NCBI RefSeq assembly: GCF_037977055.1 | Contig: NZ_CP150274.1 | Location: 2,232,001 to 2,296,000 of the forward strand | DNA length: 64,000 nt | Source: Paenibacillus sp. FSL K6-1096 | Lineage (GTDB): Bacteria; Bacillota; Bacilli; Paenibacillales; Paenibacillaceae | Reading direction: 5' to 3' | In this document: positions 1-64,000 of the stretch, piece by piece | Layout: every line of letters begins with the position of its first letter | How positions within the stretch are numbered: the stretch's first letter is position 1 | Made by a program: the position numbers and the translations under genes | Notes under the pieces: generated by a model | The model's database searches: none | The model's input: only the letters and a program-made list of their open reading frames with translations | Told to the model about the DNA's origin: nothing

Positions 1-666
1 GTCCTGGTGGTTCCTGCGCTGCTGGTGCAGTTCTTCCAGTCCAGTGAGGATTATTACCAGCGGAGTGATTTTGCCAGCCTTGTCCGGCTGCTGCGGTTCT
101 TCTGCTTTGCTATCGCCCTGCTGACCCCTTCCTTCTATATTGCTATCACTACCTTCCATCAGGAGATGATTCCGACCACCCTGCTGATCAGTCTGATCGG
201 GCAGCGTGAGGGGATTCCTTTTCCGGCGTTCCTTGAAGCCTTCATCATGGAGATTACCTTCGAAATTCTGCGTGAGGCCGGCATCCGTCTGCCCAAATCC
301 ATCGGCCAGTCCGTGTCTATCGTCGGAACGCTGGTCATTGGTCAGGCAGCGGTTGATGCAGGACTCGTCTCGGCGGCCATGGTCATCGTCGTCTCCATTA
401 CAGCGATTGCCAACTTCGCTCTGCCTGCCTTCAATGTGGGGATCTCTGTGCGGATGCTGCGGTTTGTTCTGATGGTGATTGCTGCCTCCTTCGGCCTATT
501 CGGGATGATTATTGCGCTCATTATTCTGGGACTGCATCTATGCAGCCTCGAATCTATGGGCATCCCTTACATGACCTCCTTCGCTCCTGTCCGCTGGCAG
601 AGCCAGAAGGATACCTTCATCCGCTTATCCCGGCGCACGATGAAGAAGTATTTCGGGCAGAACTAG
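1..666 (+). CDS. GerA-family spore germination receptor subunit A (5' end outside window)
   Basis: This is the C-terminal part of a GerA/GerAA-type germinant receptor subunit, an inner spore membrane protein that helps sense nutrients and triggers germination. The reading frame is open from base 1, so the true start lies upstream. The visible 220 or so residues are mostly hydrophobic and contain the family motif region SVSIVGTLVIGQAAV followed by further membrane segments, then a short basic cytoplasmic tail ending in KKYFGQN. It is followed 41 bases later by a GerC-type lipoprotein and then a GerB-type permease, the usual receptor operon. Which receptor (GerA, GerB, GerK, Ynd) it corresponds to cannot be decided from this fragment. 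Confidence 0.9.
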   Translation, partial: VLVVPALLVQFFQSSEDYYQRSDFASLVRLLRFFCFAIALLTPSFYIAITTFHQEMIPTTLLISLIGQREGIPFPAFLEAFIMEITFEILREAGIRLPKSIGQSVSIVGTLVIGQAAVDAGLVSAAMVIVVSITAIANFALPAFNVGISVRMLRFVLMVIAASFGLFGMIIALIILGLHLCSLESMGIPYMTSFAPVRWQSQKDTFIRLSRRTMKKYFGQN

Positions 667-707
667 CAGGGTGGCATGAACGCTCTTATACGAAAGGACG
701 GCTGTCC

Positions 708-1913
708 ATGTGTAGAAGATTCCTGTGTGTCCTCCTGGTAATGAGTCTTGTGCCGCTCACCGGATGCTGGAGCCGTAAAGAGCTGAATGAGCTGGCCCTC
801 GTTATGGCGCTCGGCATTGATCTCGTGCCGGAAGGCTATGCCGTCACTGTTCAGGTGATGAATCCCGGCGAGACCGGCAACCAGGTAGGCGGCCCCTCCG
901 GGGGGATGCCGGTGGTTACGTACCAGGCTACCGGCAGAACCGTTCCCGATGCGCTGCAGCGGATGCTGAGCACGACTCCGCGTATGCTGTATCTGGCTCA
1001 TATCCGGGTACTGGTCCTCGGGGAGGCTCTTGCCCGCAGCGGGGTCAGCGATGTGCTGGACTTCATCTCACGCGAACATCAGCTGCGCACCGATTTCTTC
1101 CTGCTGGTGGCCAAGGATTCCGAAGCTTCGAAGATACTGCAAACCGTCACTCCATTCGAGCATATCCCCGCCAACTCCCTGTATTCTTCCATTCTGGTCT
1201 CCCATAAGCAATGGGCAGCTACCGGGAAGGTAACCCTGCAGCAGTTCATTACCGAACTGGAGCGCGGAGGCTCCAATCCTGTGATGTCCGGTGTTGAATT
1301 GAAGGGAGATGAAGGGAAGAGCGGTTCCTTGGGCAATCTGGAAACAGTCAGTCCGAAGACCCTGATCCAGCATGCGGGAATCGCAGTGTTCAAGAAAGAC
1401 AAGCTGGTCGGCTGGCTGGGCGAATCCCTCAGCAAGACATTCAACTATGTCCTGAATGAGGTCGACTCCAACATCAGTAATACACCCAGCCCCGGCGGTG
1501 GTCTTGCAGGCTTCATAGTAACCCGGTCGGACAGCACGCTGGAAGCCCGGCTTGATGCACAGGGCAAGCCTGAATTCACGGTGAAGCCCCGTATGGAAGC
1601 GAACCTCACCACCATTCAGGGCAAGCTTGATCTTAACAATCCGGCCAGCATCGAAGACCTCCAGAAGAGTATCGAGCAACACTTTGACCTTAGGCTGACC
1701 CGGAATATCCGGGAAGTCCAGCAGAAGTATGGTACTGACATCTTCGGCTTCGGCGAAGCACTGCACCGGAAGTATCCCCGCGCCTGGCGAACGTACCGTG
1801 AGCATTGGGATGACAGCTTCAGAACGGCCAAGGTGAATGTGCGCTCTAAGGTTGTGATCCAGCGTATCGGTTCGGTCATTCAACCCTTGAGGAAGGAGAT
1901 CGAGGAAAAATGA
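708..1913 (+). CDS. GerC-family spore germination lipoprotein
   Basis: This is the C subunit of a germinant receptor, a lipoprotein anchored to the outer face of the inner spore membrane. The start chosen is the ATG at 708, preceded by a GAAAGGACGG ribosome site. Upstream in-frame codons would run into the end of the A-subunit gene and leave no signal peptide. The 401-residue product opens with a lipoprotein signal ending in LTGC (cysteine 20), followed by the typical WSRKELNEL. The length fits the family (about 370-410). Its stop overlaps the start of the next small gene by 4 bases (ATGA), which suggests translational coupling. Confidence 0.92.
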   Translation: MCRRFLCVLLVMSLVPLTGCWSRKELNELALVMALGIDLVPEGYAVTVQVMNPGETGNQVGGPSGGMPVVTYQATGRTVPDALQRMLSTTPRMLYLAHIRVLVLGEALARSGVSDVLDFISREHQLRTDFFLLVAKDSEASKILQTVTPFEHIPANSLYSSILVSHKQWAATGKVTLQQFITELERGGSNPVMSGVELKGDEGKSGSLGNLETVSPKTLIQHAGIAVFKKDKLVGWLGESLSKTFNYVLNEVDSNISNTPSPGGGLAGFIVTRSDSTLEARLDAQGKPEFTVKPRMEANLTTIQGKLDLNNPASIEDLQKSIEQHFDLRLTRNIREVQQKYGTDIFGFGEALHRKYPRAWRTYREHWDDSFRTAKVNVRSKVVIQRIGSVIQPLRKEIEEK

Positions 1914-2119
1914 ACTGGAATCTGATTCTGCTGTTCTTTCTGTTGGTTGTATTGATCCTGAAGACACCTGCTGTAATCAAGCTCCGTTCCCGCCGGGATA
2001 CTGCCGCTTTCTATGGCTTCTGGGGCCTTGCTGTCGCGGCAACCATACTTGACATAGCAGACCTGCCTCAGTTCAGGCCGCTCGACTGGGTACGCAGCAT
2101 CATGGAGCTTCTAACCTGA
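1910..2119 (+). CDS. small membrane protein of the germination operon
   Basis: This 69-residue protein has two predicted membrane segments (about residues 3-20 and 32-50) separated by a basic loop, KLRSRRD. It starts inside the stop codon of the GerC gene and lies 31 bases upstream of the GerB gene, so it is almost certainly cotranscribed. Small extra membrane proteins (GerD-like or fourth-subunit types) occur in some receptor operons, but I do not recognise this one as a named family. A role as an accessory receptor subunit is inference from position only. Confidence 0.75.
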   Translation: MNWNLILLFFLLVVLILKTPAVIKLRSRRDTAAFYGFWGLAVAATILDIADLPQFRPLDWVRSIMELLT

Positions 2120-2150
2120 ATAACATGCACCAGAGAGGAAGGGACAATCC

Positions 2151-3254
2151 ATGAAGAAGCATTCCGGTATTTCCTTACGGCAGTTCTATATCATGACCTT
2201 CGGACTCACCATCGGGACCTCCATCCTGGTCATCCCCAGCGGACTGGCGCATACCGCCAGAGAAGACGCCTGGATCGCCGCACTCTGCAGCCTCCTGATC
2301 AATCTCGCTATGGTCGTGCTGTATCTCGCTATTGCCCGGCTGTATCCCGGCAGGAATCTCTTTGAAATTCTTGAGGCTGGCTTCGGCCGCTGGATCGGCA
2401 AAATCATCTCCCTGCTGTATTTGTTCTACTTCCTGATTCTTACCGGCACGCTGCTCGGCGACCTCAGCTTCTTCATGAGCAGTGAGATCCTGCCCGAGAC
2501 ACCGGTTGAGGCGATCCAGATCGTCTTCCTGAGCGCCGCCGTAATGAGTGCCAGTCTGGGGATTGTGGTGCTTGCCAGAGTAGGGGAATTATTATTTCCC
2601 TGGGTGCTGTTTCTGTTCCTGATTCTGGTGCTGACCCTGATTCCCAGGATCGAATGGAATTATATCAGGCCTGTTCTGGAAGGGGGCTTACGCCCTGTCC
2701 TGCTGGCCGGCTATCATTCCGCCATGTACCAGGAGCTTATCGTCCTGATGGTATTCTTGCCACTGGTCAGCAAACCTAAAAGCGGGGAACGGGCCCTTCT
2801 GCTGGGAACGTTCGCAGGCGATATGCTGCTTAGCATCATCGTCCTGCTCAGCCTGCTCATCCTGGGCATTGAACAGACGGAGAACAGCACCTTCCCCGCC
2901 TTCGCACTTGCCAAAACCATAAATATCGGGAATATACTGCAACGGATCGAAGGTATTATGATTACGATATGGGTGCTGTCCTTTTTTATCAAAATCTCGT
3001 TGCTCTACCTCTCGATCCTGCAAGGCGTACAAAACGTCTTCCAGCTGAAGAATCCGAGGCTTCTGATCTATCCCCTGGCCGTATTATTTATGATCGTCGC
3101 CTGGAATACCTATATCAACACCGTTTATGTCAACGAAATCATTGCAAAGGTATGGGGGAACTTCTCGGCCATCTACCTGGTGTTTCTCCCGCTGCTGGTA
3201 TATGTGATTGCGCTGATCCGGCGTAAGCTGGCTGCTTCGGCAGCCAAATCATAA
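2151..3254 (+). CDS. GerB-family spore germination permease
   Basis: This 367-residue, very hydrophobic protein has about ten membrane segments and belongs to the GerAB/endospore germination permease family of the amino-acid permease (APC) superfamily. The N-terminus (ISLRQFYIMTFGLTIGTS) is the family signature, and the length matches the usual 360-370 residues. In a germinant receptor the B subunit binds the nutrient. The ATG at 2151 is preceded by an AGAGAGGAAGGG ribosome site. It closes the A-C-(small)-B operon and is followed by a strong terminator. Confidence 0.93.
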   Translation: MKKHSGISLRQFYIMTFGLTIGTSILVIPSGLAHTAREDAWIAALCSLLINLAMVVLYLAIARLYPGRNLFEILEAGFGRWIGKIISLLYLFYFLILTGTLLGDLSFFMSSEILPETPVEAIQIVFLSAAVMSASLGIVVLARVGELLFPWVLFLFLILVLTLIPRIEWNYIRPVLEGGLRPVLLAGYHSAMYQELIVLMVFLPLVSKPKSGERALLLGTFAGDMLLSIIVLLSLLILGIEQTENSTFPAFALAKTINIGNILQRIEGIMITIWVLSFFIKISLLYLSILQGVQNVFQLKNPRLLIYPLAVLFMIVAWNTYINTVYVNEIIAKVWGNFSAIYLVFLPLLVYVIALIRRKLAASAAKS

Positions 3255-3274
3255 CGTTGCTGTCCACAGGACAT

Positions 3275-3323
3275 GCAAAAAGCCCTGCCGCTGCGGACAT
3301 TCCGCAAACGGGCAGGGCTTTTG
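3275..3323 (+). terminator. bidirectional intrinsic terminator
   Basis: An inverted repeat with arms AAAAGCCCTGCC and GGCAGGGCTTTT surrounds a loop that itself contains TGCGGA/TCCGCA. It lies between the convergent germination permease and VanZ-like genes. It has A/T runs on both sides, so it probably serves both. Confidence 0.85.
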
Positions 3324-3338
3324 CTATATAAATGAATT

Positions 3339-4763
3339 TTACATAGCCGGTACTTGCGTATCCCATTGTTCTCCGTTCACCGTTCCGGTGAAGTTGTAGA
3401 CCGGCTGGTAAAACCCTTTTGAATCATAGATGTACCCAAGCTCAACCTGTTCAATACGCAGCACATCGCCTTGTTTCAGATCGTTATACATGTTGAAGTT
3501 CCCCTGAAGAATCTCCTCATAAGCCTGTGCGGGGCTGATTAACTCCACCTTCCGTACATACTTGTTCTCGTTCACCGCATAGAACAGATCAAGCGGAGCC
3601 TGCTGACCCTTAGAAGCCGGAACCAGCATAATCATTCCCTTGGCAAAATCCTTCCCGTTCTCCGCAATTACAGCCATCGGTTGACTTATGTCCCATCTCA
3701 GCGTATTTCCGTTCTGTATACTGAAAACGGCATTATCAGGATAAATATGGTTAGACCGCATCCAGCCTTCATAGAATTCTTTATGCTGTGCTGCTTCTGC
3801 TTCACTCATCGTGGAATTCCGGTCGCCTTCGATATACAACTGCCACCCGCCGTCCTGTAAGTTATAGTTGAAGGTGTATGGATTGCCGTCACGGTCTGCG
3901 AACGACCAGATGCGGTTCATTCCATCAATCCGTTTCCCCTCCTTATGCTGCAGAGCGAAGGAACGCTGGGCAAGTGCCGCCATCTCCTGTCCATACCCCG
4001 AATTGTAGATCCTTGTGCTGACATACAGTGACGCCGGCTCTGCCTCCTCCGGAAGCTCGGCCTGAAGTTCCACCTCAACTCCGCGCATATCCTGCTTAAT
4101 AGCGGGACGAATGGATAGGTTGCCAAGCTCCTTCGTCTGATAGACGGCCAGCGCACCGGTGAACAACAGAACGAAAACCAGCGGAATGCATAGGGCAAGC
4201 CCTGCCGAACGAAAAACCAGCTTTCGCCGCTCCACACTGTCTAATATAGCGTTCATGATCAGGTAGCCTGCTATACTGCCGATCGTGTTATGCAGGATAT
4301 CGTCCAGCTCAAATATGCCTCTGCGGCTAATCATTTGGATAAGCTCAATACCAGTGGTAACCGCCAGAGAAATCAAAAGCACAGGCACCAAACGCCGGGT
4401 TCTCATCCCGAGAAGCGGAATAAGAAATCCAAGCGGCATGAACATCAGCATATTAAAAATAATGAGCTGAAACTCGCTCAGCGACCATTGATTCCAGGCA
4501 CTGAAGTAACCGCTGAACAGCCGCAAATTAATCCATCCTTCAAAGTTCTGGCCCCTGCTAAAGGTGGTCAATACCATTACGATGCCAAACCACATGATGA
4601 GCAATAGCACGGTTATACTCTTCTTTAGCGGGAGCTTTCTGGTTCCGCCTTTCTTGCGATAGACAGCATAAGAGAGAGCAACAGCTCCTAAAGCCGCCAG
4701 TCCGATCATCAATACCTTAGACAGAATCGGCAGCAGTGCGCTGATTACACCTTGAAAATCCAT
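3339..4763 (-). CDS. VanZ-family membrane protein with extracytoplasmic C-terminal domain
   Basis: The first half (about residues 1-215) has around six membrane segments and matches the VanZ domain. The motif runs from FNMLMFMPLGFLIPL to the region ELDDILHNTIGSIAGY. VanZ-like proteins are linked to low-level teicoplanin resistance and to other cell-envelope functions; the biochemical role is unknown. The second half (about 240-474) is a soluble domain that I do not recognise, probably outside the membrane. The start is the ATG at 4763, because the upstream in-frame ATG overlaps the GGAGG ribosome site that serves it. It is convergent with the germination operon and appears to be transcribed alone. 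Confidence 0.85.
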   Translation of the reverse strand: MDFQGVISALLPILSKVLMIGLAALGAVALSYAVYRKKGGTRKLPLKKSITVLLLIMWFGIVMVLTTFSRGQNFEGWINLRLFSGYFSAWNQWSLSEFQLIIFNMLMFMPLGFLIPLLGMRTRRLVPVLLISLAVTTGIELIQMISRRGIFELDDILHNTIGSIAGYLIMNAILDSVERRKLVFRSAGLALCIPLVFVLLFTGALAVYQTKELGNLSIRPAIKQDMRGVEVELQAELPEEAEPASLYVSTRIYNSGYGQEMAALAQRSFALQHKEGKRIDGMNRIWSFADRDGNPYTFNYNLQDGGWQLYIEGDRNSTMSEAEAAQHKEFYEGWMRSNHIYPDNAVFSIQNGNTLRWDISQPMAVIAENGKDFAKGMIMLVPASKGQQAPLDLFYAVNENKYVRKVELISPAQAYEEILQGNFNMYNDLKQGDVLRIEQVELGYIYDSKGFYQPVYNFTGTVNGEQWDTQVPAM

Positions 4764-5078
4764 ATTACATACCTCCATTTTAGAGTAGGACTGGTTGTGT
4801 GATATTCCTCATAATGAAACCTACTATATATAAGACAGAGGTAACTCGAATTATGTATCAGCCTTTGCGATATATTTTTGGCACACAAGTGGAAACGGCT
4901 TTGCCGTACCGTTTCGGCGAGAAATAGAAGGATAATGTACAATGTGAAACATATACATTCTTATATTTTAAAAAAGCGCCCCTGTGCGAAAAGTCAAATC
5001 GAGCAGACTTCTGCATGAGGGGCGCTTCATCTATACTTGAGCGCAGTTATTATTAGGATTTAGGGAAAATAGGATAAA
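4764..5078. other. intergenic region between VanZ gene and ispG
   Basis: This 315-base gap between two minus-strand genes holds the ispG terminator at its right end and the AT-rich upstream region of the VanZ gene at its left. I saw no convincing small gene. A stretch reading TCTTATATATAG on the minus strand could supply a -10 element, but no clear -35 was found. Confidence 0.5.
4972..5027 (-). terminator. terminator of the clpP-clpX-ispG strand
   Basis: Arms AAGCGCCCCT and AGGGGCGCTT flank a 34-base loop containing a second hairpin. Read on the minus strand, the stem is followed by TTTTTTAAAA. It lies about 50 bases past the ispG stop. Confidence 0.85.
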
Positions 5079-6209
5079 TCAGTCCGGTTCGGTTACTGCC
5101 GGAGCCAGTCCGGCATGCTTGCGGCCGGGGATCTCCCCCGTCTGCTCAAAGTGTTCCACAATGATGTCGATTTCCTTCTTCAGTTCGTTGACCAGCTCCG
5201 CTTCAGGTACCTTACGGATCATCTGTCCATAGCGGAACAGCAATCCCTCCCCGCGTGCACCGGCGATGCCGATGTCCGCCTCTCTCGCCTCACCCGGGCC
5301 GTTCACCGCACAGCCGAGGACCGATACCTTAATCGGCACCTTCAGCTTGGAGATGTACTCCTCCACTTCGTTGGCAATGGAGAAGAGGTCGATATCCAGA
5401 CGCCCGCAGGTCGGGCAGGAGATCAGTGTCGCCGCGTTCGAGATCAGGCCGAAGGTCTTAAGCAGCTCGCGGGCTACCTTCACTTCCTCCACCGGATCAG
5501 CACTCAGGGAGATTCGCACAGTGCTGCCGATTCCCATTGAGAGCAATGCCCCGATACCGGCTGAGCTCTTCACCGTTCCGGCGAACAAGGTGCCGGATTC
5601 GGTAATGCCCAGGTGCAGCGGATAAGGAATGACTTCCGCCGCCTTGCGGTAGGCTTCAATCGCCATGGGCACATCCGAGGCCTTCAGGGACACGATAATA
5701 TCGTGGAAATCCAGCTCTTCGAGAATGCCGATATGATACAAGGCGCTTTCGACCATTGCCTCCGCTGTAGGATAACCGTATTTCTCCAGCAGATGATTCT
5801 CCAGCGAGCCTGCATTCACTCCGATACGGATCGGAATTCCCTTGTCCTTACAGGCCTTAACGACCGCTTCCACCTTGTCGCGGCGTCCAATGTTGCCGGG
5901 ATTGATCCGCACCTTGTCGATGCCGTTCTCAATGGCCAGCAGGGCCAGCTTATAGTTGAAGTGAATATCCGCCACCAGCGGAATATGAATCTGCCGCTTG
6001 ATCTCCTTGATCGCCGCCGCTGCCTCTTCATTGTTGACCGTCACGCGCACGATCTGGCAGCCGGCTTCCTCCAGCCGAAGAATCTCTGCTACAGTTGCTT
6101 CCACATCGGCAGTTTTGGTCGTACACATGCTTTGGATGGCAACCTCGTTGTTTCCCCCAATGATCACCCCTCCAACATTAACCGGACGGGTCTGGTGTCT
6201 CAAGAACAT
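5079..6209 (-). CDS. ispG: (E)-4-hydroxy-3-methylbut-2-enyl-diphosphate synthase (flavodoxin type)
   Basis: IspG (GcpE) converts methylerythritol cyclodiphosphate to hydroxymethylbutenyl diphosphate in the non-mevalonate isoprenoid pathway, using a [4Fe-4S] cluster. The 376-residue product is the short bacterial form. It has the expected cluster ligands at Cys265 and Cys268 (SCPTCGR) and Cys300 ([11 protein letters not shown]), with the conserved glutamate just after. The start at 6209 ([10 protein letters not shown]) is preferred over an ATG 33 bases upstream because a GGGGGAG ribosome site lies 6 bases before it. It follows clpX on the same strand with a strong stem-loop between them. Confidence 0.95.
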
Positions 6210-6230
6210 GGTTTTCTCCCCCATAACGAG

Positions 6231-6273
6231 CAGAGTCCCCACCCTCTCCGCCCGGAGAAAAGTGGAGACTCTG
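6231..6273 (-). other. strong stem-loop in the clpX-ispG gap
   Basis: On the minus strand, arms CAGAGTCTCCAC and GTGGGGACTCTG pair over 12 positions (one G-U), with an inner CTCC/GGAG helix. There is no U-run, so it is not a classical terminator. It sits directly before the ispG ribosome site and could be an attenuator or a processing/stability element. Confidence 0.5.
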
Positions 6274-6291
6274 CATGTATTGTTAAGCGGC

Positions 6292-7548
6292 TTACGCGCT
6301 CTCTTCCTTCTTCTTATCCTTCTTCAGACTCAGCTCAGGCAGGGACTTCTCCTGAACCACCTGCTCGGTAATGACACAATCTCTGATGTCATCACGGGAA
6401 GGCACCTCGTACATTACGTCGAGCATAATGCTCTCGATAATGGCACGGAGTCCGCGGGCGCCGGTGTTACGCTTGATCGCTTCCTTGGCAATCGCTTCAA
6501 GGGCCAGCGGCTCAAACTTCAGGGCCACATTGTCCATCTCCAGCAGCTTCACATACTGCTTCACGAGCGCGTTCTTAGGCTCGGAGAGGATACGCACCAG
6601 GGTGTGCTCATCGAGAGGCTCCAGAGTGGAGATGACCGGCAAGCGGCCGACAAACTCAGGGATGAGTCCAAACTTCAGCAGATCCTCAGGCAATACCATA
6701 GACAGGTATTCACCCGGCTTGAGGTCCTTCTGGCCTTCCACGGCGGCGTTGAAGCCGATAACCTTTTTGCCGATCCGGCGCTTGATCATTTGCTCCAGAC
6801 CGTCGAAGGCACCGCCGACAATGAACAGAATGTTCGTGGTATCAATCTGGATGAATTCCTGATGAGGATGCTTGCGTCCGCCCTGCGGCGGAACCGAAGC
6901 GACTGTACCTTCCAGGATCTTCAGCAGCGCCTGTTGTACGCCTTCACCGGAAACGTCACGCGTAATCGACGGATTCTCGGATTTGCGCGCCACCTTGTCA
7001 ATTTCATCGATATAGATAATGCCGCGTTCCGCCTTCTCCACATCATAATCAGCCGCCTGAATCAGCTTGAGGAGAATGTTCTCAACGTCTTCGCCCACAT
7101 AACCTGCTTCCGTCAGGGAAGTAGCATCGGCAATAGCAAAAGGCACGTTCAGGATCTTCGCCATCGTCTGCGCCAGCAGCGTCTTACCGGAGCCGGTCGG
7201 CCCGAGCAGCAGGATGTTGCTCTTCGTCAGCTCCACATCCTCAATCTTGCTCTGGCTGTTCACGCGCTTGTAGTGGTTGTATACGGCAACGGAGAGCGAC
7301 TTCTTCGCTTGCTCCTGGCCGATTACGTATTGATCGAGAATATCACGGATTTCCTTCGGCTTCGGAATATCCTTCAGATCAAGCTCTTCCTCGTGGCCGA
7401 GCTCCTCTTCCACAATCTCCGTGCACAGCTCGATGCATTCATCGCATATATAAACACCAGGTCCGGCTACCAGCTTGCGGACCTGCTCTTGAGATTTACC
7501 GCAAAAGGAGCATTTCAGCTGGCCCTTTTCATCATTAAATTTAAACAT
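6292..7548 (-). CDS. clpX: ATP-dependent protease ATPase subunit ClpX
   Basis: ClpX is the hexameric AAA+ unfoldase that feeds proteins to ClpP. The 418-residue product has the N-terminal zinc domain (Cys13, Cys16, Cys35, Cys38), Walker A GPTGSGKT at about 116-123, Walker [10 protein letters not shown] near 180, and the C-terminal small AAA+ domain with the conserved RNTGARGLR. The length is standard. An AAAGGGG ribosome site precedes the ATG, 12 bases after the clpP stop, so clpP and clpX are probably cotranscribed. Confidence 0.98.
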
Positions 7549-7560
7549 CTTACCACCCCT

Positions 7561-8151
7561 TTAAGATATAATCGGTGAAGAGAGAACCTGGTCAACGAGC
7601 CCGTATTCCTTCGCTTCCTCTGCGCTCATGAAGTTATCGCGGTCTGTATCCCGTTCGATTTTGTCAAGGGGCTGTCCTGTGCGTTCTACATAGATCTGAT
7701 TCAGCTTCTGTCTCGTCTTGAGAATCCAGTCGGTGTGAATCCAGATATCGGACGCCTGCCCCTGAACGCCGCCAAGCGGCTGATGAATCATGACTTCACT
7801 GTTGGTGAGTGCGTATCTCTTGCCAGGCGCTCCCGCTGTCAGGAGCAGTGAACCCATACTCGCAGCCATGCCTACGCAAATCGTTGAAACATCCGGTTTG
7901 ATATATTGCATTGTATCATATATACCCATGCCGGCTGTTACAGAACCACCGGGCGAATTGATGTACAAGTGTATGTCTTTCTCGGGGTCATCCGCGGCCA
8001 GGAACAGCAACTGTGCAATAACCAGATTGGCGACATCATCGTCAATCGCATTACTCAGGAAGATGATGCGATCCTTAAGCAGACGGGAATAGATATCATA
8101 TGAGCGTTCTCCCCGGCTTGTCGTTTCAACAACCATTGGTACCAGACTCAT
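7561..8151 (-). CDS. clpP: ATP-dependent Clp protease proteolytic subunit
   Basis: ClpP is the barrel-shaped serine protease of the ClpXP and ClpCP complexes. The 196-residue protein has an intact catalytic triad: Ser98 in GMAASMG, His123 in MIHQP and Asp172 in DRDNFMS. It is followed by clpX 12 bases later and preceded, about 280 bases upstream, by tig. The order tig-clpP-clpX groups protein-folding and quality-control functions. The start ATG has an AAGAGG ribosome site. Confidence 0.98.
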
Positions 8152-8349
8152 GCCACCAACCTCTTTTCTGTGTCCAGATTAGTCTTTCCGTTTCAGAAAT
8201 ATTTTAACACGTTCAAAGCGGTATGTCATTTATTCACTGTGCGTCCAAACTGCATCGCCCGTGTGCAAGCCATTATATCGCAATTCCACGGACAATGCCA
8301 ATTCGCTGAATCATGATATGTACTTGCAAGCGTCAGCCCCGATAAAAAT

Positions 8350-8380
8350 AAGGCACGTAACAAAAACTTACGTGCCTTAT
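8350..8380 (-). terminator. terminator of tig
   Basis: Arms ATAAGGCACGTAA and TTACGTGCCTTAT surround a 6-base loop. On the minus strand the stem runs into TTATTTTTATC. It lies 50 bases after the tig stop. Confidence 0.9.
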
Positions 8381-8429
8381 CATATCTCTATAGAGGCTAA
8401 TGGAAATAGCCGTTAGGTAAAGTTAACAA

Positions 8430-9773
8430 TTACTCAGCGCTTGCTTCTTCTGCAGCAGCTTCTTCAGCCGGTGCAGCCGGAGCTTCAACTTCCACACTGC
8501 TCTCAACCAGAAGGTCGATTGTCTTGCGCAGGGAGATCTCATCGTTCAGGCTGTTCAGGGAGCCGTTGGCTGCCAGAATGCTGCGGATTTCTTCAGGAGT
8601 GCGCTTGTAAGCTTCAGCCATAGTAGCCAGCTCCTGCGTAACTTCCTCTTCGGAAACCTCGATCTTCTCTTCCTTGGCAATCACCTCAAGCACCAGGTTG
8701 TTGCGGACACGCTTCTCGGCATCGCCCTTCATCTGGTTCTGCAGGTCTTCACGGGTCTGGCCGGAGAAGCTGAGGAACATATCCATGTTCATGCCCTGCT
8801 GGCGGAGACGGGTGTCGAAATCGCGCACCATGTTATCCACTTCGCTGGCGATCATCGCTTCAGGAATTTCAACCTCAGCGTTAGCGGCTGCCAGGTCAAC
8901 TACTGCAGATTCGCGCGCGCCTTTGATTTCGTCCTGCTTGCGGGATTCGAGCTGTGCCTTCAGGTCAGCCTTGTATTCTTCCAGCGTGTCGAATTCACTT
9001 ACATCCTTGGCGAATTCATCATCCAGCTCAGGAAGCTGTTTGCGCTTGATTTCGTGCAGCTTCACTTTGAATACGGCAGCCTTGCCTGCCAGCTCAGCAG
9101 CGTGGTAAGTCTCAGGGAAGGTTACTTCAACATCCTTGAAGTCGCCGGTGGACATGCCCACTACCTGCTCTTCGAATCCTGGAATGAAGGAGTTGCTGCC
9201 CAGCTCCAGGGAATGACGCTCGCCCTTACCGCCTTCGAAGGCAACGCCGTCAACGGAACCTTCGAAGTCGATGACTGCGATATCGCCGTTCACTGCTGCT
9301 TCCTCTTCAATGACAACCAGCTCAGCATGACGCTCCTGCAGACGCTTCAGTTCAGCGTTCAGCTCTTCGTCAGTAACTTCGGCCTTCTGGACTGGAACTT
9401 CCAGGCCTTTGTACTGGCCCAGCTTCACTTCAGGCTTAACAGTGATCTTCGCTTTGAAGATGAACGGCTGGCCCTTGGCGAACTGCTCGATGTCTACTTC
9501 CGGACGGTCTACCGGGAAGATGTCGGTCTGTTCAACCGCTTCACCGTAGGCTTGCGGAAGAAGGATGTCGATAGCGTCCTGATACAGGCTCTCTACACCG
9601 AAGCGGGATTCAAAAATCGGCCGCGGCACTTTACCTTTACGGAATCCAGGTACGTTTGCTTTCTTTACCACTTTATTAAAAGCTTTGTCGAGTGCTGCAG
9701 CTACGCGTTCTGCTTCAACTTCGACTTCAAGAACTCCAAGGTTCTTCTCTATTTTTTCCCAGGTTGCTTTCAT
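8430..9773 (-). CDS. tig: trigger factor, ribosome-associated chaperone/peptidyl-prolyl isomerase
   Basis: Trigger factor binds the ribosome exit tunnel and helps nascent chains fold. The 447-residue protein carries the ribosome-docking signature GFRKGKVP at about 43-50, an FKBP-type isomerase domain at about 160-245 ([14 protein letters not shown]), and the helical C-terminal chaperone domain. It ends with an Ala/Glu-rich tail ([11 protein letters not shown]), a low-complexity extension seen in many Gram-positive versions. A TTGGAGGGA ribosome site precedes the ATG. Confidence 0.97.
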
Positions 9774-9867
9774 AATATACTTTTCCCTCCAAAAATAGGT
9801 TGCATGTTAACTTAATAGTCCAACATTTCACGCACAGAATAACCACTATATTATATCCAACATTACT

Positions 9868-10797
9868 TTATTTATCAAGTAGAGAACTCTTTACAAATCC
9901 CCTGAGCGAGCGGTACGCCCCTTCAAACTGGAAGCGCATGGTTCCTGTGATCCCGTACATCCCCCGTGTCTCTTCTTCCTGCCGGCTGCCGTTCAGGCTC
10001 TCGGACACGATCTGGTGCAGCGCCCCCGCCCAGATATCCAGCTGGGAATCCTCCCCGTCCAGCAGGGTGCGGTAATCCCGCGAGCCGTAGATCGACATGA
10101 TGAACTGGCCCCACAGCTCCTGGGCAAAATAGTACAGCGTAGGCTCATGCACCTCCGCCTGCTCCGCCACCCGCTCCAGCACCTGGCTGACCTGCAGCGG
10201 AAACTCTTCGCTGCTCAGCGGCACGGTCTCGATCTCCACCTCGGCGGTCTCCTGTCCGCGGCTCAGCGTAATCGTCCCCTGCACGCCTCTGCGGCGGAGT
10301 GTCTGCAGCGTGCGGAACTGCAGCAGCGGATGCACCTCGGTCTGCTGCAGCCAGCCGGTCAGCGCCTCATCCACCTGAGCTCCCTCCAGATAAGAGAGCT
10401 GCTCCAGGGCCAGCACGGTCGATTCGGACAACGGCTCGTCCATAACCCGCTTCAGCAGCTTATCAGAGTAACCGGCATCCTCCGCAAGCTTCGATCTGGC
10501 GAGCGTCCGGGCCATGTCCTCTTCTCGCAGCTCCGGCTCTTCCGCCCGGAAGACACCGTCTGTATCGCCGCCTTGCACCGCGTATGGAAAAGCTGCGGCC
10601 AGCCAGTCATGCAGCGACTGCCACTCCTCGTAGTGCCGCTCCTCCTGTCCCTGGCACTGGAGCAGGAACTGCAGCAGTTCCATCGCCTCCCTGTAACGCT
10701 CGCTCTCCAGCATCACCGTCAGCTGGATCTGGTAATAATCCAGCGTCTTTGGAAACAGCACGATATTCTCTTTGGCCGGGGCATTGAATTCATTCAT
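9868..10797 (-). CDS. hypothetical protein upstream of tig (position of ysoA)
   Basis: This is a 309-residue, acidic, soluble protein with helical-repeat character in its N-terminal part, for example YYQIQLTVMLESERYREAMELL written over residues 21-42. That part resembles tetratricopeptide-type helices. In Bacillus subtilis the TPR protein YsoA is encoded next to tig; the same position here suggests a counterpart, but I cannot confirm homology by eye. The ATG is preceded by AGAAGGAGGTG. The tRNA-Arg gene lies divergently upstream. The function is unknown. Confidence 0.8.
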   Translation of the reverse strand: MNEFNAPAKENIVLFPKTLDYYQIQLTVMLESERYREAMELLQFLLQCQGQEERHYEEWQSLHDWLAAAFPYAVQGGDTDGVFRAEEPELREEDMARTLARSKLAEDAGYSDKLLKRVMDEPLSESTVLALEQLSYLEGAQVDEALTGWLQQTEVHPLLQFRTLQTLRRRGVQGTITLSRGQETAEVEIETVPLSSEEFPLQVSQVLERVAEQAEVHEPTLYYFAQELWGQFIMSIYGSRDYRTLLDGEDSQLDIWAGALHQIVSESLNGSRQEEETRGMYGITGTMRFQFEGAYRSLRGFVKSSLLDK

Positions 10798-10949
10798 GAG
10801 GGCACCTCCTTCTTATGCAAACTGTGAGCCTCCGAACCTTAATCAATTGTAGATTATAGCATATCCCCTGAGCGTTTCAAAAAAACAAGTTGAAAAGTTT
10901 TATCATGTATGATAACATAATTTTTGCTTGCTTTTCAGTCATTGATCAT

Positions 10950-11023
10950 GTCCCGGTAGCTCAGCTGGATAGAGCATGCGCCTTCTAAGCGCACGGTCGG
11001 GGGTTCGAATCCCTTCCGGGACG
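10950..11023 (+). tRNA. tRNA-Arg(UCU), first copy
   Basis: The cloverleaf is complete. The acceptor arms are GTCCCGG and CCGGGAC, the D-arm is GCTCAGCTGGATAGAGC, the anticodon stem TGCGC/GCGCA holds a CTTCTAA loop (anticodon TCT), and the T-arm contains GGTTCGAATCC. No CCA is encoded. A TTATCA/TGATAA inverted repeat lies about 50 bases upstream in the AT-rich leader. A second, nearly identical gene lies in opposite orientation at 28420-28493. Confidence 0.97.
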
Positions 11024-11030
11024 TCATAAG

Positions 11031-11059
11031 AAACAGCCTTCCTCCGGGAAGGCTGTTTT
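11031..11059 (+). terminator. tRNA-Arg terminator
   Basis: Arms AAACAGCCTTCC and GGGAAGGCTGTTTT surround a short loop, 8 bases after the tRNA. The same hairpin and the sequence following it recur beyond the inverted tRNA copy. Confidence 0.85.
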
Positions 11060-11095
11060 GGCGTCCGGGGGATGAGAACCCAGGCGTATCAGCAA

Positions 11096-11273
11096 AATGT
11101 ATGCTGTTTTTCGCATAGATTCAGGCCACATGCCTGCACATCAGCAAATGTATGCTGTTTTTCGCATAGATTCGAGCCAGATGCCTGCGCATCGGCAAAT
11201 GTATGCTGTTTTCCGCATACATTCAGGCCACACGCCTGTGCGCCAGCAAATGTATGCTGTTTTTCGCATACAT
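11096..11273. repeat. four-word 51-bp-period element, hairpin type (E1)
   Basis: The word TGTATGC-TGTTTTTC-GCATACA (stem-loop) occurs four times, with TGTATGC starting at 11098, 11149, 11200 and 11251, exactly 51 bases apart. The closing arm is GCATAGA in words 1-2 and GCATACA in words 3-4. The 25-base spacers are also alike (AGGCCACATGCCTG and variants). The total length of about 178 bp and the step match the GCGGACT and TTGTACA elements elsewhere in this window. It lies after the tRNA-Arg terminator. A minus-strand frame gives a 17-residue repeat but lacks a ribosome site. Confidence 0.85.
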
Positions 11274-11286
11274 AATTCCCACGATG

Positions 11287-11321
11287 AAAAGGGGCTGTCA
11301 CTTTTGGGACAGCCCCTTAAT
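11287..11321. terminator. hairpin GGGGCTGTC/GACAGCCCC
   Basis: Arms AAGGGGCTGTC and GACAGCCCCTT surround an 8-base loop. On the minus strand TTTT follows the stem. It sits between repeat elements E1 and E2 and has no obvious gene, so its role as a terminator is only structural inference. Confidence 0.55.
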
Positions 11322-11366
11322 CCAGAGGGATGAGAATCCAGCGCGGCAGAACCTTACTGGTACCTC

Positions 11367-11543
11367 GCGGACTGGAGTTCCGTTATTTCGGCGGATTCCA
11401 GCCTGTCCGCAGGTTAGGCGGACTCAGAATCCGTTAAGTAACCTAATCCGCATCATTTGGAGCTCGAACATACCTGTTAACGGCCCCTCTGCAACGGGCA
11501 GGGGATCGGGGTTTTACAACCAAATAGCGGCCTCTCAGTCCGC
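11367..11543. repeat. four-word 51-bp-period element, GCGGACT type (E2)
   Basis: The 177-bp element begins GCGGACTGGAGTTCCG and ends in the inverted word CCTCTCAGTCCGC. A second direct word, GCGGACTCAGAATCCG, starts at 11418, 51 bases after the first. The third, inverted word is damaged by a few missing bases compared with E3. The core contains CATTTGGAGCTCGAA. Neighbouring E3 is a close copy 261 bases further on. No open reading frame of its own was seen. Confidence 0.85.
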
Positions 11544-11627
11544 ATCCCCCTGCTGGTGGACGTGCCTGTACGCTAATGGCTTGGTTAGGAAGAACGCTCA
11601 ACGGTGGAGGACCCTTCATGAATCCTC

Positions 11628-11809
11628 GCGGACTGGAGTTCCGTTATTTCGGCGGAATCCAGCCTGTCCGCAGGTTAAGCGGACTCAGAATCCGTTAAGT
11701 AACCCAATCCGCATCATTTGGAGCTCGAACGTACCTATTAACGGCCCCTCAGTCCGCAACGGGCAGGGAATCGGGCATTTACAGCCAAATAGCGTCCTCT
11801 CTGCTCCGC
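11628..11809. repeat. four-word 51-bp-period element, GCGGACT type (E3)
   Basis: This is a near copy of E2 in the same orientation. The words start at 11628 (GCGGACTGG) and 11679 (GCGGACTCAG), and inverted words end at 11757 (CTCAGTCCGC) and 11809 (CTGCTCCGC), giving steps of 51, about 78 across the core, and 52. It lies 50 bases from the end of the minus-strand gene at 11859, so transcription of that gene would run into it. Confidence 0.85.
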
Positions 11810-11858
11810 ATACCATCCGCAATTGTCTTTCACGCCCCGGGCTGGACGCCACAGCTCC

Positions 11859-12215
11859 TCACTCCTTGATATAGTGAGTAGCATAATGCATCTCAACCGT
11901 TGCATCACCAGACTTGGAAAAGCGAAGCGGGCGCTTAGGCCCCTTGCCCCATTTGACATAAGCGGTGTGGGACGGCTTCAGCTCAAGCTCCCGCGCCTGC
12001 TTACGGATCAGCGACAGGATGAAGTTGAACTGCGACAGGTTGCCGCGCAGGACCCGCTCCAGATACGGCACCTTACCGAAGCGCCACTCTTCTACCTGCT
12101 CAGGACGGACTGCTCCAAGTCTGAGGAACACTTCTAACCGAGCGACAAAGCCCTTCCCGGCAATGAGCTTCTTCACAATTTGGTCGACTTTCTTGTTTAG
12201 TTCCTGCCTATTCAT
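11859..12215 (-). CDS. hypothetical protein, partner of the RQC-like gene
   Basis: This 118-residue basic protein has an N-terminal helical region (NRQELNKKVDQIVKKL) and a C-terminal part rich in basic and aromatic residues (YVKWGKGPKRPLRFSKSG). That composition would suit nucleic-acid binding. I do not recognise the family. Its ATG overlaps the last 8 bases of the upstream RQC-like gene, and a GGAGGAC ribosome site lies inside that gene, so the two are translationally coupled and probably act together. Confidence 0.75.
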   Translation of the reverse strand: MNRQELNKKVDQIVKKLIAGKGFVARLEVFLRLGAVRPEQVEEWRFGKVPYLERVLRGNLSQFNFILSLIRKQARELELKPSHTAYVKWGKGPKRPLRFSKSGDATVEMHYATHYIKE

Positions 12216-13014
12216 TCATGCCGTCCTCCGTATTCCTGCAATGCTCGCACTTCTCCGGAAAGTAAATACCATCTGCCCGGTAGCAGCTCAAATCATGATG
12301 ATCGAATACATACGGATCGCCGCATTCCGCACACTGCAGAATCACCGGATCGCGCGTGTGTTGGATCAGCGCTTGCGCGCGGTCCAGCAGCAGCTGATGC
12401 CATGCGCTCTCCTCCAGCCGGTCACGCTCCTGCAGATCAGTGACGACCCTCTGGATCTCGACCTTTACCTTCGCGTAGTCTACAGCATGCCACTGCTCCA
12501 GGAAGGGGATGTATTTCCGGTCACCGGAACACAGGATTTTGAACAGAAACAACAGAATCATGCCCCGGTTACGATCCTTCAAATATTCCATACTGACCGG
12601 CGCTATCCCATGCTCCAGCCAGTGCTCCCACTCCCGCAGCAGCTCTTCCGCCCCCCGTTCCCGCCGGACAGTCCAGCCGTAGACGGTGAACTTGATGAGA
12701 GGGAGCTTCCCGGACAGCTCGGTCTCCAGGTACCCGGTTGCTAGGAGGACATCCACCTTCTCCATGATCTGCTCCATCGTCAGCTCGCGGTAGAAGCCAT
12801 AGGCGGGTGTGTGATTCAGCCCGAGTTCAAGCAGCTTCTTCTCCTTCGAGCCCTTCAGGATCTTGGCCAGAAGCGTGCGCCCTCCAGCGTCAATAATCTC
12901 ATCAGCTGCCTGCAATATGGCAAGCATCTCCGGTCTCGGCAGCGGTGTATTCAGCGGATACTCGGGCGGCTGCTTCCGGTTCGGCTTACGGCGGTTGGTC
13001 TTCTGTGCGCTCAC
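12208..13014 (-). CDS. RQC-like winged-helix DNA-binding protein with C-terminal zinc motif
   Basis: After a basic, disordered N-terminus (KTNRRKPNRK), residues about 22-118 resemble the winged-helix RQC domain found at the C-terminus of RecQ helicases (PRPEMLAILQAADEI, then KLPLIKFTVYGW). No helicase domain is present. I recall a family called RQC-minor with this layout. The C-terminus has CAEC and CEHC pairs that could bind zinc. The GTG at 13014 is chosen because AAGGAGG lies 8 bases upstream; the in-frame start 33 bases earlier has no such site. It forms a two-gene unit with the 118-residue protein. A role in recognising DNA structure is inference. Confidence 0.72.
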   Translation of the reverse strand: MSAQKTNRRKPNRKQPPEYPLNTPLPRPEMLAILQAADEIIDAGGRTLLAKILKGSKEKKLLELGLNHTPAYGFYRELTMEQIMEKVDVLLATGYLETELSGKLPLIKFTVYGWTVRRERGAEELLREWEHWLEHGIAPVSMEYLKDRNRGMILLFLFKILCSGDRKYIPFLEQWHAVDYAKVKVEIQRVVTDLQERDRLEESAWHQLLLDRAQALIQHTRDPVILQCAECGDPYVFDHHDLSCYRADGIYFPEKCEHCRNTEDGMNE

Positions 13015-13124
13015 AGCGTCCTGCCTCCTTGTCCTTATTATGAACACAGGCTCGTCCAGCCTGCGCCTATTTCATAGTCGAATTATAGCATACCCGCGAT
13101 CAACCAGAAAAAGGAACCTGCGCC

Positions 13125-13168
13125 AACAGGCTGCCCGCCATGAAACTTCCATAGCAGAGCAGCCTGTT
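13125..13168 (-). terminator. probable pst operon terminator
   Basis: Arms AACAGGCTGC and GCAGCCTGTT are separated by 24 bases, 41 bases past the pstA stop. The U-rich tail (CCTTTTTCTGG) is displaced by about ten bases, so efficiency is uncertain. Confidence 0.5.
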
Positions 13169-13208
13169 ACACCCGGATATAGCTTCTATTCCCCCACTTG
13201 CAGCCGCC

Positions 13209-14090
13209 TCAGCGTCCCCGGCGGCGGTTGCCCAGCCACAGCGGGAAGCGGAAAATAAAGTTGATCATCAGCACCACAAACACCAGCACCGCCGCGGATT
13301 TATCGGCGATCTGCCGCGCGTCCTCGACGATGGCCTCGGACTGTACATACCACAAATGCACCGCCAGGGTCTCGCCCGGCGAGAACAGATTGAAATCCCA
13401 CATCTCGCCGGAGGTGCTGAGTCCGGCGGTCAGAATGATGACCGCCGACTCCCCGAAGGCGCGTCCGGCCACCAGGCAGACGCCAGTTACAATTGCCGGC
13501 AGGGCTACCGGCAGCACGACCTTGCGGATGACATGGAACTTCGTCATGCCGAGGGCATAGCCGGCTTCCCGGATGTCGCCGGGAACCGCGCGCACCGCTT
13601 CCTCGGTGACGCGGGCCAGCATCGGCAGGTTCAGCAGCGCCAGGCTGACACCCCCGCCGAGGATCGTCAGGCCAACGCCGAAGTACTCGGCGAAGATGGC
13701 CAGACCGAGCAGGCCGAAGACGATGGACGGCACGGAGGACAACGATTCCACGCAGATGCGCAGCGCTCCCGTGAAGGCATTGTCCGGCGCATACTCCGCC
13801 ATATAGATCCCTGCGCCGATACCGATCGGCACCGAAATCAGCAGGGAGATGAACAGAATGTAGAAGGAGTTGAACAGGACGGGGCCGATCCCCCCGCCGG
13901 CATCGATCTCCTCGGGCTGCTTGAGCAGGAAATCCGGCCGAAGCGTGGGCAGGCCTTTGCTGAGAATGGTGAACAGCAGCCAGAAGATTAGCAGCATGAC
14001 TAGAGCGCCTAGCGTATAGAAGCCGATCGTCGCCAGCTTGTTCCGGCGCTGGGCTCTGACCGTGTGGCGTGTGCGTGTGAATCCGTTCAT
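13209..14090 (-). CDS. pstA: phosphate ABC transporter permease PstA
   Basis: PstA is one of the two membrane subunits of the high-affinity phosphate importer. The 293-residue product has six predicted membrane segments and the inner-membrane transport motif, with EAGYALGMTKFHVIRKVVLP forming the loop that contacts the ATPase. Its ATG overlaps the pstC stop by one base (TGATG). It is the last gene of the unit; no pstB ATPase or phoU follows within this window, so the ATPase must be encoded elsewhere. Confidence 0.95.
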   Translation of the reverse strand: MNGFTRTRHTVRAQRRNKLATIGFYTLGALVMLLIFWLLFTILSKGLPTLRPDFLLKQPEEIDAGGGIGPVLFNSFYILFISLLISVPIGIGAGIYMAEYAPDNAFTGALRICVESLSSVPSIVFGLLGLAIFAEYFGVGLTILGGGVSLALLNLPMLARVTEEAVRAVPGDIREAGYALGMTKFHVIRKVVLPVALPAIVTGVCLVAGRAFGESAVIILTAGLSTSGEMWDFNLFSPGETLAVHLWYVQSEAIVEDARQIADKSAAVLVFVVLMINFIFRFPLWLGNRRRGR

Positions 14091-15034
14091 CAGGCATCCC
14101 TCCGTTTGCGGCCCAGGAGCCGGATCACCAGAATCAGCACGAACGAAATCAGCAGCAGCAGGAACGCCATCATATGCAGGGCATAGTTCCAGGTGGAGTC
14201 GAATTCAACATTCGAGATCTGCATCACGATGTTGCTGGTCAGCACCGAGGTTGGCGCGAACAAGCTTTTGGCGAGCTGCGGCGTGTTCCCGATCACCATG
14301 ACCACCGCCATGGTCTCGCCGACAGCGCGGGTCATCCCCAGAATGACAGCCGAGATAATGCCCCGGCTGGCGGCGGGCAGGACGACGCGCATAATGACCT
14401 GGAGCCGGGTGGAGCCCAGCGCATAGGCGGCATCCCGGTATTTGCGCGGAACGGCGGTGATTGCATCATCGCTGATCCGGCAAATGGTCGGCAGCACCAT
14501 CAGCGCCAGCACCAGGGCAGCAGCCAGCAGCCCGTCCCCCAGGCCTTCCCCGCTGATCCGGCGCAGGAAGGGAAGCAATACGGTCAGGCCGAGATAGCCG
14601 TATACTATAGAAGGAATGCCGACCAACAGGTCCAGCACCGGGCGGATGAAGCTGTTCAGCCACTTCGGCGCAATCTCCGCACAGAGCACCGCCATGCCGA
14701 CCGAAACCGGAACAGCAATGACCAGCGTCAGCGCAGTCAGTGACAATGTATTTACAATGAAGGCTGCCGCTCCGAACATGTCCTCCTCCGGCGACCAGTT
14801 GAACGAGAAGAAGAAGTCCATAGGCGAGATTTGACTGAAGAGCAGCAGCGCTGTTTTGCCGATAAAAATAATAACGAGCCCAAGCACCACACAGAGTGCA
14901 AGGATACTGAACAGAAAATAATAACGTGATACGATGTTGCCCAGCAGATGTCTGCGGTGCCGCTTGGTATTATGCTTAACCTTCTGAGCGCTTGTCTGTG
15001 TCTGTGTTGTCAGGCCGTGAACCGGTGCCCCCAT
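14090..15034 (-). CDS. pstC: phosphate ABC transporter permease PstC
   Basis: This is the second membrane subunit of the phosphate importer, 314 residues, with an N-terminal cytoplasmic stretch rich in Lys/Arg/His (KHNTKRHRRH) followed by six membrane segments. The permease loop DAAYALGSTRLQVIMRVVLP matches the family. The ATG at 15034 is chosen because AGGAGGGA lies 5 bases before it; an upstream start would lack this. It is coupled to pstA by a one-base overlap and follows pstS by 87 bases. Confidence 0.95.
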   Translation of the reverse strand: MGAPVHGLTTQTQTSAQKVKHNTKRHRRHLLGNIVSRYYFLFSILALCVVLGLVIIFIGKTALLLFSQISPMDFFFSFNWSPEEDMFGAAAFIVNTLSLTALTLVIAVPVSVGMAVLCAEIAPKWLNSFIRPVLDLLVGIPSIVYGYLGLTVLLPFLRRISGEGLGDGLLAAALVLALMVLPTICRISDDAITAVPRKYRDAAYALGSTRLQVIMRVVLPAASRGIISAVILGMTRAVGETMAVVMVIGNTPQLAKSLFAPTSVLTSNIVMQISNVEFDSTWNYALHMMAFLLLLISFVLILVIRLLGRKRRDA

Positions 15035-15121
15035 ACTTTCCCTCCTGTAAGAGGCCAACCCCGGAATCCCGGAGCTGGCCGCTGTTGCCTATCAGTCTAT
15101 GTGCTTGCCGAATCTCTCTTA

Positions 15122-15985
15122 TTAGGACTGCATTGCCGAAATCGGAATGAACTTCAGCTTCTTGAGCGAGCCGGACTGGAATTTCTTACTCTGTACATAT
15201 TCAATGAATTCTTTGGTAGCGCCGGTTGGCTGGCCCTTGGTCATATAGTAGCCGTAAGCCCAGATCTTGTAGGAGCCGTTGATCACGTTATCCGTGGTCG
15301 CTTCTACACCGTTGAACTTCACAGCCTTGATGTCGCTGCCGGTTACATAGACAAGGTCGATATATCCGATGGCGTTAGGCGTGGTGCCTACTGCGGTTTT
15401 CATGTCGCCGCTGGAGCCGGTTTCCTTGTAGTTCTTCTCTTTCTTCACGATGTCCCCGCCGCCCAGCGCTTTAGCCTGATAGTTAACACGGGTACCGGAA
15501 CCGAAGGCGCGGGTGATGACAACGATATTCGCGTCTGCTCCGCCGACTTCTTTCCAGTTGGTGATTTTGCCGGAATAGATGCCCTTCAGCTGTTCAGTGG
15601 TCAGATTATCTACGCCAACATTCTTGTTCACGATCGTGGCAAACGGAATGACTGCGACCTTATTCGCTACCTGTCCGTCAAAAGCCTTAAAGCCCGGCAC
15701 ATCCACGCTGGCATCCCAGTCACAGGCACCGATATCGGCGATCCCCTTCTTCACGGCCTGCGGTCCGGTCACGGAGCCTTTGCCGGATGCGGCGATTTTC
15801 ACCTTAGGGTGCAGCTTCTGGAATTCCTTCGCCGCCTGCAGGGTCAGCGGAAGCAGTGCTGTAGACCCGTTGACGGTGATTTTACCCTTAAGGCTGTCCG
15901 CTGCTGCGGCCACCCCTGCGAAAGATGCGGTAACCGCGATTACTGCGGTGAGTGCTGTAACTGTTAATTTTCTGAAAACCTTCAT
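15122..15985 (-). CDS. pstS: phosphate-binding protein PstS
   Basis: This is the substrate-binding protein of the phosphate importer, 287 residues. The phosphate-loop elements VNGSTALLPL, SGKGSVTGPQAV and RAFGSGTR are present, as is the central CDWD segment. The N-terminus is a cleavable signal peptide ending about ...GVAAAADS, without the lipobox cysteine usual for Gram-positive PstS, so the protein may be released or held by other means. A GGAGGAGAAA ribosome site precedes the ATG. The upstream neighbour, 42 bases away, is a stalk/propeller protein on the same transcript. Confidence 0.95.
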   Translation of the reverse strand: MKVFRKLTVTALTAVIAVTASFAGVAAAADSLKGKITVNGSTALLPLTLQAAKEFQKLHPKVKIAASGKGSVTGPQAVKKGIADIGACDWDASVDVPGFKAFDGQVANKVAVIPFATIVNKNVGVDNLTTEQLKGIYSGKITNWKEVGGADANIVVITRAFGSGTRVNYQAKALGGGDIVKKEKNYKETGSSGDMKTAVGTTPNAIGYIDLVYVTGSDIKAVKFNGVEATTDNVINGSYKIWAYGYYMTKGQPTGATKEFIEYVQSKKFQSGSLKKLKFIPISAMQS

Positions 15986-16027
15986 GTCTGATTTCTCCTC
16001 CCGGCGATTGGCCGATAAATGTTGTTA

Positions 16028-17464
16028 TTAGTTCTCTTCTTCAGGTGTACTGGACAGCTCCAGTGCCTTGCCGTTCTGTACCACAACCACTGTTCCGTCA
16101 CTGACAATTGCCAGCTTGCTGCCGTCCCCGGATACAGACACTTCGGATACATCGTCTGCGGTACGGAACACTTCAACCGGAGCTGCGCCGTCGGCAATGG
16201 AGTAGATAACCGTGCTTCCGTCCGCCGCAGTACCTGCAACCATCAGCCCTGTGCTGATGCGCTGAACCCAGTTCGCCTCCACACTGAGGGTGATATCTTT
16301 GACAGTGCCGTCTGCCGCAATCTGCTTCAGCGTATTGGCCGCATTGCCGTCAGGGTCAGCACTCAGGTAGACTACACTGCCTTTGGCCAGAATCTCCGGA
16401 TACAGCTTGTTGTCAGGCGATGCCGTTAAGGCAACAGGCTTAGCGCCTTTCGTTGTCAGATCCAGCTTGAACAGCTGCTCCCCGGCTTTGCTGTAGTCGA
16501 CTGTGAGGGAATCCTCTGTGCTGTCCGCATCATTCTTGGCGGTGCCTGTGATGTTGACGATGTAGACGGCGCTTGTGCCATCGGCAGAAATACGGAGCTC
16601 AGACTTGTTCTCCACCTTATCCTCCAGCAGAGCCTTCACTTCGCCAGTCTCTACAGAGATCTGGGCCAGCTTCTCCTGCTTGTCGCCCTGGATGAAATAG
16701 ATCGTCTTGCCGTCGCCGGACCATACAAAATCTGTCTTGACGCTGGCGTCCTTGCCAAGCGGGGTGATGATGCCCGTGGACAGGTTCATCAGCTTCACCT
16801 GACCGGTCTCATCGCTGAATACGCCCCACTGCTGATCAGGCGATACCGCATAATCTACTGCACTCTCGTTAGTAGAGAACACCTCATAGTCACCCGGCGT
16901 CTGGGAGAACTTATAGAGCACCGTGGACTCCGCATCGCTCTGATTTGCAATTAGCTTGCCGTCCGCAGTCCAGTGAAGCGTATCGAACTGGCCGGAAGGC
17001 CGGGCGAAGCTGAGAATGCTGCGGGTCTCCGCGTTCAGCTCTCCGCCAAGCGAGCTCACCAGCTTCGTGAGCTCCACATATGTTTTACCGTTAAGCACTA
17101 CAGGGGCGGCTGTGAATTCCTTTGTTTCGCCGTCAGCCTGGTAGCTTTTGACACCGGCCTGAATCTGCACATTATGTAATCCCTTGCTGTCATTCAACTG
17201 GAATCCGCTGCTGCCGCGCACCAGTCCTGCGCCCAGTTCTCCGGCAACCTGGCTTAATGAATAGAGCTTATATCCGCCGCTGTTGATCGTGCTGAGTGCA
17301 ACCTGTGTACCGTTAATGCTCCAGGTCATACTGCCCTCCTGGACAGCGGCTTGCTTCACAGCGGCGGCGTTCACCTGGCTGCCCGTGGCCAGAATGCTAA
17401 CGGCTCCCCCTGTTACGAGAAGTGCTGATGCCAGTGCCGCGCCGATCCATTTACTGTTTGTCAA
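16028..17464 (-). CDS. secreted stalk-domain protein with WD40/TolB-like propeller, first gene of pst unit
   Basis: The 478-residue protein has a signal peptide (about residues 1-33, ending SQVNA), then a copper-amine-oxidase-N-like stalk domain (about 45-150; VVLNGKTYVELTKLVSSLGG is typical). Repeats such as WSGDGKTIYFIQGD and SGDGSKLAIVSDG follow, suggesting a beta-propeller. Stalk domains in Paenibacillus usually anchor or space extracellular proteins. The start is TTG with AAGGGTG upstream. Its place ahead of pstS suggests an extracellular role in phosphate uptake or sensing, but that is inference. Confidence 0.8.
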   Translation of the reverse strand: MTNSKWIGAALASALLVTGGAVSILATGSQVNAAAVKQAAVQEGSMTWSINGTQVALSTINSGGYKLYSLSQVAGELGAGLVRGSSGFQLNDSKGLHNVQIQAGVKSYQADGETKEFTAAPVVLNGKTYVELTKLVSSLGGELNAETRSILSFARPSGQFDTLHWTADGKLIANQSDAESTVLYKFSQTPGDYEVFSTNESAVDYAVSPDQQWGVFSDETGQVKLMNLSTGIITPLGKDASVKTDFVWSGDGKTIYFIQGDKQEKLAQISVETGEVKALLEDKVENKSELRISADGTSAVYIVNITGTAKNDADSTEDSLTVDYSKAGEQLFKLDLTTKGAKPVALTASPDNKLYPEILAKGSVVYLSADPDGNAANTLKQIAADGTVKDITLSVEANWVQRISTGLMVAGTAADGSTVIYSIADGAAPVEVFRTADDVSEVSVSGDGSKLAIVSDGTVVVVQNGKALELSSTPEEEN

Positions 17465-17494
17465 TTCGATTCACCCTTTTCCTATAGGTAACTG

Positions 17495-17523
17495 CTATAG
17501 CTATTGTCGTCTACGAGTGTCAA
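17495..17523 (-). promoter_or_regulatory. probable pst promoter
   Basis: On the minus strand TTGACA (17518-17523) is followed after 17 bases by CTATAG (17495-17500). About 30 bases upstream, TTAATA and ATAACA are spaced by 5 bases, a weak match to PhoP-box repeats (TTAACA-like). Phosphate control is expected for pst genes but is only weakly shown here. Confidence 0.5.
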
Positions 17524-17575
17524 TTCTGTTGCGGAGGAATGTTATGGAAATATTAACTGCGGACAACATTTGAAA

Positions 17576-17611
17576 AAGACCTGCCCGGAATATCCTCCGG
17601 CACAGGTCTTA
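17576..17611 (-). terminator. terminator of the lipoprotein gene
   Basis: Arms AAGACCTG and CAGGTCTT surround an inner CCGGA/TCCGG hairpin. On the minus strand TTTTTC follows the stem. It lies just past the stop of the gene at 17625. Confidence 0.85.
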
Positions 17612-17624
17612 TGTAAAAGCTATG

Positions 17625-18065
17625 TTAATTCACAATCCAGGTCACAATAATCTCGTTCCCGCCCCCCGGAGATTCCGCGCTGCTTCCAATAATAGAATAG
17701 GAGTAGGCGCCGTTCACCTTGCCGTTAATCAGGATGTTGCTGCTGTCCACAATCGCTGTCCCAAGCTCCAGCCGCTTCTCTCTGACATACCTCTGATAGG
17801 CAGTGCCTAGAGAGGTCATGCTCTCATCCGTCTTGTAGATCAGCATGGAAGAGGTCTTCCCCGCTGTCAGCTCGCCCTTAGCCAGCGTGATGCCTGCCCC
17901 TGCGGGAATCGGCAGATCGCCAGGCAGATATTGCCGGGCCTCCGTGTTCTCTTCCGCCAGGGTGTGAAAGCTTCCGCTGCCTGCCTCTTGAGCCGGACCG
18001 CCGCAACCGCCCAGCCCCGCCGCCAGCAATACGCCCAAGGTCAGGAGCAGCCTGTGTCCTGCCAT
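17625..18065 (-). CDS. hypothetical lipoprotein
   Basis: This is a 146-residue protein with a lipoprotein signal peptide ending GLGGC (cysteine 21). The mature part has no motif I recognise; it reads as a small alpha/beta domain ending in IIVTWIVN. An AAGGTGGTGG ribosome site precedes the ATG. It is divergent from the ABC exporter operon and followed by its own terminator, so it is monocistronic. Confidence 0.75.
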   Translation of the reverse strand: MAGHRLLLTLGVLLAAGLGGCGGPAQEAGSGSFHTLAEENTEARQYLPGDLPIPAGAGITLAKGELTAGKTSSMLIYKTDESMTSLGTAYQRYVREKRLELGTAIVDSSNILINGKVNGAYSYSIIGSSAESPGGGNEIIVTWIVN

Positions 18066-18205
18066 GATTCCACCACCTTATGTGAATTGGTTTCTCAGGA
18101 TGCCGGGGATTATCAAGTATACCCTTTATTACCCGGCTGCTGGGCAGAAGGAAACGGACAATCCATAAAATTTGATGTAATGCAGTGTTGCGGTACATTA
18201 AAGGA

Positions 18206-18234
18206 TTTACTTTGAGAGCAGGAAGGATTATATT
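18206..18234 (+). promoter_or_regulatory. promoter of the ABC exporter/TetR operon
   Basis: TTTACT at 18206-18211 and TATATT at 18229-18234 are separated by exactly 17 bases. The palindromic operator begins two bases after the -10, so bound repressor would cover the transcription start. Confidence 0.7.
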
Positions 18235-18235
18235 A

Positions 18236-18253
18236 TGAGTGAGTACTCACTCA
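18236..18253. promoter_or_regulatory. perfect 18-bp palindrome, probable TetR operator
   Basis: TGAGTGAGTACTCACTCA is a perfect palindrome between the -10 element and the ribosome site of the ABC ATPase gene. TGAGTGAnnnnTCACTCA-like operators are typical of TetR/AcrR-family regulators, and a TetR gene is the third gene of this operon. It therefore probably marks autoregulation. Confidence 0.8.
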
Positions 18254-18279
18254 TTATTCAGAGGATTGAGGGGATAACC

Positions 18280-19035
18280 ATGAATCAGACGATGGGTCGG
18301 GCATTAAATCAGGCGAATCCGGTGATTGAAGTTACCCATGTTGACCGCTCTTTTGGTCAGAAGAAGGTACTCCAGGACATTACGCTGGAGGTGAACCGGG
18401 CAGAGACCTTCGGCATTCTCGGGCCCTCCGGCTCGGGCAAAACGACGCTGGTCAGACTGCTGACCGGCATTGACGAAGCAACCTCCGGGGAGGTCCAAGT
18501 GCTGGGGGTGCGGATGCCGAAGCTGGCCATGCTCCAGCAGATCGGTTATATGGCCCAGTCGGATGCCTTGTATACGGAGCTGAGCGCCAAGGAGAATCTG
18601 GAATTCTTCGCTTCCCTCTATGGCTTGAAGGGCGGCAACCGCACTCGGCGGATTGGGGATGTGATGGAGCTCGTGAACCTGCAGGAGCATCTGCGTAAGC
18701 GGGTGGACCAATATTCCGGGGGCATGAAGCGGCGCCTGTCGCTGGCAATTGCCCTTCTCCACGAACCGCCGCTGCTGCTCCTGGATGAGCCGACAGTCGG
18801 GATTGACCCTGTGCTGCGCCAGTCGATCTGGAAGGAGCTGAAGGCGCTGAACCGCAAGGGAACGACCATCGTTCTGACCACCCATGTGATGGATGAAGCG
18901 GAGAAATGCGACCGGCTGGCTATGATCCGGGATGGCGTTCTGCTGGCTGTGGACACACCGCAGGGTCTGCTTCAGGCTACCGGTACGGCCACAATTGAGG
19001 ATGCTTTTCTCTATTACGGAGGTGTGCGCTCATGA
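18280..19035 (+). CDS. ABC exporter ATP-binding protein
   Basis: This 251-residue ATPase of the ABC-2/drug-exporter type has Walker A GPSGSGKT at 48-55, signature YSGGMKRRLSLA near 145, and Walker B LLLLDEPTVGIDP near 165. The ATG at 18280 is used because GAGGGGAT lies just before it. An upstream in-frame ATG falls inside the operator palindrome. It overlaps the permease gene by 4 bases (ATGA). Together with that gene and the TetR regulator it forms a self-controlled efflux operon; the substrate is unknown. Confidence 0.93.
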   Translation: MNQTMGRALNQANPVIEVTHVDRSFGQKKVLQDITLEVNRAETFGILGPSGSGKTTLVRLLTGIDEATSGEVQVLGVRMPKLAMLQQIGYMAQSDALYTELSAKENLEFFASLYGLKGGNRTRRIGDVMELVNLQEHLRKRVDQYSGGMKRRLSLAIALLHEPPLLLLDEPTVGIDPVLRQSIWKELKALNRKGTTIVLTTHVMDEAEKCDRLAMIRDGVLLAVDTPQGLLQATGTATIEDAFLYYGGVRS

Positions 19036-20066
19036 GAATCCGGGCGATTACCCTGAGAATTCTGCAGCAGTTTATCCATGATAAAAGAACGATGGCACTC
19101 ATGTTCATCGCGCCTCTAGTGGTGCTCAGCCTCATGAGCCTGGTATTCAACGGCAAGGACTATGAGCCGAAGATCGGCGTGGCTGGCGGTGCAACGGCGT
19201 TAAGTGCTGCTCTAGAGTCCCAGAAGGCTGAGGTTACCGTCTACAAAGATGCTGAAGCCGGGAATGCCGCTCTGAAGGCCGGTGGCCTTGATGCGTTCAT
19301 TACCATGAAGGGAGCTCAGCCTGAGGTAATGCTGGAAGGCAGTAATCCGGATGCGAACCGTGCTGTACTCCGGGCCTTGCAGGAGGCTACTCAGCGCCCT
19401 GAGCCTGCGGGAGCAGCCGGCAGCGTTCAGCCGCAAATCAGCTACCTGTACGGTGCGGAGGATATGAAGATGATTGACCGCTTCGGCCCGATTATGATCG
19501 GCGTGTTCGTCTTCTTCTTTGTCTTCCTGATTGCCGGAGTCTCCTTCCTGCGCGAACGGACAACGGGAACGCTGGAGCGCCTTCTCTCCACCCCGCTGAA
19601 GCGCTGGGAGATCGTCACCGGATATGTGTGCGGCTTCGGTATCTTCACCGTCTTCCAGGCCCTGCTGATCTCCTGGTTCTCCATCCAGGTGCTGGGCATC
19701 CTGATGACCGGCAGCTTCGGCTACGTCCTCCTGATGACTCTGCTATTGTCAATGTCGGCGCTGACGCTCGGCACCCTGCTCTCGGCCTTCGCCGCCAATG
19801 AGCTGCAGATGATTCAGTTCATCCCGCTGGTGATTGTCCCGCAGATCTTCCTCAGCGGACTGTTCCCGCTGGATACCCTTCCGCTCTGGCTCCAGCGCTT
19901 AGGGCTGGCAACGCCCATCTATTACGGCGCACAGGCGCTGATGGATATCATGCTCCGCGGCAAAGGCTGGAGTGACATCGCTCTGGATGTATTCGTGCTG
20001 GCCGGCTTCTCCCTGCTGTTCATGGTGCTGAATGTGCTGGCGCTGCGCAAGCACCGCCGCATGTAA
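19032..20066 (+). CDS. ABC-2 type exporter permease
   Basis: This 344-residue membrane protein has one N-terminal membrane segment, an extracytoplasmic region (about residues 40-145), and five C-terminal segments. It includes the ABC-2 signature RERTTGTLERLLSTPLKRWE, the cytoplasmic loop next to segment 2. It starts within the ATPase stop codon. Similar YhgE/YadH-like permeases export drugs, lipids or peptides. No substrate can be read from the sequence. Confidence 0.92.
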   Translation: MRIRAITLRILQQFIHDKRTMALMFIAPLVVLSLMSLVFNGKDYEPKIGVAGGATALSAALESQKAEVTVYKDAEAGNAALKAGGLDAFITMKGAQPEVMLEGSNPDANRAVLRALQEATQRPEPAGAAGSVQPQISYLYGAEDMKMIDRFGPIMIGVFVFFFVFLIAGVSFLRERTTGTLERLLSTPLKRWEIVTGYVCGFGIFTVFQALLISWFSIQVLGILMTGSFGYVLLMTLLLSMSALTLGTLLSAFAANELQMIQFIPLVIVPQIFLSGLFPLDTLPLWLQRLGLATPIYYGAQALMDIMLRGKGWSDIALDVFVLAGFSLLFMVLNVLALRKHRRM

Positions 20067-20124
20067 TCGGCGGCCGGGCTATGGTACACTAGGAGGAACT
20101 GTTAAGAGTCTGGAGGTTCGATTC

Positions 20125-20829
20125 ATGGAGAAAGACCCTGCTGCCGGACACCCGGAGCAAGAACAATGGATTCAGGAGCTGCTGGCCATCAGCGAGCAGG
20201 AGAAGGTGACGCCCAAGCAGCTCTCCATCCTGGAGGCGGCGATCGATGTGTTTGCCGAGAAGGGCTTCTCGGCTGCCGCCACCAGTGAGATTGCCCAGAG
20301 GGCGGGTGTGGCTGAGGGCACGATTTTCCGCTATTACCGGACCAAAAAAGATCTGCTGCTCGCCATCGTTGTGCCCACCATGAGCCGGATGATCGCTCCG
20401 TTCGTGATGCGCAATTTCAGCGGTGTGCTGGATGTCCCTTTCGATAGCTACGAGGCCTTTCTTAAGGCCTTCATGGTGAACCGGCTGGAGTTCGTCCGCA
20501 GGAATCTGAAAATCATCAAAATTCTCATTCAGGAAATCCCCTTCCAGCCTGCACTGAAGGAGCAGTTGACCAAGAATATCTTCGAGCAGGTTCTGGCCCG
20601 GGTCACTGCCATTACTGAGCATTTCAAAGCCAAGGGCGAGGTTATTGACGCTCCTACTCCTTCGATCATCCGCTTCACCATCTCCGCGATTGCCGGCTAT
20701 CTGCTGACCCGGCTGGTGCTGATGCCGGACCATGACTGGAATGATGAGGCCGAGATTGAACAGACCATACGCTTCATTCTGCACGGGATCGGCGGGGCGG
20801 AGAGCGGAGCAGGCCCGGCTAACGGATAG
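20125..20829 (+). CDS. TetR/AcrR-family transcriptional regulator
   Basis: The 234-residue protein has an N-terminal extension of about 33 residues, then a TetR helix-turn-helix (FAEKGFSAAATSEIAQRAG, then VAEGTIFRYYRTKKDLL) at about 43-80, and a helical ligand-binding domain. The ATG at 20125 follows a GGAGG site. It is the last gene of the exporter operon and probably binds the palindrome at 18236-18253, releasing it when an effector is present. Confidence 0.92.
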   Translation: MEKDPAAGHPEQEQWIQELLAISEQEKVTPKQLSILEAAIDVFAEKGFSAAATSEIAQRAGVAEGTIFRYYRTKKDLLLAIVVPTMSRMIAPFVMRNFSGVLDVPFDSYEAFLKAFMVNRLEFVRRNLKIIKILIQEIPFQPALKEQLTKNIFEQVLARVTAITEHFKAKGEVIDAPTPSIIRFTISAIAGYLLTRLVLMPDHDWNDEAEIEQTIRFILHGIGGAESGAGPANG

Positions 20830-20877
20830 AAGCTGTTACATCATGAGAGATAAGGAAGATGAGGAAGTGATCAATCC

Positions 20878-23800
20878 GTGGGTTATCAGGTACCGGAACG
20901 GGTAATCAAGCTGCTGTGCGGCAATGCCGCCTTTGATCAGGGGGCGGCTTATTATCATTCCCATAAGGTGGACCTTGTCTATACGGAGCATAACGAGGAA
21001 GAGGAATATTCCAAATACCGCGCTGAAGTCCATGGCCTGGACAGCCATGAGATTGCGCTGATTGTAGACAGCGACGGCGATGTGCAGGGGGAATGTACCT
21101 GCCCGGCGTATGTTCACGGCGGACCTTTCTGCAAGCATATTGCGGCGGCGCTGGTGACGGTCCTCTACCGCAGCCAGGCTGCAGGAGCCGAACGGACTGA
21201 GGATATGCCGGCAGATACAGAGGTGGCATATCCCGGGAGAATCGGCAGTCTGCCGCTGGCGCAAGGCAGAGTTGGCCCTTCTGGGACTGAGCACAGGGAG
21301 CGCAGCGTAGACAAGCAACTGGTAAGTAACATGCTCGGGATGTTCACCGGAGGACGGCAGCAGCCAAGCGGTGCCGGCACATATATCGACCTGCGCACAC
21401 CGCTCCAGGTCGAGTTCATCTGCCGGCCCTTCAACATCGGCTACAGCAGTACGATGCTGGGCATCGAAGTGAAGCTGGGCCCCAAGCGCCTCTATATCGC
21501 TCAGAAGATCAGACCTTTTCTGGAGCAGGTCCGCCGGGGCGAGCCCTTTGAATTCACAGCGCACTTCAGCTATGATCCCGCCCAGCATAGCTTCTCCAAG
21601 GAGGATAACGAAGTCCTGCTGAGGCTGATCGAAATCATGCTGAATGAGAAGGTCTACAATAGCCTCCACAATCCGTATGCTGCCGGCTTCAGACATCCGG
21701 GAAATGACCGGCTGCTGCCGGTGGCTCCTTTTTTCTGGGAGAGTCTGTACCCCCTGCTGGAAGCAGCGCCTGCGGTATGCCTTCAGCATGGACAGCTTCA
21801 GCTGGACCGCTTGGCTGTCTCGGATGAACCGCTGCCGCTCAGCTTCCAGTTCGACCAGGCACAGGAGGAGGGTTACCGGCTGGATGTCCGGGGGCTTGAG
21901 CAGCTTACGATTCTGGAGAACTATGGGCTGGTCTTGACCGAAGACAGGCTGCTGAAGCTCCCGGCACAGGAATGCATCCGTCTCTCCGAGCTGAAGCGGA
22001 TGCTCAGCGGCAGCCGGCGGGACAGCCTGGCGATTACGCCCGAGCAGATGGAGCCCTTCATGGAAAGTGTTATACCCGGGCTGAAGAAGCTCGGCAGGGT
22101 AAACATTGCCGACGCTATCGCGGACAGGATCGTCCAGACCCGGCTTCAGGCCAGACTCTATCTGGACCGGGTGAGGGACCGGCTGCTGGCCGGGCTTGAA
22201 TTTCAGTACGGCGGCATTGTCATCAATCCGCTGGAGGAGAAGGCGCAGGAGCGGAGCCGTGAGGTCATTCTCATGCGGGACGGGGAAGCGGAGCGGCGGA
22301 TTCTCGACCTGATGGCGCATGAATCGTTCGCGCGGACCGAGAGCGGATATATCATGCGCGATGAGGAGGGGGAATTCGACTTCCTGCACCATACCATACC
22401 GCTGCTGGAGCCGCTTGTGCAGATCTATGCCACTACGGCGGTCAAGGAGAGAGTCCTCACGGATCACGCCATGCCTAAGGTCAGCCTAAGCTGGAACGAG
22501 AAGACCGACTGGCTGGACTTCAAGTTCGCGATGGAGGGGATCGGCGAACAGGATATTGTTGAGGTGCTGAAGTCGCTGCAGGAAAAGCGTAAATATTACC
22601 GCCTGCCGGACGGTGCCCTGCTCCCGCTGGAAGGCGCTGAATTCCAGGAGATCATCGCCCTGATGAACGAGCTTGGCGTCTATAGTGTGGATATCCGCAG
22701 TTCGGAGTTCTCCCTGCCGCTGCTCCGCACCCTTCATCTGCGTGCAGAGACCGGCCAGGGGGAAGCCGTTCAGCTCGGCCGGTCCCTCCGGCGGCTGCTG
22801 GCCAATCTGTCGAATCCCGAGAATCTGGATTTCCCAATGCCGGAGAGCCTTGTTTCTGTGCTGCGGGATTACCAGCAGTACGGCTTCCAGTGGATGAAGA
22901 CGCTGGCCCATTACCGCTTCGGCGGGATTCTGGCTGACGACATGGGCCTCGGCAAAACGCTCCAGAGCATCGCCTTCCTGCTCTCTGAGTTGGAGGATAT
23001 CCGGCAGAGCGGCGTACCTGCACTAGTAGTTGCACCCGCTTCCCTGGTCTATAACTGGCACAATGAGCTGAAGCGTTTCGCTCCGGAGATTAAGGCTGTC
23101 ATTGCTGACGGCAACGCCGGGGAGCGCAGCCGGACGCTGAAGAATACTGCCGGACAGGACGTCATTATCACATCGTATCCGCTGCTGCGCAGAGATGTGG
23201 AGGAATACGTGAAGCGCTCCTTCCATACGCTCATTCTGGATGAAGCGCAGATGATCAAGAATCACGAGACCCAGACCGCCCGGGCGGTCAAGCTGCTCCA
23301 GGCCCGTTACCGCTTCGCGCTGACCGGCACACCGGTGGAGAATGCGCTGGAGGATCTGTGGTCGATCTTCAGCGTGATTTTCCCCGGACTGTTCCCCGGC
23401 AAGAAAGCCTTTCATGACCTTCCCCGGGAGACTGTAGCCAAACGGATCAAGCCGTTCCTGCTGCGCCGCCTTAAGAGCGATGTGCTGAAGGAGCTGCCGG
23501 ACAAAATCGAGTCCCTTCAGGCCTCCGAGCTGCTGCCGGAGCAGAAGAAGCTCTATGTCGCCTATCTGGCCCGCCTGCGCAAGGAAGCGCTCAAGCATCT
23601 GGACAGCGACAGCTTCGGCAACGGCCGGCTCAAGGTGCTGGCCGGGCTTACCCGGCTGCGCCAGCTCTGCTGCCACCCCGCCCTGTTCGTGGACGGGTAC
23701 ACAGGCGGCTCCGGCAAGTTCGAGCAGCTCTTGGAGATTATCGATGAATGCCGCAGTGCCGGCAAGCGGATGCTGATCTTCTCACAGTTCACGCAGATGC

Positions 23801-24222
23801 TGGGGTTGATCAGCCGGGAACTGGCTCTGCTGGGGATTCCGTATTTCTACCTGGACGGCCAGACCCCTGCCGCGCAGCGTGTGGAGCTATGCAGCCGCTT
23901 CAACGAAGGCGAGCGGGACCTGTTCCTGATCTCGCTGAAGGCAGGCGGAACAGGCCTTAATCTGACCGGGGCCGATACGGTCATTCTCTACGACCTGTGG
24001 TGGAACCCCGCTGTCGAACAGCAGGCGGCCGACCGTGCCCACCGGATCGGGCAGAAGCGGATTGTACAGGTGATCCGCCTGGTTGCCCAAGGGACGGTGG
24101 AGGACAAGATGTACGAGCTGCAGCAGAAGAAAAAGAGCCTGATCGACGAAGTCATTCAGCCGGGCCAGGAGGCGCTGTCCAGCCTGAGCGAGCAGGATAT
24201 CCGCGAGATTCTCTCGCTCTGA
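20878..24222 (+). CDS. SWIM zinc-finger SNF2-family helicase
   Basis: This large 1114-residue Swi2/Snf2 ATPase has an N-terminal SWIM zinc finger (Cys73, Cys75, Cys85, His87; CTCPAY then FCKHIAAAL), then a Firmicute-type SNF2 N-terminal region. The ATPase core has Walker A DDMGLGKT at about 686-693, a DEAQ box near 787, and the C-terminal helicase lobe ending in AHRIGQKR. Such proteins (YwqA/HelZ-like) remodel protein-DNA or RNA polymerase complexes; the exact role is unproven. The start is GTG, and an ATG 18 bases upstream is immediately closed by a stop. The gene begins 48 bases after the TetR gene and may be partly cotranscribed with it. Confidence 0.92.
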   Translation: MGYQVPERVIKLLCGNAAFDQGAAYYHSHKVDLVYTEHNEEEEYSKYRAEVHGLDSHEIALIVDSDGDVQGECTCPAYVHGGPFCKHIAAALVTVLYRSQAAGAERTEDMPADTEVAYPGRIGSLPLAQGRVGPSGTEHRERSVDKQLVSNMLGMFTGGRQQPSGAGTYIDLRTPLQVEFICRPFNIGYSSTMLGIEVKLGPKRLYIAQKIRPFLEQVRRGEPFEFTAHFSYDPAQHSFSKEDNEVLLRLIEIMLNEKVYNSLHNPYAAGFRHPGNDRLLPVAPFFWESLYPLLEAAPAVCLQHGQLQLDRLAVSDEPLPLSFQFDQAQEEGYRLDVRGLEQLTILENYGLVLTEDRLLKLPAQECIRLSELKRMLSGSRRDSLAITPEQMEPFMESVIPGLKKLGRVNIADAIADRIVQTRLQARLYLDRVRDRLLAGLEFQYGGIVINPLEEKAQERSREVILMRDGEAERRILDLMAHESFARTESGYIMRDEEGEFDFLHHTIPLLEPLVQIYATTAVKERVLTDHAMPKVSLSWNEKTDWLDFKFAMEGIGEQDIVEVLKSLQEKRKYYRLPDGALLPLEGAEFQEIIALMNELGVYSVDIRSSEFSLPLLRTLHLRAETGQGEAVQLGRSLRRLLANLSNPENLDFPMPESLVSVLRDYQQYGFQWMKTLAHYRFGGILADDMGLGKTLQSIAFLLSELEDIRQSGVPALVVAPASLVYNWHNELKRFAPEIKAVIADGNAGERSRTLKNTAGQDVIITSYPLLRRDVEEYVKRSFHTLILDEAQMIKNHETQTARAVKLLQARYRFALTGTPVENALEDLWSIFSVIFPGLFPGKKAFHDLPRETVAKRIKPFLLRRLKSDVLKELPDKIESLQASELLPEQKKLYVAYLARLRKEALKHLDSDSFGNGRLKVLAGLTRLRQLCCHPALFVDGYTGGSGKFEQLLEIIDECRSAGKRMLIFSQFTQMLGLISRELALLGIPYFYLDGQTPAAQRVELCSRFNEGERDLFLISLKAGGTGLNLTGADTVILYDLWWNPAVEQQAADRAHRIGQKRIVQVIRLVAQGTVEDKMYELQQKKKSLIDEVIQPGQEALSSLSEQDIREILSL

Positions 24223-24273
24223 GGCGTCGGCGGCGGTGCCAGCCTCAGTCCGTTCGGCTCTTATGCACTTCTG

Positions 24274-24452
24274 TTGTACTTTTTACACTAGAATAAGGCC
24301 CCATTAGTTGAAAAATCGGATCTGCTGCATTTTGTACACTAGATTTTTGCGGATATGCCGTTTCGAGCAGAAATTCAGTAAATCAAATGTATGAAGTGCA
24401 GCAGAATGGCTTTTCGCGCCCAAAAGTACAGTTTCTAGTGTACAAAATACAA
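24274..24452. repeat. four-word 51-bp-period element, TTGTACA type (E4)
   Basis: The 179-bp element begins TTGTACTTTTTACACTAGAA and ends with the inverted word TTTCTAGTGTACAAAATACA. A second direct word (TTTTGTACACTAGA) lies 51 bases after the first, aligned on ACACTAG. The expected third word is degraded. The core GAGCAGAAATTCAGTAAA resembles the core of E6 (GGAGCACAAATTTCAGTAAA), and TTAGTTGAAAA occurs after word 1 in both, though the words differ. It abuts a truncated gene remnant. Confidence 0.8.
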
Positions 24453-24573
24453 TTACCCGAAAACTGCGTGCTTTGGAGGCGGAATCCCTCTGACCAACCC
24501 GATTGGCTGCAATGTAAAATGGGAGGGCCAGGATGCCCACTGGATGCCTGCCGAAGGCTGCAATCTGGTATAA
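24453..24573 (+). pseudogene. C-terminal remnant of a thioredoxin-like/AhpC-TSA family protein
   Basis: The frame ending at the TAA at 24571 reads GGGIPLTNPIGCNVKWEGQD and then AHWMPAEGCNLV. NPIGCNVKW followed by HWMPAE-C closely resembles the C-terminal tail of a thioredoxin/peroxiredoxin-like family. Upstream, the frame runs straight into repeat element E4, and nothing corresponding to the missing 130 or more residues is visible. It has no start codon or ribosome site of its own. I recognised this by motif memory, so the family is moderately certain. Confidence 0.55.
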
Positions 24574-24580
24574 CGCTGAA

Positions 24581-24620
24581 GCAGGGACTCTCCTGAATTG
24601 GAGGGTCCCTGCTCTTGTGT
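24581..24620. terminator. terminator following the gene remnant
   Basis: Arms GCAGGGACTCTCC and GGAGGGTCCCTGC (one mismatch) surround a 6-base loop, followed on the plus strand by TCTTGTGTTACCTTTT. It probably served the now truncated plus-strand gene. It also lies just beyond the stop of the minus-strand gene at 24641. Confidence 0.75.
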
Positions 24621-24640
24621 TACCTTTTCCCGGCGAAGTT

Positions 24641-25006
24641 CTACACTTCTTCCTCCAAGCTGAGATTCTCGTGCGAGACCACCCGGTGGGCGTTCACCAG
24701 CTGTCCGGCTGCGTTTTTGCCCCAGACTGAAATGCCGATATCCTGATCGTCCGCCTCTCCGGTGGTGAACACGAATTCATAGCCGTCCAGATCTGCATAA
24801 TAATCCCGGCTCAGCACTTGATTGGGAGCGACCTCAGCCACCTCACTGACATACAGCGTTCTTGTTCCGTTCAGCACATAGCCCTGGATACTGACGGTGG
24901 TACTGCCTCCAGTATTCCGTTTCGCTATCTTTACAGTAACCGTCTGTGTAGGTCTGACTCCCGAAACGGCATTGTTCTCAATCGGGCCTGTTGATAAAAT
25001 CGCCAT
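24641..25006 (-). CDS. hypothetical protein (MAILSTGPI family)
   Basis: This is a 121-residue soluble protein beginning MAILSTGPIENNAVSG, with alternating beta-strand character (TVTVKIAKRN, VSIQGYVLNG) that suggests a beta-sandwich. I have seen similarly beginning proteins in Paenibacillus and Bacillus but know no function. An AAGGAGAGAGG ribosome site precedes the ATG. It is divergent from the small gene at 25219. Confidence 0.7.
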   Translation of the reverse strand: MAILSTGPIENNAVSGVRPTQTVTVKIAKRNTGGSTTVSIQGYVLNGTRTLYVSEVAEVAPNQVLSRDYYADLDGYEFVFTTGEADDQDIGISVWGKNAAGQLVNAHRVVSHENLSLEEEV

Positions 25007-25218
25007 TCTGCGCCTCTCTCCTTCCTGTTTGTGGACCTATCCACTGGCAAAAATGGATTATTTATTGCCTTATATTCTATTCACGCGCAGGCTTCGCGGT
25101 GTGGACACAGCTCCGGTCAATTTCACCAATATCCGCCGGATGGCATATCCTGGTAACAAGGAGAGTCTGCCCCGCTGTACTTTCCTCTACAGAACGCCAT
25201 ACGGAAGAAGGGAGTCCC

Positions 25219-25524
25219 ATGCCCCCTCCTGGAAAAGGAAAGAAGCCGGCCGCCAAAAAAACAGCCTCCAGCTCCAAAACGCAAATCCCCAAAGGGCTGG
25301 AATACACCGTCGCCGCACTGCTGCTGACCGGCAAACTGAAGGTCGACTCCATCCAGATGTATACGGACGCTTCGATGTTCGTCAGTCTGGTCGGTAAATA
25401 TAAAACACTAGGTGATCCGGCTAACAATAATGTCGATAAGCTGGTCAGCTTCCTGAATGACAACAGCAGTCTGACACTGAACGAGATCATGGCCGCCTTG
25501 AAAAAGAAAGCCGACAGCTCCTGA
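25219..25524 (+). CDS. hypothetical protein with Lys/Ala-rich N-terminus
   Basis: This 101-residue protein has a lysine-rich, disordered N-terminus (GKGKKPAAKKTASSSK) followed by a helical domain. The ATG at 25219 has AGAAGGGAG upstream, while the longer frame before it has no ribosome site. Lys/Ala-rich tails of this kind occur in DNA- or spore-associated proteins, but no family is recognised. A 39-residue membrane peptide gene follows 34 bases later. Confidence 0.65.
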   Translation: MPPPGKGKKPAAKKTASSSKTQIPKGLEYTVAALLLTGKLKVDSIQMYTDASMFVSLVGKYKTLGDPANNNVDKLVSFLNDNSSLTLNEIMAALKKKADSS

Positions 25525-25558
25525 GCATTCGGACGCCAGTAAAGGGAGGTGCGGGGAT

Positions 25559-25678
25559 ATGGACAGTTTTGACGGGGAAGGCTTTGCCGGCGGCATTCTG
25601 CTGGTCATCGCCATTGTGCTGCTGATTTACGGCTCAACCGACATCAAGAATCTGACTGGAGCGCCTACTGCGGACTAA
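25559..25678 (+). CDS. 39-residue membrane peptide, YjcZ-like
   Basis: A very small gene encodes MDSFDGEGFAGGILLVIAIV continuing into one membrane segment and ending NLTGAPTAD. An AAAGGGAGGTG ribosome site precedes the ATG. The GFAGG start followed by a single hydrophobic stretch resembles the YjcZ/YqfX type of tiny sporulation-associated membrane proteins, though the tail differs. It lies between a small hypothetical gene and the argS leader promoter. Confidence 0.6.
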   Translation: MDSFDGEGFAGGILLVIAIVLLIYGSTDIKNLTGAPTAD

Positions 25679-25719
25679 CATCCGGACAGAAAATCTGCCG
25701 GCCATGCGGAGATAGACTC

Positions 25720-25747
25720 TTGCATTCTGCCGGAAATTCGTTATACT
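25720..25747 (+). promoter_or_regulatory. promoter of the argS T-box leader
   Basis: TTGCAT at 25720-25725 and TATACT at 25742-25747 are separated by 16 bases, and the leader begins shortly after. Confidence 0.6.
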
Positions 25748-25765
25748 GATACAAACTCATATTGA

Positions 25766-25998
25766 ATCGATGAACGGGAGAGTAATCGTCTCTAGTCTAG
25801 TCCCCAGCGAGCCGGGTTGGTGTAAGCCGGTACAGATGAAGGCGGTGAAGCGCACCCGTGAGATGGACTTCTGAACTTGCAGTAGGAAGCCCCGGCTCAG
25901 GACCGTTACCCTATAAGGTGGTTGAACCAACGGTTCAGCAACAGGAGTGGTACCGCGAGCGCACAGGCCTCGTCTCTTAGGAGACGCAGGCTTTTTTT
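25766..25998 (+). promoter_or_regulatory. T-box riboswitch controlling argS
   Basis: The leader has a long Stem I region, with AGCGAGCCGGG and GGTGTAAGCCGG as typical distal motifs. The T-box consensus AGGAGTGGTACCGCG lies at 25943-25957. A terminator with arms GCCTCGTCTC and GAGACGCAGGC (one bulge) and seven T residues ends at 25998. Uncharged tRNA-Arg is expected to pair with the specifier and the T-box bulge and so allow read-through. I could not assign the specifier codon with certainty; CGC and CGT triplets are both present in the right area. Confidence 0.92.
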
Positions 25999-26034
25999 GT
26001 CGTTATCTAACCAATCATCAGGAGGTTCTATTAC

Positions 26035-27996
26035 ATGTCATTGTTAAGTGAGCTTATCGGGCACAGTCTGGAGCAGGCTGTCCGCATCATCTCCGCAGAG
26101 CTCGGCCAAGCCGGGCTCCCTCAGGGAACCGTGGCGCTGGAGCAGCCTGCGAATGCCGAGCACGGGGATTATTCCAGCAATATCGCCATGCAGCTGGCCC
26201 GTCCTCTGCGCAAGTCACCGCTTGCCATCGCAGAGCTGATTGCCGCAGAGCTCCAGGCGTCAGGTTCGGTGAACGGGCTGGTACAGAGTGTCCGCGTAGC
26301 TGCGCCGGGCTTCATTAACCTGTACTTGAATTGGCGGGCGTGGGCAGAGGCCAAGGATGATTTTGCGCTGCCGCAGAGTCATGGAACGAAGATCATTGTC
26401 GAGCATACCTCAGTTAACCCGAATAAAAGCATGCACGTAGGGCATCTGAGAAACGCCTGCATCGGAGATGCGCTGGTGCGAATGCTGCGGGCCACCGGCC
26501 ATACCGTTGAGGTGCACAACTACGTGGATGATCTCGGCAATCAGCTGGCTGATACGGTGGCCGGTCTGCTGCATGTTCCGCTGGCGGGCGGGCATGTCCG
26601 GTTCGGCGATTACTGCTGGGATATTTACGCTGAGATCAACAAGACGTATGCACAGCATCCTGAGACGGTCCAGAAGCGGACAGAGATTCTCCACGCGCTG
26701 GAGGAAGGGGACGGCAACACCGCCTGGATGGGCGCGCTGGTCGCCGGGCAGATCGTCAGAGAGCATGTTGAGGAGATGCGCGGCTTCGGCATTGACTACG
26801 ACCTGCTGGTGTGGGAGAGCAGCATTCTGAGAGAGGGCTTCTGGTCAGCGGCATTCAGCCTGCTGTCGCAGACAGGGGTGTTCGTTCAGGAGACGGAGGG
26901 CAAGCTGGCCGGCTGCTGGATTCTGAAGCAATCCGCTGAAGACACGGAAGCAGACACGCTTGAGGAGCATCAGAAGGATAAGGTGCTGGTGCGCTCGAAC
27001 GGGATTTTGACCTATACGGCCAAGGATATCGCTTATCATCTGTGGAAATTCGGACTGCTGGACAAGGACTTCAAGTATAGCGAGTTCAGCAGCGGGCTGT
27101 GGACGACCGGCTTGACGGGGCAGGCGCTGCCTTTTGGACAGGCGGACCGGGTGGTGAATGTCATTGATTACCGGCAGGAGTATCCTCAGGCGATGGTGAA
27201 GCAGGCTCTCCAGGCGCTGGGGTTCGGCGCACAAGCGGACTCGCTGCATCATGTCAGCTACGGCGTCGTCTCGCTGAGTCCCGCTTCTGCGGCTGAGCTT
27301 GGCATCGATACCTCCAGCGGCAAAAGCTCCTACGCCATGTCCGGGCGCCAGGGAATCGGCATCAAGGTCGCCGACCTCGTCCGGCTTATGGAGGATACCA
27401 TCGAAGCGACCCGTTCGGATAAAAACGGGCTGTCCAGCCGGCTCATCGCCACCGCTGCCATCCGTTACTACCTGCTGCGCTTCAATCTGGGCACCGAGAT
27501 TGTGTTCGACTTCAAGCAGGCGATGGAAATCTCCGGCAATACCGGCGTCTACCTGATGTACGCTTATGCCCGGGCCAGCCGGGTAATTAGTAAGGGCTTG
27601 GCGGCCGAGGGTGCGGGCGGTGTGGACATGAGCGAAGTGACTGCGGGTAATGCGGGTGTGGAAGCTGCGGGCAGTTGGGGCAAGGACACGGACAAAGCAG
27701 CCAGCGGGCTGCCGCCCTTCCCGGCGCAGCTTGAAGCCGCTGAGCTTGCCCTGTTGAGACAGCTCAGCTTGTGGCAGGACACACTGTACACAGCCAGCCG
27801 GGAGCTGACGCCGAATACGATCTGCAATTATGCCCATAGTCTGGCCTCGCTGTTCAATAACTTCTACTCCGCCTGCCCGATCCTCAAAGGCAGTGAGGCC
27901 AGCATCGCCTTCCGCTTGTGGCTGACCCGCAGCTTCACCGCCACCCTGGGCGAGGCGCTGGATGTGCTGGGCCTGCCCAAGCCGGAGCGGATGTAA
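26035..27996 (+). CDS. argS: arginine--tRNA ligase
   Basis: Class I aminoacyl-tRNA synthetase charging tRNA-Arg. The 653-residue protein has the ArgRS N-terminal Add-1 domain, the HIGH motif as HVGH at 134-137 (preceded by EHTSVNPNKSMHVGH), the KMSKS region as MSGRQGIGIKV, and the DALR anticodon-binding domain. It is about 90 residues longer than the usual Firmicute enzyme. Part of the excess is a low-complexity insert before the DALR domain (GGVDMSEVTAGNAGVEAAG and onwards). It is controlled by the upstream T-box and lies between two tRNA-Arg(UCU) genes. A second, shorter argS may exist elsewhere in the genome. Confidence 0.95.
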   Translation: MSLLSELIGHSLEQAVRIISAELGQAGLPQGTVALEQPANAEHGDYSSNIAMQLARPLRKSPLAIAELIAAELQASGSVNGLVQSVRVAAPGFINLYLNWRAWAEAKDDFALPQSHGTKIIVEHTSVNPNKSMHVGHLRNACIGDALVRMLRATGHTVEVHNYVDDLGNQLADTVAGLLHVPLAGGHVRFGDYCWDIYAEINKTYAQHPETVQKRTEILHALEEGDGNTAWMGALVAGQIVREHVEEMRGFGIDYDLLVWESSILREGFWSAAFSLLSQTGVFVQETEGKLAGCWILKQSAEDTEADTLEEHQKDKVLVRSNGILTYTAKDIAYHLWKFGLLDKDFKYSEFSSGLWTTGLTGQALPFGQADRVVNVIDYRQEYPQAMVKQALQALGFGAQADSLHHVSYGVVSLSPASAAELGIDTSSGKSSYAMSGRQGIGIKVADLVRLMEDTIEATRSDKNGLSSRLIATAAIRYYLLRFNLGTEIVFDFKQAMEISGNTGVYLMYAYARASRVISKGLAAEGAGGVDMSEVTAGNAGVEAAGSWGKDTDKAASGLPPFPAQLEAAELALLRQLSLWQDTLYTASRELTPNTICNYAHSLASLFNNFYSACPILKGSEASIAFRLWLTRSFTATLGEALDVLGLPKPERM

Positions 27997-28015
27997 GCCC
28001 AGTAATGAGTATTAC

Positions 28016-28195
28016 GCGGACACAGAGGACCTTATTTGCCGAAAAAGCGTGATTTCCTCCCCGCTGCGGACTCAGAAGCTCTTATACTACCCTTTGGAGC
28101 TGAAATCGGGCTAAATCTGGTTACTTAACGGATTCTGAGTCCGTCCAGCCTGCGGACAGGCCGGAATCCGCCAAAATAGGGGATTTACAGTCCGC
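28016..28195. repeat. four-word 51-bp-period element, GCGGACT type (E5)
   Basis: The 180-bp element begins GCGGACACAGAGGACCTTAT, and a second direct word, GCGGACTCAGAAGC, starts at 28066. Inverted words end at 28144 (TTCTGAGTCCGT) and 28195 (TTTACAGTCCGC). The core is CCTTTGGAGCTGAAATCGGG. On the minus strand it resembles E2 and E3 over GGCGGATTCC, GCCTGTCCGCAGG and CAGAATCCGTTAAGTAACC. It follows argS and faces the convergent tRNA-Arg. Confidence 0.85.
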
Positions 28196-28246
28196 GAAGT
28201 TCGAGTAAGGTTCGCTAACCGTCCGGGTTCTCATCCCCCCGGACGC

Positions 28247-28276
28247 CAAAACAGCCTTCCAGAGGAAGGCTGTTTT
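28247..28276 (-). terminator. duplicated copy of the tRNA-Arg terminator
   Basis: Arms AAACAGCCTTCC and GGAAGGCTGTTT; identical to the hairpin at 28387-28416 and part of the 140-bp tandem duplication. Confidence 0.7.
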
Positions 28277-28386
28277 TTACGTCCCGGGAGGGATACAGCC
28301 CTTTCGGGCTGATTGCGATGTAATCCTATCGAAGCTTATGCTCCAACGCCCCCGGCTAACCGCCCGGGTTCTCATCCCCCAGACGA

Positions 28387-28416
28387 CAAAACAGCCTTCC
28401 AGAGGAAGGCTGTTTT
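28387..28416 (-). terminator. terminator of second tRNA-Arg
   Basis: Arms AAACAGCCTTCC and GGAAGGCTGTTT, ending in TTTTG on the minus strand, immediately after the tRNA. Confidence 0.8.
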
Positions 28417-28419
28417 TTA

Positions 28420-28493
28420 CGTCCCGGGAGGGATTCGAACCCCCGACCGTGCGCTTAGAAGGCGCATGCTCTATCCAGCTGAGCTACCGGGAC
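28420..28493 (-). tRNA. tRNA-Arg(UCU), second copy
   Basis: Reverse-strand cloverleaf with acceptor GTCCCGG/CCGGGAC, anticodon loop CTTCTAA (TCT) and T-arm GGTTCGAATCC. It differs from the copy at 10950 by only a base or two near the acceptor 3' side (CCCTCCCGGGAC against CCCTTCCGGGAC). No CCA is encoded. Confidence 0.97.
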
Positions 28494-28574
28494 ATGAACA
28501 CTATGTATTAATGCAACGTTATTCATTATAACTGATTCACCAGATTTATCAAGCCTAAAATCTTCCAGAAAAAG

Positions 28575-28608
28575 AAGCTTTCCGTGACCCCCATACACGG
28601 AAAGCTTA
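28575..28608 (-). terminator. terminator of the gene at 28622
   Basis: Arms AAGCTTTCCGTG and CACGGAAAGCTT surround a 10-base loop, followed on the minus strand by CTTTTTCTGG. Confidence 0.85.
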
Positions 28609-28621
28609 TTGATCTATGGTT

Positions 28622-28978
28622 TCAGGGGAGCTGCCGGAAATGCTCGCCCAGTTGCCGCTTCAGGTTGCCGAAGATCAGCAGCTCGCGCTGGAATTTGTAA
28701 CGCTCCTCCTCCGGGCTCATCACAGGGCTGCCGGTGAAGCCGGTAACCGTAACATCCTGGAAGGCATCATGAAGATTGTTGTCGAACCAGTCGGTGTCCG
28801 TATCCGCATCATTCGTCAGAATCCGCACAATCTCGTAGCCGTCCTCGCGCTGGTCCTCCACAATATACACGAGCAGCGGAAGATCGCCTACCGCTCCGGG
28901 CAATACGCCAACCTCTGCGCAGGGCGCGCCGTCGTATTCGGTCATTCTGCGGATTTTGGCGTCTTTAATGTAATACAC
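28622..28978 (-). CDS. hypothetical protein
   Basis: This is a 118-residue acidic protein with no signal peptide or membrane segment. It contains VLPGAVGDLPLLVYIVEDQ and a charged C-terminal helix region (SPEEERYKFQRELLIFGNLK). The start is GTG with AGGAGGGATG upstream. I do not recognise the family. It is divergent from asnB and has its own terminator. Confidence 0.7.
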   Translation of the reverse strand: MYYIKDAKIRRMTEYDGAPCAEVGVLPGAVGDLPLLVYIVEDQREDGYEIVRILTNDADTDTDWFDNNLHDAFQDVTVTGFTGSPVMSPEEERYKFQRELLIFGNLKRQLGEHFRQLP

Positions 28979-29125
28979 TTGTCATCATCCCTCCTGGCTA
29001 ATTTCCCTCTCCCCTAGTGTTCGGATAAGGACATACATTTTATCCCTTCAATCGGCATATATCTGAATTACTTGGCAAAAAAGAAAGGACAGACAACAAT
29101 CGCACAAAAGAGAGGATGAACAGTC

Positions 29126-30970
29126 ATGTGCGGAATAACCGGATTTGTCCAGTGGCGCGGTGATCTTACCGGGCACTCGCAACTGCTTGTCAGAATGACT
29201 GAAACGTTGGCGAACCGCGGACCGGACGCTGCCGGAACCTGGATCTCAGGCCCGATCGCCTTCGGACACCGCCGGCTCAGCGTAATCGACCCGGAGAACG
29301 GTGCACAGCCGATGATTGCCCGCCATGACGATAAGGTGTACGCAATAGTCTACAACGGCGAGTTATATAATGCCCCTGAGCTGAAAAAGGAGCTGAAGCA
29401 GCGCGGACACCATTTTCTCACCGAATGCGATACCGAGGTGCTGCTCCATGCCTATATCGAATGGGGGCCGGATTGCACGGAGAAGCTCAATGGCATCTTC
29501 GCATTTGCCGTCTGGGACAGTCTGCGCGACCAGGTGTTCCTGGCCCGTGACCGTCTGGGCGTGAAGCCGCTGTTCTACAGCCAGGTGGACGATGTCTTCG
29601 TGTTCGGCTCAGAGCCCAAGGCGCTGCTGCAGCATCCCCTGGTCCAGCCGAAGGTCGGCCCGGAAGGACTGGCGGAGATCTTCATCATCGGTCCGGCCCG
29701 CACCCCGGGACAGGGGGTATACCAAGATATATTCGAGCTTCGTCCCGGTCATGCCATGATTTATAGCCGCAGCGGCATCCGTTCTTATGCCTATTGGGAG
29801 CTGGAGAGCGTTCAGCATACGGATAATGTGGAGGAGACGGCGGCGCGGGTGCGCGAATTGCTACAGGATACATTAGAGCGGCAGCTGGTCTCGGATGTTC
29901 CGGTCTGCTCCCTGTTATCCGGCGGGCTGGACTCCAGCGCCTTGACCGCCCTTGCCGTAGATTACTACAACCGGACCGGCCAGGGCCGGGTCGATACCTT
30001 CTCTGTAGATTATGTAGACAACGATAAGCATTTCAAAAGCCATGCCTTCCAGCCCGGCGCAGACGGCCCCTGGATTCAGCGGATGGTCGACGAACTCAAG
30101 ACGAACCATCATTTTATTGCTTTTGACACACCGGAGCTGGTAGCCGCACTCGACAATGCCCTCTACTCCCGCGATCTGCCGGGGATGACCGATGTGGATT
30201 CATCGCTGTATCTGTTCTGCCAGGAGATCAAGAAGAAGGCCACAGTCGCCATCTCCGGCGAAGCTGCGGATGAAATCTTCGGCGGCTACCCCTGGTTCCA
30301 CCGCGAGGATATGCTCTCGTCAGGCACCTTCCCCTGGTCGGTAGCTCCCAAGATGCGCGCCGGACTGTTATCGCCTGAGATTCAGGAGTGGATTCGTCCG
30401 CTGGAATATCTGGGTGACCGCTACAGTGACGCCGTGGCTGAGGTGCCGAAGCTGGATGGCGAGACCGGCAAACAGGCACAGATGCGCGTGATGTCTTATC
30501 TCAATATTACCCGCTTCATGCCGACGCTGCTGGACCGCAAGGACCGGATGAGCATGGGGGTTGGGCTGGAGGTGCGCGTGCCTTATTGCGACCACCGGCT
30601 GGTGCAGTATGTATTCAACATTCCCTGGGAAATTAAGACGGTCGGCAACCGGGAGAAGGGCATTCTGCGCAAAGCGCTGGAGGGTGTACTGCCTGACGAT
30701 GTGCTCTACCGCAAAAAGAGCCCGTACCCCAAAACGCACAACCCCGCTTATCTGAACAGGGTGCGTTCGCAGATGCTGAACATTCTGGATGATCCGTCCT
30801 CACCTATTTTACCGCTGATTAATCCGGCCAAAATCCGCGAGATCGCCGCATCACCGGAGTCCTCCACCAACCTGCCGTGGTTCGGCCAGCTGATGTCCGG
30901 CCCGCAATTATTTGCTTATCTGGCCCAGGTCAACCTGTGGCTGAAGACATACAATGTGTCCATCGGCTGA
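29126..30970 (+). CDS. asnB: asparagine synthase (glutamine-hydrolysing)
   Basis: It transfers glutamine-derived ammonia to aspartate using ATP. The 614-residue protein has the N-terminal glutaminase with catalytic Cys2 (MCGITGF), the conserved YNGELYNA, and the synthetase domain with the pyrophosphate loop LLSGGLDSSALTA near 263-275 and SGEAADEIFGGY. The length fits the AsnB (B. subtilis AsnB/AsnO) class. A strong terminator follows. No nearby gene suggests a special substrate. Confidence 0.94.
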   Translation: MCGITGFVQWRGDLTGHSQLLVRMTETLANRGPDAAGTWISGPIAFGHRRLSVIDPENGAQPMIARHDDKVYAIVYNGELYNAPELKKELKQRGHHFLTECDTEVLLHAYIEWGPDCTEKLNGIFAFAVWDSLRDQVFLARDRLGVKPLFYSQVDDVFVFGSEPKALLQHPLVQPKVGPEGLAEIFIIGPARTPGQGVYQDIFELRPGHAMIYSRSGIRSYAYWELESVQHTDNVEETAARVRELLQDTLERQLVSDVPVCSLLSGGLDSSALTALAVDYYNRTGQGRVDTFSVDYVDNDKHFKSHAFQPGADGPWIQRMVDELKTNHHFIAFDTPELVAALDNALYSRDLPGMTDVDSSLYLFCQEIKKKATVAISGEAADEIFGGYPWFHREDMLSSGTFPWSVAPKMRAGLLSPEIQEWIRPLEYLGDRYSDAVAEVPKLDGETGKQAQMRVMSYLNITRFMPTLLDRKDRMSMGVGLEVRVPYCDHRLVQYVFNIPWEIKTVGNREKGILRKALEGVLPDDVLYRKKSPYPKTHNPAYLNRVRSQMLNILDDPSSPILPLINPAKIREIAASPESSTNLPWFGQLMSGPQLFAYLAQVNLWLKTYNVSIG

Positions 30971-30980
30971 TGCGCTCATA

Positions 30981-31026
30981 CAAAAGCAGGGGCTCTCTTT
31001 TAAGAGAACCGCTGCTTTTGTTTTTT
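30981..31026. terminator. terminator between asnB and the methyltransferase gene
   Basis: Arms CAAAAGCAGGGGCTCTC and GAGAACCGCTGCTTTTG (minor mismatches), then TTTTTT on the plus strand. The genes are convergent, so it may act on both. Confidence 0.85.
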
Positions 31027-31032
31027 CCAGCC

Positions 31033-31788
31033 TTATTTCTCAGCGCAAATCATGAACATCGGGGTTGACCGGTTCAAGACCTGCTGCTTCTCGTCCATAA
31101 CCTTACCGTTAAGATTCTCTTCCGTGTAGACAGCGGAGAAGCCCAACTCTTGAAGTGCCCGTACATCCCACTCCGGACGCCATTCCCGGGTCAGCGGCAA
31201 GGCAAGGCCCAGACGGTCTGTCTCTTCAATGTCCTTGTGATGCGGAAGCTCACCATAGCCCTTATCGACATAAGCCTGCCGGTCCTCTGCATGCTTCCGC
31301 GCCATCTCTTCATCCCACAGATGACGGTTCCAGTTGGCATCGAACACCAGCAGCCGTCCTCCCGGCTTGAGTACCCTTCCCCATTCCTGGTAGGCCGCCT
31401 GCGGATCGGCAAGACTCCAGGTGACATTGCGGCACACGATTAGATCAAAGCTCTCCGCAGCGAAATCCAGCTTATGCGAATCCATCTTGCGGAACGTTAC
31501 GTTGACTCCTTCGCGGCTGGAATGGAGACGCGCCTCTTCCAGCATATTATCTGTACAGTCAATGGCCGTAACCAAATGTCCGGCGCTTGAGAGAATAACG
31601 GAGAAGAAGCCGGGGCCGCAGCCAATATCCAGAACATGCAGGCTTTCCTTCTGCGGAGCATTATTGAGGATAAGCTTCAGCCAGGCCTCACGCTGGAACC
31701 CGTTCAGTTCCTTTTGAATACCTTCACTATACAGCTCTGCTTCGCCTTCCCAATACTGTTCTACCTCTTGTTGTATACTCAATGTCAT
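31033..31788 (-). CDS. class I SAM-dependent methyltransferase in the ABC importer operon
   Basis: This is a 251-residue Rossmann-fold methyltransferase with motif I LDIGCGPGFF at about 52-61, the acidic motif AIDCTDNMLEEA, and a later LKPGGRLLVFD. The substrate is unknown. It is the last gene of the importer operon, 30 bases after the substrate-binding protein, with an AAGGAG site before the ATG. The operon is preceded by a Zur-like box, so a role in making, modifying or recycling a metal-binding compound is possible, but that is inference. It does not resemble nicotianamine-synthase-like CntL. Confidence 0.88.
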   Translation of the reverse strand: MTLSIQQEVEQYWEGEAELYSEGIQKELNGFQREAWLKLILNNAPQKESLHVLDIGCGPGFFSVILSSAGHLVTAIDCTDNMLEEARLHSSREGVNVTFRKMDSHKLDFAAESFDLIVCRNVTWSLADPQAAYQEWGRVLKPGGRLLVFDANWNRHLWDEEMARKHAEDRQAYVDKGYGELPHHKDIEETDRLGLALPLTREWRPEWDVRALQELGFSAVYTEENLNGKVMDEKQQVLNRSTPMFMICAEK

Positions 31789-31818
31789 TCACTCCTTCTC
31801 TTCTAGTACATTACCTTA

Positions 31819-33495
31819 TTATTTAGTACCCGCGTCCAGCTGGTTCCACAAGATTGGTGTGAACGTGGTGTATCCGGGCTTGAATCCGGTCACCCTATGA
31901 TTTACAGCCAATATGTCATCAGGGAAATACACAGCTGCGAACATTGCTTCCTGATACATTCTCATGAATATGGCATCATAGGCACTCTGGCGTTTCTGAA
32001 GATCCATGGCTCCGACGGCGGTGTCAATCTGTGCTTCCAGCTCCGCATCTGACCATACCACAGCAGGTGCTTCAGCGGTCCGGTGGAACAGGGACAACAG
32101 GAACGAATGCGGATTATAGGCATCATCATAGGTCCGGTACAGGATAAGATCGTAGGCTTTGGTTGTCCATAAGGCATCATAATAGGCATTCGGCTCTAGC
32201 ACCTGAAGACGGACAGCAATACCAATCTCCTGAAGCTCGGATTGAATCAGCTCACTGATGGCCTTCCATTCCGGATATTCCGCTTGCTGCAGCACGAAAT
32301 TGAATTCAAGCGGCTTTCCATCCTTCTCGGCAATTCCGTCTCCATCCGTATCCTTATACCCGGCAGCTTCCAGCAGCTGCTTTGCTTCCCCGGGATCGAA
32401 GCCGTACCAGGTATTGTTTGACTCTGTGACATAGGGAACGGTCAGCGGGAACAAGCCCTTGGTCTCCTGTCCAATACCGTTCATAAGATCGTCTACAATG
32501 CTTTTTTTGTTAACCGCGAGATTAATCGCTTTGCGGACGTTCAGATCCTGCAGCGCAGACGTATTATAGTTGAAAATCATGAAATGCGAGCTTGTTCCCG
32601 GTGACTTTTGCAGGCTTAGTGAGGCATCTGCTTCAATCACAGGTACACTTTCGACCGGGATTTTCCCCATTTGTCCCCCGGCAATATCTACAGCCCCGCT
32701 CTGCAGCGCCAGTATTCTGGACTGCGGATCAGGGATAACCTTCATAATGATTCTGGACAGCTTCGGCATGTCTCCCCAGTAATTAGGATTTCTTACGAGC
32801 ACAGCCTCCTGATCCGTCTTATAGCTCTCTGCCATCCAAGGGCCGGTTCCTACCGCCCGGACGAATGTACCGTTAATATCGCCTGCAGGCTCCACTGCGG
32901 TAGGGCTGATTATCCTTACAGGTCTTGCAAAGGACAGCTCGGTCAGGAACGGATAGTAGGCTTTATTGAATGTCATAGTAAGGGTATGCTCGTCCACAAC
33001 ATCAAGAGATTCCATGGCGGTAGCTACATTCAGCGAATTGGCCGGGTCCTTAATCCAGCGTTCGAAGGAGAACTTGACCGCAGCCGCGTTAAATTCCGTA
33101 CCGTCTGAGAATTTAACCCCCTGGCGCAGATGGAAGGTGTATACCTTCCCATCCTCTGAGATGTCCCATGACTCGGCAAGCGAAGGCAGAATTTCCCCCT
33201 TCTCGCCATACTCCACTAATCCGTCATATATCATCGCATGCACATTCATCGAGCCGTTATAGGCCCCGGCATCCAGCTGGTAGAGACCGGCATCAGCCGA
33301 TATGGCCACAGTGAGCGTCTTATCCTGGGCTTCAGAGGCCTGCGCAGCTCCATTCCCTGCATTAGGACTTACGCCGGCTGAGGAAGTGCTGCTGTTATCC
33401 GGGCTGCTGCAGCCTGACATTCCTATAATGATTACAAGAAACATGAAGAATAGCGTTGTTGTTAATAGATTTTTTGACTTTGAGCCGGTTCTCAT
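31819..33495 (-). CDS. oligopeptide/nickel-type ABC substrate-binding lipoprotein
   Basis: This is a 558-residue family-5 solute-binding protein (OppA/NikA/CntA type) with a lipoprotein signal peptide ending GMSGC (cysteine 29). The domain starts at about residue 60 with LTVAISADAGLYQLD and contains SLAESWDISEDGKVYTFHLR. NikA-like proteins bind metal-chelate complexes, others bind peptides; the ligand cannot be read by eye. It overlaps the preceding ATPase gene by 4 bases (ATGA). The Zur-like operator ahead of the operon favours a zinc-chelate ligand. Confidence 0.9.
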   Translation of the reverse strand: MRTGSKSKNLLTTTLFFMFLVIIIGMSGCSSPDNSSTSSAGVSPNAGNGAAQASEAQDKTLTVAISADAGLYQLDAGAYNGSMNVHAMIYDGLVEYGEKGEILPSLAESWDISEDGKVYTFHLRQGVKFSDGTEFNAAAVKFSFERWIKDPANSLNVATAMESLDVVDEHTLTMTFNKAYYPFLTELSFARPVRIISPTAVEPAGDINGTFVRAVGTGPWMAESYKTDQEAVLVRNPNYWGDMPKLSRIIMKVIPDPQSRILALQSGAVDIAGGQMGKIPVESVPVIEADASLSLQKSPGTSSHFMIFNYNTSALQDLNVRKAINLAVNKKSIVDDLMNGIGQETKGLFPLTVPYVTESNNTWYGFDPGEAKQLLEAAGYKDTDGDGIAEKDGKPLEFNFVLQQAEYPEWKAISELIQSELQEIGIAVRLQVLEPNAYYDALWTTKAYDLILYRTYDDAYNPHSFLLSLFHRTAEAPAVVWSDAELEAQIDTAVGAMDLQKRQSAYDAIFMRMYQEAMFAAVYFPDDILAVNHRVTGFKPGYTTFTPILWNQLDAGTK

Positions 33496-34319
33496 TCTCT
33501 GTACTCCTTTTCTCTGTCTTTTCTCCTGAAGCGGGGGTCTTGCACGGGTACCGAGGAGAGCAAGCTTCGGGTGTACGGGTGTGCTGCCTGCTGCATGATG
33601 TGCTCACCTGATTGCTTCTCCACAATTTCCCCTTGATGCATCACAGCTACACTGTCACAGAAGCGGTTTACGACCGACAAGTCATGTGTAATGAACACGT
33701 AGGATAGTCCCAATTCACGCTTTAATTCCTGCAACAGATCCATCATCTGCTTGCGCAGGGTGACATCGAGACTGGAGAACGGTTCATCACAGATAATCAG
33801 CTCCGGGCGCAGTGCAATCGCTCTGGCAATTCCGATCCTTTGCTGCTGGCCGCCGCTGAGCTCATGCGGATAACTGTGTATATGCTGCCGCTTAAGTCCT
33901 ACAAGCTCCAGCGTGTCAGCTGCGATAGCCCGGCGCGCACTGCCCTTCCTCTCCCCGTAGTTCCGCAGAGGCTCTCCAATGATTTGCTCTACGGTGTACA
34001 ACGGATTGAAGGAAGCCAGGCTGTTCTGGAACACCATCTGCATCCTGCTGCGGATCTTACGCATTTCACTGAAGCTCCAGTCTGTATAATCCATACTTCG
34101 GTACAGCACTCTGCCGGAGGAGGGTTTCTCCAGTCCCAGCAAAAGCCGGGCCAAGGTGCTCTTTCCGCAGCCGCTTTCACCCACCAATCCCAGGGTCTCT
34201 CCGCTTTCCAGACTGAAGGACAGATTGTTCACAGCATGCACACTTCGGGCATCAGGTGTGAACCACCCCCTTTTCAAGCTATATTGTTTGTTCAGGCCTA
34301 CAGCCTCCAACAGCTTCAC
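33492..34319 (-). CDS. ABC importer ATP-binding protein (second, NikE/OppF type)
   Basis: This 275-residue ATPase has Walker A GESGCGKS at 47-54, a Q-loop region MQMVFQN, signature LSGGQQQR near 153, and Walker B LIICDEPFSSLD. It pairs with the upstream ATPase to energise the importer. The start is GTG. It is coupled to the binding-protein gene by a 4-base overlap and follows the first ATPase by 41 bases. Confidence 0.93.
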   Translation of the reverse strand: MKLLEAVGLNKQYSLKRGWFTPDARSVHAVNNLSFSLESGETLGLVGESGCGKSTLARLLLGLEKPSSGRVLYRSMDYTDWSFSEMRKIRSRMQMVFQNSLASFNPLYTVEQIIGEPLRNYGERKGSARRAIAADTLELVGLKRQHIHSYPHELSGGQQQRIGIARAIALRPELIICDEPFSSLDVTLRKQMMDLLQELKRELGLSYVFITHDLSVVNRFCDSVAVMHQGEIVEKQSGEHIMQQAAHPYTRSLLSSVPVQDPRFRRKDREKEYRE

Positions 34320-34360
34320 CGATCACCACACTCCCAGCAAATCATGTAATATTATGGTTG

Positions 34361-35146
34361 TTATCTGCAATCCATTAAGTATTTAGTGTAGGGATGCCCG
34401 GGTCTCGAAAAGATGTCAAAGACGTCTCCAGATTCCACAATCCTTCCGGATTTCATCACATATACATAATCTGCAAGCTCGGCGACAACACCGAGATCAT
34501 GCGTAATTAACAGAATACCCATGTCATTCGCCCGTCTGATCCGGTCCAGCTCCTTGAGAATCTGTGCCTGAATGGTCACATCCAGCGCCGTCGTAGGTTC
34601 ATCTGCAATAAGCAAGCTGGCCCCGGACGCCAGTGCGATAGCAATCATGACCCGTTGGCACATCCCGCCGCTGATTTGAAAAGGATATTTATGAAACAGC
34701 TCTGCCGGATTGCCCAGGCCTGCCTGCCGCATCTGCTCCATGGCCAGCTGCTTGGCTTCTTGTGCAGTGGCTTGCCGGTGCAGGCTAATCGTCTCCATGA
34801 TCTGCCTCCCGATAGGGAGTACCGGATTCAGTGCATTCATCGGATCTTGAAAAATAACAGCCATTTCCGTTCCCCGGAGCTTTCTTAGCTGGCGGGGGGA
34901 GCACTCCCGGAGATTGCTGCCGCGCAGCCAGATGTCTCCGCTGTCAATGAAGCCTGGAGGACCGAGCAGTCCCAGAATAGACATCGCTGTAACACTTTTC
35001 CCGCTGCCGCTCTCGCCAACCAGAGCAACGATCTGCCCAGGTCTCACTTCGAGACTGACATCCTCTACAGCCCGGACTTGCTGACCACCTGTATGAAAGC
35101 TGGTGTATAAGCGGCTGACCTTCAGCAGTGCGGATTCGTTTATCAT
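34361..35146 (-). CDS. ABC importer ATP-binding protein (first, NikD/OppD type)
   Basis: This is an ATPase of about 261 residues with Walker A GESGSGKS at 44-51, the segment [15 protein letters not shown], signature ISGGMCQR and Walker [13 protein letters not shown]. The ATG at 35146 is preferred. A GTG 15 bases upstream lies directly against the GGGAGGTGA ribosome site, which is better spaced for the ATG. That site overlaps the stop of the permease gene before it. Confidence 0.92.
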
Positions 35147-35157
35147 GTACCGGATGT

Positions 35158-35988
35158 TCACCTCCCGACCGTATTATAATCATGCGCTGACCGGCGCAAG
35201 CCTTCCCCCAAGAGATTAAAGCCCAGAACCGCAAGCAAAATCGCCAATCCAGGAAAAAGCATGAGCCGCGGCTCTGTCTGAATATAGGCACGGCTGTCGT
35301 TCAGCATCACTCCCCATTCCGGCGCAGGCGGCTGGACACCCAGACCAAGAAAGGACAACCCCGCAATCGAAAGCATAATCGTCCCCGCCTCCATAGAAGC
35401 CAGAACGAGAATGGGACGGGCGGCAACCGGCAGGATATGCCTGAGCATAATTTGCAGATGAGAAGTGCCCGACGCTTTGGCCGCTGTAATATATCCGCTC
35501 TCCTTGATTTGAAGCACCAGGCTGCGGATCACTCTGGCATAGCCAGTCCACCAGACGGCGGCAAAAGCGATCAGCAGATTCTTCATACTCGGGCCTAACA
35601 TGGCTGTGATCGCAAGCGATAGAATTAAGCTGGGAAAAGCCAGCAGGATGTCGATGATCCGCATAATCAAATGATCAATCTTACCGCCTGCGTAACCAGC
35701 CAGCAAACCAACAGGGATGCTGATGGCAAAAACAACCGTCAGGATGACAAACGAATAATACAGGGAGGTTCTGGTCCCATAGATTAGACGGGATAGAACA
35801 CAGCGCCCCAGATGATCTGTACCGAGCGGATATTGCCAGGAAGGCATGCTCAGCTTATGCTCCATATGAATCTGCAGCGGATCGGAGGGGGAGAGCCAGG
35901 GGGCAAAGAGTCCGGTACCAATAAACAATAGGATAATCCCCGCCCCCAGCTTCACTCCGTTATTCTTGAACAAGCTATTCCGAAACAT
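35158..35988 (-). CDS. ABC importer permease (NikC/OppC type)
   Basis: This 276-residue permease begins with a short cytoplasmic tail and the membrane segment GAGIILLFIGTGLFAPW. The sequence HPLGTDHLGR-like YPLGTDHLGRCVLSRLIYG is the OppC/NikC hallmark, and the ATPase-contact loop includes TAAKASGTSHLQIMLRHILP. It lies 24 bases after the first permease gene in the same operon. Confidence 0.93.
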   Translation of the reverse strand: MFRNSLFKNNGVKLGAGIILLFIGTGLFAPWLSPSDPLQIHMEHKLSMPSWQYPLGTDHLGRCVLSRLIYGTRTSLYYSFVILTVVFAISIPVGLLAGYAGGKIDHLIMRIIDILLAFPSLILSLAITAMLGPSMKNLLIAFAAVWWTGYARVIRSLVLQIKESGYITAAKASGTSHLQIMLRHILPVAARPILVLASMEAGTIMLSIAGLSFLGLGVQPPAPEWGVMLNDSRAYIQTEPRLMLFPGLAILLAVLGFNLLGEGLRRSAHDYNTVGR

Positions 35989-36012
35989 GAGTCTCTGCTC
36001 CTTCTTACAGCA

Positions 36013-36957
36013 TCACCGCAGCCTGATCCGCGGGTCCAGCACCAGCTGCAGCGAATCTGCTGCCAGATTAATCAGGACAACGACAACGGCCATCCATAAG
36101 ACATAGCCCTGAATGACAATATAATCTTTGGCAAAAATCGCCTCAATCACATACTTCCCGATCCCCGGCCAGGAAAAGATCGTTTCTACGATAACCGAAC
36201 CGCCGAGCAGCCCTGCTATGTTCACCCCAAGGAGGGTCAGACTCGGAAGAAGCGCAATGCGAAGGGCATGGATGGTTATGACTCTCCATTCCTTCAGCCC
36301 CTTGGCCCTCGCCGCTTTGATATAGAGCGAACCCAGAACCTCCAGCAGGCTGGAACGAATCAGACGGATGTAAACCCCGGCCATTCCAAACCCGAGTGTG
36401 AATGCAGGCAGGATAACACTGGAGACCCCATCCATTCCCATTACAGGAAACAGCCTGAGCTTCACTGAACCATAATAAATCAGCAGCAGCCCCAGCCAGT
36501 AGCCCGGCATTGACACGCTAAACAGTGCACATAACCTGCCCAGCCGGTCAAACCATCTCCCCGGATACAATGCAGAGCCTACACCCAAAGGCAAAGCTAT
36601 AAGAATAGCGGCCAAAAGGGAACAGCTGCTTAACAGCGCAGTAGCCGGGAACCGGCTCATCAGCTCTGTGAATACCGGACGGTTGCTGCTGTAGGAGATC
36701 CCCAGATCAAGATGGAGCACCCGGTCTAACCAGTGAAAATATTGCATATATACAGGCCCGTCCAGACCAAGTGCATGTCTGGCCGCCTCAATGGCTTCAT
36801 ATGTAGGCTTAATACCGTCAGCACGGAGCATAATCTCTGCTGGATCACCCGGGGTTAAGTGCATCAGCGCAAAGGTTATAACTGAGATGCCCAGCAGCAC
36901 AGGAATGAGCTGCAATAAGCGTTGCAACAAATATCGTATGATGGCATTCAACTCCAC
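36013..36957 (-). CDS. ABC importer permease (NikB/OppB type), first gene of operon
   Basis: This is a permease of about 310 residues with the OppB/NikB N-terminus RYLLQRLLQLIPVLLGISVI, the motif LMHLTPGDPAE, and the loop KAARAKGLKEWRVITIHALR. The start is uncertain. The GTG at 36957 is itself part of the only good ribosome site (GTGGAG), so translation may begin some bases later at a weak codon. A -10 element and a Zur-like box lie immediately upstream, giving a very short leader. Confidence 0.9.
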   Translation of the reverse strand: MELNAIIRYLLQRLLQLIPVLLGISVITFALMHLTPGDPAEIMLRADGIKPTYEAIEAARHALGLDGPVYMQYFHWLDRVLHLDLGISYSSNRPVFTELMSRFPATALLSSCSLLAAILIALPLGVGSALYPGRWFDRLGRLCALFSVSMPGYWLGLLLIYYGSVKLRLFPVMGMDGVSSVILPAFTLGFGMAGVYIRLIRSSLLEVLGSLYIKAARAKGLKEWRVITIHALRIALLPSLTLLGVNIAGLLGGSVIVETIFSWPGIGKYVIEAIFAKDYIVIQGYVLWMAVVVVLINLAADSLQLVLDPRIRLR

Positions 36958-36962
36958 TAAAT

Positions 36963-36985
36963 TAATCGTAATGTTTACGATTATA
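36963..36985 (-). promoter_or_regulatory. Zur-like operator overlapping the -10 of the importer operon
   Basis: A perfect 9-base inverted repeat (arms TAATCGTAA and TTACGATTA, 3-base spacer) occupies 36963-36983. The inner 15 bases TCGTAATGTTTACGA differ from the Bacillus Zur consensus TCGTAAT-N-ATTACGA at one position; the CG step separates it from Fur and PerR boxes. A TATAAT -10 element (36980-36985, minus strand) overlaps it, so bound repressor would block transcription. It suggests zinc-repressed expression of the importer. Confidence 0.8.
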
Positions 36986-37041
36986 ACACAAAAATTTTAA
37001 ATTAAAAGTCTTAATAGAAAAATACCCGCTGACGCCGAATG

Positions 37042-37076
37042 CAAAAGAGCAGCCCCAGGAAAGGGACTGCTCTTTG
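37042..37076 (-). terminator. terminator of the aldo-keto reductase gene
   Basis: Arms AAAGAGCAG and CTGCTCTTT with an inner CCCC/GGGA region; on the minus strand TTTTGC follows. Confidence 0.8.
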
Positions 37077-37108
37077 CAGCTGTAGCGTATAATGCTCAAT
37101 CTGTCAGC

Positions 37109-37945
37109 TCAGAAGTTGAAATTATCCGGGTCCGGGCCGAAGCGGCGGTTCTGGTTCAGATTCTCGATCGCCTTAACGTCGTCATCACTTAACGTGAAGT
37201 CGAAGAATCCGGCATTCTCGATGATCCGCTCCTTATGGACAGACTTAGGAATCGTAATGACGCCCTGCTGCAGATCCCAGCGCAGGACAATCTGCGCCGG
37301 CGTCTTGCCGTACCGCTCCGCCAGCTCCTTCAGCAGCGGAAGCTCCAGATTGCCCTGCATCAGCGGGCTCCAGGCTTCGAGCTGGATGTCATGCTCCTGC
37401 GTGTATTTCAGCAGCTCGCGCTGGGTCAGCAGCGGATGGAATTCCACCTGATCCACCACCGGCACCACACCGCTGTCCTCGATGATATCCTGCAGATGAT
37501 GAATCTGGAAATTGCTGACGCCGATCGATTTGACCAGGCCTTCCTTTTGCAGATGGATCAGCGCTTTCCAGGTATCTTTATATTTGCCGGCCACCGGCCA
37601 GTGAATCAGATACAGATCGACCTGCTCCAGGCCCAGCTTCTTCCGGCTCGTCTCAAACGCCTTCAAGGTTGATTCGTAGCCCTGATCCGGATTGCGGACC
37701 TTCGTGGTAATGAACAGCTCTTCCCGGGGGACTCCGCATTCACGGATCGCTTGTCCAACGCCCTCTTCATTGTTGTAGCCGGCAGCCGTATCAATACTGC
37801 GGTATCCGGTCTCCACTGCGGACTTCACGGCAGAGATGACCTCATCGCCGTCCTTGGCCTGCCAGACCCCCAGCCCCAGCCATGGCATCGTCTCGCCGTC
37901 ATTCAACGTAGGGCCGCCTGTAAACGGTGCGTTCCACTCAGTCAT
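37109..37945 (-). CDS. aldo/keto reductase
   Basis: This 278-residue NADPH-dependent oxidoreductase of the AKR superfamily (YvgN/glyoxal-reductase-like) reduces aldehydes or ketones. The catalytic tetrad is complete: Asp52 and Tyr57 (DTAAGY), Lys82 (TTKVRN) and His115 (LIHWPV). The cofactor-binding end IPKSVHKERIIEN is present. The ATG at 37945 follows TTGGAGGG by 7 bases. It is a single gene with its own terminator. Confidence 0.93.
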   Translation of the reverse strand: MTEWNAPFTGGPTLNDGETMPWLGLGVWQAKDGDEVISAVKSAVETGYRSIDTAAGYNNEEGVGQAIRECGVPREELFITTKVRNPDQGYESTLKAFETSRKKLGLEQVDLYLIHWPVAGKYKDTWKALIHLQKEGLVKSIGVSNFQIHHLQDIIEDSGVVPVVDQVEFHPLLTQRELLKYTQEHDIQLEAWSPLMQGNLELPLLKELAERYGKTPAQIVLRWDLQQGVITIPKSVHKERIIENAGFFDFTLSDDDVKAIENLNQNRRFGPDPDNFNF

Positions 37946-38101
37946 ATGTTTACCCTCCAAGCCTTATTTTGTTGAGCTTATCACAAGCTTCCTTAACCGC
38001 ATTACCGTATGTATAATCATCCAAATGCAGAATCAATATACCAGATTGTACATGAAAATGGAGTACAGCCCGTCCTCAGGCTCTACTCCATCCCATTGCG
38101 C

Positions 38102-38560
38102 TTATTTCTTCTCGATCAGCTTGAAATCGTCAAAATGGAACTCCGGCGATACAATGCAGGACACCAGCGCCGGCTCTTCGCCAAGCGGACGGGCCGCCTG
38201 CCATATGCCCGGAGGAATCACGACCTGCGGCTGCTGCCCGGCAGCAATATCCAGGCCCAGGATCACCTCGGTGACATTCTCAGGCTCGGCCCCGTTGCCT
38301 CCAAGACTGAGCACAATCGGGCTGCCGGAATGATACAGCCAGATCTCGGAGGACACAACCGTGTGCCAGTCCGAGGTCTCACCCGCATGAAGCAGGAAAT
38401 AAATCGAGGAAGCGGAGGCACGCGGTCCTGAATAGGCTTCTCCCAATGTCTCCTGCGGAATCTCAAAGGGGGCATTCCACAGTCGCTTGTACCATCCGCC
38501 CTCCACGTGGGGCTGCAGCCCCAACTGGTCTACGAGCGGGGAAATTTCTTTTTGCGTCAC
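38102..38560 (-). CDS. cupin-domain protein (DUF985 family)
   Basis: The 152-residue beta-barrel protein has the DUF985/YML079-like cupin pattern: QLGLQPHVEGGWYKRLW at the start, then SSIYFLLHAGETSDWHTV, SSEIWLYHSG and IPPGIWQAARP. Some members are linked to sugar or small-molecule binding, but the function is not established. The start is GTG with AAGGAGAAG upstream. Confidence 0.88.
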   Translation of the reverse strand: MTQKEISPLVDQLGLQPHVEGGWYKRLWNAPFEIPQETLGEAYSGPRASASSIYFLLHAGETSDWHTVVSSEIWLYHSGSPIVLSLGGNGAEPENVTEVILGLDIAAGQQPQVVIPPGIWQAARPLGEEPALVSCIVSPEFHFDDFKLIEKK

Positions 38561-38608
38561 GGTATCTTCTCCTTCAGGTTCTGCACGGCGGCAAAACGTT
38601 CTACATAA

Positions 38609-38648
38609 GCCAAGGCTTAAGAGGCGGGAGTGCCTTCTAAGCCTTGGC
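38609..38648. other. stem-loop after the SPFH gene
   Basis: Arms GCCAAGGCTTA and TAAGCCTTGGC (11 bp, perfect) surround an 18-base loop with an inner AGGC/GCCT. It lies about 55 bases past the SPFH gene stop on the minus strand. There is no T-run, so it may act as a mRNA end-stabiliser rather than a simple terminator. Confidence 0.6.
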
Positions 38649-38703
38649 CTGATTGTACTATTAACTCTAACGGATCATGCAGCAATTGTAAATTGCCGTA
38701 TAC

Positions 38704-39639
38704 TTATTTGCCGTCCTTGCCGGCCTTGAATACTTCGGAGATCGCTCCCAGACTGCCCAGCGTTTCAACCGCACTGGTTGGCAGGAACACCTTGTTCGCC
38801 GGCCCCTTGGAGATGTCAGTCAAGGCCTCAAAGGACTGATATGCCAGCACCCGCTCATCCAGTCCGGCAGAGGCAATCATAGCAATCCGGCTCTTCTCGG
38901 CTTCCGCAACCGCTTCGATCGCCTTGGCCTGCCCGAGCGCCTCCAGCTCCTGCGCCTGACGCTGACCTTCCGCCTGACGGATACGGGCTTCCTTATCCCC
39001 TTCCGCCTTCAGGATCTTACTCTGCTTATCCCCTTCTGCGCGCAGGATCATATCCTGCTTGGCAGCTTCGGCCTCCAGGACAATTGCACGCTTGCTGCGC
39101 TCTGCCTTCATCTGTTTGTCCATGGCTTCCTGGATATCCAGCGGCGGCTTGATGTCGATGACTTCGACACGCTCAATGCGCACGCCCCACTTCTCTGTCG
39201 CTTCATCCAGCGCGAGACGGATGTCGGAGGAGATTTTCTCACGGCCGGACAAGGTCTCATCCAGCTCCAGCTTACCGATAATCTGACGCATGGTGGCTGT
39301 GGAGATATTCCGTACCCCATACACATAATCGGAGATACCGTACGTTGCTTCTTCCGGTCCAACGACCTGATAGAAGATAATCGTGTCAATCTGCACCTGT
39401 ACGTTATCCTTCGTGATTACGGTCTGCGGCGGTACATTCGCCTGTTGAATCCGCAGGTCATGATAGACCCGGATCTGATCAATTACCGGAATCAGTACAT
39501 TCAGGCCTGGTGTGAGCAGACGGTTGAATTTCCCCAGTCGCTCAACAACCCCTACTCTTTGCTGCGGGACAATCTTGATTGTCATTGCGATAAATACTAC
39601 GACGACCACAATAATAATTCCGATAATCACCAATTCCAT
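38704..39639 (-). CDS. SPFH/stomatin-like membrane protein
   Basis: The 311-residue protein has one N-terminal membrane segment (VIIGIIIVVVVVFIAMTIK), the SPFH/band-7 domain (VVERLGKFNRLLTPGLNVLI) and a long C-terminal coiled coil rich in Glu/Ala/Lys (AEGDKEARIRQAEGQRQAQE). Such proteins organise membrane microdomains. It is the QmcA/stomatin type rather than FloT or FloA. The ATG at 39639 has GGGGGG upstream and overlaps the NfeD stop by one base (TAATG). The pairing of SPFH with NfeD is a well known operon. Confidence 0.92.
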   Translation of the reverse strand: MELVIIGIIIVVVVVFIAMTIKIVPQQRVGVVERLGKFNRLLTPGLNVLIPVIDQIRVYHDLRIQQANVPPQTVITKDNVQVQIDTIIFYQVVGPEEATYGISDYVYGVRNISTATMRQIIGKLELDETLSGREKISSDIRLALDEATEKWGVRIERVEVIDIKPPLDIQEAMDKQMKAERSKRAIVLEAEAAKQDMILRAEGDKQSKILKAEGDKEARIRQAEGQRQAQELEALGQAKAIEAVAEAEKSRIAMIASAGLDERVLAYQSFEALTDISKGPANKVFLPTSAVETLGSLGAISEVFKAGKDGK

Positions 39640-40073
39640 TAGTACATATCCCCCCATCGTTCTACTTCAATAATGGTCGTGCCTCTTCTTACCACAATCA
39701 CTTGCTGCCCCTTGCCGAGTGCCACTGTAGAGGTTGCAGTCCATGTATCGCCGCCGACCTTGACCTGCCCGTAACGGCCGGGCTCAATCGGTTCGGTCAC
39801 CAGACCCTGCCGCCCGATGATCTCGGTCCCGGTATCCTTGAAGCCCCGTGAATGGCGCAGCCGCTCCGACAAGGGCTTGGTGAAGAACGTCAGGACCAGG
39901 GCCACCAGCGAGCCCGCTATGACCTGCAGCAGCCAGGCATCCGGAAGCACAAGCGCAACCACTCCGGCAGCCAGGGCTCCCAGGCTAAGCCATAACAAAT
40001 AGAATGTAAACGTAAACATCTCTACAACAAACAAGGCGCCAGCGGCAATCAACCACATCACCCACATACTCAT
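39639..40073 (-). CDS. NfeD-family membrane protein
   Basis: The 144-residue protein has three or four N-terminal membrane segments and a C-terminal OB-fold (about 85-140; GRQGLVTEPIEPGRYGQVKV). It is the short NfeD form that interacts with the SPFH partner encoded immediately downstream. The ATG at 40073 is preferred over one 15 bases upstream because GGTGGTGGG lies 7 bases before it. Confidence 0.9.
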   Translation of the reverse strand: MSMWVMWLIAAGALFVVEMFTFTFYLLWLSLGALAAGVVALVLPDAWLLQVIAGSLVALVLTFFTKPLSERLRHSRGFKDTGTEIIGRQGLVTEPIEPGRYGQVKVGGDTWTATSTVALGKGQQVIVVRRGTTIIEVERWGDMY

Positions 40074-40400
40074 CGGTGAACCCACCACCTTCCGCTATAT
40101 ACTACTATAACGAAATATTCGGCTTCACGTTTCATAAAATATTTTCCGGAAAGCAACTGTCCGCCTCTACATTATATTTCAGCGGGAGGCCGCTTATTCA
40201 AGCCGTGATATTTCGGCAGGGTGAAACAGGGCCAGCTATGTACCACATACTTGTATTTAACCAGAAAGAACACGGATCGAAGCGGGCTGCCCTCCATTTC
40301 CTGTAACCAGGCGCGGAAAAAACGGCGCCCTCTCCAGGAAGGCACCGTTTCTGTATGAGTCCATGAATTAAGGCTGAAGCGCTGCTGTCCAGCCACCTGT
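40074..40400. other. intergenic region between chitinase and nfeD
   Basis: This 327-base gap contains the chitinase terminator (40317-40352) and the AT-rich upstream region of nfeD. Open frames here have no ribosome site or recognisable product. Confidence 0.5.
40317..40352 (-). terminator. terminator of the chitinase gene
   Basis: Arms AAACGGTGCC and GGCGCCGTTT surround a 12-base loop and are followed on the minus strand by TTTTCC. It lies about 50 bases past the stop. Confidence 0.8.
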
Positions 40401-42326
40401 TCAGTTCAGCTTCCAGAGTGCAGGTGTGACCGCCGGCTCCCACCCGGCCAGCGCGGTGTGGGCCTGCAGGCAGGTGTACAGCTTGCCGCTGTAACTGACC
40501 ACACTGCCGACGCTATAGGCGGTTCCCGCTGTCCAGGCGGCTGCGCCCGGAGTTGCGGAAGGGGTTGGCGTTACTGCCGGTGTATTCGTAGGCTGCACTG
40601 TCGGCGATACGGTCGGGCTTGGCGTCGGGGACGGAGTCACGGTAGGCTGCGGTGTTGCATTGCCGCAGGTGCCGGTGACCCGCCATACCCCGAAGGCGCC
40701 GCTGAGATCCGGCCGGTCCCCTTGCGTCCACCACTGGGCCTGATAGATCAGCCCTCCATAGGAGACCTGCTGCCCCTGCGTATAGACTGCGGTTGAACTC
40801 CACGCGGCGACCGTACATTGCCCCGGTGTCGCGGTCGGGGTAGCTGTAGCAGTCGGCGTGGCCGATGGCTTCACCGTCGCGGTTGGTGTAGCGGCCGGCG
40901 TGGCCGACGGCTTCACCGTTGCGGTTGGCGTAGCTGTCGCACTCGGCGCCGGTGTTGGTGTCGGCGTTACCACTCCGCCGCTCAGCTCCGAGCTGAGCTT
41001 GGTCTGCAGGGTTTTGTTGCGGTCGCCGCTCGTTTCCCAGAACATGGCCCCGGCCAGGCCCTTGCTTTTAACATAGCTGGCCTTGTAGCCAATGGATTCG
41101 GCATCGTCATAGCTGATAAAAGTCTGATTAGAAGCGTTATAGAGATAAGGCACCTTGGACGTGTTGTTCCAATAACGGGTGTAGCCGTTCTTATTGATAT
41201 AATTGGCTTCCAGATCGCTGAAGTCGTAGTTGCCCTTCTCCCAGGTTCCGGTCTGGGAGATGCCGGCGGACACCTGATACTGCCCGTTGCCCGCAGCGGG
41301 CGCGCCTCCCCAGCCCCGGCCGTAGAACGGCATTCCAAGCACCAGCTTGCTTGCCGGTACGCCTGCACTGAGATAGCTGGTGACCGCCTTGTCGACATTG
41401 TAATTCGCCGGCTCGGTCAGTCCTGAGGAGGCTGCAGCCGGATCATAATACAGCGGTGCATTATGGCCGGTGGTGGGATTCCAGGAGCCGTTGAAGTCAT
41501 AGGTCATAATGTTGATCCAGTCCACCACGGAGGCGATTCCGCTAAGATTGTTATTCTGGATGTAGGTGGGGCCGGCGCCGGAGGCGATGGTCAGCAGATA
41601 GGTTTTGCCGTCGGCTGCTCCGGCTGCATTCAGCTTCTCGCGGATTTTCTGGAGCAGCAGGACATAGTTCTGCTTATCCTCCGGGCGGTAGCTGTTGCCG
41701 GCAAGTCCGCCACTCACCGGGTATTCCCAGTCCAGATCCACGCCGTCCATCTTGTATTTGCGGATGAAATCCACCGAGGAATTGGCGAACACCTCGCGGG
41801 TCGCTGCGGTCGCGGCCACGTCCGAGAAGCGGTTCGACCACGTCCAGCCCCCGACGGAGATCATCGTCTTGAGATTCGGATTCTTCTCCTTTAGCTTCCA
41901 CAGCTGCTTCAGATTCCCCTTGATGGGATCATCCCATTTGTCATCGCCGAAGCTCTTCTGGGCATCAATCCATGGATCGCCCAGCACAACCGTGCCGTTC
42001 GGTACGCTGATCGCCTGTCCCTGCTCGTTCTGGCAGGACCAGGTGACCGGATTAGGCCCGGTCGGGTCCGGATTGCCGTGGATGCCGTTCCAGCAAATGT
42101 CTGCAAAAGCGTAGTTGATGACATTCATTTTGCTGGTATCGATATCCGTTACATTATAAGCCCGCCCGTAAGCGGCCCATGAGGCATAATAACCGACAAT
42201 CTTGTAATCGCCTGCTGCATTAGCAGTCTTGCCGTTTGGACCAACCGCCGATATAAGAGTAAGGATCAGGACTGCCGCCAAGCCAAGCACAAAGCTTTTA
42301 CGGAATTTGCTTGTGATAAAGGCCAT
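40401..42326 (-). CDS. secreted GH18 chitinase with two chitin-binding modules
   Basis: This 641-residue enzyme hydrolyses chitin outside the cell. Order: signal peptide (about 1-37), GH18 catalytic domain (about 40-455) with catalytic motif DGVDLDWE at 194-201, a Pro/Thr/Ala-rich linker of VKPSATP repeats, and a CBM5/12-like module (WSSTAVYTQGQQVSYGGLIY). A second Pro/Thr linker and a C-terminal CBM5/12-like module (AWTAGTAYSVGSVVSYSGK) follow. The two modules are not close copies. The ATG at 42326 has GGGGAGG upstream; an earlier in-frame start would place 25 residues before the signal peptide. Confidence 0.94.
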   Translation of the reverse strand: MAFITSKFRKSFVLGLAAVLILTLISAVGPNGKTANAAGDYKIVGYYASWAAYGRAYNVTDIDTSKMNVINYAFADICWNGIHGNPDPTGPNPVTWSCQNEQGQAISVPNGTVVLGDPWIDAQKSFGDDKWDDPIKGNLKQLWKLKEKNPNLKTMISVGGWTWSNRFSDVAATAATREVFANSSVDFIRKYKMDGVDLDWEYPVSGGLAGNSYRPEDKQNYVLLLQKIREKLNAAGAADGKTYLLTIASGAGPTYIQNNNLSGIASVVDWINIMTYDFNGSWNPTTGHNAPLYYDPAAASSGLTEPANYNVDKAVTSYLSAGVPASKLVLGMPFYGRGWGGAPAAGNGQYQVSAGISQTGTWEKGNYDFSDLEANYINKNGYTRYWNNTSKVPYLYNASNQTFISYDDAESIGYKASYVKSKGLAGAMFWETSGDRNKTLQTKLSSELSGGVVTPTPTPAPSATATPTATVKPSATPAATPTATVKPSATPTATATPTATPGQCTVAAWSSTAVYTQGQQVSYGGLIYQAQWWTQGDRPDLSGAFGVWRVTGTCGNATPQPTVTPSPTPSPTVSPTVQPTNTPAVTPTPSATPGAAAWTAGTAYSVGSVVSYSGKLYTCLQAHTALAGWEPAVTPALWKLN

Positions 42327-42889
42327 TTCGTATATTACCTCCCCGGTTCTATGCGTAACCTGCATACCTGCCTCTTGCCGCATGTGCTCTGCCGTTGCCA
42401 CCCCTCATGGGGATGAAGCGCTCACCTCCCGGACCGGATTGACCTTCACCCTGTGAAACTATTTAATTGACAAAGACTTGATAATAGAGCTACAACAATC
42501 CAATAACGCAGCGCAAACGGCACACGGACAGACTATTGCCCCGCTGCAAATCTGTTTCGAATATATAACCTGCAGTTGCTTATGGATGGATAACTTCTGC
42601 TGATACCAGCGCTGGTGCAGTAAGTTTTGCAGAATTCAGTTAAGCCGCCTGTGTCATGCAAAACTTGTGGAAGGCATTCATTAGTGGAAGGATGCGGATG
42701 ATGCGAAGGGGTGAAGTCACTCTTATTCTCATACAAAGGTTGCGGAATTGCTAGGGGGAGATTTCCATAATCAGGGGATAATATTATCTTGTGCAGTCAT
42801 AATGTAATGCTGATATCCCCTGATGCTTTCAAAAAAAAGAGGATACCCCGCAAACTTCAGGCATCCTCTCTTCTGTATTCCCTATGCAA
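42327..42889. other. 563-base intergenic region with long inverted repeat
   Basis: It holds the chitinase upstream region and, at 42770-42780 and 42814-42824, a perfect 11-base inverted repeat (ATCAGGGGATA and TATCCCCTGAT) with a 33-base AT-rich loop. The rdgB terminator follows. No gene with a ribosome site was found. Confidence 0.6.
42829..42872 (-). terminator. terminator of the gerM-rph-rdgB unit
   Basis: Arms GAGAGGATGCC and GGTATCCTCTT with a short loop, then TTTTTTTT on the minus strand. Confidence 0.85.
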
Positions 42890-43531
42890 CTAGGCGTCTC
42901 CGCCCTGTGCAGCTGCCAGCTTCTCGGTCAGCAGGCGGAGCGCCGCTCCCCGGTGGCTGATCACCTGCTTCTCCTCCAGCGTCAGCTCAGCCATTGTCTT
43001 CTCATACTCCGGGAGATAGAACAGCGGGTCATAGCCGAACCCGGCCCCGCCCGCAGGCTCCGAGGTAATCCAGCCTTCAACCGTTCCCTCCGCCGTCCAC
43101 TCGCGGCCGTCATCCGGGTCATACAGCGACAGGGCGCAGACGAACCGGGCGGGACTCAGCAGCGGCTGGTCCGTATCCTCTCCCTGCTTCAGCCGCTCCA
43201 GCTCGCTCAGCAGCTTCAGATTATTCGCCTCATCATCCGCAGCCTCTCCGGCATAGCGGGCCGAATACACACCCGGTCTTCCGTCCAGTGCCTCCACGCA
43301 CAGGCCGGAATCATCCGCAAGCACCGGCAGCCCGAGGGCATCGCCTACGGCGCGGGATTTTTTGAAGGCATTCTCGGCAAAGGTCGTCCCGTCCTCGACC
43401 ACATCCGGGAGGGAGGGGTAGTCGAACATGCTCTTAACCGTCAGTCCCAGCGGAGCGAAGGCGTGCTGGAATTCGCGCACCTTCCCCCGGTTCTTCGTCG
43501 CAACAATCAGAATACCGCTGCCGGATTTCAT
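42890..43531 (-). CDS. rdgB: non-canonical purine NTP pyrophosphatase (XTP/dITP)
   Basis: RdgB/HAM1 removes ITP, dITP and XTP from the nucleotide pool. The 213-residue protein has ILIVATKNRGKVREF near the start (substrate loop) and LADDSGLCVEALDG as the metal-binding core, and ends with a SHRGAALR segment. The ATG at 43531 lies 5 bases after AGGAGGTG and two bases beyond the rph stop. The order gerM-rph-rdgB matches the Bacillus gerM-rph-ysnA arrangement. Confidence 0.95.
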   Translation of the reverse strand: MKSGSGILIVATKNRGKVREFQHAFAPLGLTVKSMFDYPSLPDVVEDGTTFAENAFKKSRAVGDALGLPVLADDSGLCVEALDGRPGVYSARYAGEAADDEANNLKLLSELERLKQGEDTDQPLLSPARFVCALSLYDPDDGREWTAEGTVEGWITSEPAGGAGFGYDPLFYLPEYEKTMAELTLEEKQVISHRGAALRLLTEKLAAAQGGDA

Positions 43532-43532
43532 C

Positions 43533-44291
43533 CTACACCTCCTGGCCGGTGAGGCCGGAAGGGATTTTGAGCGCAATGGCCCCCAGCACTTCCTTCTGCA
43601 CCGCGATCAGCTCATGAATCCCCTTCTCGCCGAGGCCCAGCAGCTCGTCCAGCTCCTGGCGGGTGAACGGCCGCTCCTCACCGGTTCCCTGCAGCTCCAC
43701 CAGAGCACCGTTTCCTGTCATGACCACATTCATATCGACCTTCGCCTTGGAATCCTCTTCATAATTAAGATCCAGCAGCGTCTTGTCCCCGACGACACCC
43801 ACGCTAATCGCCGCAAGATAGTCTGTAATCGGGAACACGGTCAGCTTATTCTGGAGCGCAAGCTTGTTCATCGCAAAGGCCATAGCGACAAAAGCGCCTG
43901 TAATTGAAGCCGTCCGCGTTCCACCGTCCGCCTGGATCACATCACAGTCCAGCGTAATGCTGCGCTCGCCGAGCGCCTGCAGATTCACCACCGAACGCAG
44001 AGCCCGTCCGATCAGACGCTGGATCTCCATGGTCCGTCCGGTCAGCTTGCCGCGTGCTGCTTCCCGCTGGTTGCGGGTCTGGGTCGCCCGTGGCAGCATC
44101 GAGTATTCGGCGGTTACCCAGCCCTTGCCCTGCCCCTTCAGGAATGGCGGCACCTTCTCATCCACGGTTGCTGTACAGATGACCTTGGTATCCCCCATCT
44201 CAATCAGGACGGAGCCCTCTGCATATTTGTTCGTCTGTGTGGTTATCGTCAGCGGCCGAAGCTGGTCTTCGTTGCGTCCGTTTGATCTCAT
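43533..44291 (-). CDS. rph: ribonuclease PH
   Basis: RNase PH trims tRNA 3' ends phosphorolytically. The 252-residue protein begins with [20 protein letters not shown] and has [20 protein letters not shown], the phosphate-binding and catalytic region, and [28 protein letters not shown] ribosome site precedes the ATG. It sits between gerM and rdgB. Confidence 0.97.
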
Positions 44292-44465
44292 CTGTCTGCC
44301 TCCTACATTGTATAGCGCGATATACGCAGAAGCGGGTGCCGCCCTCCAGGTAAGAAGAGAACGGCACCGCTGCTCCTGACACGCTATTCGGATAAATAAT
44401 ACTTTATTCTATCAAAGAGTAGGCAATAAAGCATCTTTTTAAACCCCGGACCTGATTCTCCAGCA

Positions 44466-45587
44466 CTACAGCGGCAGCTCGTTCACATACTCCGGTGCTG
44501 AAACCGGCTGTCCGTAGTCGATGTTGTTGGTGCCCTTGACCGTCTCTTTGCCGTTCAGGCGGATCTGCACCAGCGAATCGTCCGTATTCTGGGCCACCGT
44601 CAGCACGACCGATTCCAGCATCTCCTCGGGAATGCTTGTGCTGCCTTCGAACATATCATCCTTCAGCGATACGGTAACGACCCCGTTCTGCCCCGCATTG
44701 ATGGAATCCACCACCGTTCCCTGCGTCATGACCATCTCCAGGCCGTTCTCCGACTGCGGTCCGGCAATCAGCTCGCTGAGGGCGGCCTTCACCCTGTCTC
44801 CGCCTGCGGGTACAAAACGCGTAACCGGAACATAATACTGATGCTTCCCATCCGGCGAAGCTGCTGCGAAATAGACCGTCACGGCACTGGAATTCATCAT
44901 CAGCGCGTTGTGCTTGGACAGGTTGATGCCCATCGTCCGGGTCAGCGGCCGGTCCAGCGGAGTGCCCTGCAGCGGCATTTCGGTAAGCTTGCGGCCATCG
45001 ACCCAGAGCTGAACGCCCTTGATGTCATCCTGCCCGGTCAGTGTCCAGGTGAGCGCTTCGAGAATTTTGCGTTCATCTGCGGGATCATAGTCTGTAAAAG
45101 CCGAGTTAAACTCCACAATCGCCACCTGATCCTGGCCGACCGACACTTGCTTCACTTCTGTTCCGGCGGGCAGTACGCCCTGGAAGCCCTCCGGCAGCGC
45201 CTTGGCGTAGTCTCCCTTGCTGACCAGCGCCGTAAGCGAATCCTTCAGCATCGCCTGGTCTCCCGCTTGCGGAAGTGCCAGCGACACCGGAGCCAGCAGG
45301 CCGTTCTGATCCTCCAGGTACACGGTGGTCCGCTCCCCGGACTCAGCCGCGGCTCCCTCATCCTTCACTTCCGCCGCTGTCTGCTCTTCATCCTGGGAGA
45401 CCGGCCCGAACACTCCGGTATCTGCTGTGCTCTCGCCGCTGACCTGCAGCATTTGCGCTTCCACTTCAGCCGGAGGCGGGTCGACAGCAGCCGATTCCGA
45501 GCCGAACAGACTGCAGCCGGACAGCATCAGAGGTACAGCCAGCAGGCAAGCCGCGGAGATTCCGCGGATATGTTTCACAGGTTTCAT
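44466..45587 (-). CDS. gerM: GerM-type sporulation/germination lipoprotein
   Basis: The 373-residue lipoprotein has a signal peptide ending MLSGC (cysteine 25). Two GerMN domains (about 85-205 and 235-360) follow a low-complexity acidic stretch. Each domain includes the pattern ...VYLEDQNGLLAPVSLALP or ...VTVYFAASPDG-like segments. In Bacillus, GerM contributes to the channel complex joining mother cell and forespore. The ATG at 45587 is taken over a TTG one codon upstream. It is first in the gerM-rph-rdgB set, with 174 bases before rph. Confidence 0.9.
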   Translation of the reverse strand: MKPVKHIRGISAACLLAVPLMLSGCSLFGSESAAVDPPPAEVEAQMLQVSGESTADTGVFGPVSQDEEQTAAEVKDEGAAAESGERTTVYLEDQNGLLAPVSLALPQAGDQAMLKDSLTALVSKGDYAKALPEGFQGVLPAGTEVKQVSVGQDQVAIVEFNSAFTDYDPADERKILEALTWTLTGQDDIKGVQLWVDGRKLTEMPLQGTPLDRPLTRTMGINLSKHNALMMNSSAVTVYFAAASPDGKHQYYVPVTRFVPAGGDRVKAALSELIAGPQSENGLEMVMTQGTVVDSINAGQNGVVTVSLKDDMFEGSTSIPEEMLESVVLTVAQNTDDSLVQIRLNGKETVKGTNNIDYGQPVSAPEYVNELPL

Positions 45588-45835
45588 CAATCTTCATTAC
45601 CCCTTTCAAGGCTAGGATCAGTTTGTACTGCTATGTATACGAGCCCTGTGTCCAAAAAATAACAACAGCTTATCCTAAATTACAGAAGGGTTGTCCGGTT
45701 GCTTAGTGTGCCCCTGTCTGACAGCGGAAGCTCAGCCTGACCCGCGCTTCTGGACATCAGTCTGCCGCTTGCGTACAATTTAGTACATACCGGTATCTAA
45801 GCGATCATAACCCACTCACAAATGGAGGACTTCAC

Positions 45836-46435
45836 ATGACCGATGCCAAAATTCCTTACAGCCTCAACAGCAAAGCCGTTGCCGAAGCCACCCGTTACTG
45901 GCTGCACAAGCGCGGGGTAACCCTGGAGGAGATCGCCGAGCTTGTCATGCTGCTGCAGAAGAAGTACTATCCGAACCTGACCATGGAAGAGTGTATTCAC
46001 AACGTGGAGATGGTGCTCAGCAAGCGTGAGGTGCAGAATGCGGTGCTGACCGGCATCCAGCTGGATGTCCTGGCCGAAGAGGGCAAGCTGTTCGGCCCGC
46101 TCCAGGATATGATAGAGAATGACGAAGGCTTGTACGGCGTGGATGAGATTCTCGCCTTCTCCATCGTGAACGTATACGGCAGTATCGGCTTCACCAACTA
46201 CGGCTACGTGGACAAGCTGAAGCCGGGCGTGCTGGAGAGGCTGAATGACAAGTCTACCGGCGAGGTGCACACGTATCTGGACGATATCGTCGGTGCCGTG
46301 GCCGCAGCCGCGAGCAGCCGGATTGCCCACCGCAAGCAGGCGGAACGTGAGCAGGAGCTCGGCCAGCCCCATGCCCCGGAGGATGTGGAGGAGGCCGCGC
46401 GCCATAGTGCACCGGAGGACACGGAACCGGAATAA
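45836..46435 (+). CDS. phosphatidylglycerophosphatase A (YutG type)
   Basis: This 199-residue PgpA-family protein (B. subtilis YutG) removes phosphate from phosphatidylglycerol phosphate. The family core lies at residues 1-165 (RGVTLEEIAELVMLLQKKY; VDEILAFSIVNVYGSIGFTN), with metal-binding acidic residues in YLDDIVGAVAAAASSRIAH. It has no membrane segments, like the Gram-positive soluble form. A charged tail follows (EDVEEAARHSAPEDTEPE). The ATG is preceded by AAATGGAGG. A hypothetical gene follows 39 bases later. Confidence 0.85.
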   Translation: MTDAKIPYSLNSKAVAEATRYWLHKRGVTLEEIAELVMLLQKKYYPNLTMEECIHNVEMVLSKREVQNAVLTGIQLDVLAEEGKLFGPLQDMIENDEGLYGVDEILAFSIVNVYGSIGFTNYGYVDKLKPGVLERLNDKSTGEVHTYLDDIVGAVAAAASSRIAHRKQAEREQELGQPHAPEDVEEAARHSAPEDTEPE

Positions 46436-46474
46436 GACGATTCATCATATTCAGTAGAGGGGTGCGTAGTACGC

Positions 46475-47308
46475 ATGAGCTATTCGTTCGTAGTGGAGCC
46501 TTTGGCTATCCAGGATTTTGAGAGTGAAGACGAGCTGATTGAACGGTGCAAGGAATGGAATCTGCTGTCCGGGTCTGCGACCCGGCCTAAGACCTATCAG
46601 TATAAGCGCCAGGGCCTGTCCCTGCCTTGCGAGATAGTGGGCTACGTAGATAATCAGACCGTGGTCATCCAGTTCGAGAACAAGCAGCACCACTGCATTC
46701 ACCCGGCCTACCTGAAGGAAATGCAGACGGCCAGCTTCGGGCAGCGCGGGTTCTCGGCAACCGAGGCGAAGACGGAGGAGGCTCTGGAAGAGGGCGGAGA
46801 GATTACCGAGGCGGAGGAGGCTTCCGGTGAGGGGGCTTTGCTGGATGCGGATGCTGTTGGCGGAGATGGACTCGGGGAGAGTGGAGTTGCTGAAGTAGCG
46901 GAGAGCGAAGGGAGCGAAGCTGGAGCAGGAAGTGCAGCTTCTGCGAAGCAGACTGCTCCTGAGAGCAAGCCGGCGAAGCCAGCCGCCAAGAAAAAAGCAG
47001 CCGTGCAGCTCCCGGAAGACAAGCTCAAGATCACCGCAGTCGTCAAGGAGTTCACCACCGTGCCCAACCATTTCTCGGATAACGACGACGAAGTTATCAT
47101 TTATGAAGGGATTACCATCGAGGGCCATGATCTGCCGATCGAAGAGGTCTGGTCCAGCCATAGCGCTACGCTGAAGAAGCTGGAGCTGAAGGAGGGCGAT
47201 CGCCTCTCCTGCGAAGCCAAGATCGTAGCCAAGAAGCTCACCCAGCACCCGGTCAAATACAAAATTAACAACCCCTCCAAGCTGCAAGTCATCCCGCCGG
47301 AAGGCTAG
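46475..47308 (+). CDS. hypothetical two-domain protein with acidic linker
   Basis: In this 277-residue protein an N-terminal domain (about 1-90; SYSFVVEPLAIQDFESEDEL, then SLPCEIVGYVDNQTVVIQFE) is followed by a strongly acidic Ala/Glu/Gly linker (about 95-170) and a Lys/Ala stretch. A second domain (about 183-277; VIIYEGITIEGHDLPIEEVW) ends in KLQVIPPEG. Both domains look beta-rich, like small nucleic-acid-binding folds, but I recognise no family. A GAGGGGTGCG ribosome site precedes the ATG. A 17-bp hairpin follows the stop. Confidence 0.7.
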   Translation: MSYSFVVEPLAIQDFESEDELIERCKEWNLLSGSATRPKTYQYKRQGLSLPCEIVGYVDNQTVVIQFENKQHHCIHPAYLKEMQTASFGQRGFSATEAKTEEALEEGGEITEAEEASGEGALLDADAVGGDGLGESGVAEVAESEGSEAGAGSAASAKQTAPESKPAKPAAKKKAAVQLPEDKLKITAVVKEFTTVPNHFSDNDDEVIIYEGITIEGHDLPIEEVWSSHSATLKKLELKEGDRLSCEAKIVAKKLTQHPVKYKINNPSKLQVIPPEG

Positions 47309-47344
47309 GAACGCCGGATGGATCTGAGGTAAGGGATAGCAAAT

Positions 47345-47392
47345 ATAGGGCCGCCAAGCATGGACTAGTTGTCTATGCTTTGGCGGCCCTAT
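47345..47392 (+). terminator. long hairpin after the gene at 46475
   Basis: Arms ATAGGGCCGCCAAGCAT and ATGCTTTGGCGGCCCTAT pair over 17 bases with one bulge. The T-run is missing, so termination may be inefficient. It stands 37 bases past the stop. Confidence 0.65.
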
Positions 47393-47478
47393 CTACGCTC
47401 CCCGGCCGGATTCAGGTGCACTTGTGCTCCTCATTTCCGCTGCCCCCCTTGCACCTCATCTCATCATCGTTACGCAGA

Positions 47479-47657
47479 CGGACAGAGAGGACGCTATTTA
47501 GTTGAAAAGGACTCTTTATATGCCTGCTGCGGACTGAGTGCCGTTATCGAGCCATTTGGAGCACAAATTTCAGTAAAGCAGGTTAGTTAAGGGCCTCTGA
47601 GTCCGCGCGATATGCAAAAAGAGGCGATTGCACCGAAATAACGTCCTTCCAGTCCGC
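47479..47657. repeat. four-word 51-bp-period element, GCGGACT type (E6)
   Basis: The 179-bp element begins CGGACAGAGAGGACGCTATT, and its second direct word starts at 47529-47530 (GCGGACTGAGTGCCG). Inverted words end at 47606 (CCTCTGAGTCCGC) and 47657 (CCTTCCAGTCCGC), exactly 51 bases apart. The core GGAGCACAAATTTCAGTAAA and the TTAGTTGAAAA after word 1 are shared with E4, whose words differ. It lies between convergent genes. Confidence 0.85.
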
Positions 47658-47732
47658 ATTGGTTTGTGGCTGAGTTACGAGCGTGTGGGTTACTTCCGCT
47701 GGGATGCAGGTGGTGCTGTTGTTCCAGCCGCC

Positions 47733-48767
47733 TTACTCTACCGCCGCAAACAGCAGGCCGCCGCCCGCGCCGTCCTCGGTCTCTGCGGCCCGGCCCCGGC
47801 GCACCAGCTCCGCCAGGTGCGCCAGCGCTTCGCTCATCGCGAAGCGCATCTGATGCGCCGTTGTGACCCGGCTGCGGAACAACCCCTCGCAGACGGCGAA
47901 CCCGCTCCGCGGCCCGTCTGCAAGCAGAGCGGCGGCAGCATCCAGCCGCTCCTCATGATGCCGGAGCAGGCTGTCCGCCCGCGCCGTGAAGGCCTGGAAC
48001 GGTTCCCGGTGGCCCGGGAACGCCAGCGCAACCGTAAGGCTGCGCAGCTCCCGCAGCCCCTCCAGGAACGTCTGCAGCGGCTGCGGATCGCTGCCCGGCT
48101 GCAGGCCGACATTGGGCGAGATCTGCGGCAGCACCGCATCGCCGCACAGAATCTGCCCGCTGCCGGCGTGATAGAACGACACATGCCCCGGGGCATGGCC
48201 GCCGGTGACGATGGGCTGCCACTTGCGGCTGCCCATCACGAACGGCTCCGCGGCATTCAGATAGGTGACCTCCGGCTGCGGGGTCACCTCCGGCAGGAAC
48301 TGCTTCAGATGCTCACGGATGCCCGTGAGCCACTCCTCCGGCATCCCGTGACGCCGGAACAAGAGCGGCAGCGCCTCATCGAGAATCGCCCCGCTGCCCC
48401 AGGCCAGCCCGGCTTCGGCATGAGCCCGCCCGCTCATCCACACCCGCGCACCGCTGCGGGACTGCAGCCAGCCCGCCAGACCATAATGGTCGGGATGATG
48501 ATGGGTGACCACGATATCCCGCACCTGGGTCCAGGTCAGGTCCAGCGTCTCCAACACCCCCGCCCAGGCAAGCTCCGCATCCGTTGTATGGGGACCCGGA
48601 TCAATGACCGTCACCCGGCCGTCCCGGTCCGGCAGAATATAGCTGTTAACCTGGCGCAGCGGCGGCCTCATCGGCACGGATACCTGAATAATGCCGCCCT
48701 CCCAGGATCGAATGATCTCCTTGCTCAAGCTGCCCCCGCCTCCTCTAAGTCCTCTTCCCTGCACCAT
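47733..48767 (-). CDS. MBL-fold metallo-hydrolase
   Basis: This is a metallo-beta-lactamase-fold hydrolase of up to 344 residues. The metal-binding motif HHHPDH (VVTHHHPDHYGLAG) and a downstream GGHAPGHVSFYHAG supply the zinc ligands. The C-terminal region (about 215-330) includes a winged-helix-like segment typical of the LACTB2-like/RNase-Z-related group. The ATG at 48767 lies one base past the upstream methyltransferase stop; a TTG at 48728 with GAGGAGG before it is an equally good start. The substrate is unknown. Confidence 0.88.
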   Translation of the reverse strand: MVQGRGLRGGGGSLSKEIIRSWEGGIIQVSVPMRPPLRQVNSYILPDRDGRVTVIDPGPHTTDAELAWAGVLETLDLTWTQVRDIVVTHHHPDHYGLAGWLQSRSGARVWMSGRAHAEAGLAWGSGAILDEALPLLFRRHGMPEEWLTGIREHLKQFLPEVTPQPEVTYLNAAEPFVMGSRKWQPIVTGGHAPGHVSFYHAGSGQILCGDAVLPQISPNVGLQPGSDPQPLQTFLEGLRELRSLTVALAFPGHREPFQAFTARADSLLRHHEERLDAAAALLADGPRSGFAVCEGLFRSRVTTAHQMRFAMSEALAHLAELVRRGRAAETEDGAGGGLLFAAVE

Positions 48768-48768
48768 A

Positions 48769-49506
48769 TCAGGGTCTGACTCCCGTAAAAATCATCCGCC
48801 GCGACGTCTCCGGATCATAACTGCTCTCGTCATAGCTGCCGTGAACAGCTTCCAGCTTCAGTCCGGCGGCGGCAATCAGGCTGCGGAAATCCTCCAGCGT
48901 ATACAGCTTCACCCGTTCCTGGTATTTGCGGGCAGGACCGCCGGTTTGCTTTGAGGTCAGCAGAATCTCCTTTTTCACATAACCATCCTCGATCCGGCGG
49001 GATTCATCGATTAGGGTATCCCCGTCCTCCCGGACGGAATGAGGGACCAGATGGCTGATTACGTAAGCGGGATTCAGGAAATCAATGATGAACCGGCCAC
49101 CCGGCTTGAGCATCCGGAAGACCTCCTTCAGCACCTTGACCTGCTCCTCATCCTCCTCGAAATACCCGAAGGACGTAAACAGATTGACTACAGCATCGAA
49201 GCCCCCGGCAAGCGGAAGCTCACGCATATCCGAGCGTATCCAGGTAATTCGCTCAGCACCGGCCTGCGTCCGCGCCTCACGCAGCAGCACCTCGGACAAA
49301 TCGACGCCGGTAACCTCATACCCGGCCTGCGACAGAGCCAGTGAATGGCGGCCCATGCCGCAGCAAAGATCAAGCACCCTGGCGCCCGGAGGCAGGTTCA
49401 GCCACTGAATCATACGCTCCACCTCATGGCGCGCGCCGCAGAAATCCCTGTGTCTGTATACGATCAGATAATCCTCGCCAAAGCTCGTTTCATACCACTC
49501 ACTCAT
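48769..49506 (-). CDS. class I SAM-dependent methyltransferase
   Basis: This is a 245-residue methyltransferase with motif I RVLDLCCGMGRHSLALS near 43-59, motif II GVDLSEVLLREA, and a later MLKPGGRFIIDFLNP. The start at 49506 (MSEWYETSFG) follows GGAGGGAG. Downstream, the metallo-hydrolase gene begins directly after its stop, so the two are cotranscribed. The substrate cannot be predicted. Confidence 0.9.
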   Translation of the reverse strand: MSEWYETSFGEDYLIVYRHRDFCGARHEVERMIQWLNLPPGARVLDLCCGMGRHSLALSQAGYEVTGVDLSEVLLREARTQAGAERITWIRSDMRELPLAGGFDAVVNLFTSFGYFEEDEEQVKVLKEVFRMLKPGGRFIIDFLNPAYVISHLVPHSVREDGDTLIDESRRIEDGYVKKEILLTSKQTGGPARKYQERVKLYTLEDFRSLIAAAGLKLEAVHGSYDESSYDPETSRRMIFTGVRP

Positions 49507-49651
49507 CTCTCGGACTCCCTCCACCGCCTGCTTCACCGCACGGGCTTATCTCTAATAACGCCTATTGTACCGTTTTTTTCCTTAGAAACCTAGCTAAGTC
49601 ACAGACCTGCAACAGATAAAAGCGAATTCAAACGCAGGCTCCGCAGCACAA

Positions 49652-49689
49652 ACAGCGGCAACCCCGGTCATCCGACCGCGACTGCCGCT
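49652..49689 (-). terminator. probable terminator of the glucosidase gene
   Basis: Arms AGCGGCA and TGCCGCT enclose an inner CGGTC/GACCG helix; the minus-strand tail is only GTTTGTG, so strength is uncertain. Confidence 0.55.
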
Positions 49690-49713
49690 CCCCATACCTC
49701 TATAGCAAAGCTT

Positions 49714-51417
49714 CTATGAACCTGTGCTTAAGCGCTGCAAATACACTCTTGCTTCATATGGACGAAGCTTAAGCTGACTCAGATCCTCCTCCCGGGCGGG
49801 GGGATAATTGGAGATCAGCAGCTCCAGCTTCTCACCCGGCTGGAAAGAATCCGGCAGCGTGAATACCGGCTCATGCCCGAAGAAATTCAGAATGACGAGC
49901 AGGCGCTGATCCTCCAGTGTACGGGAATAGGCATAGATTTCCGGATGGTCCTCCAGCAGCAGCTCATATTCACCGTAGACAATGACCTGATGCTTTTTAC
50001 GCAGCTGAATCAGCTTCTTGTAGTAATTGTAGATGGAATCCGGGTCCTTGATGCTGCTGGCCGCATTGATCTCGCGGGAATTGGAGTTGACTCTGATCCA
50101 CGGAACGCCTGTCGTGAACCCGCCTTCGTCGCTGTCATCCCATTGCATCGGTGTGCGGGCGTTGTCCCGGCTTTTCTTATGAATGGCAGCCATAATGTCA
50201 GCTTCGGGCACGCCATTCTTCCGCTTCTCCTCATAGTAATTAAGCGTCTCCACATCCCGGTAATCGTCAATCGACTCGAAGGCCACATTCGTCATCCCCA
50301 GCTCCTCACCCTGATAGATATAGGGGGTGCCTTCGAGCATGTGGACGAAGGTCGCGAGCATTTTGGCCGAGGGAATGCGGTAGTAGAGATCATCGCCGAA
50401 CCGCGAGACCGAGCGCGGCTGGTCATGGTTGTTCAGGTAGTTGGCGTTCCAGCCCCGGTTGTGGAGCACGGTCTGCCAGTTGCTGATGATCGCCTTGAGG
50501 TCGGCCAGCTTCCAGGGCACCACATCCCACTTCCCGCTGCCCGGCGAAGCCGCATCCAGGTTCATATGCTCGAACTGAAAAGTCATATTCAGCTCGCGCC
50601 GCCCGTCCCCGACGTAATCCAGCGCCTGCTCCGGCCCGAGCCCCGAGGTCTCTCCAACCGTCATAATGTCGTAGAAATAGAGCACCTGGTCATGCAGATT
50701 CTGCAGCAGGGTATGCACATGGTCCAGGTTCGAGAACATATCGTAAGCCCGCACTGTAGGTGTGCCGGCAGGATTCCGGGCATCCGGGTAGCCTTCCGCC
50801 TTCACAATATGGGCAATCGCATCGAAGCGGAAGCCGTCGACCCCCTTCTTCAGCCACCACTGTACCATCTCATGCAGCTTGTCGATGACCGCCGGATTCT
50901 CCCAGTTAAGATCAGGCTGGAACCGGGAGTACAGATGCAGATAATACTCATCCGTCCGGGGGTCCAGCTCCCAGACCGAGCCGCTGAAATAGGATTCCCA
51001 GTTGTTCGGCGGGCCGCCGTTTTTGCCTTTGCGCCAGATATAATAGTCACGCTTGGGATTGTCCTTCGAGCTTCGCGACTCGATAAACCACGGATGCTCA
51101 TGCGAGGTATGGTTCAGCACCAGGTCCATCATCAGCTTCATGCCGCGGGAATGCATGTCGCGCAGCAGCTCATCGAAATCCGCCATCGTGCCGAATTCCT
51201 TCATAATGTCGCAATAATCGCTGATATCATACCCGTTGTCATGGTTCGGCGATTTATAAATCGGGCAGACCCAGATGACATCCACACCAAGGTCCTGCAG
51301 GTAATCAAGCTTCGATATAATGCCGCGCAGATCACCAATCCCGTCACCGTTACTGTCCATGAAGCTGATCGGGTAGATCTGGTACACGACACACTCTTTC
51401 CACCATTTGGGGTTCAC
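49714..51417 (-). CDS. GH13 alpha-glucosidase (oligo-1,6-glucosidase type)
   Basis: This 567-residue cytoplasmic alpha-amylase-family enzyme closely follows the MalL/oligo-1,6-glucosidase pattern from the start (WWKECVVYQIYPISFMDSNG). The catalytic residues are Asp199 (GVDGFRFDA), Glu256 (TVGETSG) and Asp332 (NNHDQPRS). The QPDLNWENP and ARTPMQWDDS blocks are present. It would release glucose from isomalto- or malto-oligosaccharides; trehalose-6-phosphate hydrolase is a related alternative. No sugar transporter or regulator is adjacent. It lies just beyond the end of the nif operon. Confidence 0.92.
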   Translation of the reverse strand: MNPKWWKECVVYQIYPISFMDSNGDGIGDLRGIISKLDYLQDLGVDVIWVCPIYKSPNHDNGYDISDYCDIMKEFGTMADFDELLRDMHSRGMKLMMDLVLNHTSHEHPWFIESRSSKDNPKRDYYIWRKGKNGGPPNNWESYFSGSVWELDPRTDEYYLHLYSRFQPDLNWENPAVIDKLHEMVQWWLKKGVDGFRFDAIAHIVKAEGYPDARNPAGTPTVRAYDMFSNLDHVHTLLQNLHDQVLYFYDIMTVGETSGLGPEQALDYVGDGRRELNMTFQFEHMNLDAASPGSGKWDVVPWKLADLKAIISNWQTVLHNRGWNANYLNNHDQPRSVSRFGDDLYYRIPSAKMLATFVHMLEGTPYIYQGEELGMTNVAFESIDDYRDVETLNYYEEKRKNGVPEADIMAAIHKKSRDNARTPMQWDDSDEGGFTTGVPWIRVNSNSREINAASSIKDPDSIYNYYKKLIQLRKKHQVIVYGEYELLLEDHPEIYAYSRTLEDQRLLVILNFFGHEPVFTLPDSFQPGEKLELLISNYPPAREEDLSQLKLRPYEARVYLQRLSTGS

Positions 51418-51560
51418 TTCAGATTCCCTCCGCTCTTCGGTTCCTGTTGTGTAAGATATTTAATATATCTTAACCACACTGGCTGAAGAGAATAACAATT
51501 GATGCGAAGAACCCGCTAAACTATCCCCACAAAACAAATAAATTCTTATCTATCAAAAAA

Positions 51561-51597
51561 GATCAAAAAAGCCGCGCCAGCCCTCCCCAGGAAGGCC
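51561..51597 (-). terminator. probable nif operon terminator
   Basis: On the minus strand GCCTTCC and GGAGGGC pair (one G-U) around TGGG, with further GC-rich pairing outside. TTTTTTGATCTTTTTT follows the base of the structure. It lies about 110 bases past the nifV stop. Confidence 0.5.
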
Positions 51598-51708
51598 GCC
51601 GCAGCCGCAGCATTACTATATACACTCGCGCAATCCATCCCGCTATCCGTCTTTCACTCTATCTGCTTATACATCGGCCTTAAACCGGACTACCGCCTTC
51701 CATACCGA

Positions 51709-52851
51709 CTACACCGCATTCTGCGCACGCTGCTGCTCCTCCATCAGCCATTGCACCAGCATATACTCCGGCACAGTGCTTTTGGTGGCTTCCGCGTAGG
51801 CACGGACCTTCTCCAGCAGGCGGCCGGCTGTCTCGTTACTGACCTCAAGCCCGCGCTGCTCCAGCACATGCGTCACCCCGCCGCTGCCGGAATGCTTGCC
51901 GAGCACGAAGCGGTGGGCCCGGCCGACCTCCGCCGGATCGAAGGACTGATAGGTCGCCTGCTCCTTCATCAGCCCGTCCACATGAATACCCGATTCATGG
52001 GTAAAGGCAAGCTGCCCCACAATCGGCTTCGCGTCCCCGACATTACGCCTCGAGGCGGCAATGACCTTGTCCGCAAGGCCCTGAAGCAGGTCCAGCCGGA
52101 CGGCGCACTCCCCGCCGTACAAATAACGCCAGGCCATGGCAACTTCCTCCATGGCCGCATTGCCGGTCCGCTCCCCGATACCGGCTACCGTGGTGCTGGC
52201 CCACACCGCCCCGGCGGCGATGCCGCTGAGGGTATTGGCACAGGCCAGCCCGAAATCATTGTGGCAGTGCACCTCCAGTTCCACATCCCCGGGCACTTCC
52301 GCCAGCAGCAGGCGTACCCGGTCGGCAATCTGCCCCGGATGATGCACCGAGACGGTATCCGCATAGCGGAACCTGCGGATGCCTTCCTGGTGCAGCGTAT
52401 TCACCAGTTCGGTCAGGAAGGCCATATCCGCCCGGGAGGCATCCTCCATGCCGACCGACACCGTCATGCCCTGCCGCAGTCCGTATTCCGCTGCACGAAG
52501 CAGCTTGTTCAGCCCCTCCCGGGACGACAAGCCCAGCTTGCCCTTCAGCTGAATCCCCGACACCGGCAGGGAGACATGGCTCCAATTCACTCCGGTCGCC
52601 TTGGCCTTGTCAATGTCCGCAAGGACCGAACGGTTCCAGGTCATCAGCTTCATGGGCAATCCCAATGAAGCGATGGCCGCGATATCCTCCTGCTCCCGTT
52701 TGCCCATGGCAGGAATTCCAATCTCTGCCTGCTCTACTCCGCTCTCCGACAGCAACTTTGCGATTTCCAGCTTTTCCGCCCTCGTGAATGATACCCCGGC
52801 CGCCTGTTCACCATCCCTCAGTGTCGTGTCACATAGCTTGAGACGTCTCAC
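51709..52851 (-). CDS. nifV: homocitrate synthase NifV
   Basis: NifV condenses acetyl-CoA and 2-oxoglutarate to homocitrate, the organic ligand of the iron-molybdenum cofactor. The 380-residue protein has the isopropylmalate/homocitrate synthase signature LCDTTLRDGEQAAGVSFT at 6-23 and the metal-binding HCHNDFGLA. The start is GTG, overlapping the hesA stop by 4 bases (GTGA) with GAGGGAGG upstream. It is the last gene of the nif operon. Its presence supports a molybdenum nitrogenase that makes its own homocitrate. Confidence 0.96.
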   Translation of the reverse strand: MRRLKLCDTTLRDGEQAAGVSFTRAEKLEIAKLLSESGVEQAEIGIPAMGKREQEDIAAIASLGLPMKLMTWNRSVLADIDKAKATGVNWSHVSLPVSGIQLKGKLGLSSREGLNKLLRAAEYGLRQGMTVSVGMEDASRADMAFLTELVNTLHQEGIRRFRYADTVSVHHPGQIADRVRLLLAEVPGDVELEVHCHNDFGLACANTLSGIAAGAVWASTTVAGIGERTGNAAMEEVAMAWRYLYGGECAVRLDLLQGLADKVIAASRRNVGDAKPIVGQLAFTHESGIHVDGLMKEQATYQSFDPAEVGRAHRFVLGKHSGSGGVTHVLEQRGLEVSNETAGRLLEKVRAYAEATKSTVPEYMLVQWLMEEQQRAQNAV

Positions 52852-53600
52852 GGTTTACCTCCCTCTCCGCAGCAAGCGCAATTCGGATTACGGGCAATAC
52901 GGACGCTATAACAGGCGAAGTCGAGTGAGCTGAAGCGATGCATTACGCCCGCATAAGTTGTCCCTACCCCTGTAATCCATTTTACGGCCTCCAGCGCGGC
53001 CAGACAACCTGCCATGCCGGAGGTTGCGCCGAGAACAGGGAACCCGAGCGGCTCCCACTCCGGCTGCACATCCGGGTACAGGCATTCCAGGCAGGGGGTG
53101 AGCCCCGGAATCACCGTGGTGAGCGATATTTCATAACCGTACATCGCCGCCTCTACCATCGGGGTGTCCAGCTCCACACACAGACGGTTCAGCGCATACC
53201 GCTCCGGGAAATCGTACCGGGCATCGATCACAATATCCGCCGCCTCTACCCAGGGTGCAGCGGTATGCGGTTCAATTCTGGCATTATGGCCTTCAATCTC
53301 CACATGCGGGTTAAGCTGCTTCAGCCGGGCAACCGCCGTACTCATCCGCTCCTGGCCGAGATGCCCGGTATCCATCAGAATCTGACGGTTCAGATCCGGG
53401 GGGACAATGACCCCCTCATGAGCCAGAATCAGCCGCCCTACGCCGGCCGCAGCCAGATATAGCGCCGCCGTTCCGCCCAGCCCGCCGACCCCGGCCACCA
53501 GGACGGTTGCTTCCTTCAAGGCCTTCTGCCCGTCCTCCCCAAGCAGCTTCAGCTGCCGGGCATACCGCTTCAGCTCCACATCTCCGGCAAGCTGCTCCAT
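52848..53600 (-). CDS. hesA: HesA/MoeB/ThiF-family adenylyltransferase
   Basis: This is a 250-residue E1-like enzyme with the nucleotide loop AGVGGLGG at 36-43, the DLNRQ motif (69-73) and zinc cysteine pairs (Cys170/Cys173 and Cys241/Cys244). Such enzymes activate the C-terminus of sulfur-carrier proteins. HesA is a standard member of the Paenibacillus nif cluster and is thought to help sulfur or molybdenum delivery for nitrogenase, though its precise substrate is not settled. An ATAGGAGG site precedes the ATG, and nifV overlaps its stop. Confidence 0.93.
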   Translation of the reverse strand: MEQLAGDVELKRYARQLKLLGEDGQKALKEATVLVAGVGGLGGTAALYLAAAGVGRLILAHEGVIVPPDLNRQILMDTGHLGQERMSTAVARLKQLNPHVEIEGHNARIEPHTAAPWVEAADIVIDARYDFPERYALNRLCVELDTPMVEAAMYGYEISLTTVIPGLTPCLECLYPDVQPEWEPLGFPVLGATSGMAGCLAALEAVKWITGVGTTYAGVMHRFSSLDFACYSVRIARNPNCACCGEGGKP

Positions 53601-53636
53601 TCCAGGCGCCTCCTATACCCAAGAATTCAGCGGCCT

Positions 53637-54203
53637 TTAGCCCTCAAGACTAAGCAGGCCATGCTCTGAGGTCAACTCATGATATTTGTCCAGAAATGCC
53701 AGCCCTTCTTCAATACACTCCGCCCCGTACCGGATCGTCTTCTCCACCGAGGTGAACGGGAAGGGGAAGCCGGCCCGCAGGCTGCGCAGCACCAGGATGA
53801 CCCTCCCGCTGTACAGCAGCCCCCGGCCGAAGCCCTCGCCGTTAATCTCTGCCGAGCTCTGGATGAGGAGTCCGCTGCGCTCCTCCATCACTCCGGCCAT
53901 CGCCTGGAACAGCAGCGGCACCTGCTGGCGGACCTTCGGTGAGACGCTGCAATTGAATTCCGATTGCTCCCGGTCTCCGGCAGAAGCCAGGAACAGCTTC
54001 CCGATCTTCTCCGCCGCCGGGAGCGAGGCATGCCGGCCGTAGAAATCTCCGGCATCCAGCACATCGCACAGGCGGCGGGTCAGGGCTTCCACCGTCCCGG
54101 GATTCAGATCAGCGCGGGCTTTCCGGCTGCGCGGTCTCAGGGCCGCCCCTTCCGCCACCGCCGGATTCAGCAATGCCGCATTCTCATTAGCCATGGGTTC
54201 CAT
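53637..54203 (-). CDS. NifX-associated DUF269-like nitrogen fixation protein
   Basis: In this 188-residue protein, after a variable N-terminus, residues about 42-180 fit the DUF269/NifX-associated pattern. It has DAGDFYGRH near the start, ERSGLLIQSSAEINGEGFGR in the middle, then SGRVILVLRSLRAGFPFPF and SVEKTIRYGAECIEEGLAFL. In proteobacteria this family is encoded next to nifX. The match is by motif memory and the protein is divergent. The start at 54203 has GGAGG 8 bases upstream and lies inside the end of nifX. It is an addition to the nine-gene Paenibacillus cluster. Confidence 0.75.
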   Translation of the reverse strand: MEPMANENAALLNPAVAEGAALRPRSRKARADLNPGTVEALTRRLCDVLDAGDFYGRHASLPAAEKIGKLFLASAGDREQSEFNCSVSPKVRQQVPLLFQAMAGVMEERSGLLIQSSAEINGEGFGRGLLYSGRVILVLRSLRAGFPFPFTSVEKTIRYGAECIEEGLAFLDKYHELTSEHGLLSLEG

Positions 54204-54597
54204 CTGCATCTCCTCCTTCGCCCTCTTCCAGTTCCTCCGCCCGCAGCACCTTGGCCAGCCACATGGGCGGCTTGCCCTGAAGCATCTCCGTCAGCCGCTT
54301 CAGCTGCTCTTCAATGGAGCTGCCGATCGGCACCTTCACCGGCATAATCTTGCGGCGCGTCACCCTTGCGGCCGCAGATGCGCCGATCTGCATAATGAAG
54401 ATCAGCGTGCAGTCGCTTACCGCCTCCAGGCGGCTGTCAATTTTGCCCGCTTCATCCTGGCCCGGTACTATGGTCAGCCGGCGCAGCTCCACCAGGGAGG
54501 CGCCGGATTTCGTTACCTCATATACAGCAAACATCGGACTCTGCCCGAAATGGGCATTCACACGGCTTCCATCATCTGTGGCGAACGCTACTTTCAC
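54187..54597 (-). CDS. nifX: nitrogenase cofactor carrier NifX
   Basis: NifX carries NifB-cofactor and its derivatives between assembly proteins. The 136-residue product has the NifX/NafY dinitrogenase-cofactor domain: MKVAFATDDGSRVNAHFG, then FAVYEV. The start is GTG with AGGGAGG upstream, inside the last 26 bases of nifN. The C-terminal tail is acidic (EELEEGEGGD). Overlaps on both sides indicate translational coupling. Confidence 0.93.
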   Translation of the reverse strand: MKVAFATDDGSRVNAHFGQSPMFAVYEVTKSGASLVELRRLTIVPGQDEAGKIDSRLEAVSDCTLIFIMQIGASAAARVTRRKIMPVKVPIGSSIEEQLKRLTEMLQGKPPMWLAKVLRAEELEEGEGGDADGTHG

Positions 54598-55900
54598 GGC
54601 TGCCTGCCTCCCTTTGCATGATCAGATTTCCTGCCCTGTTGCTCCACTCCATAGCCCCCCTGTATCCGACCGAGACGGACATATAGGCCCCAAGCTCACT
54701 CCACACCGGGAATCCGGCAGCCAGGAAGGCTGCGGAGACCCGCTTCGCACCGGCAATCCCATGCGAATTGCTGATCCACAGATCAGCTCCCTTGCCCAGC
54801 ACCTCGGCATCGTCCAGATCCCCCACCCATACCTCGCGTTCCATTCCCGCGACCAGCGGGGTCTCGAAGGAGGTTAGCAGCGCCTTCTGCTCAACCCCCA
54901 GCTCCTCCAGCCAGCCGGAGACAGAATACAGATGATCCGGCTCCAGCGCAGCCAGGACAGACATCCCGGCGAACTGAAAATGGGCATCGAGCATGCTGTC
55001 GAGCAGATTCTCGCGCTGCCAGCAATACCGCAGCGGCACCGGCTCCCCGCTGATCTGATGCAGGAAATGCAGCAGCTCATCCGTAGCCTTCAGCCCCATT
55101 GCCCCCTCAAACACCTTATATGGTGTGCCGAGCGCATTGTGCAGCCGTCTGGCCGGACGCTCCATGCTGCCGCCAACAGCAATTGTCAGCCCGGACTGCA
55201 GGCTCTGCAGCATCGAGTCCAGGGGAACTCCGCCCCGCGTCAGCGGGGAGAAGCCGGTCAGCAGATGTCCCGATAAGGAGGTTGAAATATCCGGCAGGGC
55301 AATCACCTCGAAGCCGAAGGAGGAGATCATCTCCTTCAGCTCCATCACATCGGCCGGGGTTAGGAAGGAGCCGGGCAGCAAGGTAATCTGCCTGCTGTTC
55401 ACGCTTCTTGCCCCCCGGTGCCCCGCCTGCTGGATCATCTCGTCGATCATCGACTCAACCGTAGCGCTGAACCCCGATTCCAGCGACCCGCGAAAATCCG
55501 GCAGCACCACGGTGAAGGCGAGCCCTCCGCGCATATTCCGCTCTCTTTTATACGACTTCAGCATGTTCTGGTAATCCACTCCGGCCACATCGGTCAGCTC
55601 GGTTCCAATGATGCCGATGATATCCGGGCGATGCTTGCTCAGCACCAGGTTCAGCGCCTCCTCCAGATTGCGGTTCGCATCGAAGATGACATCCATCTCC
55701 TGCAGCGCAGAGGTCTGCAGGGCAATCGGCTCGCGGAAATGACGGGTGAGCAGCGCCTTCGGAAAAGCGGAGCAGCCCTGCGCCCCGTGAATCAGCGGCA
55801 TCGCCCGGTAACAGCCCTGCAGGGCCAGTACGGCTCCCAGCGACTGCCCGATCTTCAGAGGATTCACCGATACCGGCTTCTTTCTGCGGTTAACGGTCAT
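54572..55900 (-). CDS. nifN: nitrogenase iron-molybdenum cofactor biosynthesis protein NifN
   Basis: NifN forms the NifEN scaffold on which NifB-cofactor matures, and is a relative of NifK. The 442-residue protein has SVNPLKIGQSLGAVLALQGC at 11-30, HGAQGCSAFPKALLTRHFRE and DIIGIIGTELTD. Cys30 and Cys43 are conserved positions. It is not fused to NifB or NifE, unlike some lineages. An AAGGAGG site precedes the ATG, which overlaps the nifE stop by 11 bases. Confidence 0.95.
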   Translation of the reverse strand: MTVNRRKKPVSVNPLKIGQSLGAVLALQGCYRAMPLIHGAQGCSAFPKALLTRHFREPIALQTSALQEMDVIFDANRNLEEALNLVLSKHRPDIIGIIGTELTDVAGVDYQNMLKSYKRERNMRGGLAFTVVLPDFRGSLESGFSATVESMIDEMIQQAGHRGARSVNSRQITLLPGSFLTPADVMELKEMISSFGFEVIALPDISTSLSGHLLTGFSPLTRGGVPLDSMLQSLQSGLTIAVGGSMERPARRLHNALGTPYKVFEGAMGLKATDELLHFLHQISGEPVPLRYCWQRENLLDSMLDAHFQFAGMSVLAALEPDHLYSVSGWLEELGVEQKALLTSFETPLVAGMEREVWVGDLDDAEVLGKGADLWISNSHGIAGAKRVSAAFLAAGFPVWSELGAYMSVSVGYRGAMEWSNRAGNLIMQREAGSRESSVRHR

Positions 55901-57254
55901 ACGGCGGCGCCTCCTTATCCCAGGGAGCCGGGCTTGCGGCCAGCTTCCAGATCGGATTACCCAGCGAATACGCCAGCTCCTTCGCCAGCCTCAGCAGCCC
56001 TTCATATCCGGCATACGCCTTGTGGCGCTCCTGATTAATATCGATGAAGGGGATCTGTTCTTTCATGGCTACGTACATATTGCGGCCTCCGGCGATCATA
56101 ATATCCGCCTTGCGCTCTCTGACGGTCTTGATAATCCGGCTGGCTCCGCCTTCAGGAATATATTCCGTGTCGTCGCCCACCCGGTCCGCGATCCGCCGCA
56201 CATCATCCTGGGTGCTTTTGTTCGTGCCGACGCCGACAACCTGAACGCCCAGCTCCTTCAGCGCCGAGATGACCGACCAGCTCTTGACGCCGCCGGTGTA
56301 GAGCACGGCCCGCTTGCCCTTCAGCAGCTTGCGGTAAGGCCGCAGCTCCTGGCTGAGCCGGGACTCCTCCCGCTCGGTCAGCCGGTCCACCCGCCGCTCC
56401 ATCTCGCGGTCGTTCATCAGATATGCCATCTGGCGCAGCGAATAGGTCGTCTCCTTCGCGCCGTAGAACGAGCCCTCAAAGAAAGGAATCCCGTATCTTC
56501 CCTCCATCTCCCGGGCCAGGCCCAGCAGCGCCCGGCTGCATACCACCATGTTCACCTTGGCCCGGTGCGCCCAGGTAATCTCCTTATAACGGGCATCCCC
56601 CGTGATCCGCGAGGTCACTGCGATTCCGGCGCTGCCCATCAGGCGCTCGATATCCCACATCTCTCCGGCAATATTATATTCGCCGATCAGATTGACCCCC
56701 ATCACCGTCTCCGGCTCCGGCTCTCCCGTACCGATGACGTATTGCAGCAGGGCTTCTCCCGCCAGCCGGTTCCCGAGATTCTTGCTCCCGACGAAGCCGG
56801 GGCTGTTCACGGGAATGACCGGCAGGCCAAGCCGTTCCGCCGCCTCCTTGCAGACGCTATCCAGATCCTCGCCGGTCAGCGCGGTCACACAGGTTGAATA
56901 TACAAATATTGCCGGAGGCGCAAAGCGCCCGGCAATATAGTCAATGCTGTCCTTCAGTTTCTTCTCTCCGCCGAAGATAATATCGGAATCCGTCAGGTCT
57001 GTAGCGAAGCCGTATTGGGAGAGGGAGGGGCCGCTGGAGAGCGTGCCCCTGCTCTCCCAGCTGTTGCCCGCACAGGCAACCGGCCCATGAACCAGATGCG
57101 CAGCGTCCATAATCGGCAGCAGTGTGATCTGGGCTCCATCGAAGGAGCAGCCTCCGGCGGCTTCTCCCGGCTTGGGCCGCGGACAGGCCTTCACCTTGGG
57201 CGCGATGCTCCCGCAAGCCTGGGAATCGAATTCGTCATGCCGAACAGGGTCCAT
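55890..57254 (-). CDS. nifE: nitrogenase iron-molybdenum cofactor biosynthesis protein NifE
   Basis: NifE is the NifD-like subunit of the NifEN scaffold. The 454-residue protein has the cluster cysteines Cys36 (GGCSFDGAQ), Cys61 (HGPVACAGNSW) and Cys122 (YSTCVTALTGED) and the central TDSDIIFGGEKKLKD. An AAGGAGAGGA site precedes the ATG, 35 bases after nifK. It ends overlapping nifN. Confidence 0.96.
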   Translation of the reverse strand: MDPVRHDEFDSQACGSIAPKVKACPRPKPGEAAGGCSFDGAQITLLPIMDAAHLVHGPVACAGNSWESRGTLSSGPSLSQYGFATDLTDSDIIFGGEKKLKDSIDYIAGRFAPPAIFVYSTCVTALTGEDLDSVCKEAAERLGLPVIPVNSPGFVGSKNLGNRLAGEALLQYVIGTGEPEPETVMGVNLIGEYNIAGEMWDIERLMGSAGIAVTSRITGDARYKEITWAHRAKVNMVVCSRALLGLAREMEGRYGIPFFEGSFYGAKETTYSLRQMAYLMNDREMERRVDRLTEREESRLSQELRPYRKLLKGKRAVLYTGGVKSWSVISALKELGVQVVGVGTNKSTQDDVRRIADRVGDDTEYIPEGGASRIIKTVRERKADIMIAGGRNMYVAMKEQIPFIDINQERHKAYAGYEGLLRLAKELAYSLGNPIWKLAASPAPWDKEAPPYDR

Positions 57255-57289
57255 CGGCTATCCTCTCCTTCGCTTAAGATGCTGTGTAA

Positions 57290-58849
57290 TTAACGCACCA
57301 GTTCAAAGTTAAAGCCGGAGTTATGATCATCGAGCTGCTGAAGAATCGTGTTGACGATCAGGCTCAGCAGGTTAAGCGTGCCCTGATACCCGATAATCGG
57401 GTACCGGTGCATATGATGGCGGTCGAAGATCGGGAAGCCTACCCGCACCAGCGGTACCTCCGCATCCTTGGCGGCAAACTTCAGATGCGAGCTGCCAATC
57501 GCTAAGTCCACCTTGTCATTCAGCAGCAGCGAGCGCATATGCCACAGGTCTCTGCCGACATGCACTGTGGCTTCGGAGCCATACGGGCTTGCGGCCAGCA
57601 GCGCCTCGGCCTCCTCCTTGAACTTCACTTCGTTGTAATCCACATCCCCGTTCGAGCAGATGATATGCACCGGCTCCATTCCGGTCTCCAGGCAGAACCC
57701 GATCAGGCCGATCAGCAGATCCGGGTCACCCACCAGCGCAACCCGCTTGCCGTGCAGGTACGGATGGCTGTCCATCAGCGCGTCTACCACCCGGCCGCGC
57801 TCTTCCGTAAGCATTGCTGGAACCGGCAGGCCGGTCAGCTCGCTGATCGCTTCGAGCAGCTTATCGGTCCCTGTGATGCCAAGCGGTGTCGACAATGCCG
57901 CAATCTGCTGGTTCCAGGTGCCGCTGATATATTCCTGTGTCTTCTTCAGCGTATACTTCTGCAGGGACAGCGTGCCTAGCGCATTGGCTGCCTGTGGCAC
58001 CTCCTCCAGCTTGGTACCGCCGTAATAGTATTCGTATTCACCGGTTGCCGGCGAATCGTAGTTTCCGCTGTGGTCGCCCAGAATCGTATACTTGGTATCG
58101 AAGGCGGCCAGAATCTTGCGCATCTCTGCGAAGTTGCCGGTGTATGGCTCGAAGCCCAGCATGACATTCAGCTTCTCCCCGCTCTCCGCCCCGCTTCCCG
58201 GCTTGCTCTCAATGCCGGAACGCGTGTAGAGATAGCTCAGAATGCCCTTCAGCATGGCATCGTAGCCCGTGATATGGGAGCCGACGAAGCTCGGTGTATT
58301 GCAGTATGCGACCGGATATTCTTCGCTGATTACCCCTTTAACCCTGGCATTGCCGATAAAAGCATTCAGGTCATCCCCGATGACCTCGGCCATGCAGGTG
58401 GTACAGATGGCAACCATCTCCGGCTTATACAGCGCAATACTGTTCTCCAGGCCGTCGATCAGATTGTTCATCCCGCCGAAGACGGCGGCGTCCTCGGTCA
58501 TAGAGGTGGAGACTGACGGCGTAGGCTCCTTGAAATGGCGGCTGAGATGGCTGCGGAAGTAAGCGTTGCAGCCCTGCGAGCCGTGTACGAACGGCAGCGT
58601 CTTCTCGAATCCGAGTGCAGCCATGACCGACCCGAGCGGCTGGCAGGCTTTATGCGGATTAATCACCACATTCTGGCGGCTGAAATTCTTCTCCATATAT
58701 TCGGCAGACTTGGAGTATGCCAGCGCCTCGGCGGTCTCCTGCTCGCTGCAGGGCGCTTCGAACTGCTTCTTGTTCTCCCGCTGCTGCAGGTAACGCGCTT
58801 CCTTGAACAGGCTGGTATTATCCTTAATATTCAGTTCATCTCTGCTCAT
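57290..58849 (-). CDS. nifK: nitrogenase molybdenum-iron protein beta chain NifK
   Basis: NifK is the beta subunit of dinitrogenase. The 519-residue protein has the P-cluster cysteines Cys69 ([11 protein letters not shown]), Cys94 ([20 protein letters not shown]) and Cys152 ([12 protein letters not shown]). The ATG at 58849 overlaps the nifD stop (ATGA) and has GGAGGAGG upstream; a longer reading frame has no better site. The subunit ratio with NifD would be helped by this coupling. Confidence 0.98.
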
Positions 58850-60303
58850 ACGCCCGCCTCCTCCGGCTGAGTGCTTCCCTTGCGGCCTACCAGCTTCCAT
58901 ACCGGGCTGTTCACGGTCATATCCATATCCTTGGCAAACACCTTGAAGCCGTCGAAGCCATGATACGGACCGCTGTAATCCCAGGAGTGCATCTGGCGGA
59001 ACGGCACACCCATTTTGTGATAGACATACTTCTCCTTCACGCCCGAGCCGACCAGATCGATATTCATCTTCTTGGTCAGCTCCTCCAGCTCGTAGGCAGT
59101 GGGATCATCCATGACGATGGTTCCCTCCTCCAGCATCGGGAGCATCTTCTCATAATCATCCTTGTGGGCGAACTCATAGCCGGAGGCTACGATATCCATC
59201 CCCAGATCCTCATAGGCTCCGATGGTATGCCGGGAGCGCAGGCCGCCGATCATCAGCATGACAGTTTTATTCTCCAGACGCGGCCGGTATTTGCTGATCA
59301 CGGCATCCATGACCGGCTTGTATTTGGCAATCATCTTCTCGCAATTCTCCTGAATCGTCTCATCGAACAGGGCCGCAATCGCCCGCAGGCTCTCATAGGT
59401 CTTCGTAGGTCCGAAGAAATTGTATTCCAGATAAGGGATGCCGTAGGCCTTCTCCATATGATCCACCATGTAGTTCATCGACCGGTGGCAGTGGATCAGG
59501 TTCAGCTTGGCCTTGTGCGCAATCTCCAGCTCATTCAGGGAGCCGTCTCCGGACCACTGGGCAATCACACGCAGCCCCATCTCCTCCAGCAGGATACGGG
59601 AGGCCCAGGCATCGCCGCCGATGTTATAGTCCCCGATAATATTGACATCGTAAGGACCGGTCTCCGCCAGCTCGGCACGGCCCATCACGAAATCGCGGAT
59701 CGCATCGTTGGCGATATGGTGGCCCAGCGACTGGCTGACTCCGCGGAAGCCCTCGCAGCGTACCGGCACCACCGGCATATCCAGCTCCTTGGACATCTTC
59801 TTGGATACCGCTTCAATATCATCGCCGATCAGCCCAACGGGACACTCAGACTGCACTGAAATCCCTTTGGCCAGCGGGAACATCTCGGTAATCTCGCGCA
59901 TAATGACGGCCAGCTTCTTATCCCCGCCGAAGACAATATCCGTCTCCTGAAAATCACTGGTAATCTGCATCGCGGTGAAATTGTCGATGCCCAGCGTGCC
60001 GTTCGCGAAGTTGCGGCGCGAGCCCCAGCTATACTGGCCGCAGCCTACAGGACCATGACTGATATGGACCATATCCTTGATCGGGCCCCAGACCACACCT
60101 TTGGACCCGGCATAGGCGCAGCCGCGCGGGGTCATAACGCCCGGACGGGATTTGATATTGGACTTCACCGCGCAGGTGCCGCAGTCGATCGCCTGATCGT
60201 TAGCAACCTGGAAGTGCTTCTCCCGGTCCTTCCGCGCTTTTTTCGGGTAGGCTTCCAGAATGTCGGCAACGAGCTTCTGATTCTCTTCGATATTCAGCCC
60301 CAT
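58846..60303 (-). CDS. nifD: nitrogenase molybdenum-iron protein alpha chain NifD
   Basis: NifD is the catalytic alpha subunit carrying the iron-molybdenum cofactor. The 485-residue protein has the P-cluster ligands Cys62 ([11 protein letters not shown]), Cys88 ([10 protein letters not shown]) and Cys154, and the cofactor ligands in [11 protein letters not shown] (Cys) and [16 protein letters not shown] (His). The conserved histidine in the resting site, in [11 protein letters not shown], is also present. These features mark it as the Mo type, not VnfD or AnfD. An AAAGGAGGG site precedes the ATG. Confidence 0.98.
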
Positions 60304-60364
60304 GAATTGACCCTCCTTTATCTAATGGCTTACTTAAAAGTTGAGTTTCAAGCCTGACCGCCGC

Positions 60365-62603
<2,239 letters not shown>

Positions 62604-62716
62604 GTTCCCACCTCCTTTTAAGTTCAGAACCCGCTTTGGAAGCTTCTCTACCGTTAAGGGATAGAGCTTCACTATTTTCTTGCACAACGTGTTTCAGGTA
62701 ATCCTTGTCTGGTTAA

Positions 62717-62733
62717 TGTTATTTTACTTAACA
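62717..62733. promoter_or_regulatory. GlnR site downstream of the nif promoter
   Basis: TGTTAAGTAAAATAACA (minus strand) matches the GlnR/TnrA consensus TGTNA-N7-TNACA exactly. It lies about 32 bases downstream of the -10 element and about 115 bases before nifB. A site in this position would repress under nitrogen excess, as reported for Paenibacillus polymyxa nif. Confidence 0.9.
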
Positions 62734-62764
62734 TTTAACTGACTTGTATGCTTTGATTAGTTTC

Positions 62765-62793
62765 ATCATATTTTCATCACCGGGCATCGTCAA
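62765..62793 (-). promoter_or_regulatory. nif operon promoter
   Basis: On the minus strand TTGACG (62788-62793) and TATGAT (62765-62770) are separated by exactly 17 bases. This is a sigma-A-type promoter, as in other Paenibacillus nif clusters, not the sigma-54 type of proteobacteria. Confidence 0.8.
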
Positions 62794-62852
62794 TTACTCC
62801 AGCGCTTGATTTGCCCTGATTTTCCTTTTGTTTGCAGTTTCGCCATAACATA

Positions 62853-62869
62853 TGTCAACTTATATGACT
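62853..62869. promoter_or_regulatory. GlnR-like site upstream of the nif promoter
   Basis: AGTCATATAAGTTGACA (minus strand) matches TGTNA-N7-TNACA except at its first base. It lies about 60 bases upstream of the -35 element, suiting an activating site under nitrogen limitation. Confidence 0.65.
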
Positions 62870-62933
62870 TACAGTTATCATGTTTCCGTTTTCAGTACCG
62901 TCTATTTTGACTGATATTTGTTCTCACAGGGCA

Positions 62934-62962
62934 TTGACAACGCCTCTTAACTCGGATATGAT
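62934..62962 (+). promoter_or_regulatory. promoter of the riboswitch-terC transcript
   Basis: TTGACA (62934-62939) and TATGAT (62957-62962) are separated by 17 bases. It is back to back with the nif promoter. Confidence 0.85.
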
Positions 62963-63004
62963 ACTTTTAGCAAAAGCGAAAACTTCAAAATTTCATATAA
63001 TCCC

Positions 63005-63157
63005 GTAAAGGGGAGTAGCTGTTAGATAAAATCGTCAATACGAGAGTATGAAGATATTCTCCGGTTTTATCGGCAATAACCATTGTTAGCGAGACCTTTA
63101 CCAACCAGGTTACCTTTATTTTTTGAGGATGATCTGTTTGGTAAAGGTCTTTTTTAT
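63005..63157 (+). promoter_or_regulatory. yybP-ykoY (manganese) riboswitch with terminator
   Basis: The conserved AAAGGGGAGTAGCT lies at 63007-63020 and its partner GAGACCTTTACC near 63091-63102. P1 pairs GTAAAGG (63005-63011) with CCTTTAC (63095-63101). The same CCTTTACC strand can instead pair with GGTAAAGG (63140-63147) to form a terminator ending in TTTTTT. The exclusive structures mean Mn2+ binding would favour P1 and read-through. This element typically controls TerC/YkoY genes, as here. Confidence 0.92.
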
Positions 63158-63237
63158 ATATATTTTTGGTTAAACTAATGGTAACACCGGCAGTTTTTTC
63201 AAAAAAAGCAGTTAAACCACTTGAGGAGGAAACAGCA

Positions 63238-64000
63238 ATGGATTGGGGATTACTATTAGAATACGGATGGGTATTGCTCGTTCTCGTAGCACTGGAGGGA
63301 CTGCTTGCCGCGGATAACGCACTGGTACTTGCAATTATGGTAAAGCATCTTCCGGATGAGGAACGCAAAAAAGCCCTGTTTTACGGATTGGCCGGAGCCT
63401 TCGTGTTCCGCTTCGGATCGCTGTTTGTCATCTCCTATCTGGTGGATATCTGGCAGGTACAAGCCATCGGTGCGATTTATCTGTTATTCATTGCGGGGAA
63501 TCATATTTTCCGGAAGGTATTGTTTAAGAAGCCGGTGACCGAGGAAGCTAATGAAAGCGGCAACCCTGAGGTCGTTAATAAGAAAAAATCAAGCTTCTGG
63601 TTCACTGTACTTAAGGTTGAGGTAGCTGATATCGCCTTTGCTGTTGACTCCATCCTCGCGGCTGTAGCCCTCGCCGTTGCCCTCCCTCCAAGCGGAATGG
63701 GCCACATCGGCGGACTCGACGGCGGACAGTTCCTCGTCATCTTCGCGGGCGGCTTCATCGGTCTGGTCATTATGCGGTTCGCTGCTTCCTTCTTCGTCAA
63801 GCTGCTTCATACCCGTCCGGGCCTTGAGGTTGCTGCCTTCTTCATCGTCGGCTGGGTTGGGGTTAAGCTGGCAGTCATCACATTGGCTCACCCGTCCCTG
63901 GGTGTATTGTCCGAGGACTTCGCCCACAGCACCTGGTGGAAGCTGACCTTCTACGTAGTGCTGATCATCATCGCTGCAACCGGCTGGTTCATGAGCAGTG
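63238..64000 (+). CDS. TerC/YkoY-family membrane protein (3' end outside window)
   Basis: This multi-pass protein of the TerC family has its first 254 residues visible. Key features are the acidic intramembrane motifs EGLLAADNALVLAIMVKHLP (segment 1) and VEVADIAFAVDSILAA, typical of Mn-exporting YkoY/Alx-like members. The ATG follows TTGAGGAGG. The frame stays open to base 64000. It is expressed from a riboswitch leader, consistent with manganese efflux or metallation of secreted proteins. Confidence 0.93.
   Translation, partial: MDWGLLLEYGWVLLVLVALEGLLAADNALVLAIMVKHLPDEERKKALFYGLAGAFVFRFGSLFVISYLVDIWQVQAIGAIYLLFIAGNHIFRKVLFKKPVTEEANESGNPEVVNKKKSSFWFTVLKVEVADIAFAVDSILAAVALAVALPPSGMGHIGGLDGGQFLVIFAGGFIGLVIMRFAASFFVKLLHTRPGLEVAAFFIVGWVGVKLAVITLAHPSLGVLSEDFAHSTWWKLTFYVVLIIIAATGWFMSS

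Follow-up and report, generated by a model that had tools for sequence, protein, structure and literature searches.

Repeats found between bacterial genes are usually classified by their sequence. Arrays of dyads are known from sopC-type partition repeats and from Tn3-type res sites, in which sites I and II lie about five turns apart. REP and BIME sequences, which are GTAG-tagged and RAYT-associated, are extragenic palindromes present in many copies, often several in a row. According to one report, BIME-2 lie between genes and contain gyrase sites, and the Escherichia coli DNA gyrase motif is symmetric, with arms periodic at 10.75 bp, gyrase being drawn downstream of transcription (PMC6379681). 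Bacterial MITEs such as Bcr1, RUP and NEMIS, named in another source (PMC3733652), are likewise short and dispersed, do not code for protein and show inverted symmetry.

The intergenic elements of Paenibacillus sp. FSL K6-1096 described here resemble each of these systems in part, but in them unlike words share an exact ruler. In contrast to REP/BIME, the step is always 51 bp however unlike the words, and the spacers drift while their length stays. Inspection by eye shows no constant tag comparable to GTAG, the T words ending in RYAGA or YTAAA and those of the other classes differing. Unlike sopC-type repeats and Tn3-type res sites, the Paenibacillus elements are chromosome-wide and fall into several word classes. 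Among the titles and abstract openings searched, with several queries aimed at known families and subscription papers outside the scope, no family with this layout was found.

Results

The window, meaning the whole 64,000-nucleotide stretch analyzed, holds six elements whose sequences and coordinates were given correctly in an original prediction made from the DNA letters. The T type (TTGTACA) is found at 24274..24452, with dyad centers at 24281, 24332, 24394 and 24445 (51-62-51). The C type (GCGGACT) is found at 11628..11809, with words near 11630 and 11681 (direct) and 11736 and 11787 (inverted), and at 47479..47657, with words near 47478 and 47529 (direct) and 47587 and 47638 (inverted). 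A further C element at 28016..28195, between the end of argS and the end of a tRNA-Arg gene, has a first step of 50 and a second pair spaced by 51. The C copy at 11367..11543, 91% identical to that at 11628..11809, retains words 1, 2 and 4, word 3 having been lost, as judged by eye, through a small deletion relative to the latter. Finally, a tandem array of the E type (TGTATGC) occupies 11096..11273 on the minus strand, with four 26-bp dyads starting at about 11097, 11148, 11199 and 11250 (TRF period 51, 3.6 copies); its A-rich loop is on the minus strand, and it has the same orientation as the gene to its right. An Rfam scan of the window at gathering scores returned a T-box and two tRNAs only, with no described family at the elements.

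The common architecture proposed for these six needs some revision. A direct step of about 51 bp is present in all of them, above chance, but across the center the T class has 62 bp. Four words per element hold for T and for most C copies, but not for 11367..11543 or for the E type, whose tandem arrays contain between 2 and 13 units (36 arrays); the 178-bp length of 11096..11273 is therefore incidental, and the near-equal length of 177 to 182 bp does not characterize its type. The proposed shared core is weak: for class D the best fit to the T core falls at the offset given by the alignment (z 2.4), which is not so for GCGGACT (z 0.9, 7 copies). Gene ends are indeed the usual location, as at the SNF2-helicase gene, and the pair at 47479 is convergent as called by our purpose-made gene caller; the flanks must be corrected to include tRNA-Arg, both at the argS site and at a site between tRNA-Arg and a gene end.

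Whether genome-wide copies keep the 51-bp step, a point on which the original prediction was staked, was checked with a type-blind scan of 444 kb of the same genome, using four 20-nt words of any sequence, two direct and two inverted, at steps of 24 to 90. Step 51 gave 17 matches, steps 50 and 52 none, and any other step at most 2. Steps 49 to 53 together gave 29 matches, some of them GC-rich and coding-like, against 1 in a single Markov-1 shuffle. At least five word classes keep the 51-bp step, which is also seen in other Paenibacillus species; the multi-species step test used a looser dyad filter and set aside 19 of 98 loci as non-Paenibacillus, as belonging to another genus, as very short or as our own. 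The peak and this test support the proposed non-coding superfamily, in which words can be exchanged but the step stays the same. No peak at 51 appeared in 18 unselected 20-kb stretches from other genera, where the counts were nearly all an artifact of an N run in one stretch. Two stretches of another genus, preselected because the T pattern matched there with any step of 36 to 66 allowed, gave 8 matches at step 51, with some other steps reaching up to 3.

The T class shows the geometry in most detail. Dyad centers lie 51-62-51 bp apart, these steps being found in 142, 129 and 137, respectively, of 149 elements when 46 to 56 bp was allowed within halves and 56 to 68 across the center. In 51 less redundant elements, half-site identity is 0.81 versus 0.36 for spacers (26% for shuffled spacers); the spacers are near sequence saturation, yet their length is kept. 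This is the makeup of a phased dimer-site array, in which dyad words are set whole helical turns apart and the spacers conserve their length but not their sequence. Paired dyad positions vary independently (TA 35, CA 24, TG 10, AC 2 and CG 1 among 72 words), and C x A mismatches are common. The suggestion of a structured RNA is not supported for the T class, in which the dyads vary without pairing and, for T2, the alifold covariation term is unfavorable. Searches for RNA structure in T2 by alifold and mutual information gave top pairs unlike structure, which we read as a subfamily signal.

AA/TT dinucleotides recur every 10.1-10.2 bp in T, in C and in D, a third class, with a similar phase about the center. 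Power at 10.2 bp is 6.2 for T (51 elements), 8.7 for C (4), 7.7 for D (3) and 9.9 for B (8), against 1.75 for 200 intergenic control pieces, of which 8 reach the T median; T spacers taken alone give 6.8. Mean phase is 0.5 bp for T (51), 0.8 bp for D (13) and 0.8 bp for C (4), with concentrations of 0.96, 0.96 and 0.57; the averaged C profile gives 1.3 bp. The C phases are loose, and two of the four C copies are near-duplicates. T and D are not independent, since the first D word resembles T2 and the two cores are alike, so their common phase may be due to descent. Placement of the words on the same face of the DNA, as originally suggested, is compatible with the five-turn step and the similar phase in T, C and D. 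The same ruler in unlike word families, with similar rotational phase in three of them, points to a common physical partner. Static curvature was considered and rejected: in a wedge-parameter model, the end-to-end/contour ratio is 0.89 for T and 0.91 for controls, and 78 of 253 controls lie at or below the T median. With no clear static curve, the phasing would have to mean bendability.

At one T locus, conservation could be followed across species. An element orthologous to 24274..24452 is present in 7 of 24 relatives searched, spaced 51-62-51 in our genome and six of them and 51-60-51 in the seventh. Among our genome and the five nearest, diversity is 0.076 in the element and 0.077 in the upstream coding end, versus 0.213 and 0.162 in the flanks; gap columns number 3 in the 189-bp element versus 110 in 106 bp of flanks, the indel runs being few (3 versus 5). 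Elements can also be lost: in 17 of the 24 relatives, including the one whose gene is most similar (92%), an intact T element is missing downstream of this gene, and 2 of these 17 show remnants. At the locus of 28016..28195, different words form tandem arrays with a 51-bp period in four relatives.

Divergent gene pairs are all but avoided, with 0 of 36 E arrays and 3 of 115 T elements between them, by gene calls from the purpose-made hexamer caller, which used no annotation; the T count starts from 136 unique elements of 151, of which 21 did not have a flanking gene on both sides. A called gene is overlapped by >60 bp in just 3 of the 136. Separately, 38 elements of our genome were chosen by hand from 65 scan matches plus the original list, excluding matches in called genes and GC-rich coding-like repeats and merging overlaps; six of them scored as divergent, but five of the six overlap an ORF, neighbor ORFs with very low scores or lie in rRNA loci. 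Among 13 D copies scanned, three sit behind 5S rRNA. Terminators pointing toward/away, per side, number 9/4 for T2 (70 copies), 13/7 for T (82), 6/5 for B (8), 4/2 for D (3), 1/0 for T1 (4), 0/1 for C (4) and 24/34 for random positions (246), from which no clear rule emerges for T; the copies of B and D are too few.

The E arrays stand apart. Orientation is pure within each of the 36, and 18 of 20 in tandem contexts are co-oriented with genes. Moreover, 30 of 36 are co-oriented with the leading strand; T2 lacks this bias, which therefore does not act as a polar signal in general. Of 193 units, 160 have stem pair 7-20 formed and 132 have 8-19 formed, versus 125 and 93 expected if independent, units within one array not being independent; the remaining stem pairs are near expectation. 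A co-oriented terminator-like hairpin within 260 bp lies upstream (8-123 bp) of 21 arrays and downstream of 5, so the main transcript should end before those 21. Spacers are alike within E arrays, unlike the unrelated spacers of CRISPR type. With a periodicity peak at 12.8 bp, not 10.2, and strand specificity, E arrays may be a different sort of array, in which an RNA role may apply.

Discussion

We favor, at slightly under even odds (roughly 0.48), the reading that these elements are docking or wrapping platforms for protein at gene ends. The platforms would be double-stranded DNA at gene 3' ends, each word an imperfect dyad of the kind bound by a protein dimer. Because the word steps are 51 bp (5 x 10.2) and, at the T center, 62 bp (6 x 10.3), four dimers would face one side of the helix, and the AA/TT periodicity through words and spacers is what DNA curled about an assembly of proteins should show. 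Beyond the observed spacing, dyads, phasing, location, kept length and conservation at one orthologous locus, we infer a candidate dimeric architectural protein, with paralogues of different word preferences, that would bind and either wrap or loop about 180 bp. Most speculatively, supercoiling might be managed, or runaway transcription stopped, at gene ends, including those behind rRNA operons.

The elements might instead be non-autonomous mobile elements of MITE-like, IR/DR form, the words being outer and inner transposase sites at each end and the spacing set by the transposase. The layout of two direct and two inverted words would suit this, as would presence that differs between relatives at one locus and the dispersal of T2, with 30 further matches in our genome (92-179 bp, 68-78% identity) and 23-43 matches per relative for the whole query holding T2, gene matches included. 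Yet 70 T2 copies, examined with k-mers of 2-11 at many offsets, show no clear target-site duplication (best excess 34 versus 26 shuffled, at k = 2), and similarity fades over tens of bp beyond the ends with no sharp stop, although inverted symmetry is present. Four phased dyads, one ruler common to classes with different words, and sequence and spacing retained in the orthologous copy also set the elements apart from MITEs, and we consider this origin unlikely. Decayed coding repeats or plain minisatellites, with 51 bp equal to 17 codons, are very improbable: 51 is divisible by 3, and the E arrays and the other-word arrays in relatives are tandem repeats, but 62 is not divisible by 3, T, C and D contain inverted words, overlap with called genes is rare and the step is constant across unlike words.

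A less likely account than mobility is that the arrays are transcribed into 3' RNA hairpins that act on the ends of mRNAs. The orientation of E arrays and some covariation in their stems speak for it; the hairpins upstream of 21 of them, and in T the mismatched dyads and the T2 covariation term, speak against it. About as unlikely are gyrase-binding sites forming a Gram-positive counterpart of BIME-2. Gene-end location, symmetry with periodic arms and D copies behind rRNA operons would fit, and the reported gyrase motif shares symmetry, roughly helical arm periodicity and a place downstream of transcription units; but its period is 10.75 rather than 10.1-10.2 bp, and it lacks the four dyad words at 51-62-51 (PMC6379681).

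If wrapping platforms are the right reading, a wider system across Paenibacillus can be imagined, which we regard as doubtful: a fixed 51-bp chassis served by dimeric wrapping proteins that are paralogues and differ in the word they recognize. The words at a locus would turn over in concert on an unchanging chassis; gene ends would carry a few hundred clips resembling nucleosomes, which would hold supercoils or insulate neighbors, and word swaps would record protein co-evolution. If true, the wrapping reading would make it possible to study, from sequence and across whole genomes, how DNA is wrapped or insulated at the ends of genes in a large Gram-positive genus, and the natural word swaps and losses would be ready-made experiments. 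It would also show that scanning for spacing can recover superfamilies which searches by similarity break up or overlook.

An architecture shared by unlike words

The six elements of the original prediction are present in the window sequence: one of the E class (TGTATGC hairpin) at 11096, one of the T class (TTGTACA) at 24274 and four of the C class (GCGGACT) at 11367, 11628, 28016 and 47479. The genome (7.19 Mb, a single contig) also carries a D class, with the word AGTTGGATAAACAACACTTA, and a B class, with TCCTGCA..TGCAACA, and T words fall into the subtypes T1 and T2 by their ends, ..AGAT and ..TAAA; relatives have yielded additional words, AGGTGTA..TACACCT and GGGGCA..TGCCCC among them. 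In similarity searches of the genome, two C queries matched 5 and 7 times, query included; counts on the same basis were 10 for T, 36 for T2 and at least 82 for E, where 40 of 143 candidates were scored. Extrapolation from 38 elements hand-picked in 844 kb, if these are typical, would give roughly 300 in all.

That unlike words share a 51-bp step was borne out by a type-blind scan, which accepted every set of four 20-nt words with two in direct and two in inverted orientation, whatever their sequence. Across 444 kb (the window and 19 sampled stretches) and steps of 24 to 90, step 51 gave an above-chance peak of 17 clustered hits, 50 and 52 gave none, and no step elsewhere gave more than 2. With a looser cut, steps 49 to 53 yielded 29 hits versus 1 in one Markov-1 shuffle. 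When palindromic and tandem layouts were combined over 844 kb, 56 of 65 hits had step 51, in a scan that covered steps 50 to 52 only and part of whose hits are coding. The same distance emerged when similar dyads were paired: 31 pairs at 51 in the source genome, where the median per distance is 1 and the next distances, multiples of 51 aside, are 81 (11 pairs) and 54 and 216 (10 each). In 481 kb from relatives, chosen by a T pattern with the step free over 36 to 66, so that T words were forced and 51 was not, 81 pairs lay at 51 versus a median of 0, followed by 164, 52 and 42 with 8 to 9. Step-51 hits in 100 kb of each of four relatives numbered 5, 5, 3 and 3, with other single steps reaching up to 3, and 57 of 80 matches in a named collection, other bacteria included, had step 51. 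The architecture is genuine and independent of any single sequence.

Geometry and conservation of the T class

Of 153 T elements drawn from several species, a partly redundant set that includes near species, 149 showed four dyads. The distances between dyad centers were 51 (142/149), 62 (129/149) and 51 (137/149), all three being canonical in 113. In a subset of 51 elements sharing less than 75% identity, half-sites were 81% identical, spacers 36% and shuffled sequence 26%. Lengths over the model in 82 full elements from fetched loci were 189 (60), 190 (18) and 188 (4). Within T2, where the mean pairwise distance is 0.23, indels between the outer words occur in 17 of 70 copies; similarity among these copies extends tens of bp past the four words on both sides.

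The T element of the window directly follows a large SNF2-family helicase gene (20878-24222), whose best NCBIfam match, below cut-off, is a pilus-regulating Snf2 helicase. An intact T element lies behind the same gene in 7 of 24 relatives, with distances of 51-62-51 in the source genome and six relatives and 51-60-51 in the seventh; in the source genome, the core has lost one base and gained one, and 62 is kept. Among the source genome and its five nearest relatives, the upstream coding end has a diversity of 0.077 and the element one of 0.076 (words 0.056-0.061, spacers 0.093), versus 0.213 and 0.162 for the flanks; the element has 3 gap columns (3 runs) versus 110 (5 runs) over 106 bp of flanking sequence. 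Adding two more distant relatives raises these diversities to 0.097, 0.168, and 0.407 and 0.334, flank alignment then being poor. In the other 17 relatives, one with a 92% identical gene among them, no intact T element was found within ~330 bp, and two retain remnants. Kept spacing and low diversity, together with these absences, indicate an element that is constrained where retained, yet can be lost.

Occurrence in other species and the site at 28016

The family was represented by 394 genomes in 19 genera; the T pattern, which is strict and undercounts, matched 35 of these genomes, in 2 of the genera, and named matches are mostly Paenibacillus species. In another genus of the family, 51-step elements occur whose words include TACACTGCA..TGCAGC; several of these elements are near-identical and closely grouped. 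By eye, the site of the 28016 element is C-type in some relatives and holds tandem arrays of other words in others; TRF gave a period of exactly 51 at four of the five relatives' loci tested and no period-51 array at the fifth. The C element lies 20 bp beyond an arginyl-tRNA synthetase gene (26035-27996, ArgS models), itself preceded by a T-box leader (25761-25980). Two oppositely oriented tRNA-Arg (TCT) genes, at 10949-11025 and 28419-28494, each have C elements nearby together with terminator-like sequence that is similar at the two sites, an arrangement resembling an inverted duplication.

Gene context

Divergent positions are rare: T elements are tandem in 75 cases, convergent in 37 and divergent in 3 (n = 115; baseline in the fetched loci, 21 of 152 divergent), and E arrays in 20, 16 and 0 (n = 36). 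The hand-picked set gave 19, 13 and 6 (n = 38), most of the 6 being doubtful; 41 of 156 intergenic regions of at least 200 bp sampled in the source genome are divergent. In two sampled cases a D element follows 5S rRNA at a distance of 118-124 bp; of 13 D copies scanned, three, including these, are behind 5S rRNA and one behind a tRNA. The query copy follows an rRNA operon and shares 97% and 87% identity with the two other copies behind such operons, as if the rRNA-linked copies had been homogenized; the remaining D matches are 68-93% identical, the high values coming from short ones.

DNA site or RNA

A structured RNA, as the original prediction allowed, is disfavored for T. The dyad positions vary independently (TA 35, CA 24, TG 10, AC 2 and CG 1 in 72 words), C-A, which is expected to be avoided in pairing RNA, is frequent, and the T2 covariation term is unfavorable. 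This speaks for T words as a double-stranded DNA site with the half-site TTGYA. E arrays differ and may have an RNA role: orientation is pure in each of the 36 distinct arrays in the stretches analyzed, 18 of 20 in tandem contexts are co-oriented with genes, and two stem pairs covary. A co-oriented terminator-like hairpin lies shortly upstream of 21 of the 36; where this is a terminator, the main transcript would end ahead of the array. By eye, one subfamily (seven of the stretches compared) is flanked by related terminator hairpins, AGGGGCTGTCCC .. GGGACAGCCCC, and such arrays resemble a cassette suited to the ends of convergent genes. With respect to the leading strand, 30 of 36 E arrays are co-oriented; GC skew and the main gene strand switch between samples near 0.16/0.46 Mb and near 3.4/3.7 Mb, so the origin is not at the contig start.

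AA/TT phase and a possible mechanism

The AA/TT period is 10.1 bp in T, words masked or not, and 10.1-10.3 in C, D and B; in E it is 12.8, a harmonic of 51, and control intergenic DNA has little periodicity. Measured from the center, the mean phase is 0.5 bp in T (51 elements) and 0.8 bp in both D (13 elements) and C (4 elements with loose phases, whose averaged profile gives 1.3), a common phase that is a sign of one chassis, within the limits of the small C sample. A further limit is that T and D may be related by descent, given their similar cores and the resemblance of D's first word to T2. A wedge model predicted no strong static curve for the elements, and we infer that the AA/TT phase reflects bendability for wrapping. 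Titles and abstract openings in the literature searched revealed no comparable architecture. A mobile origin of certain families is compatible with a phased array of dimer sites. Such an array, which a putative protein assembly would wrap or loop at gene ends, is the most likely mechanism.
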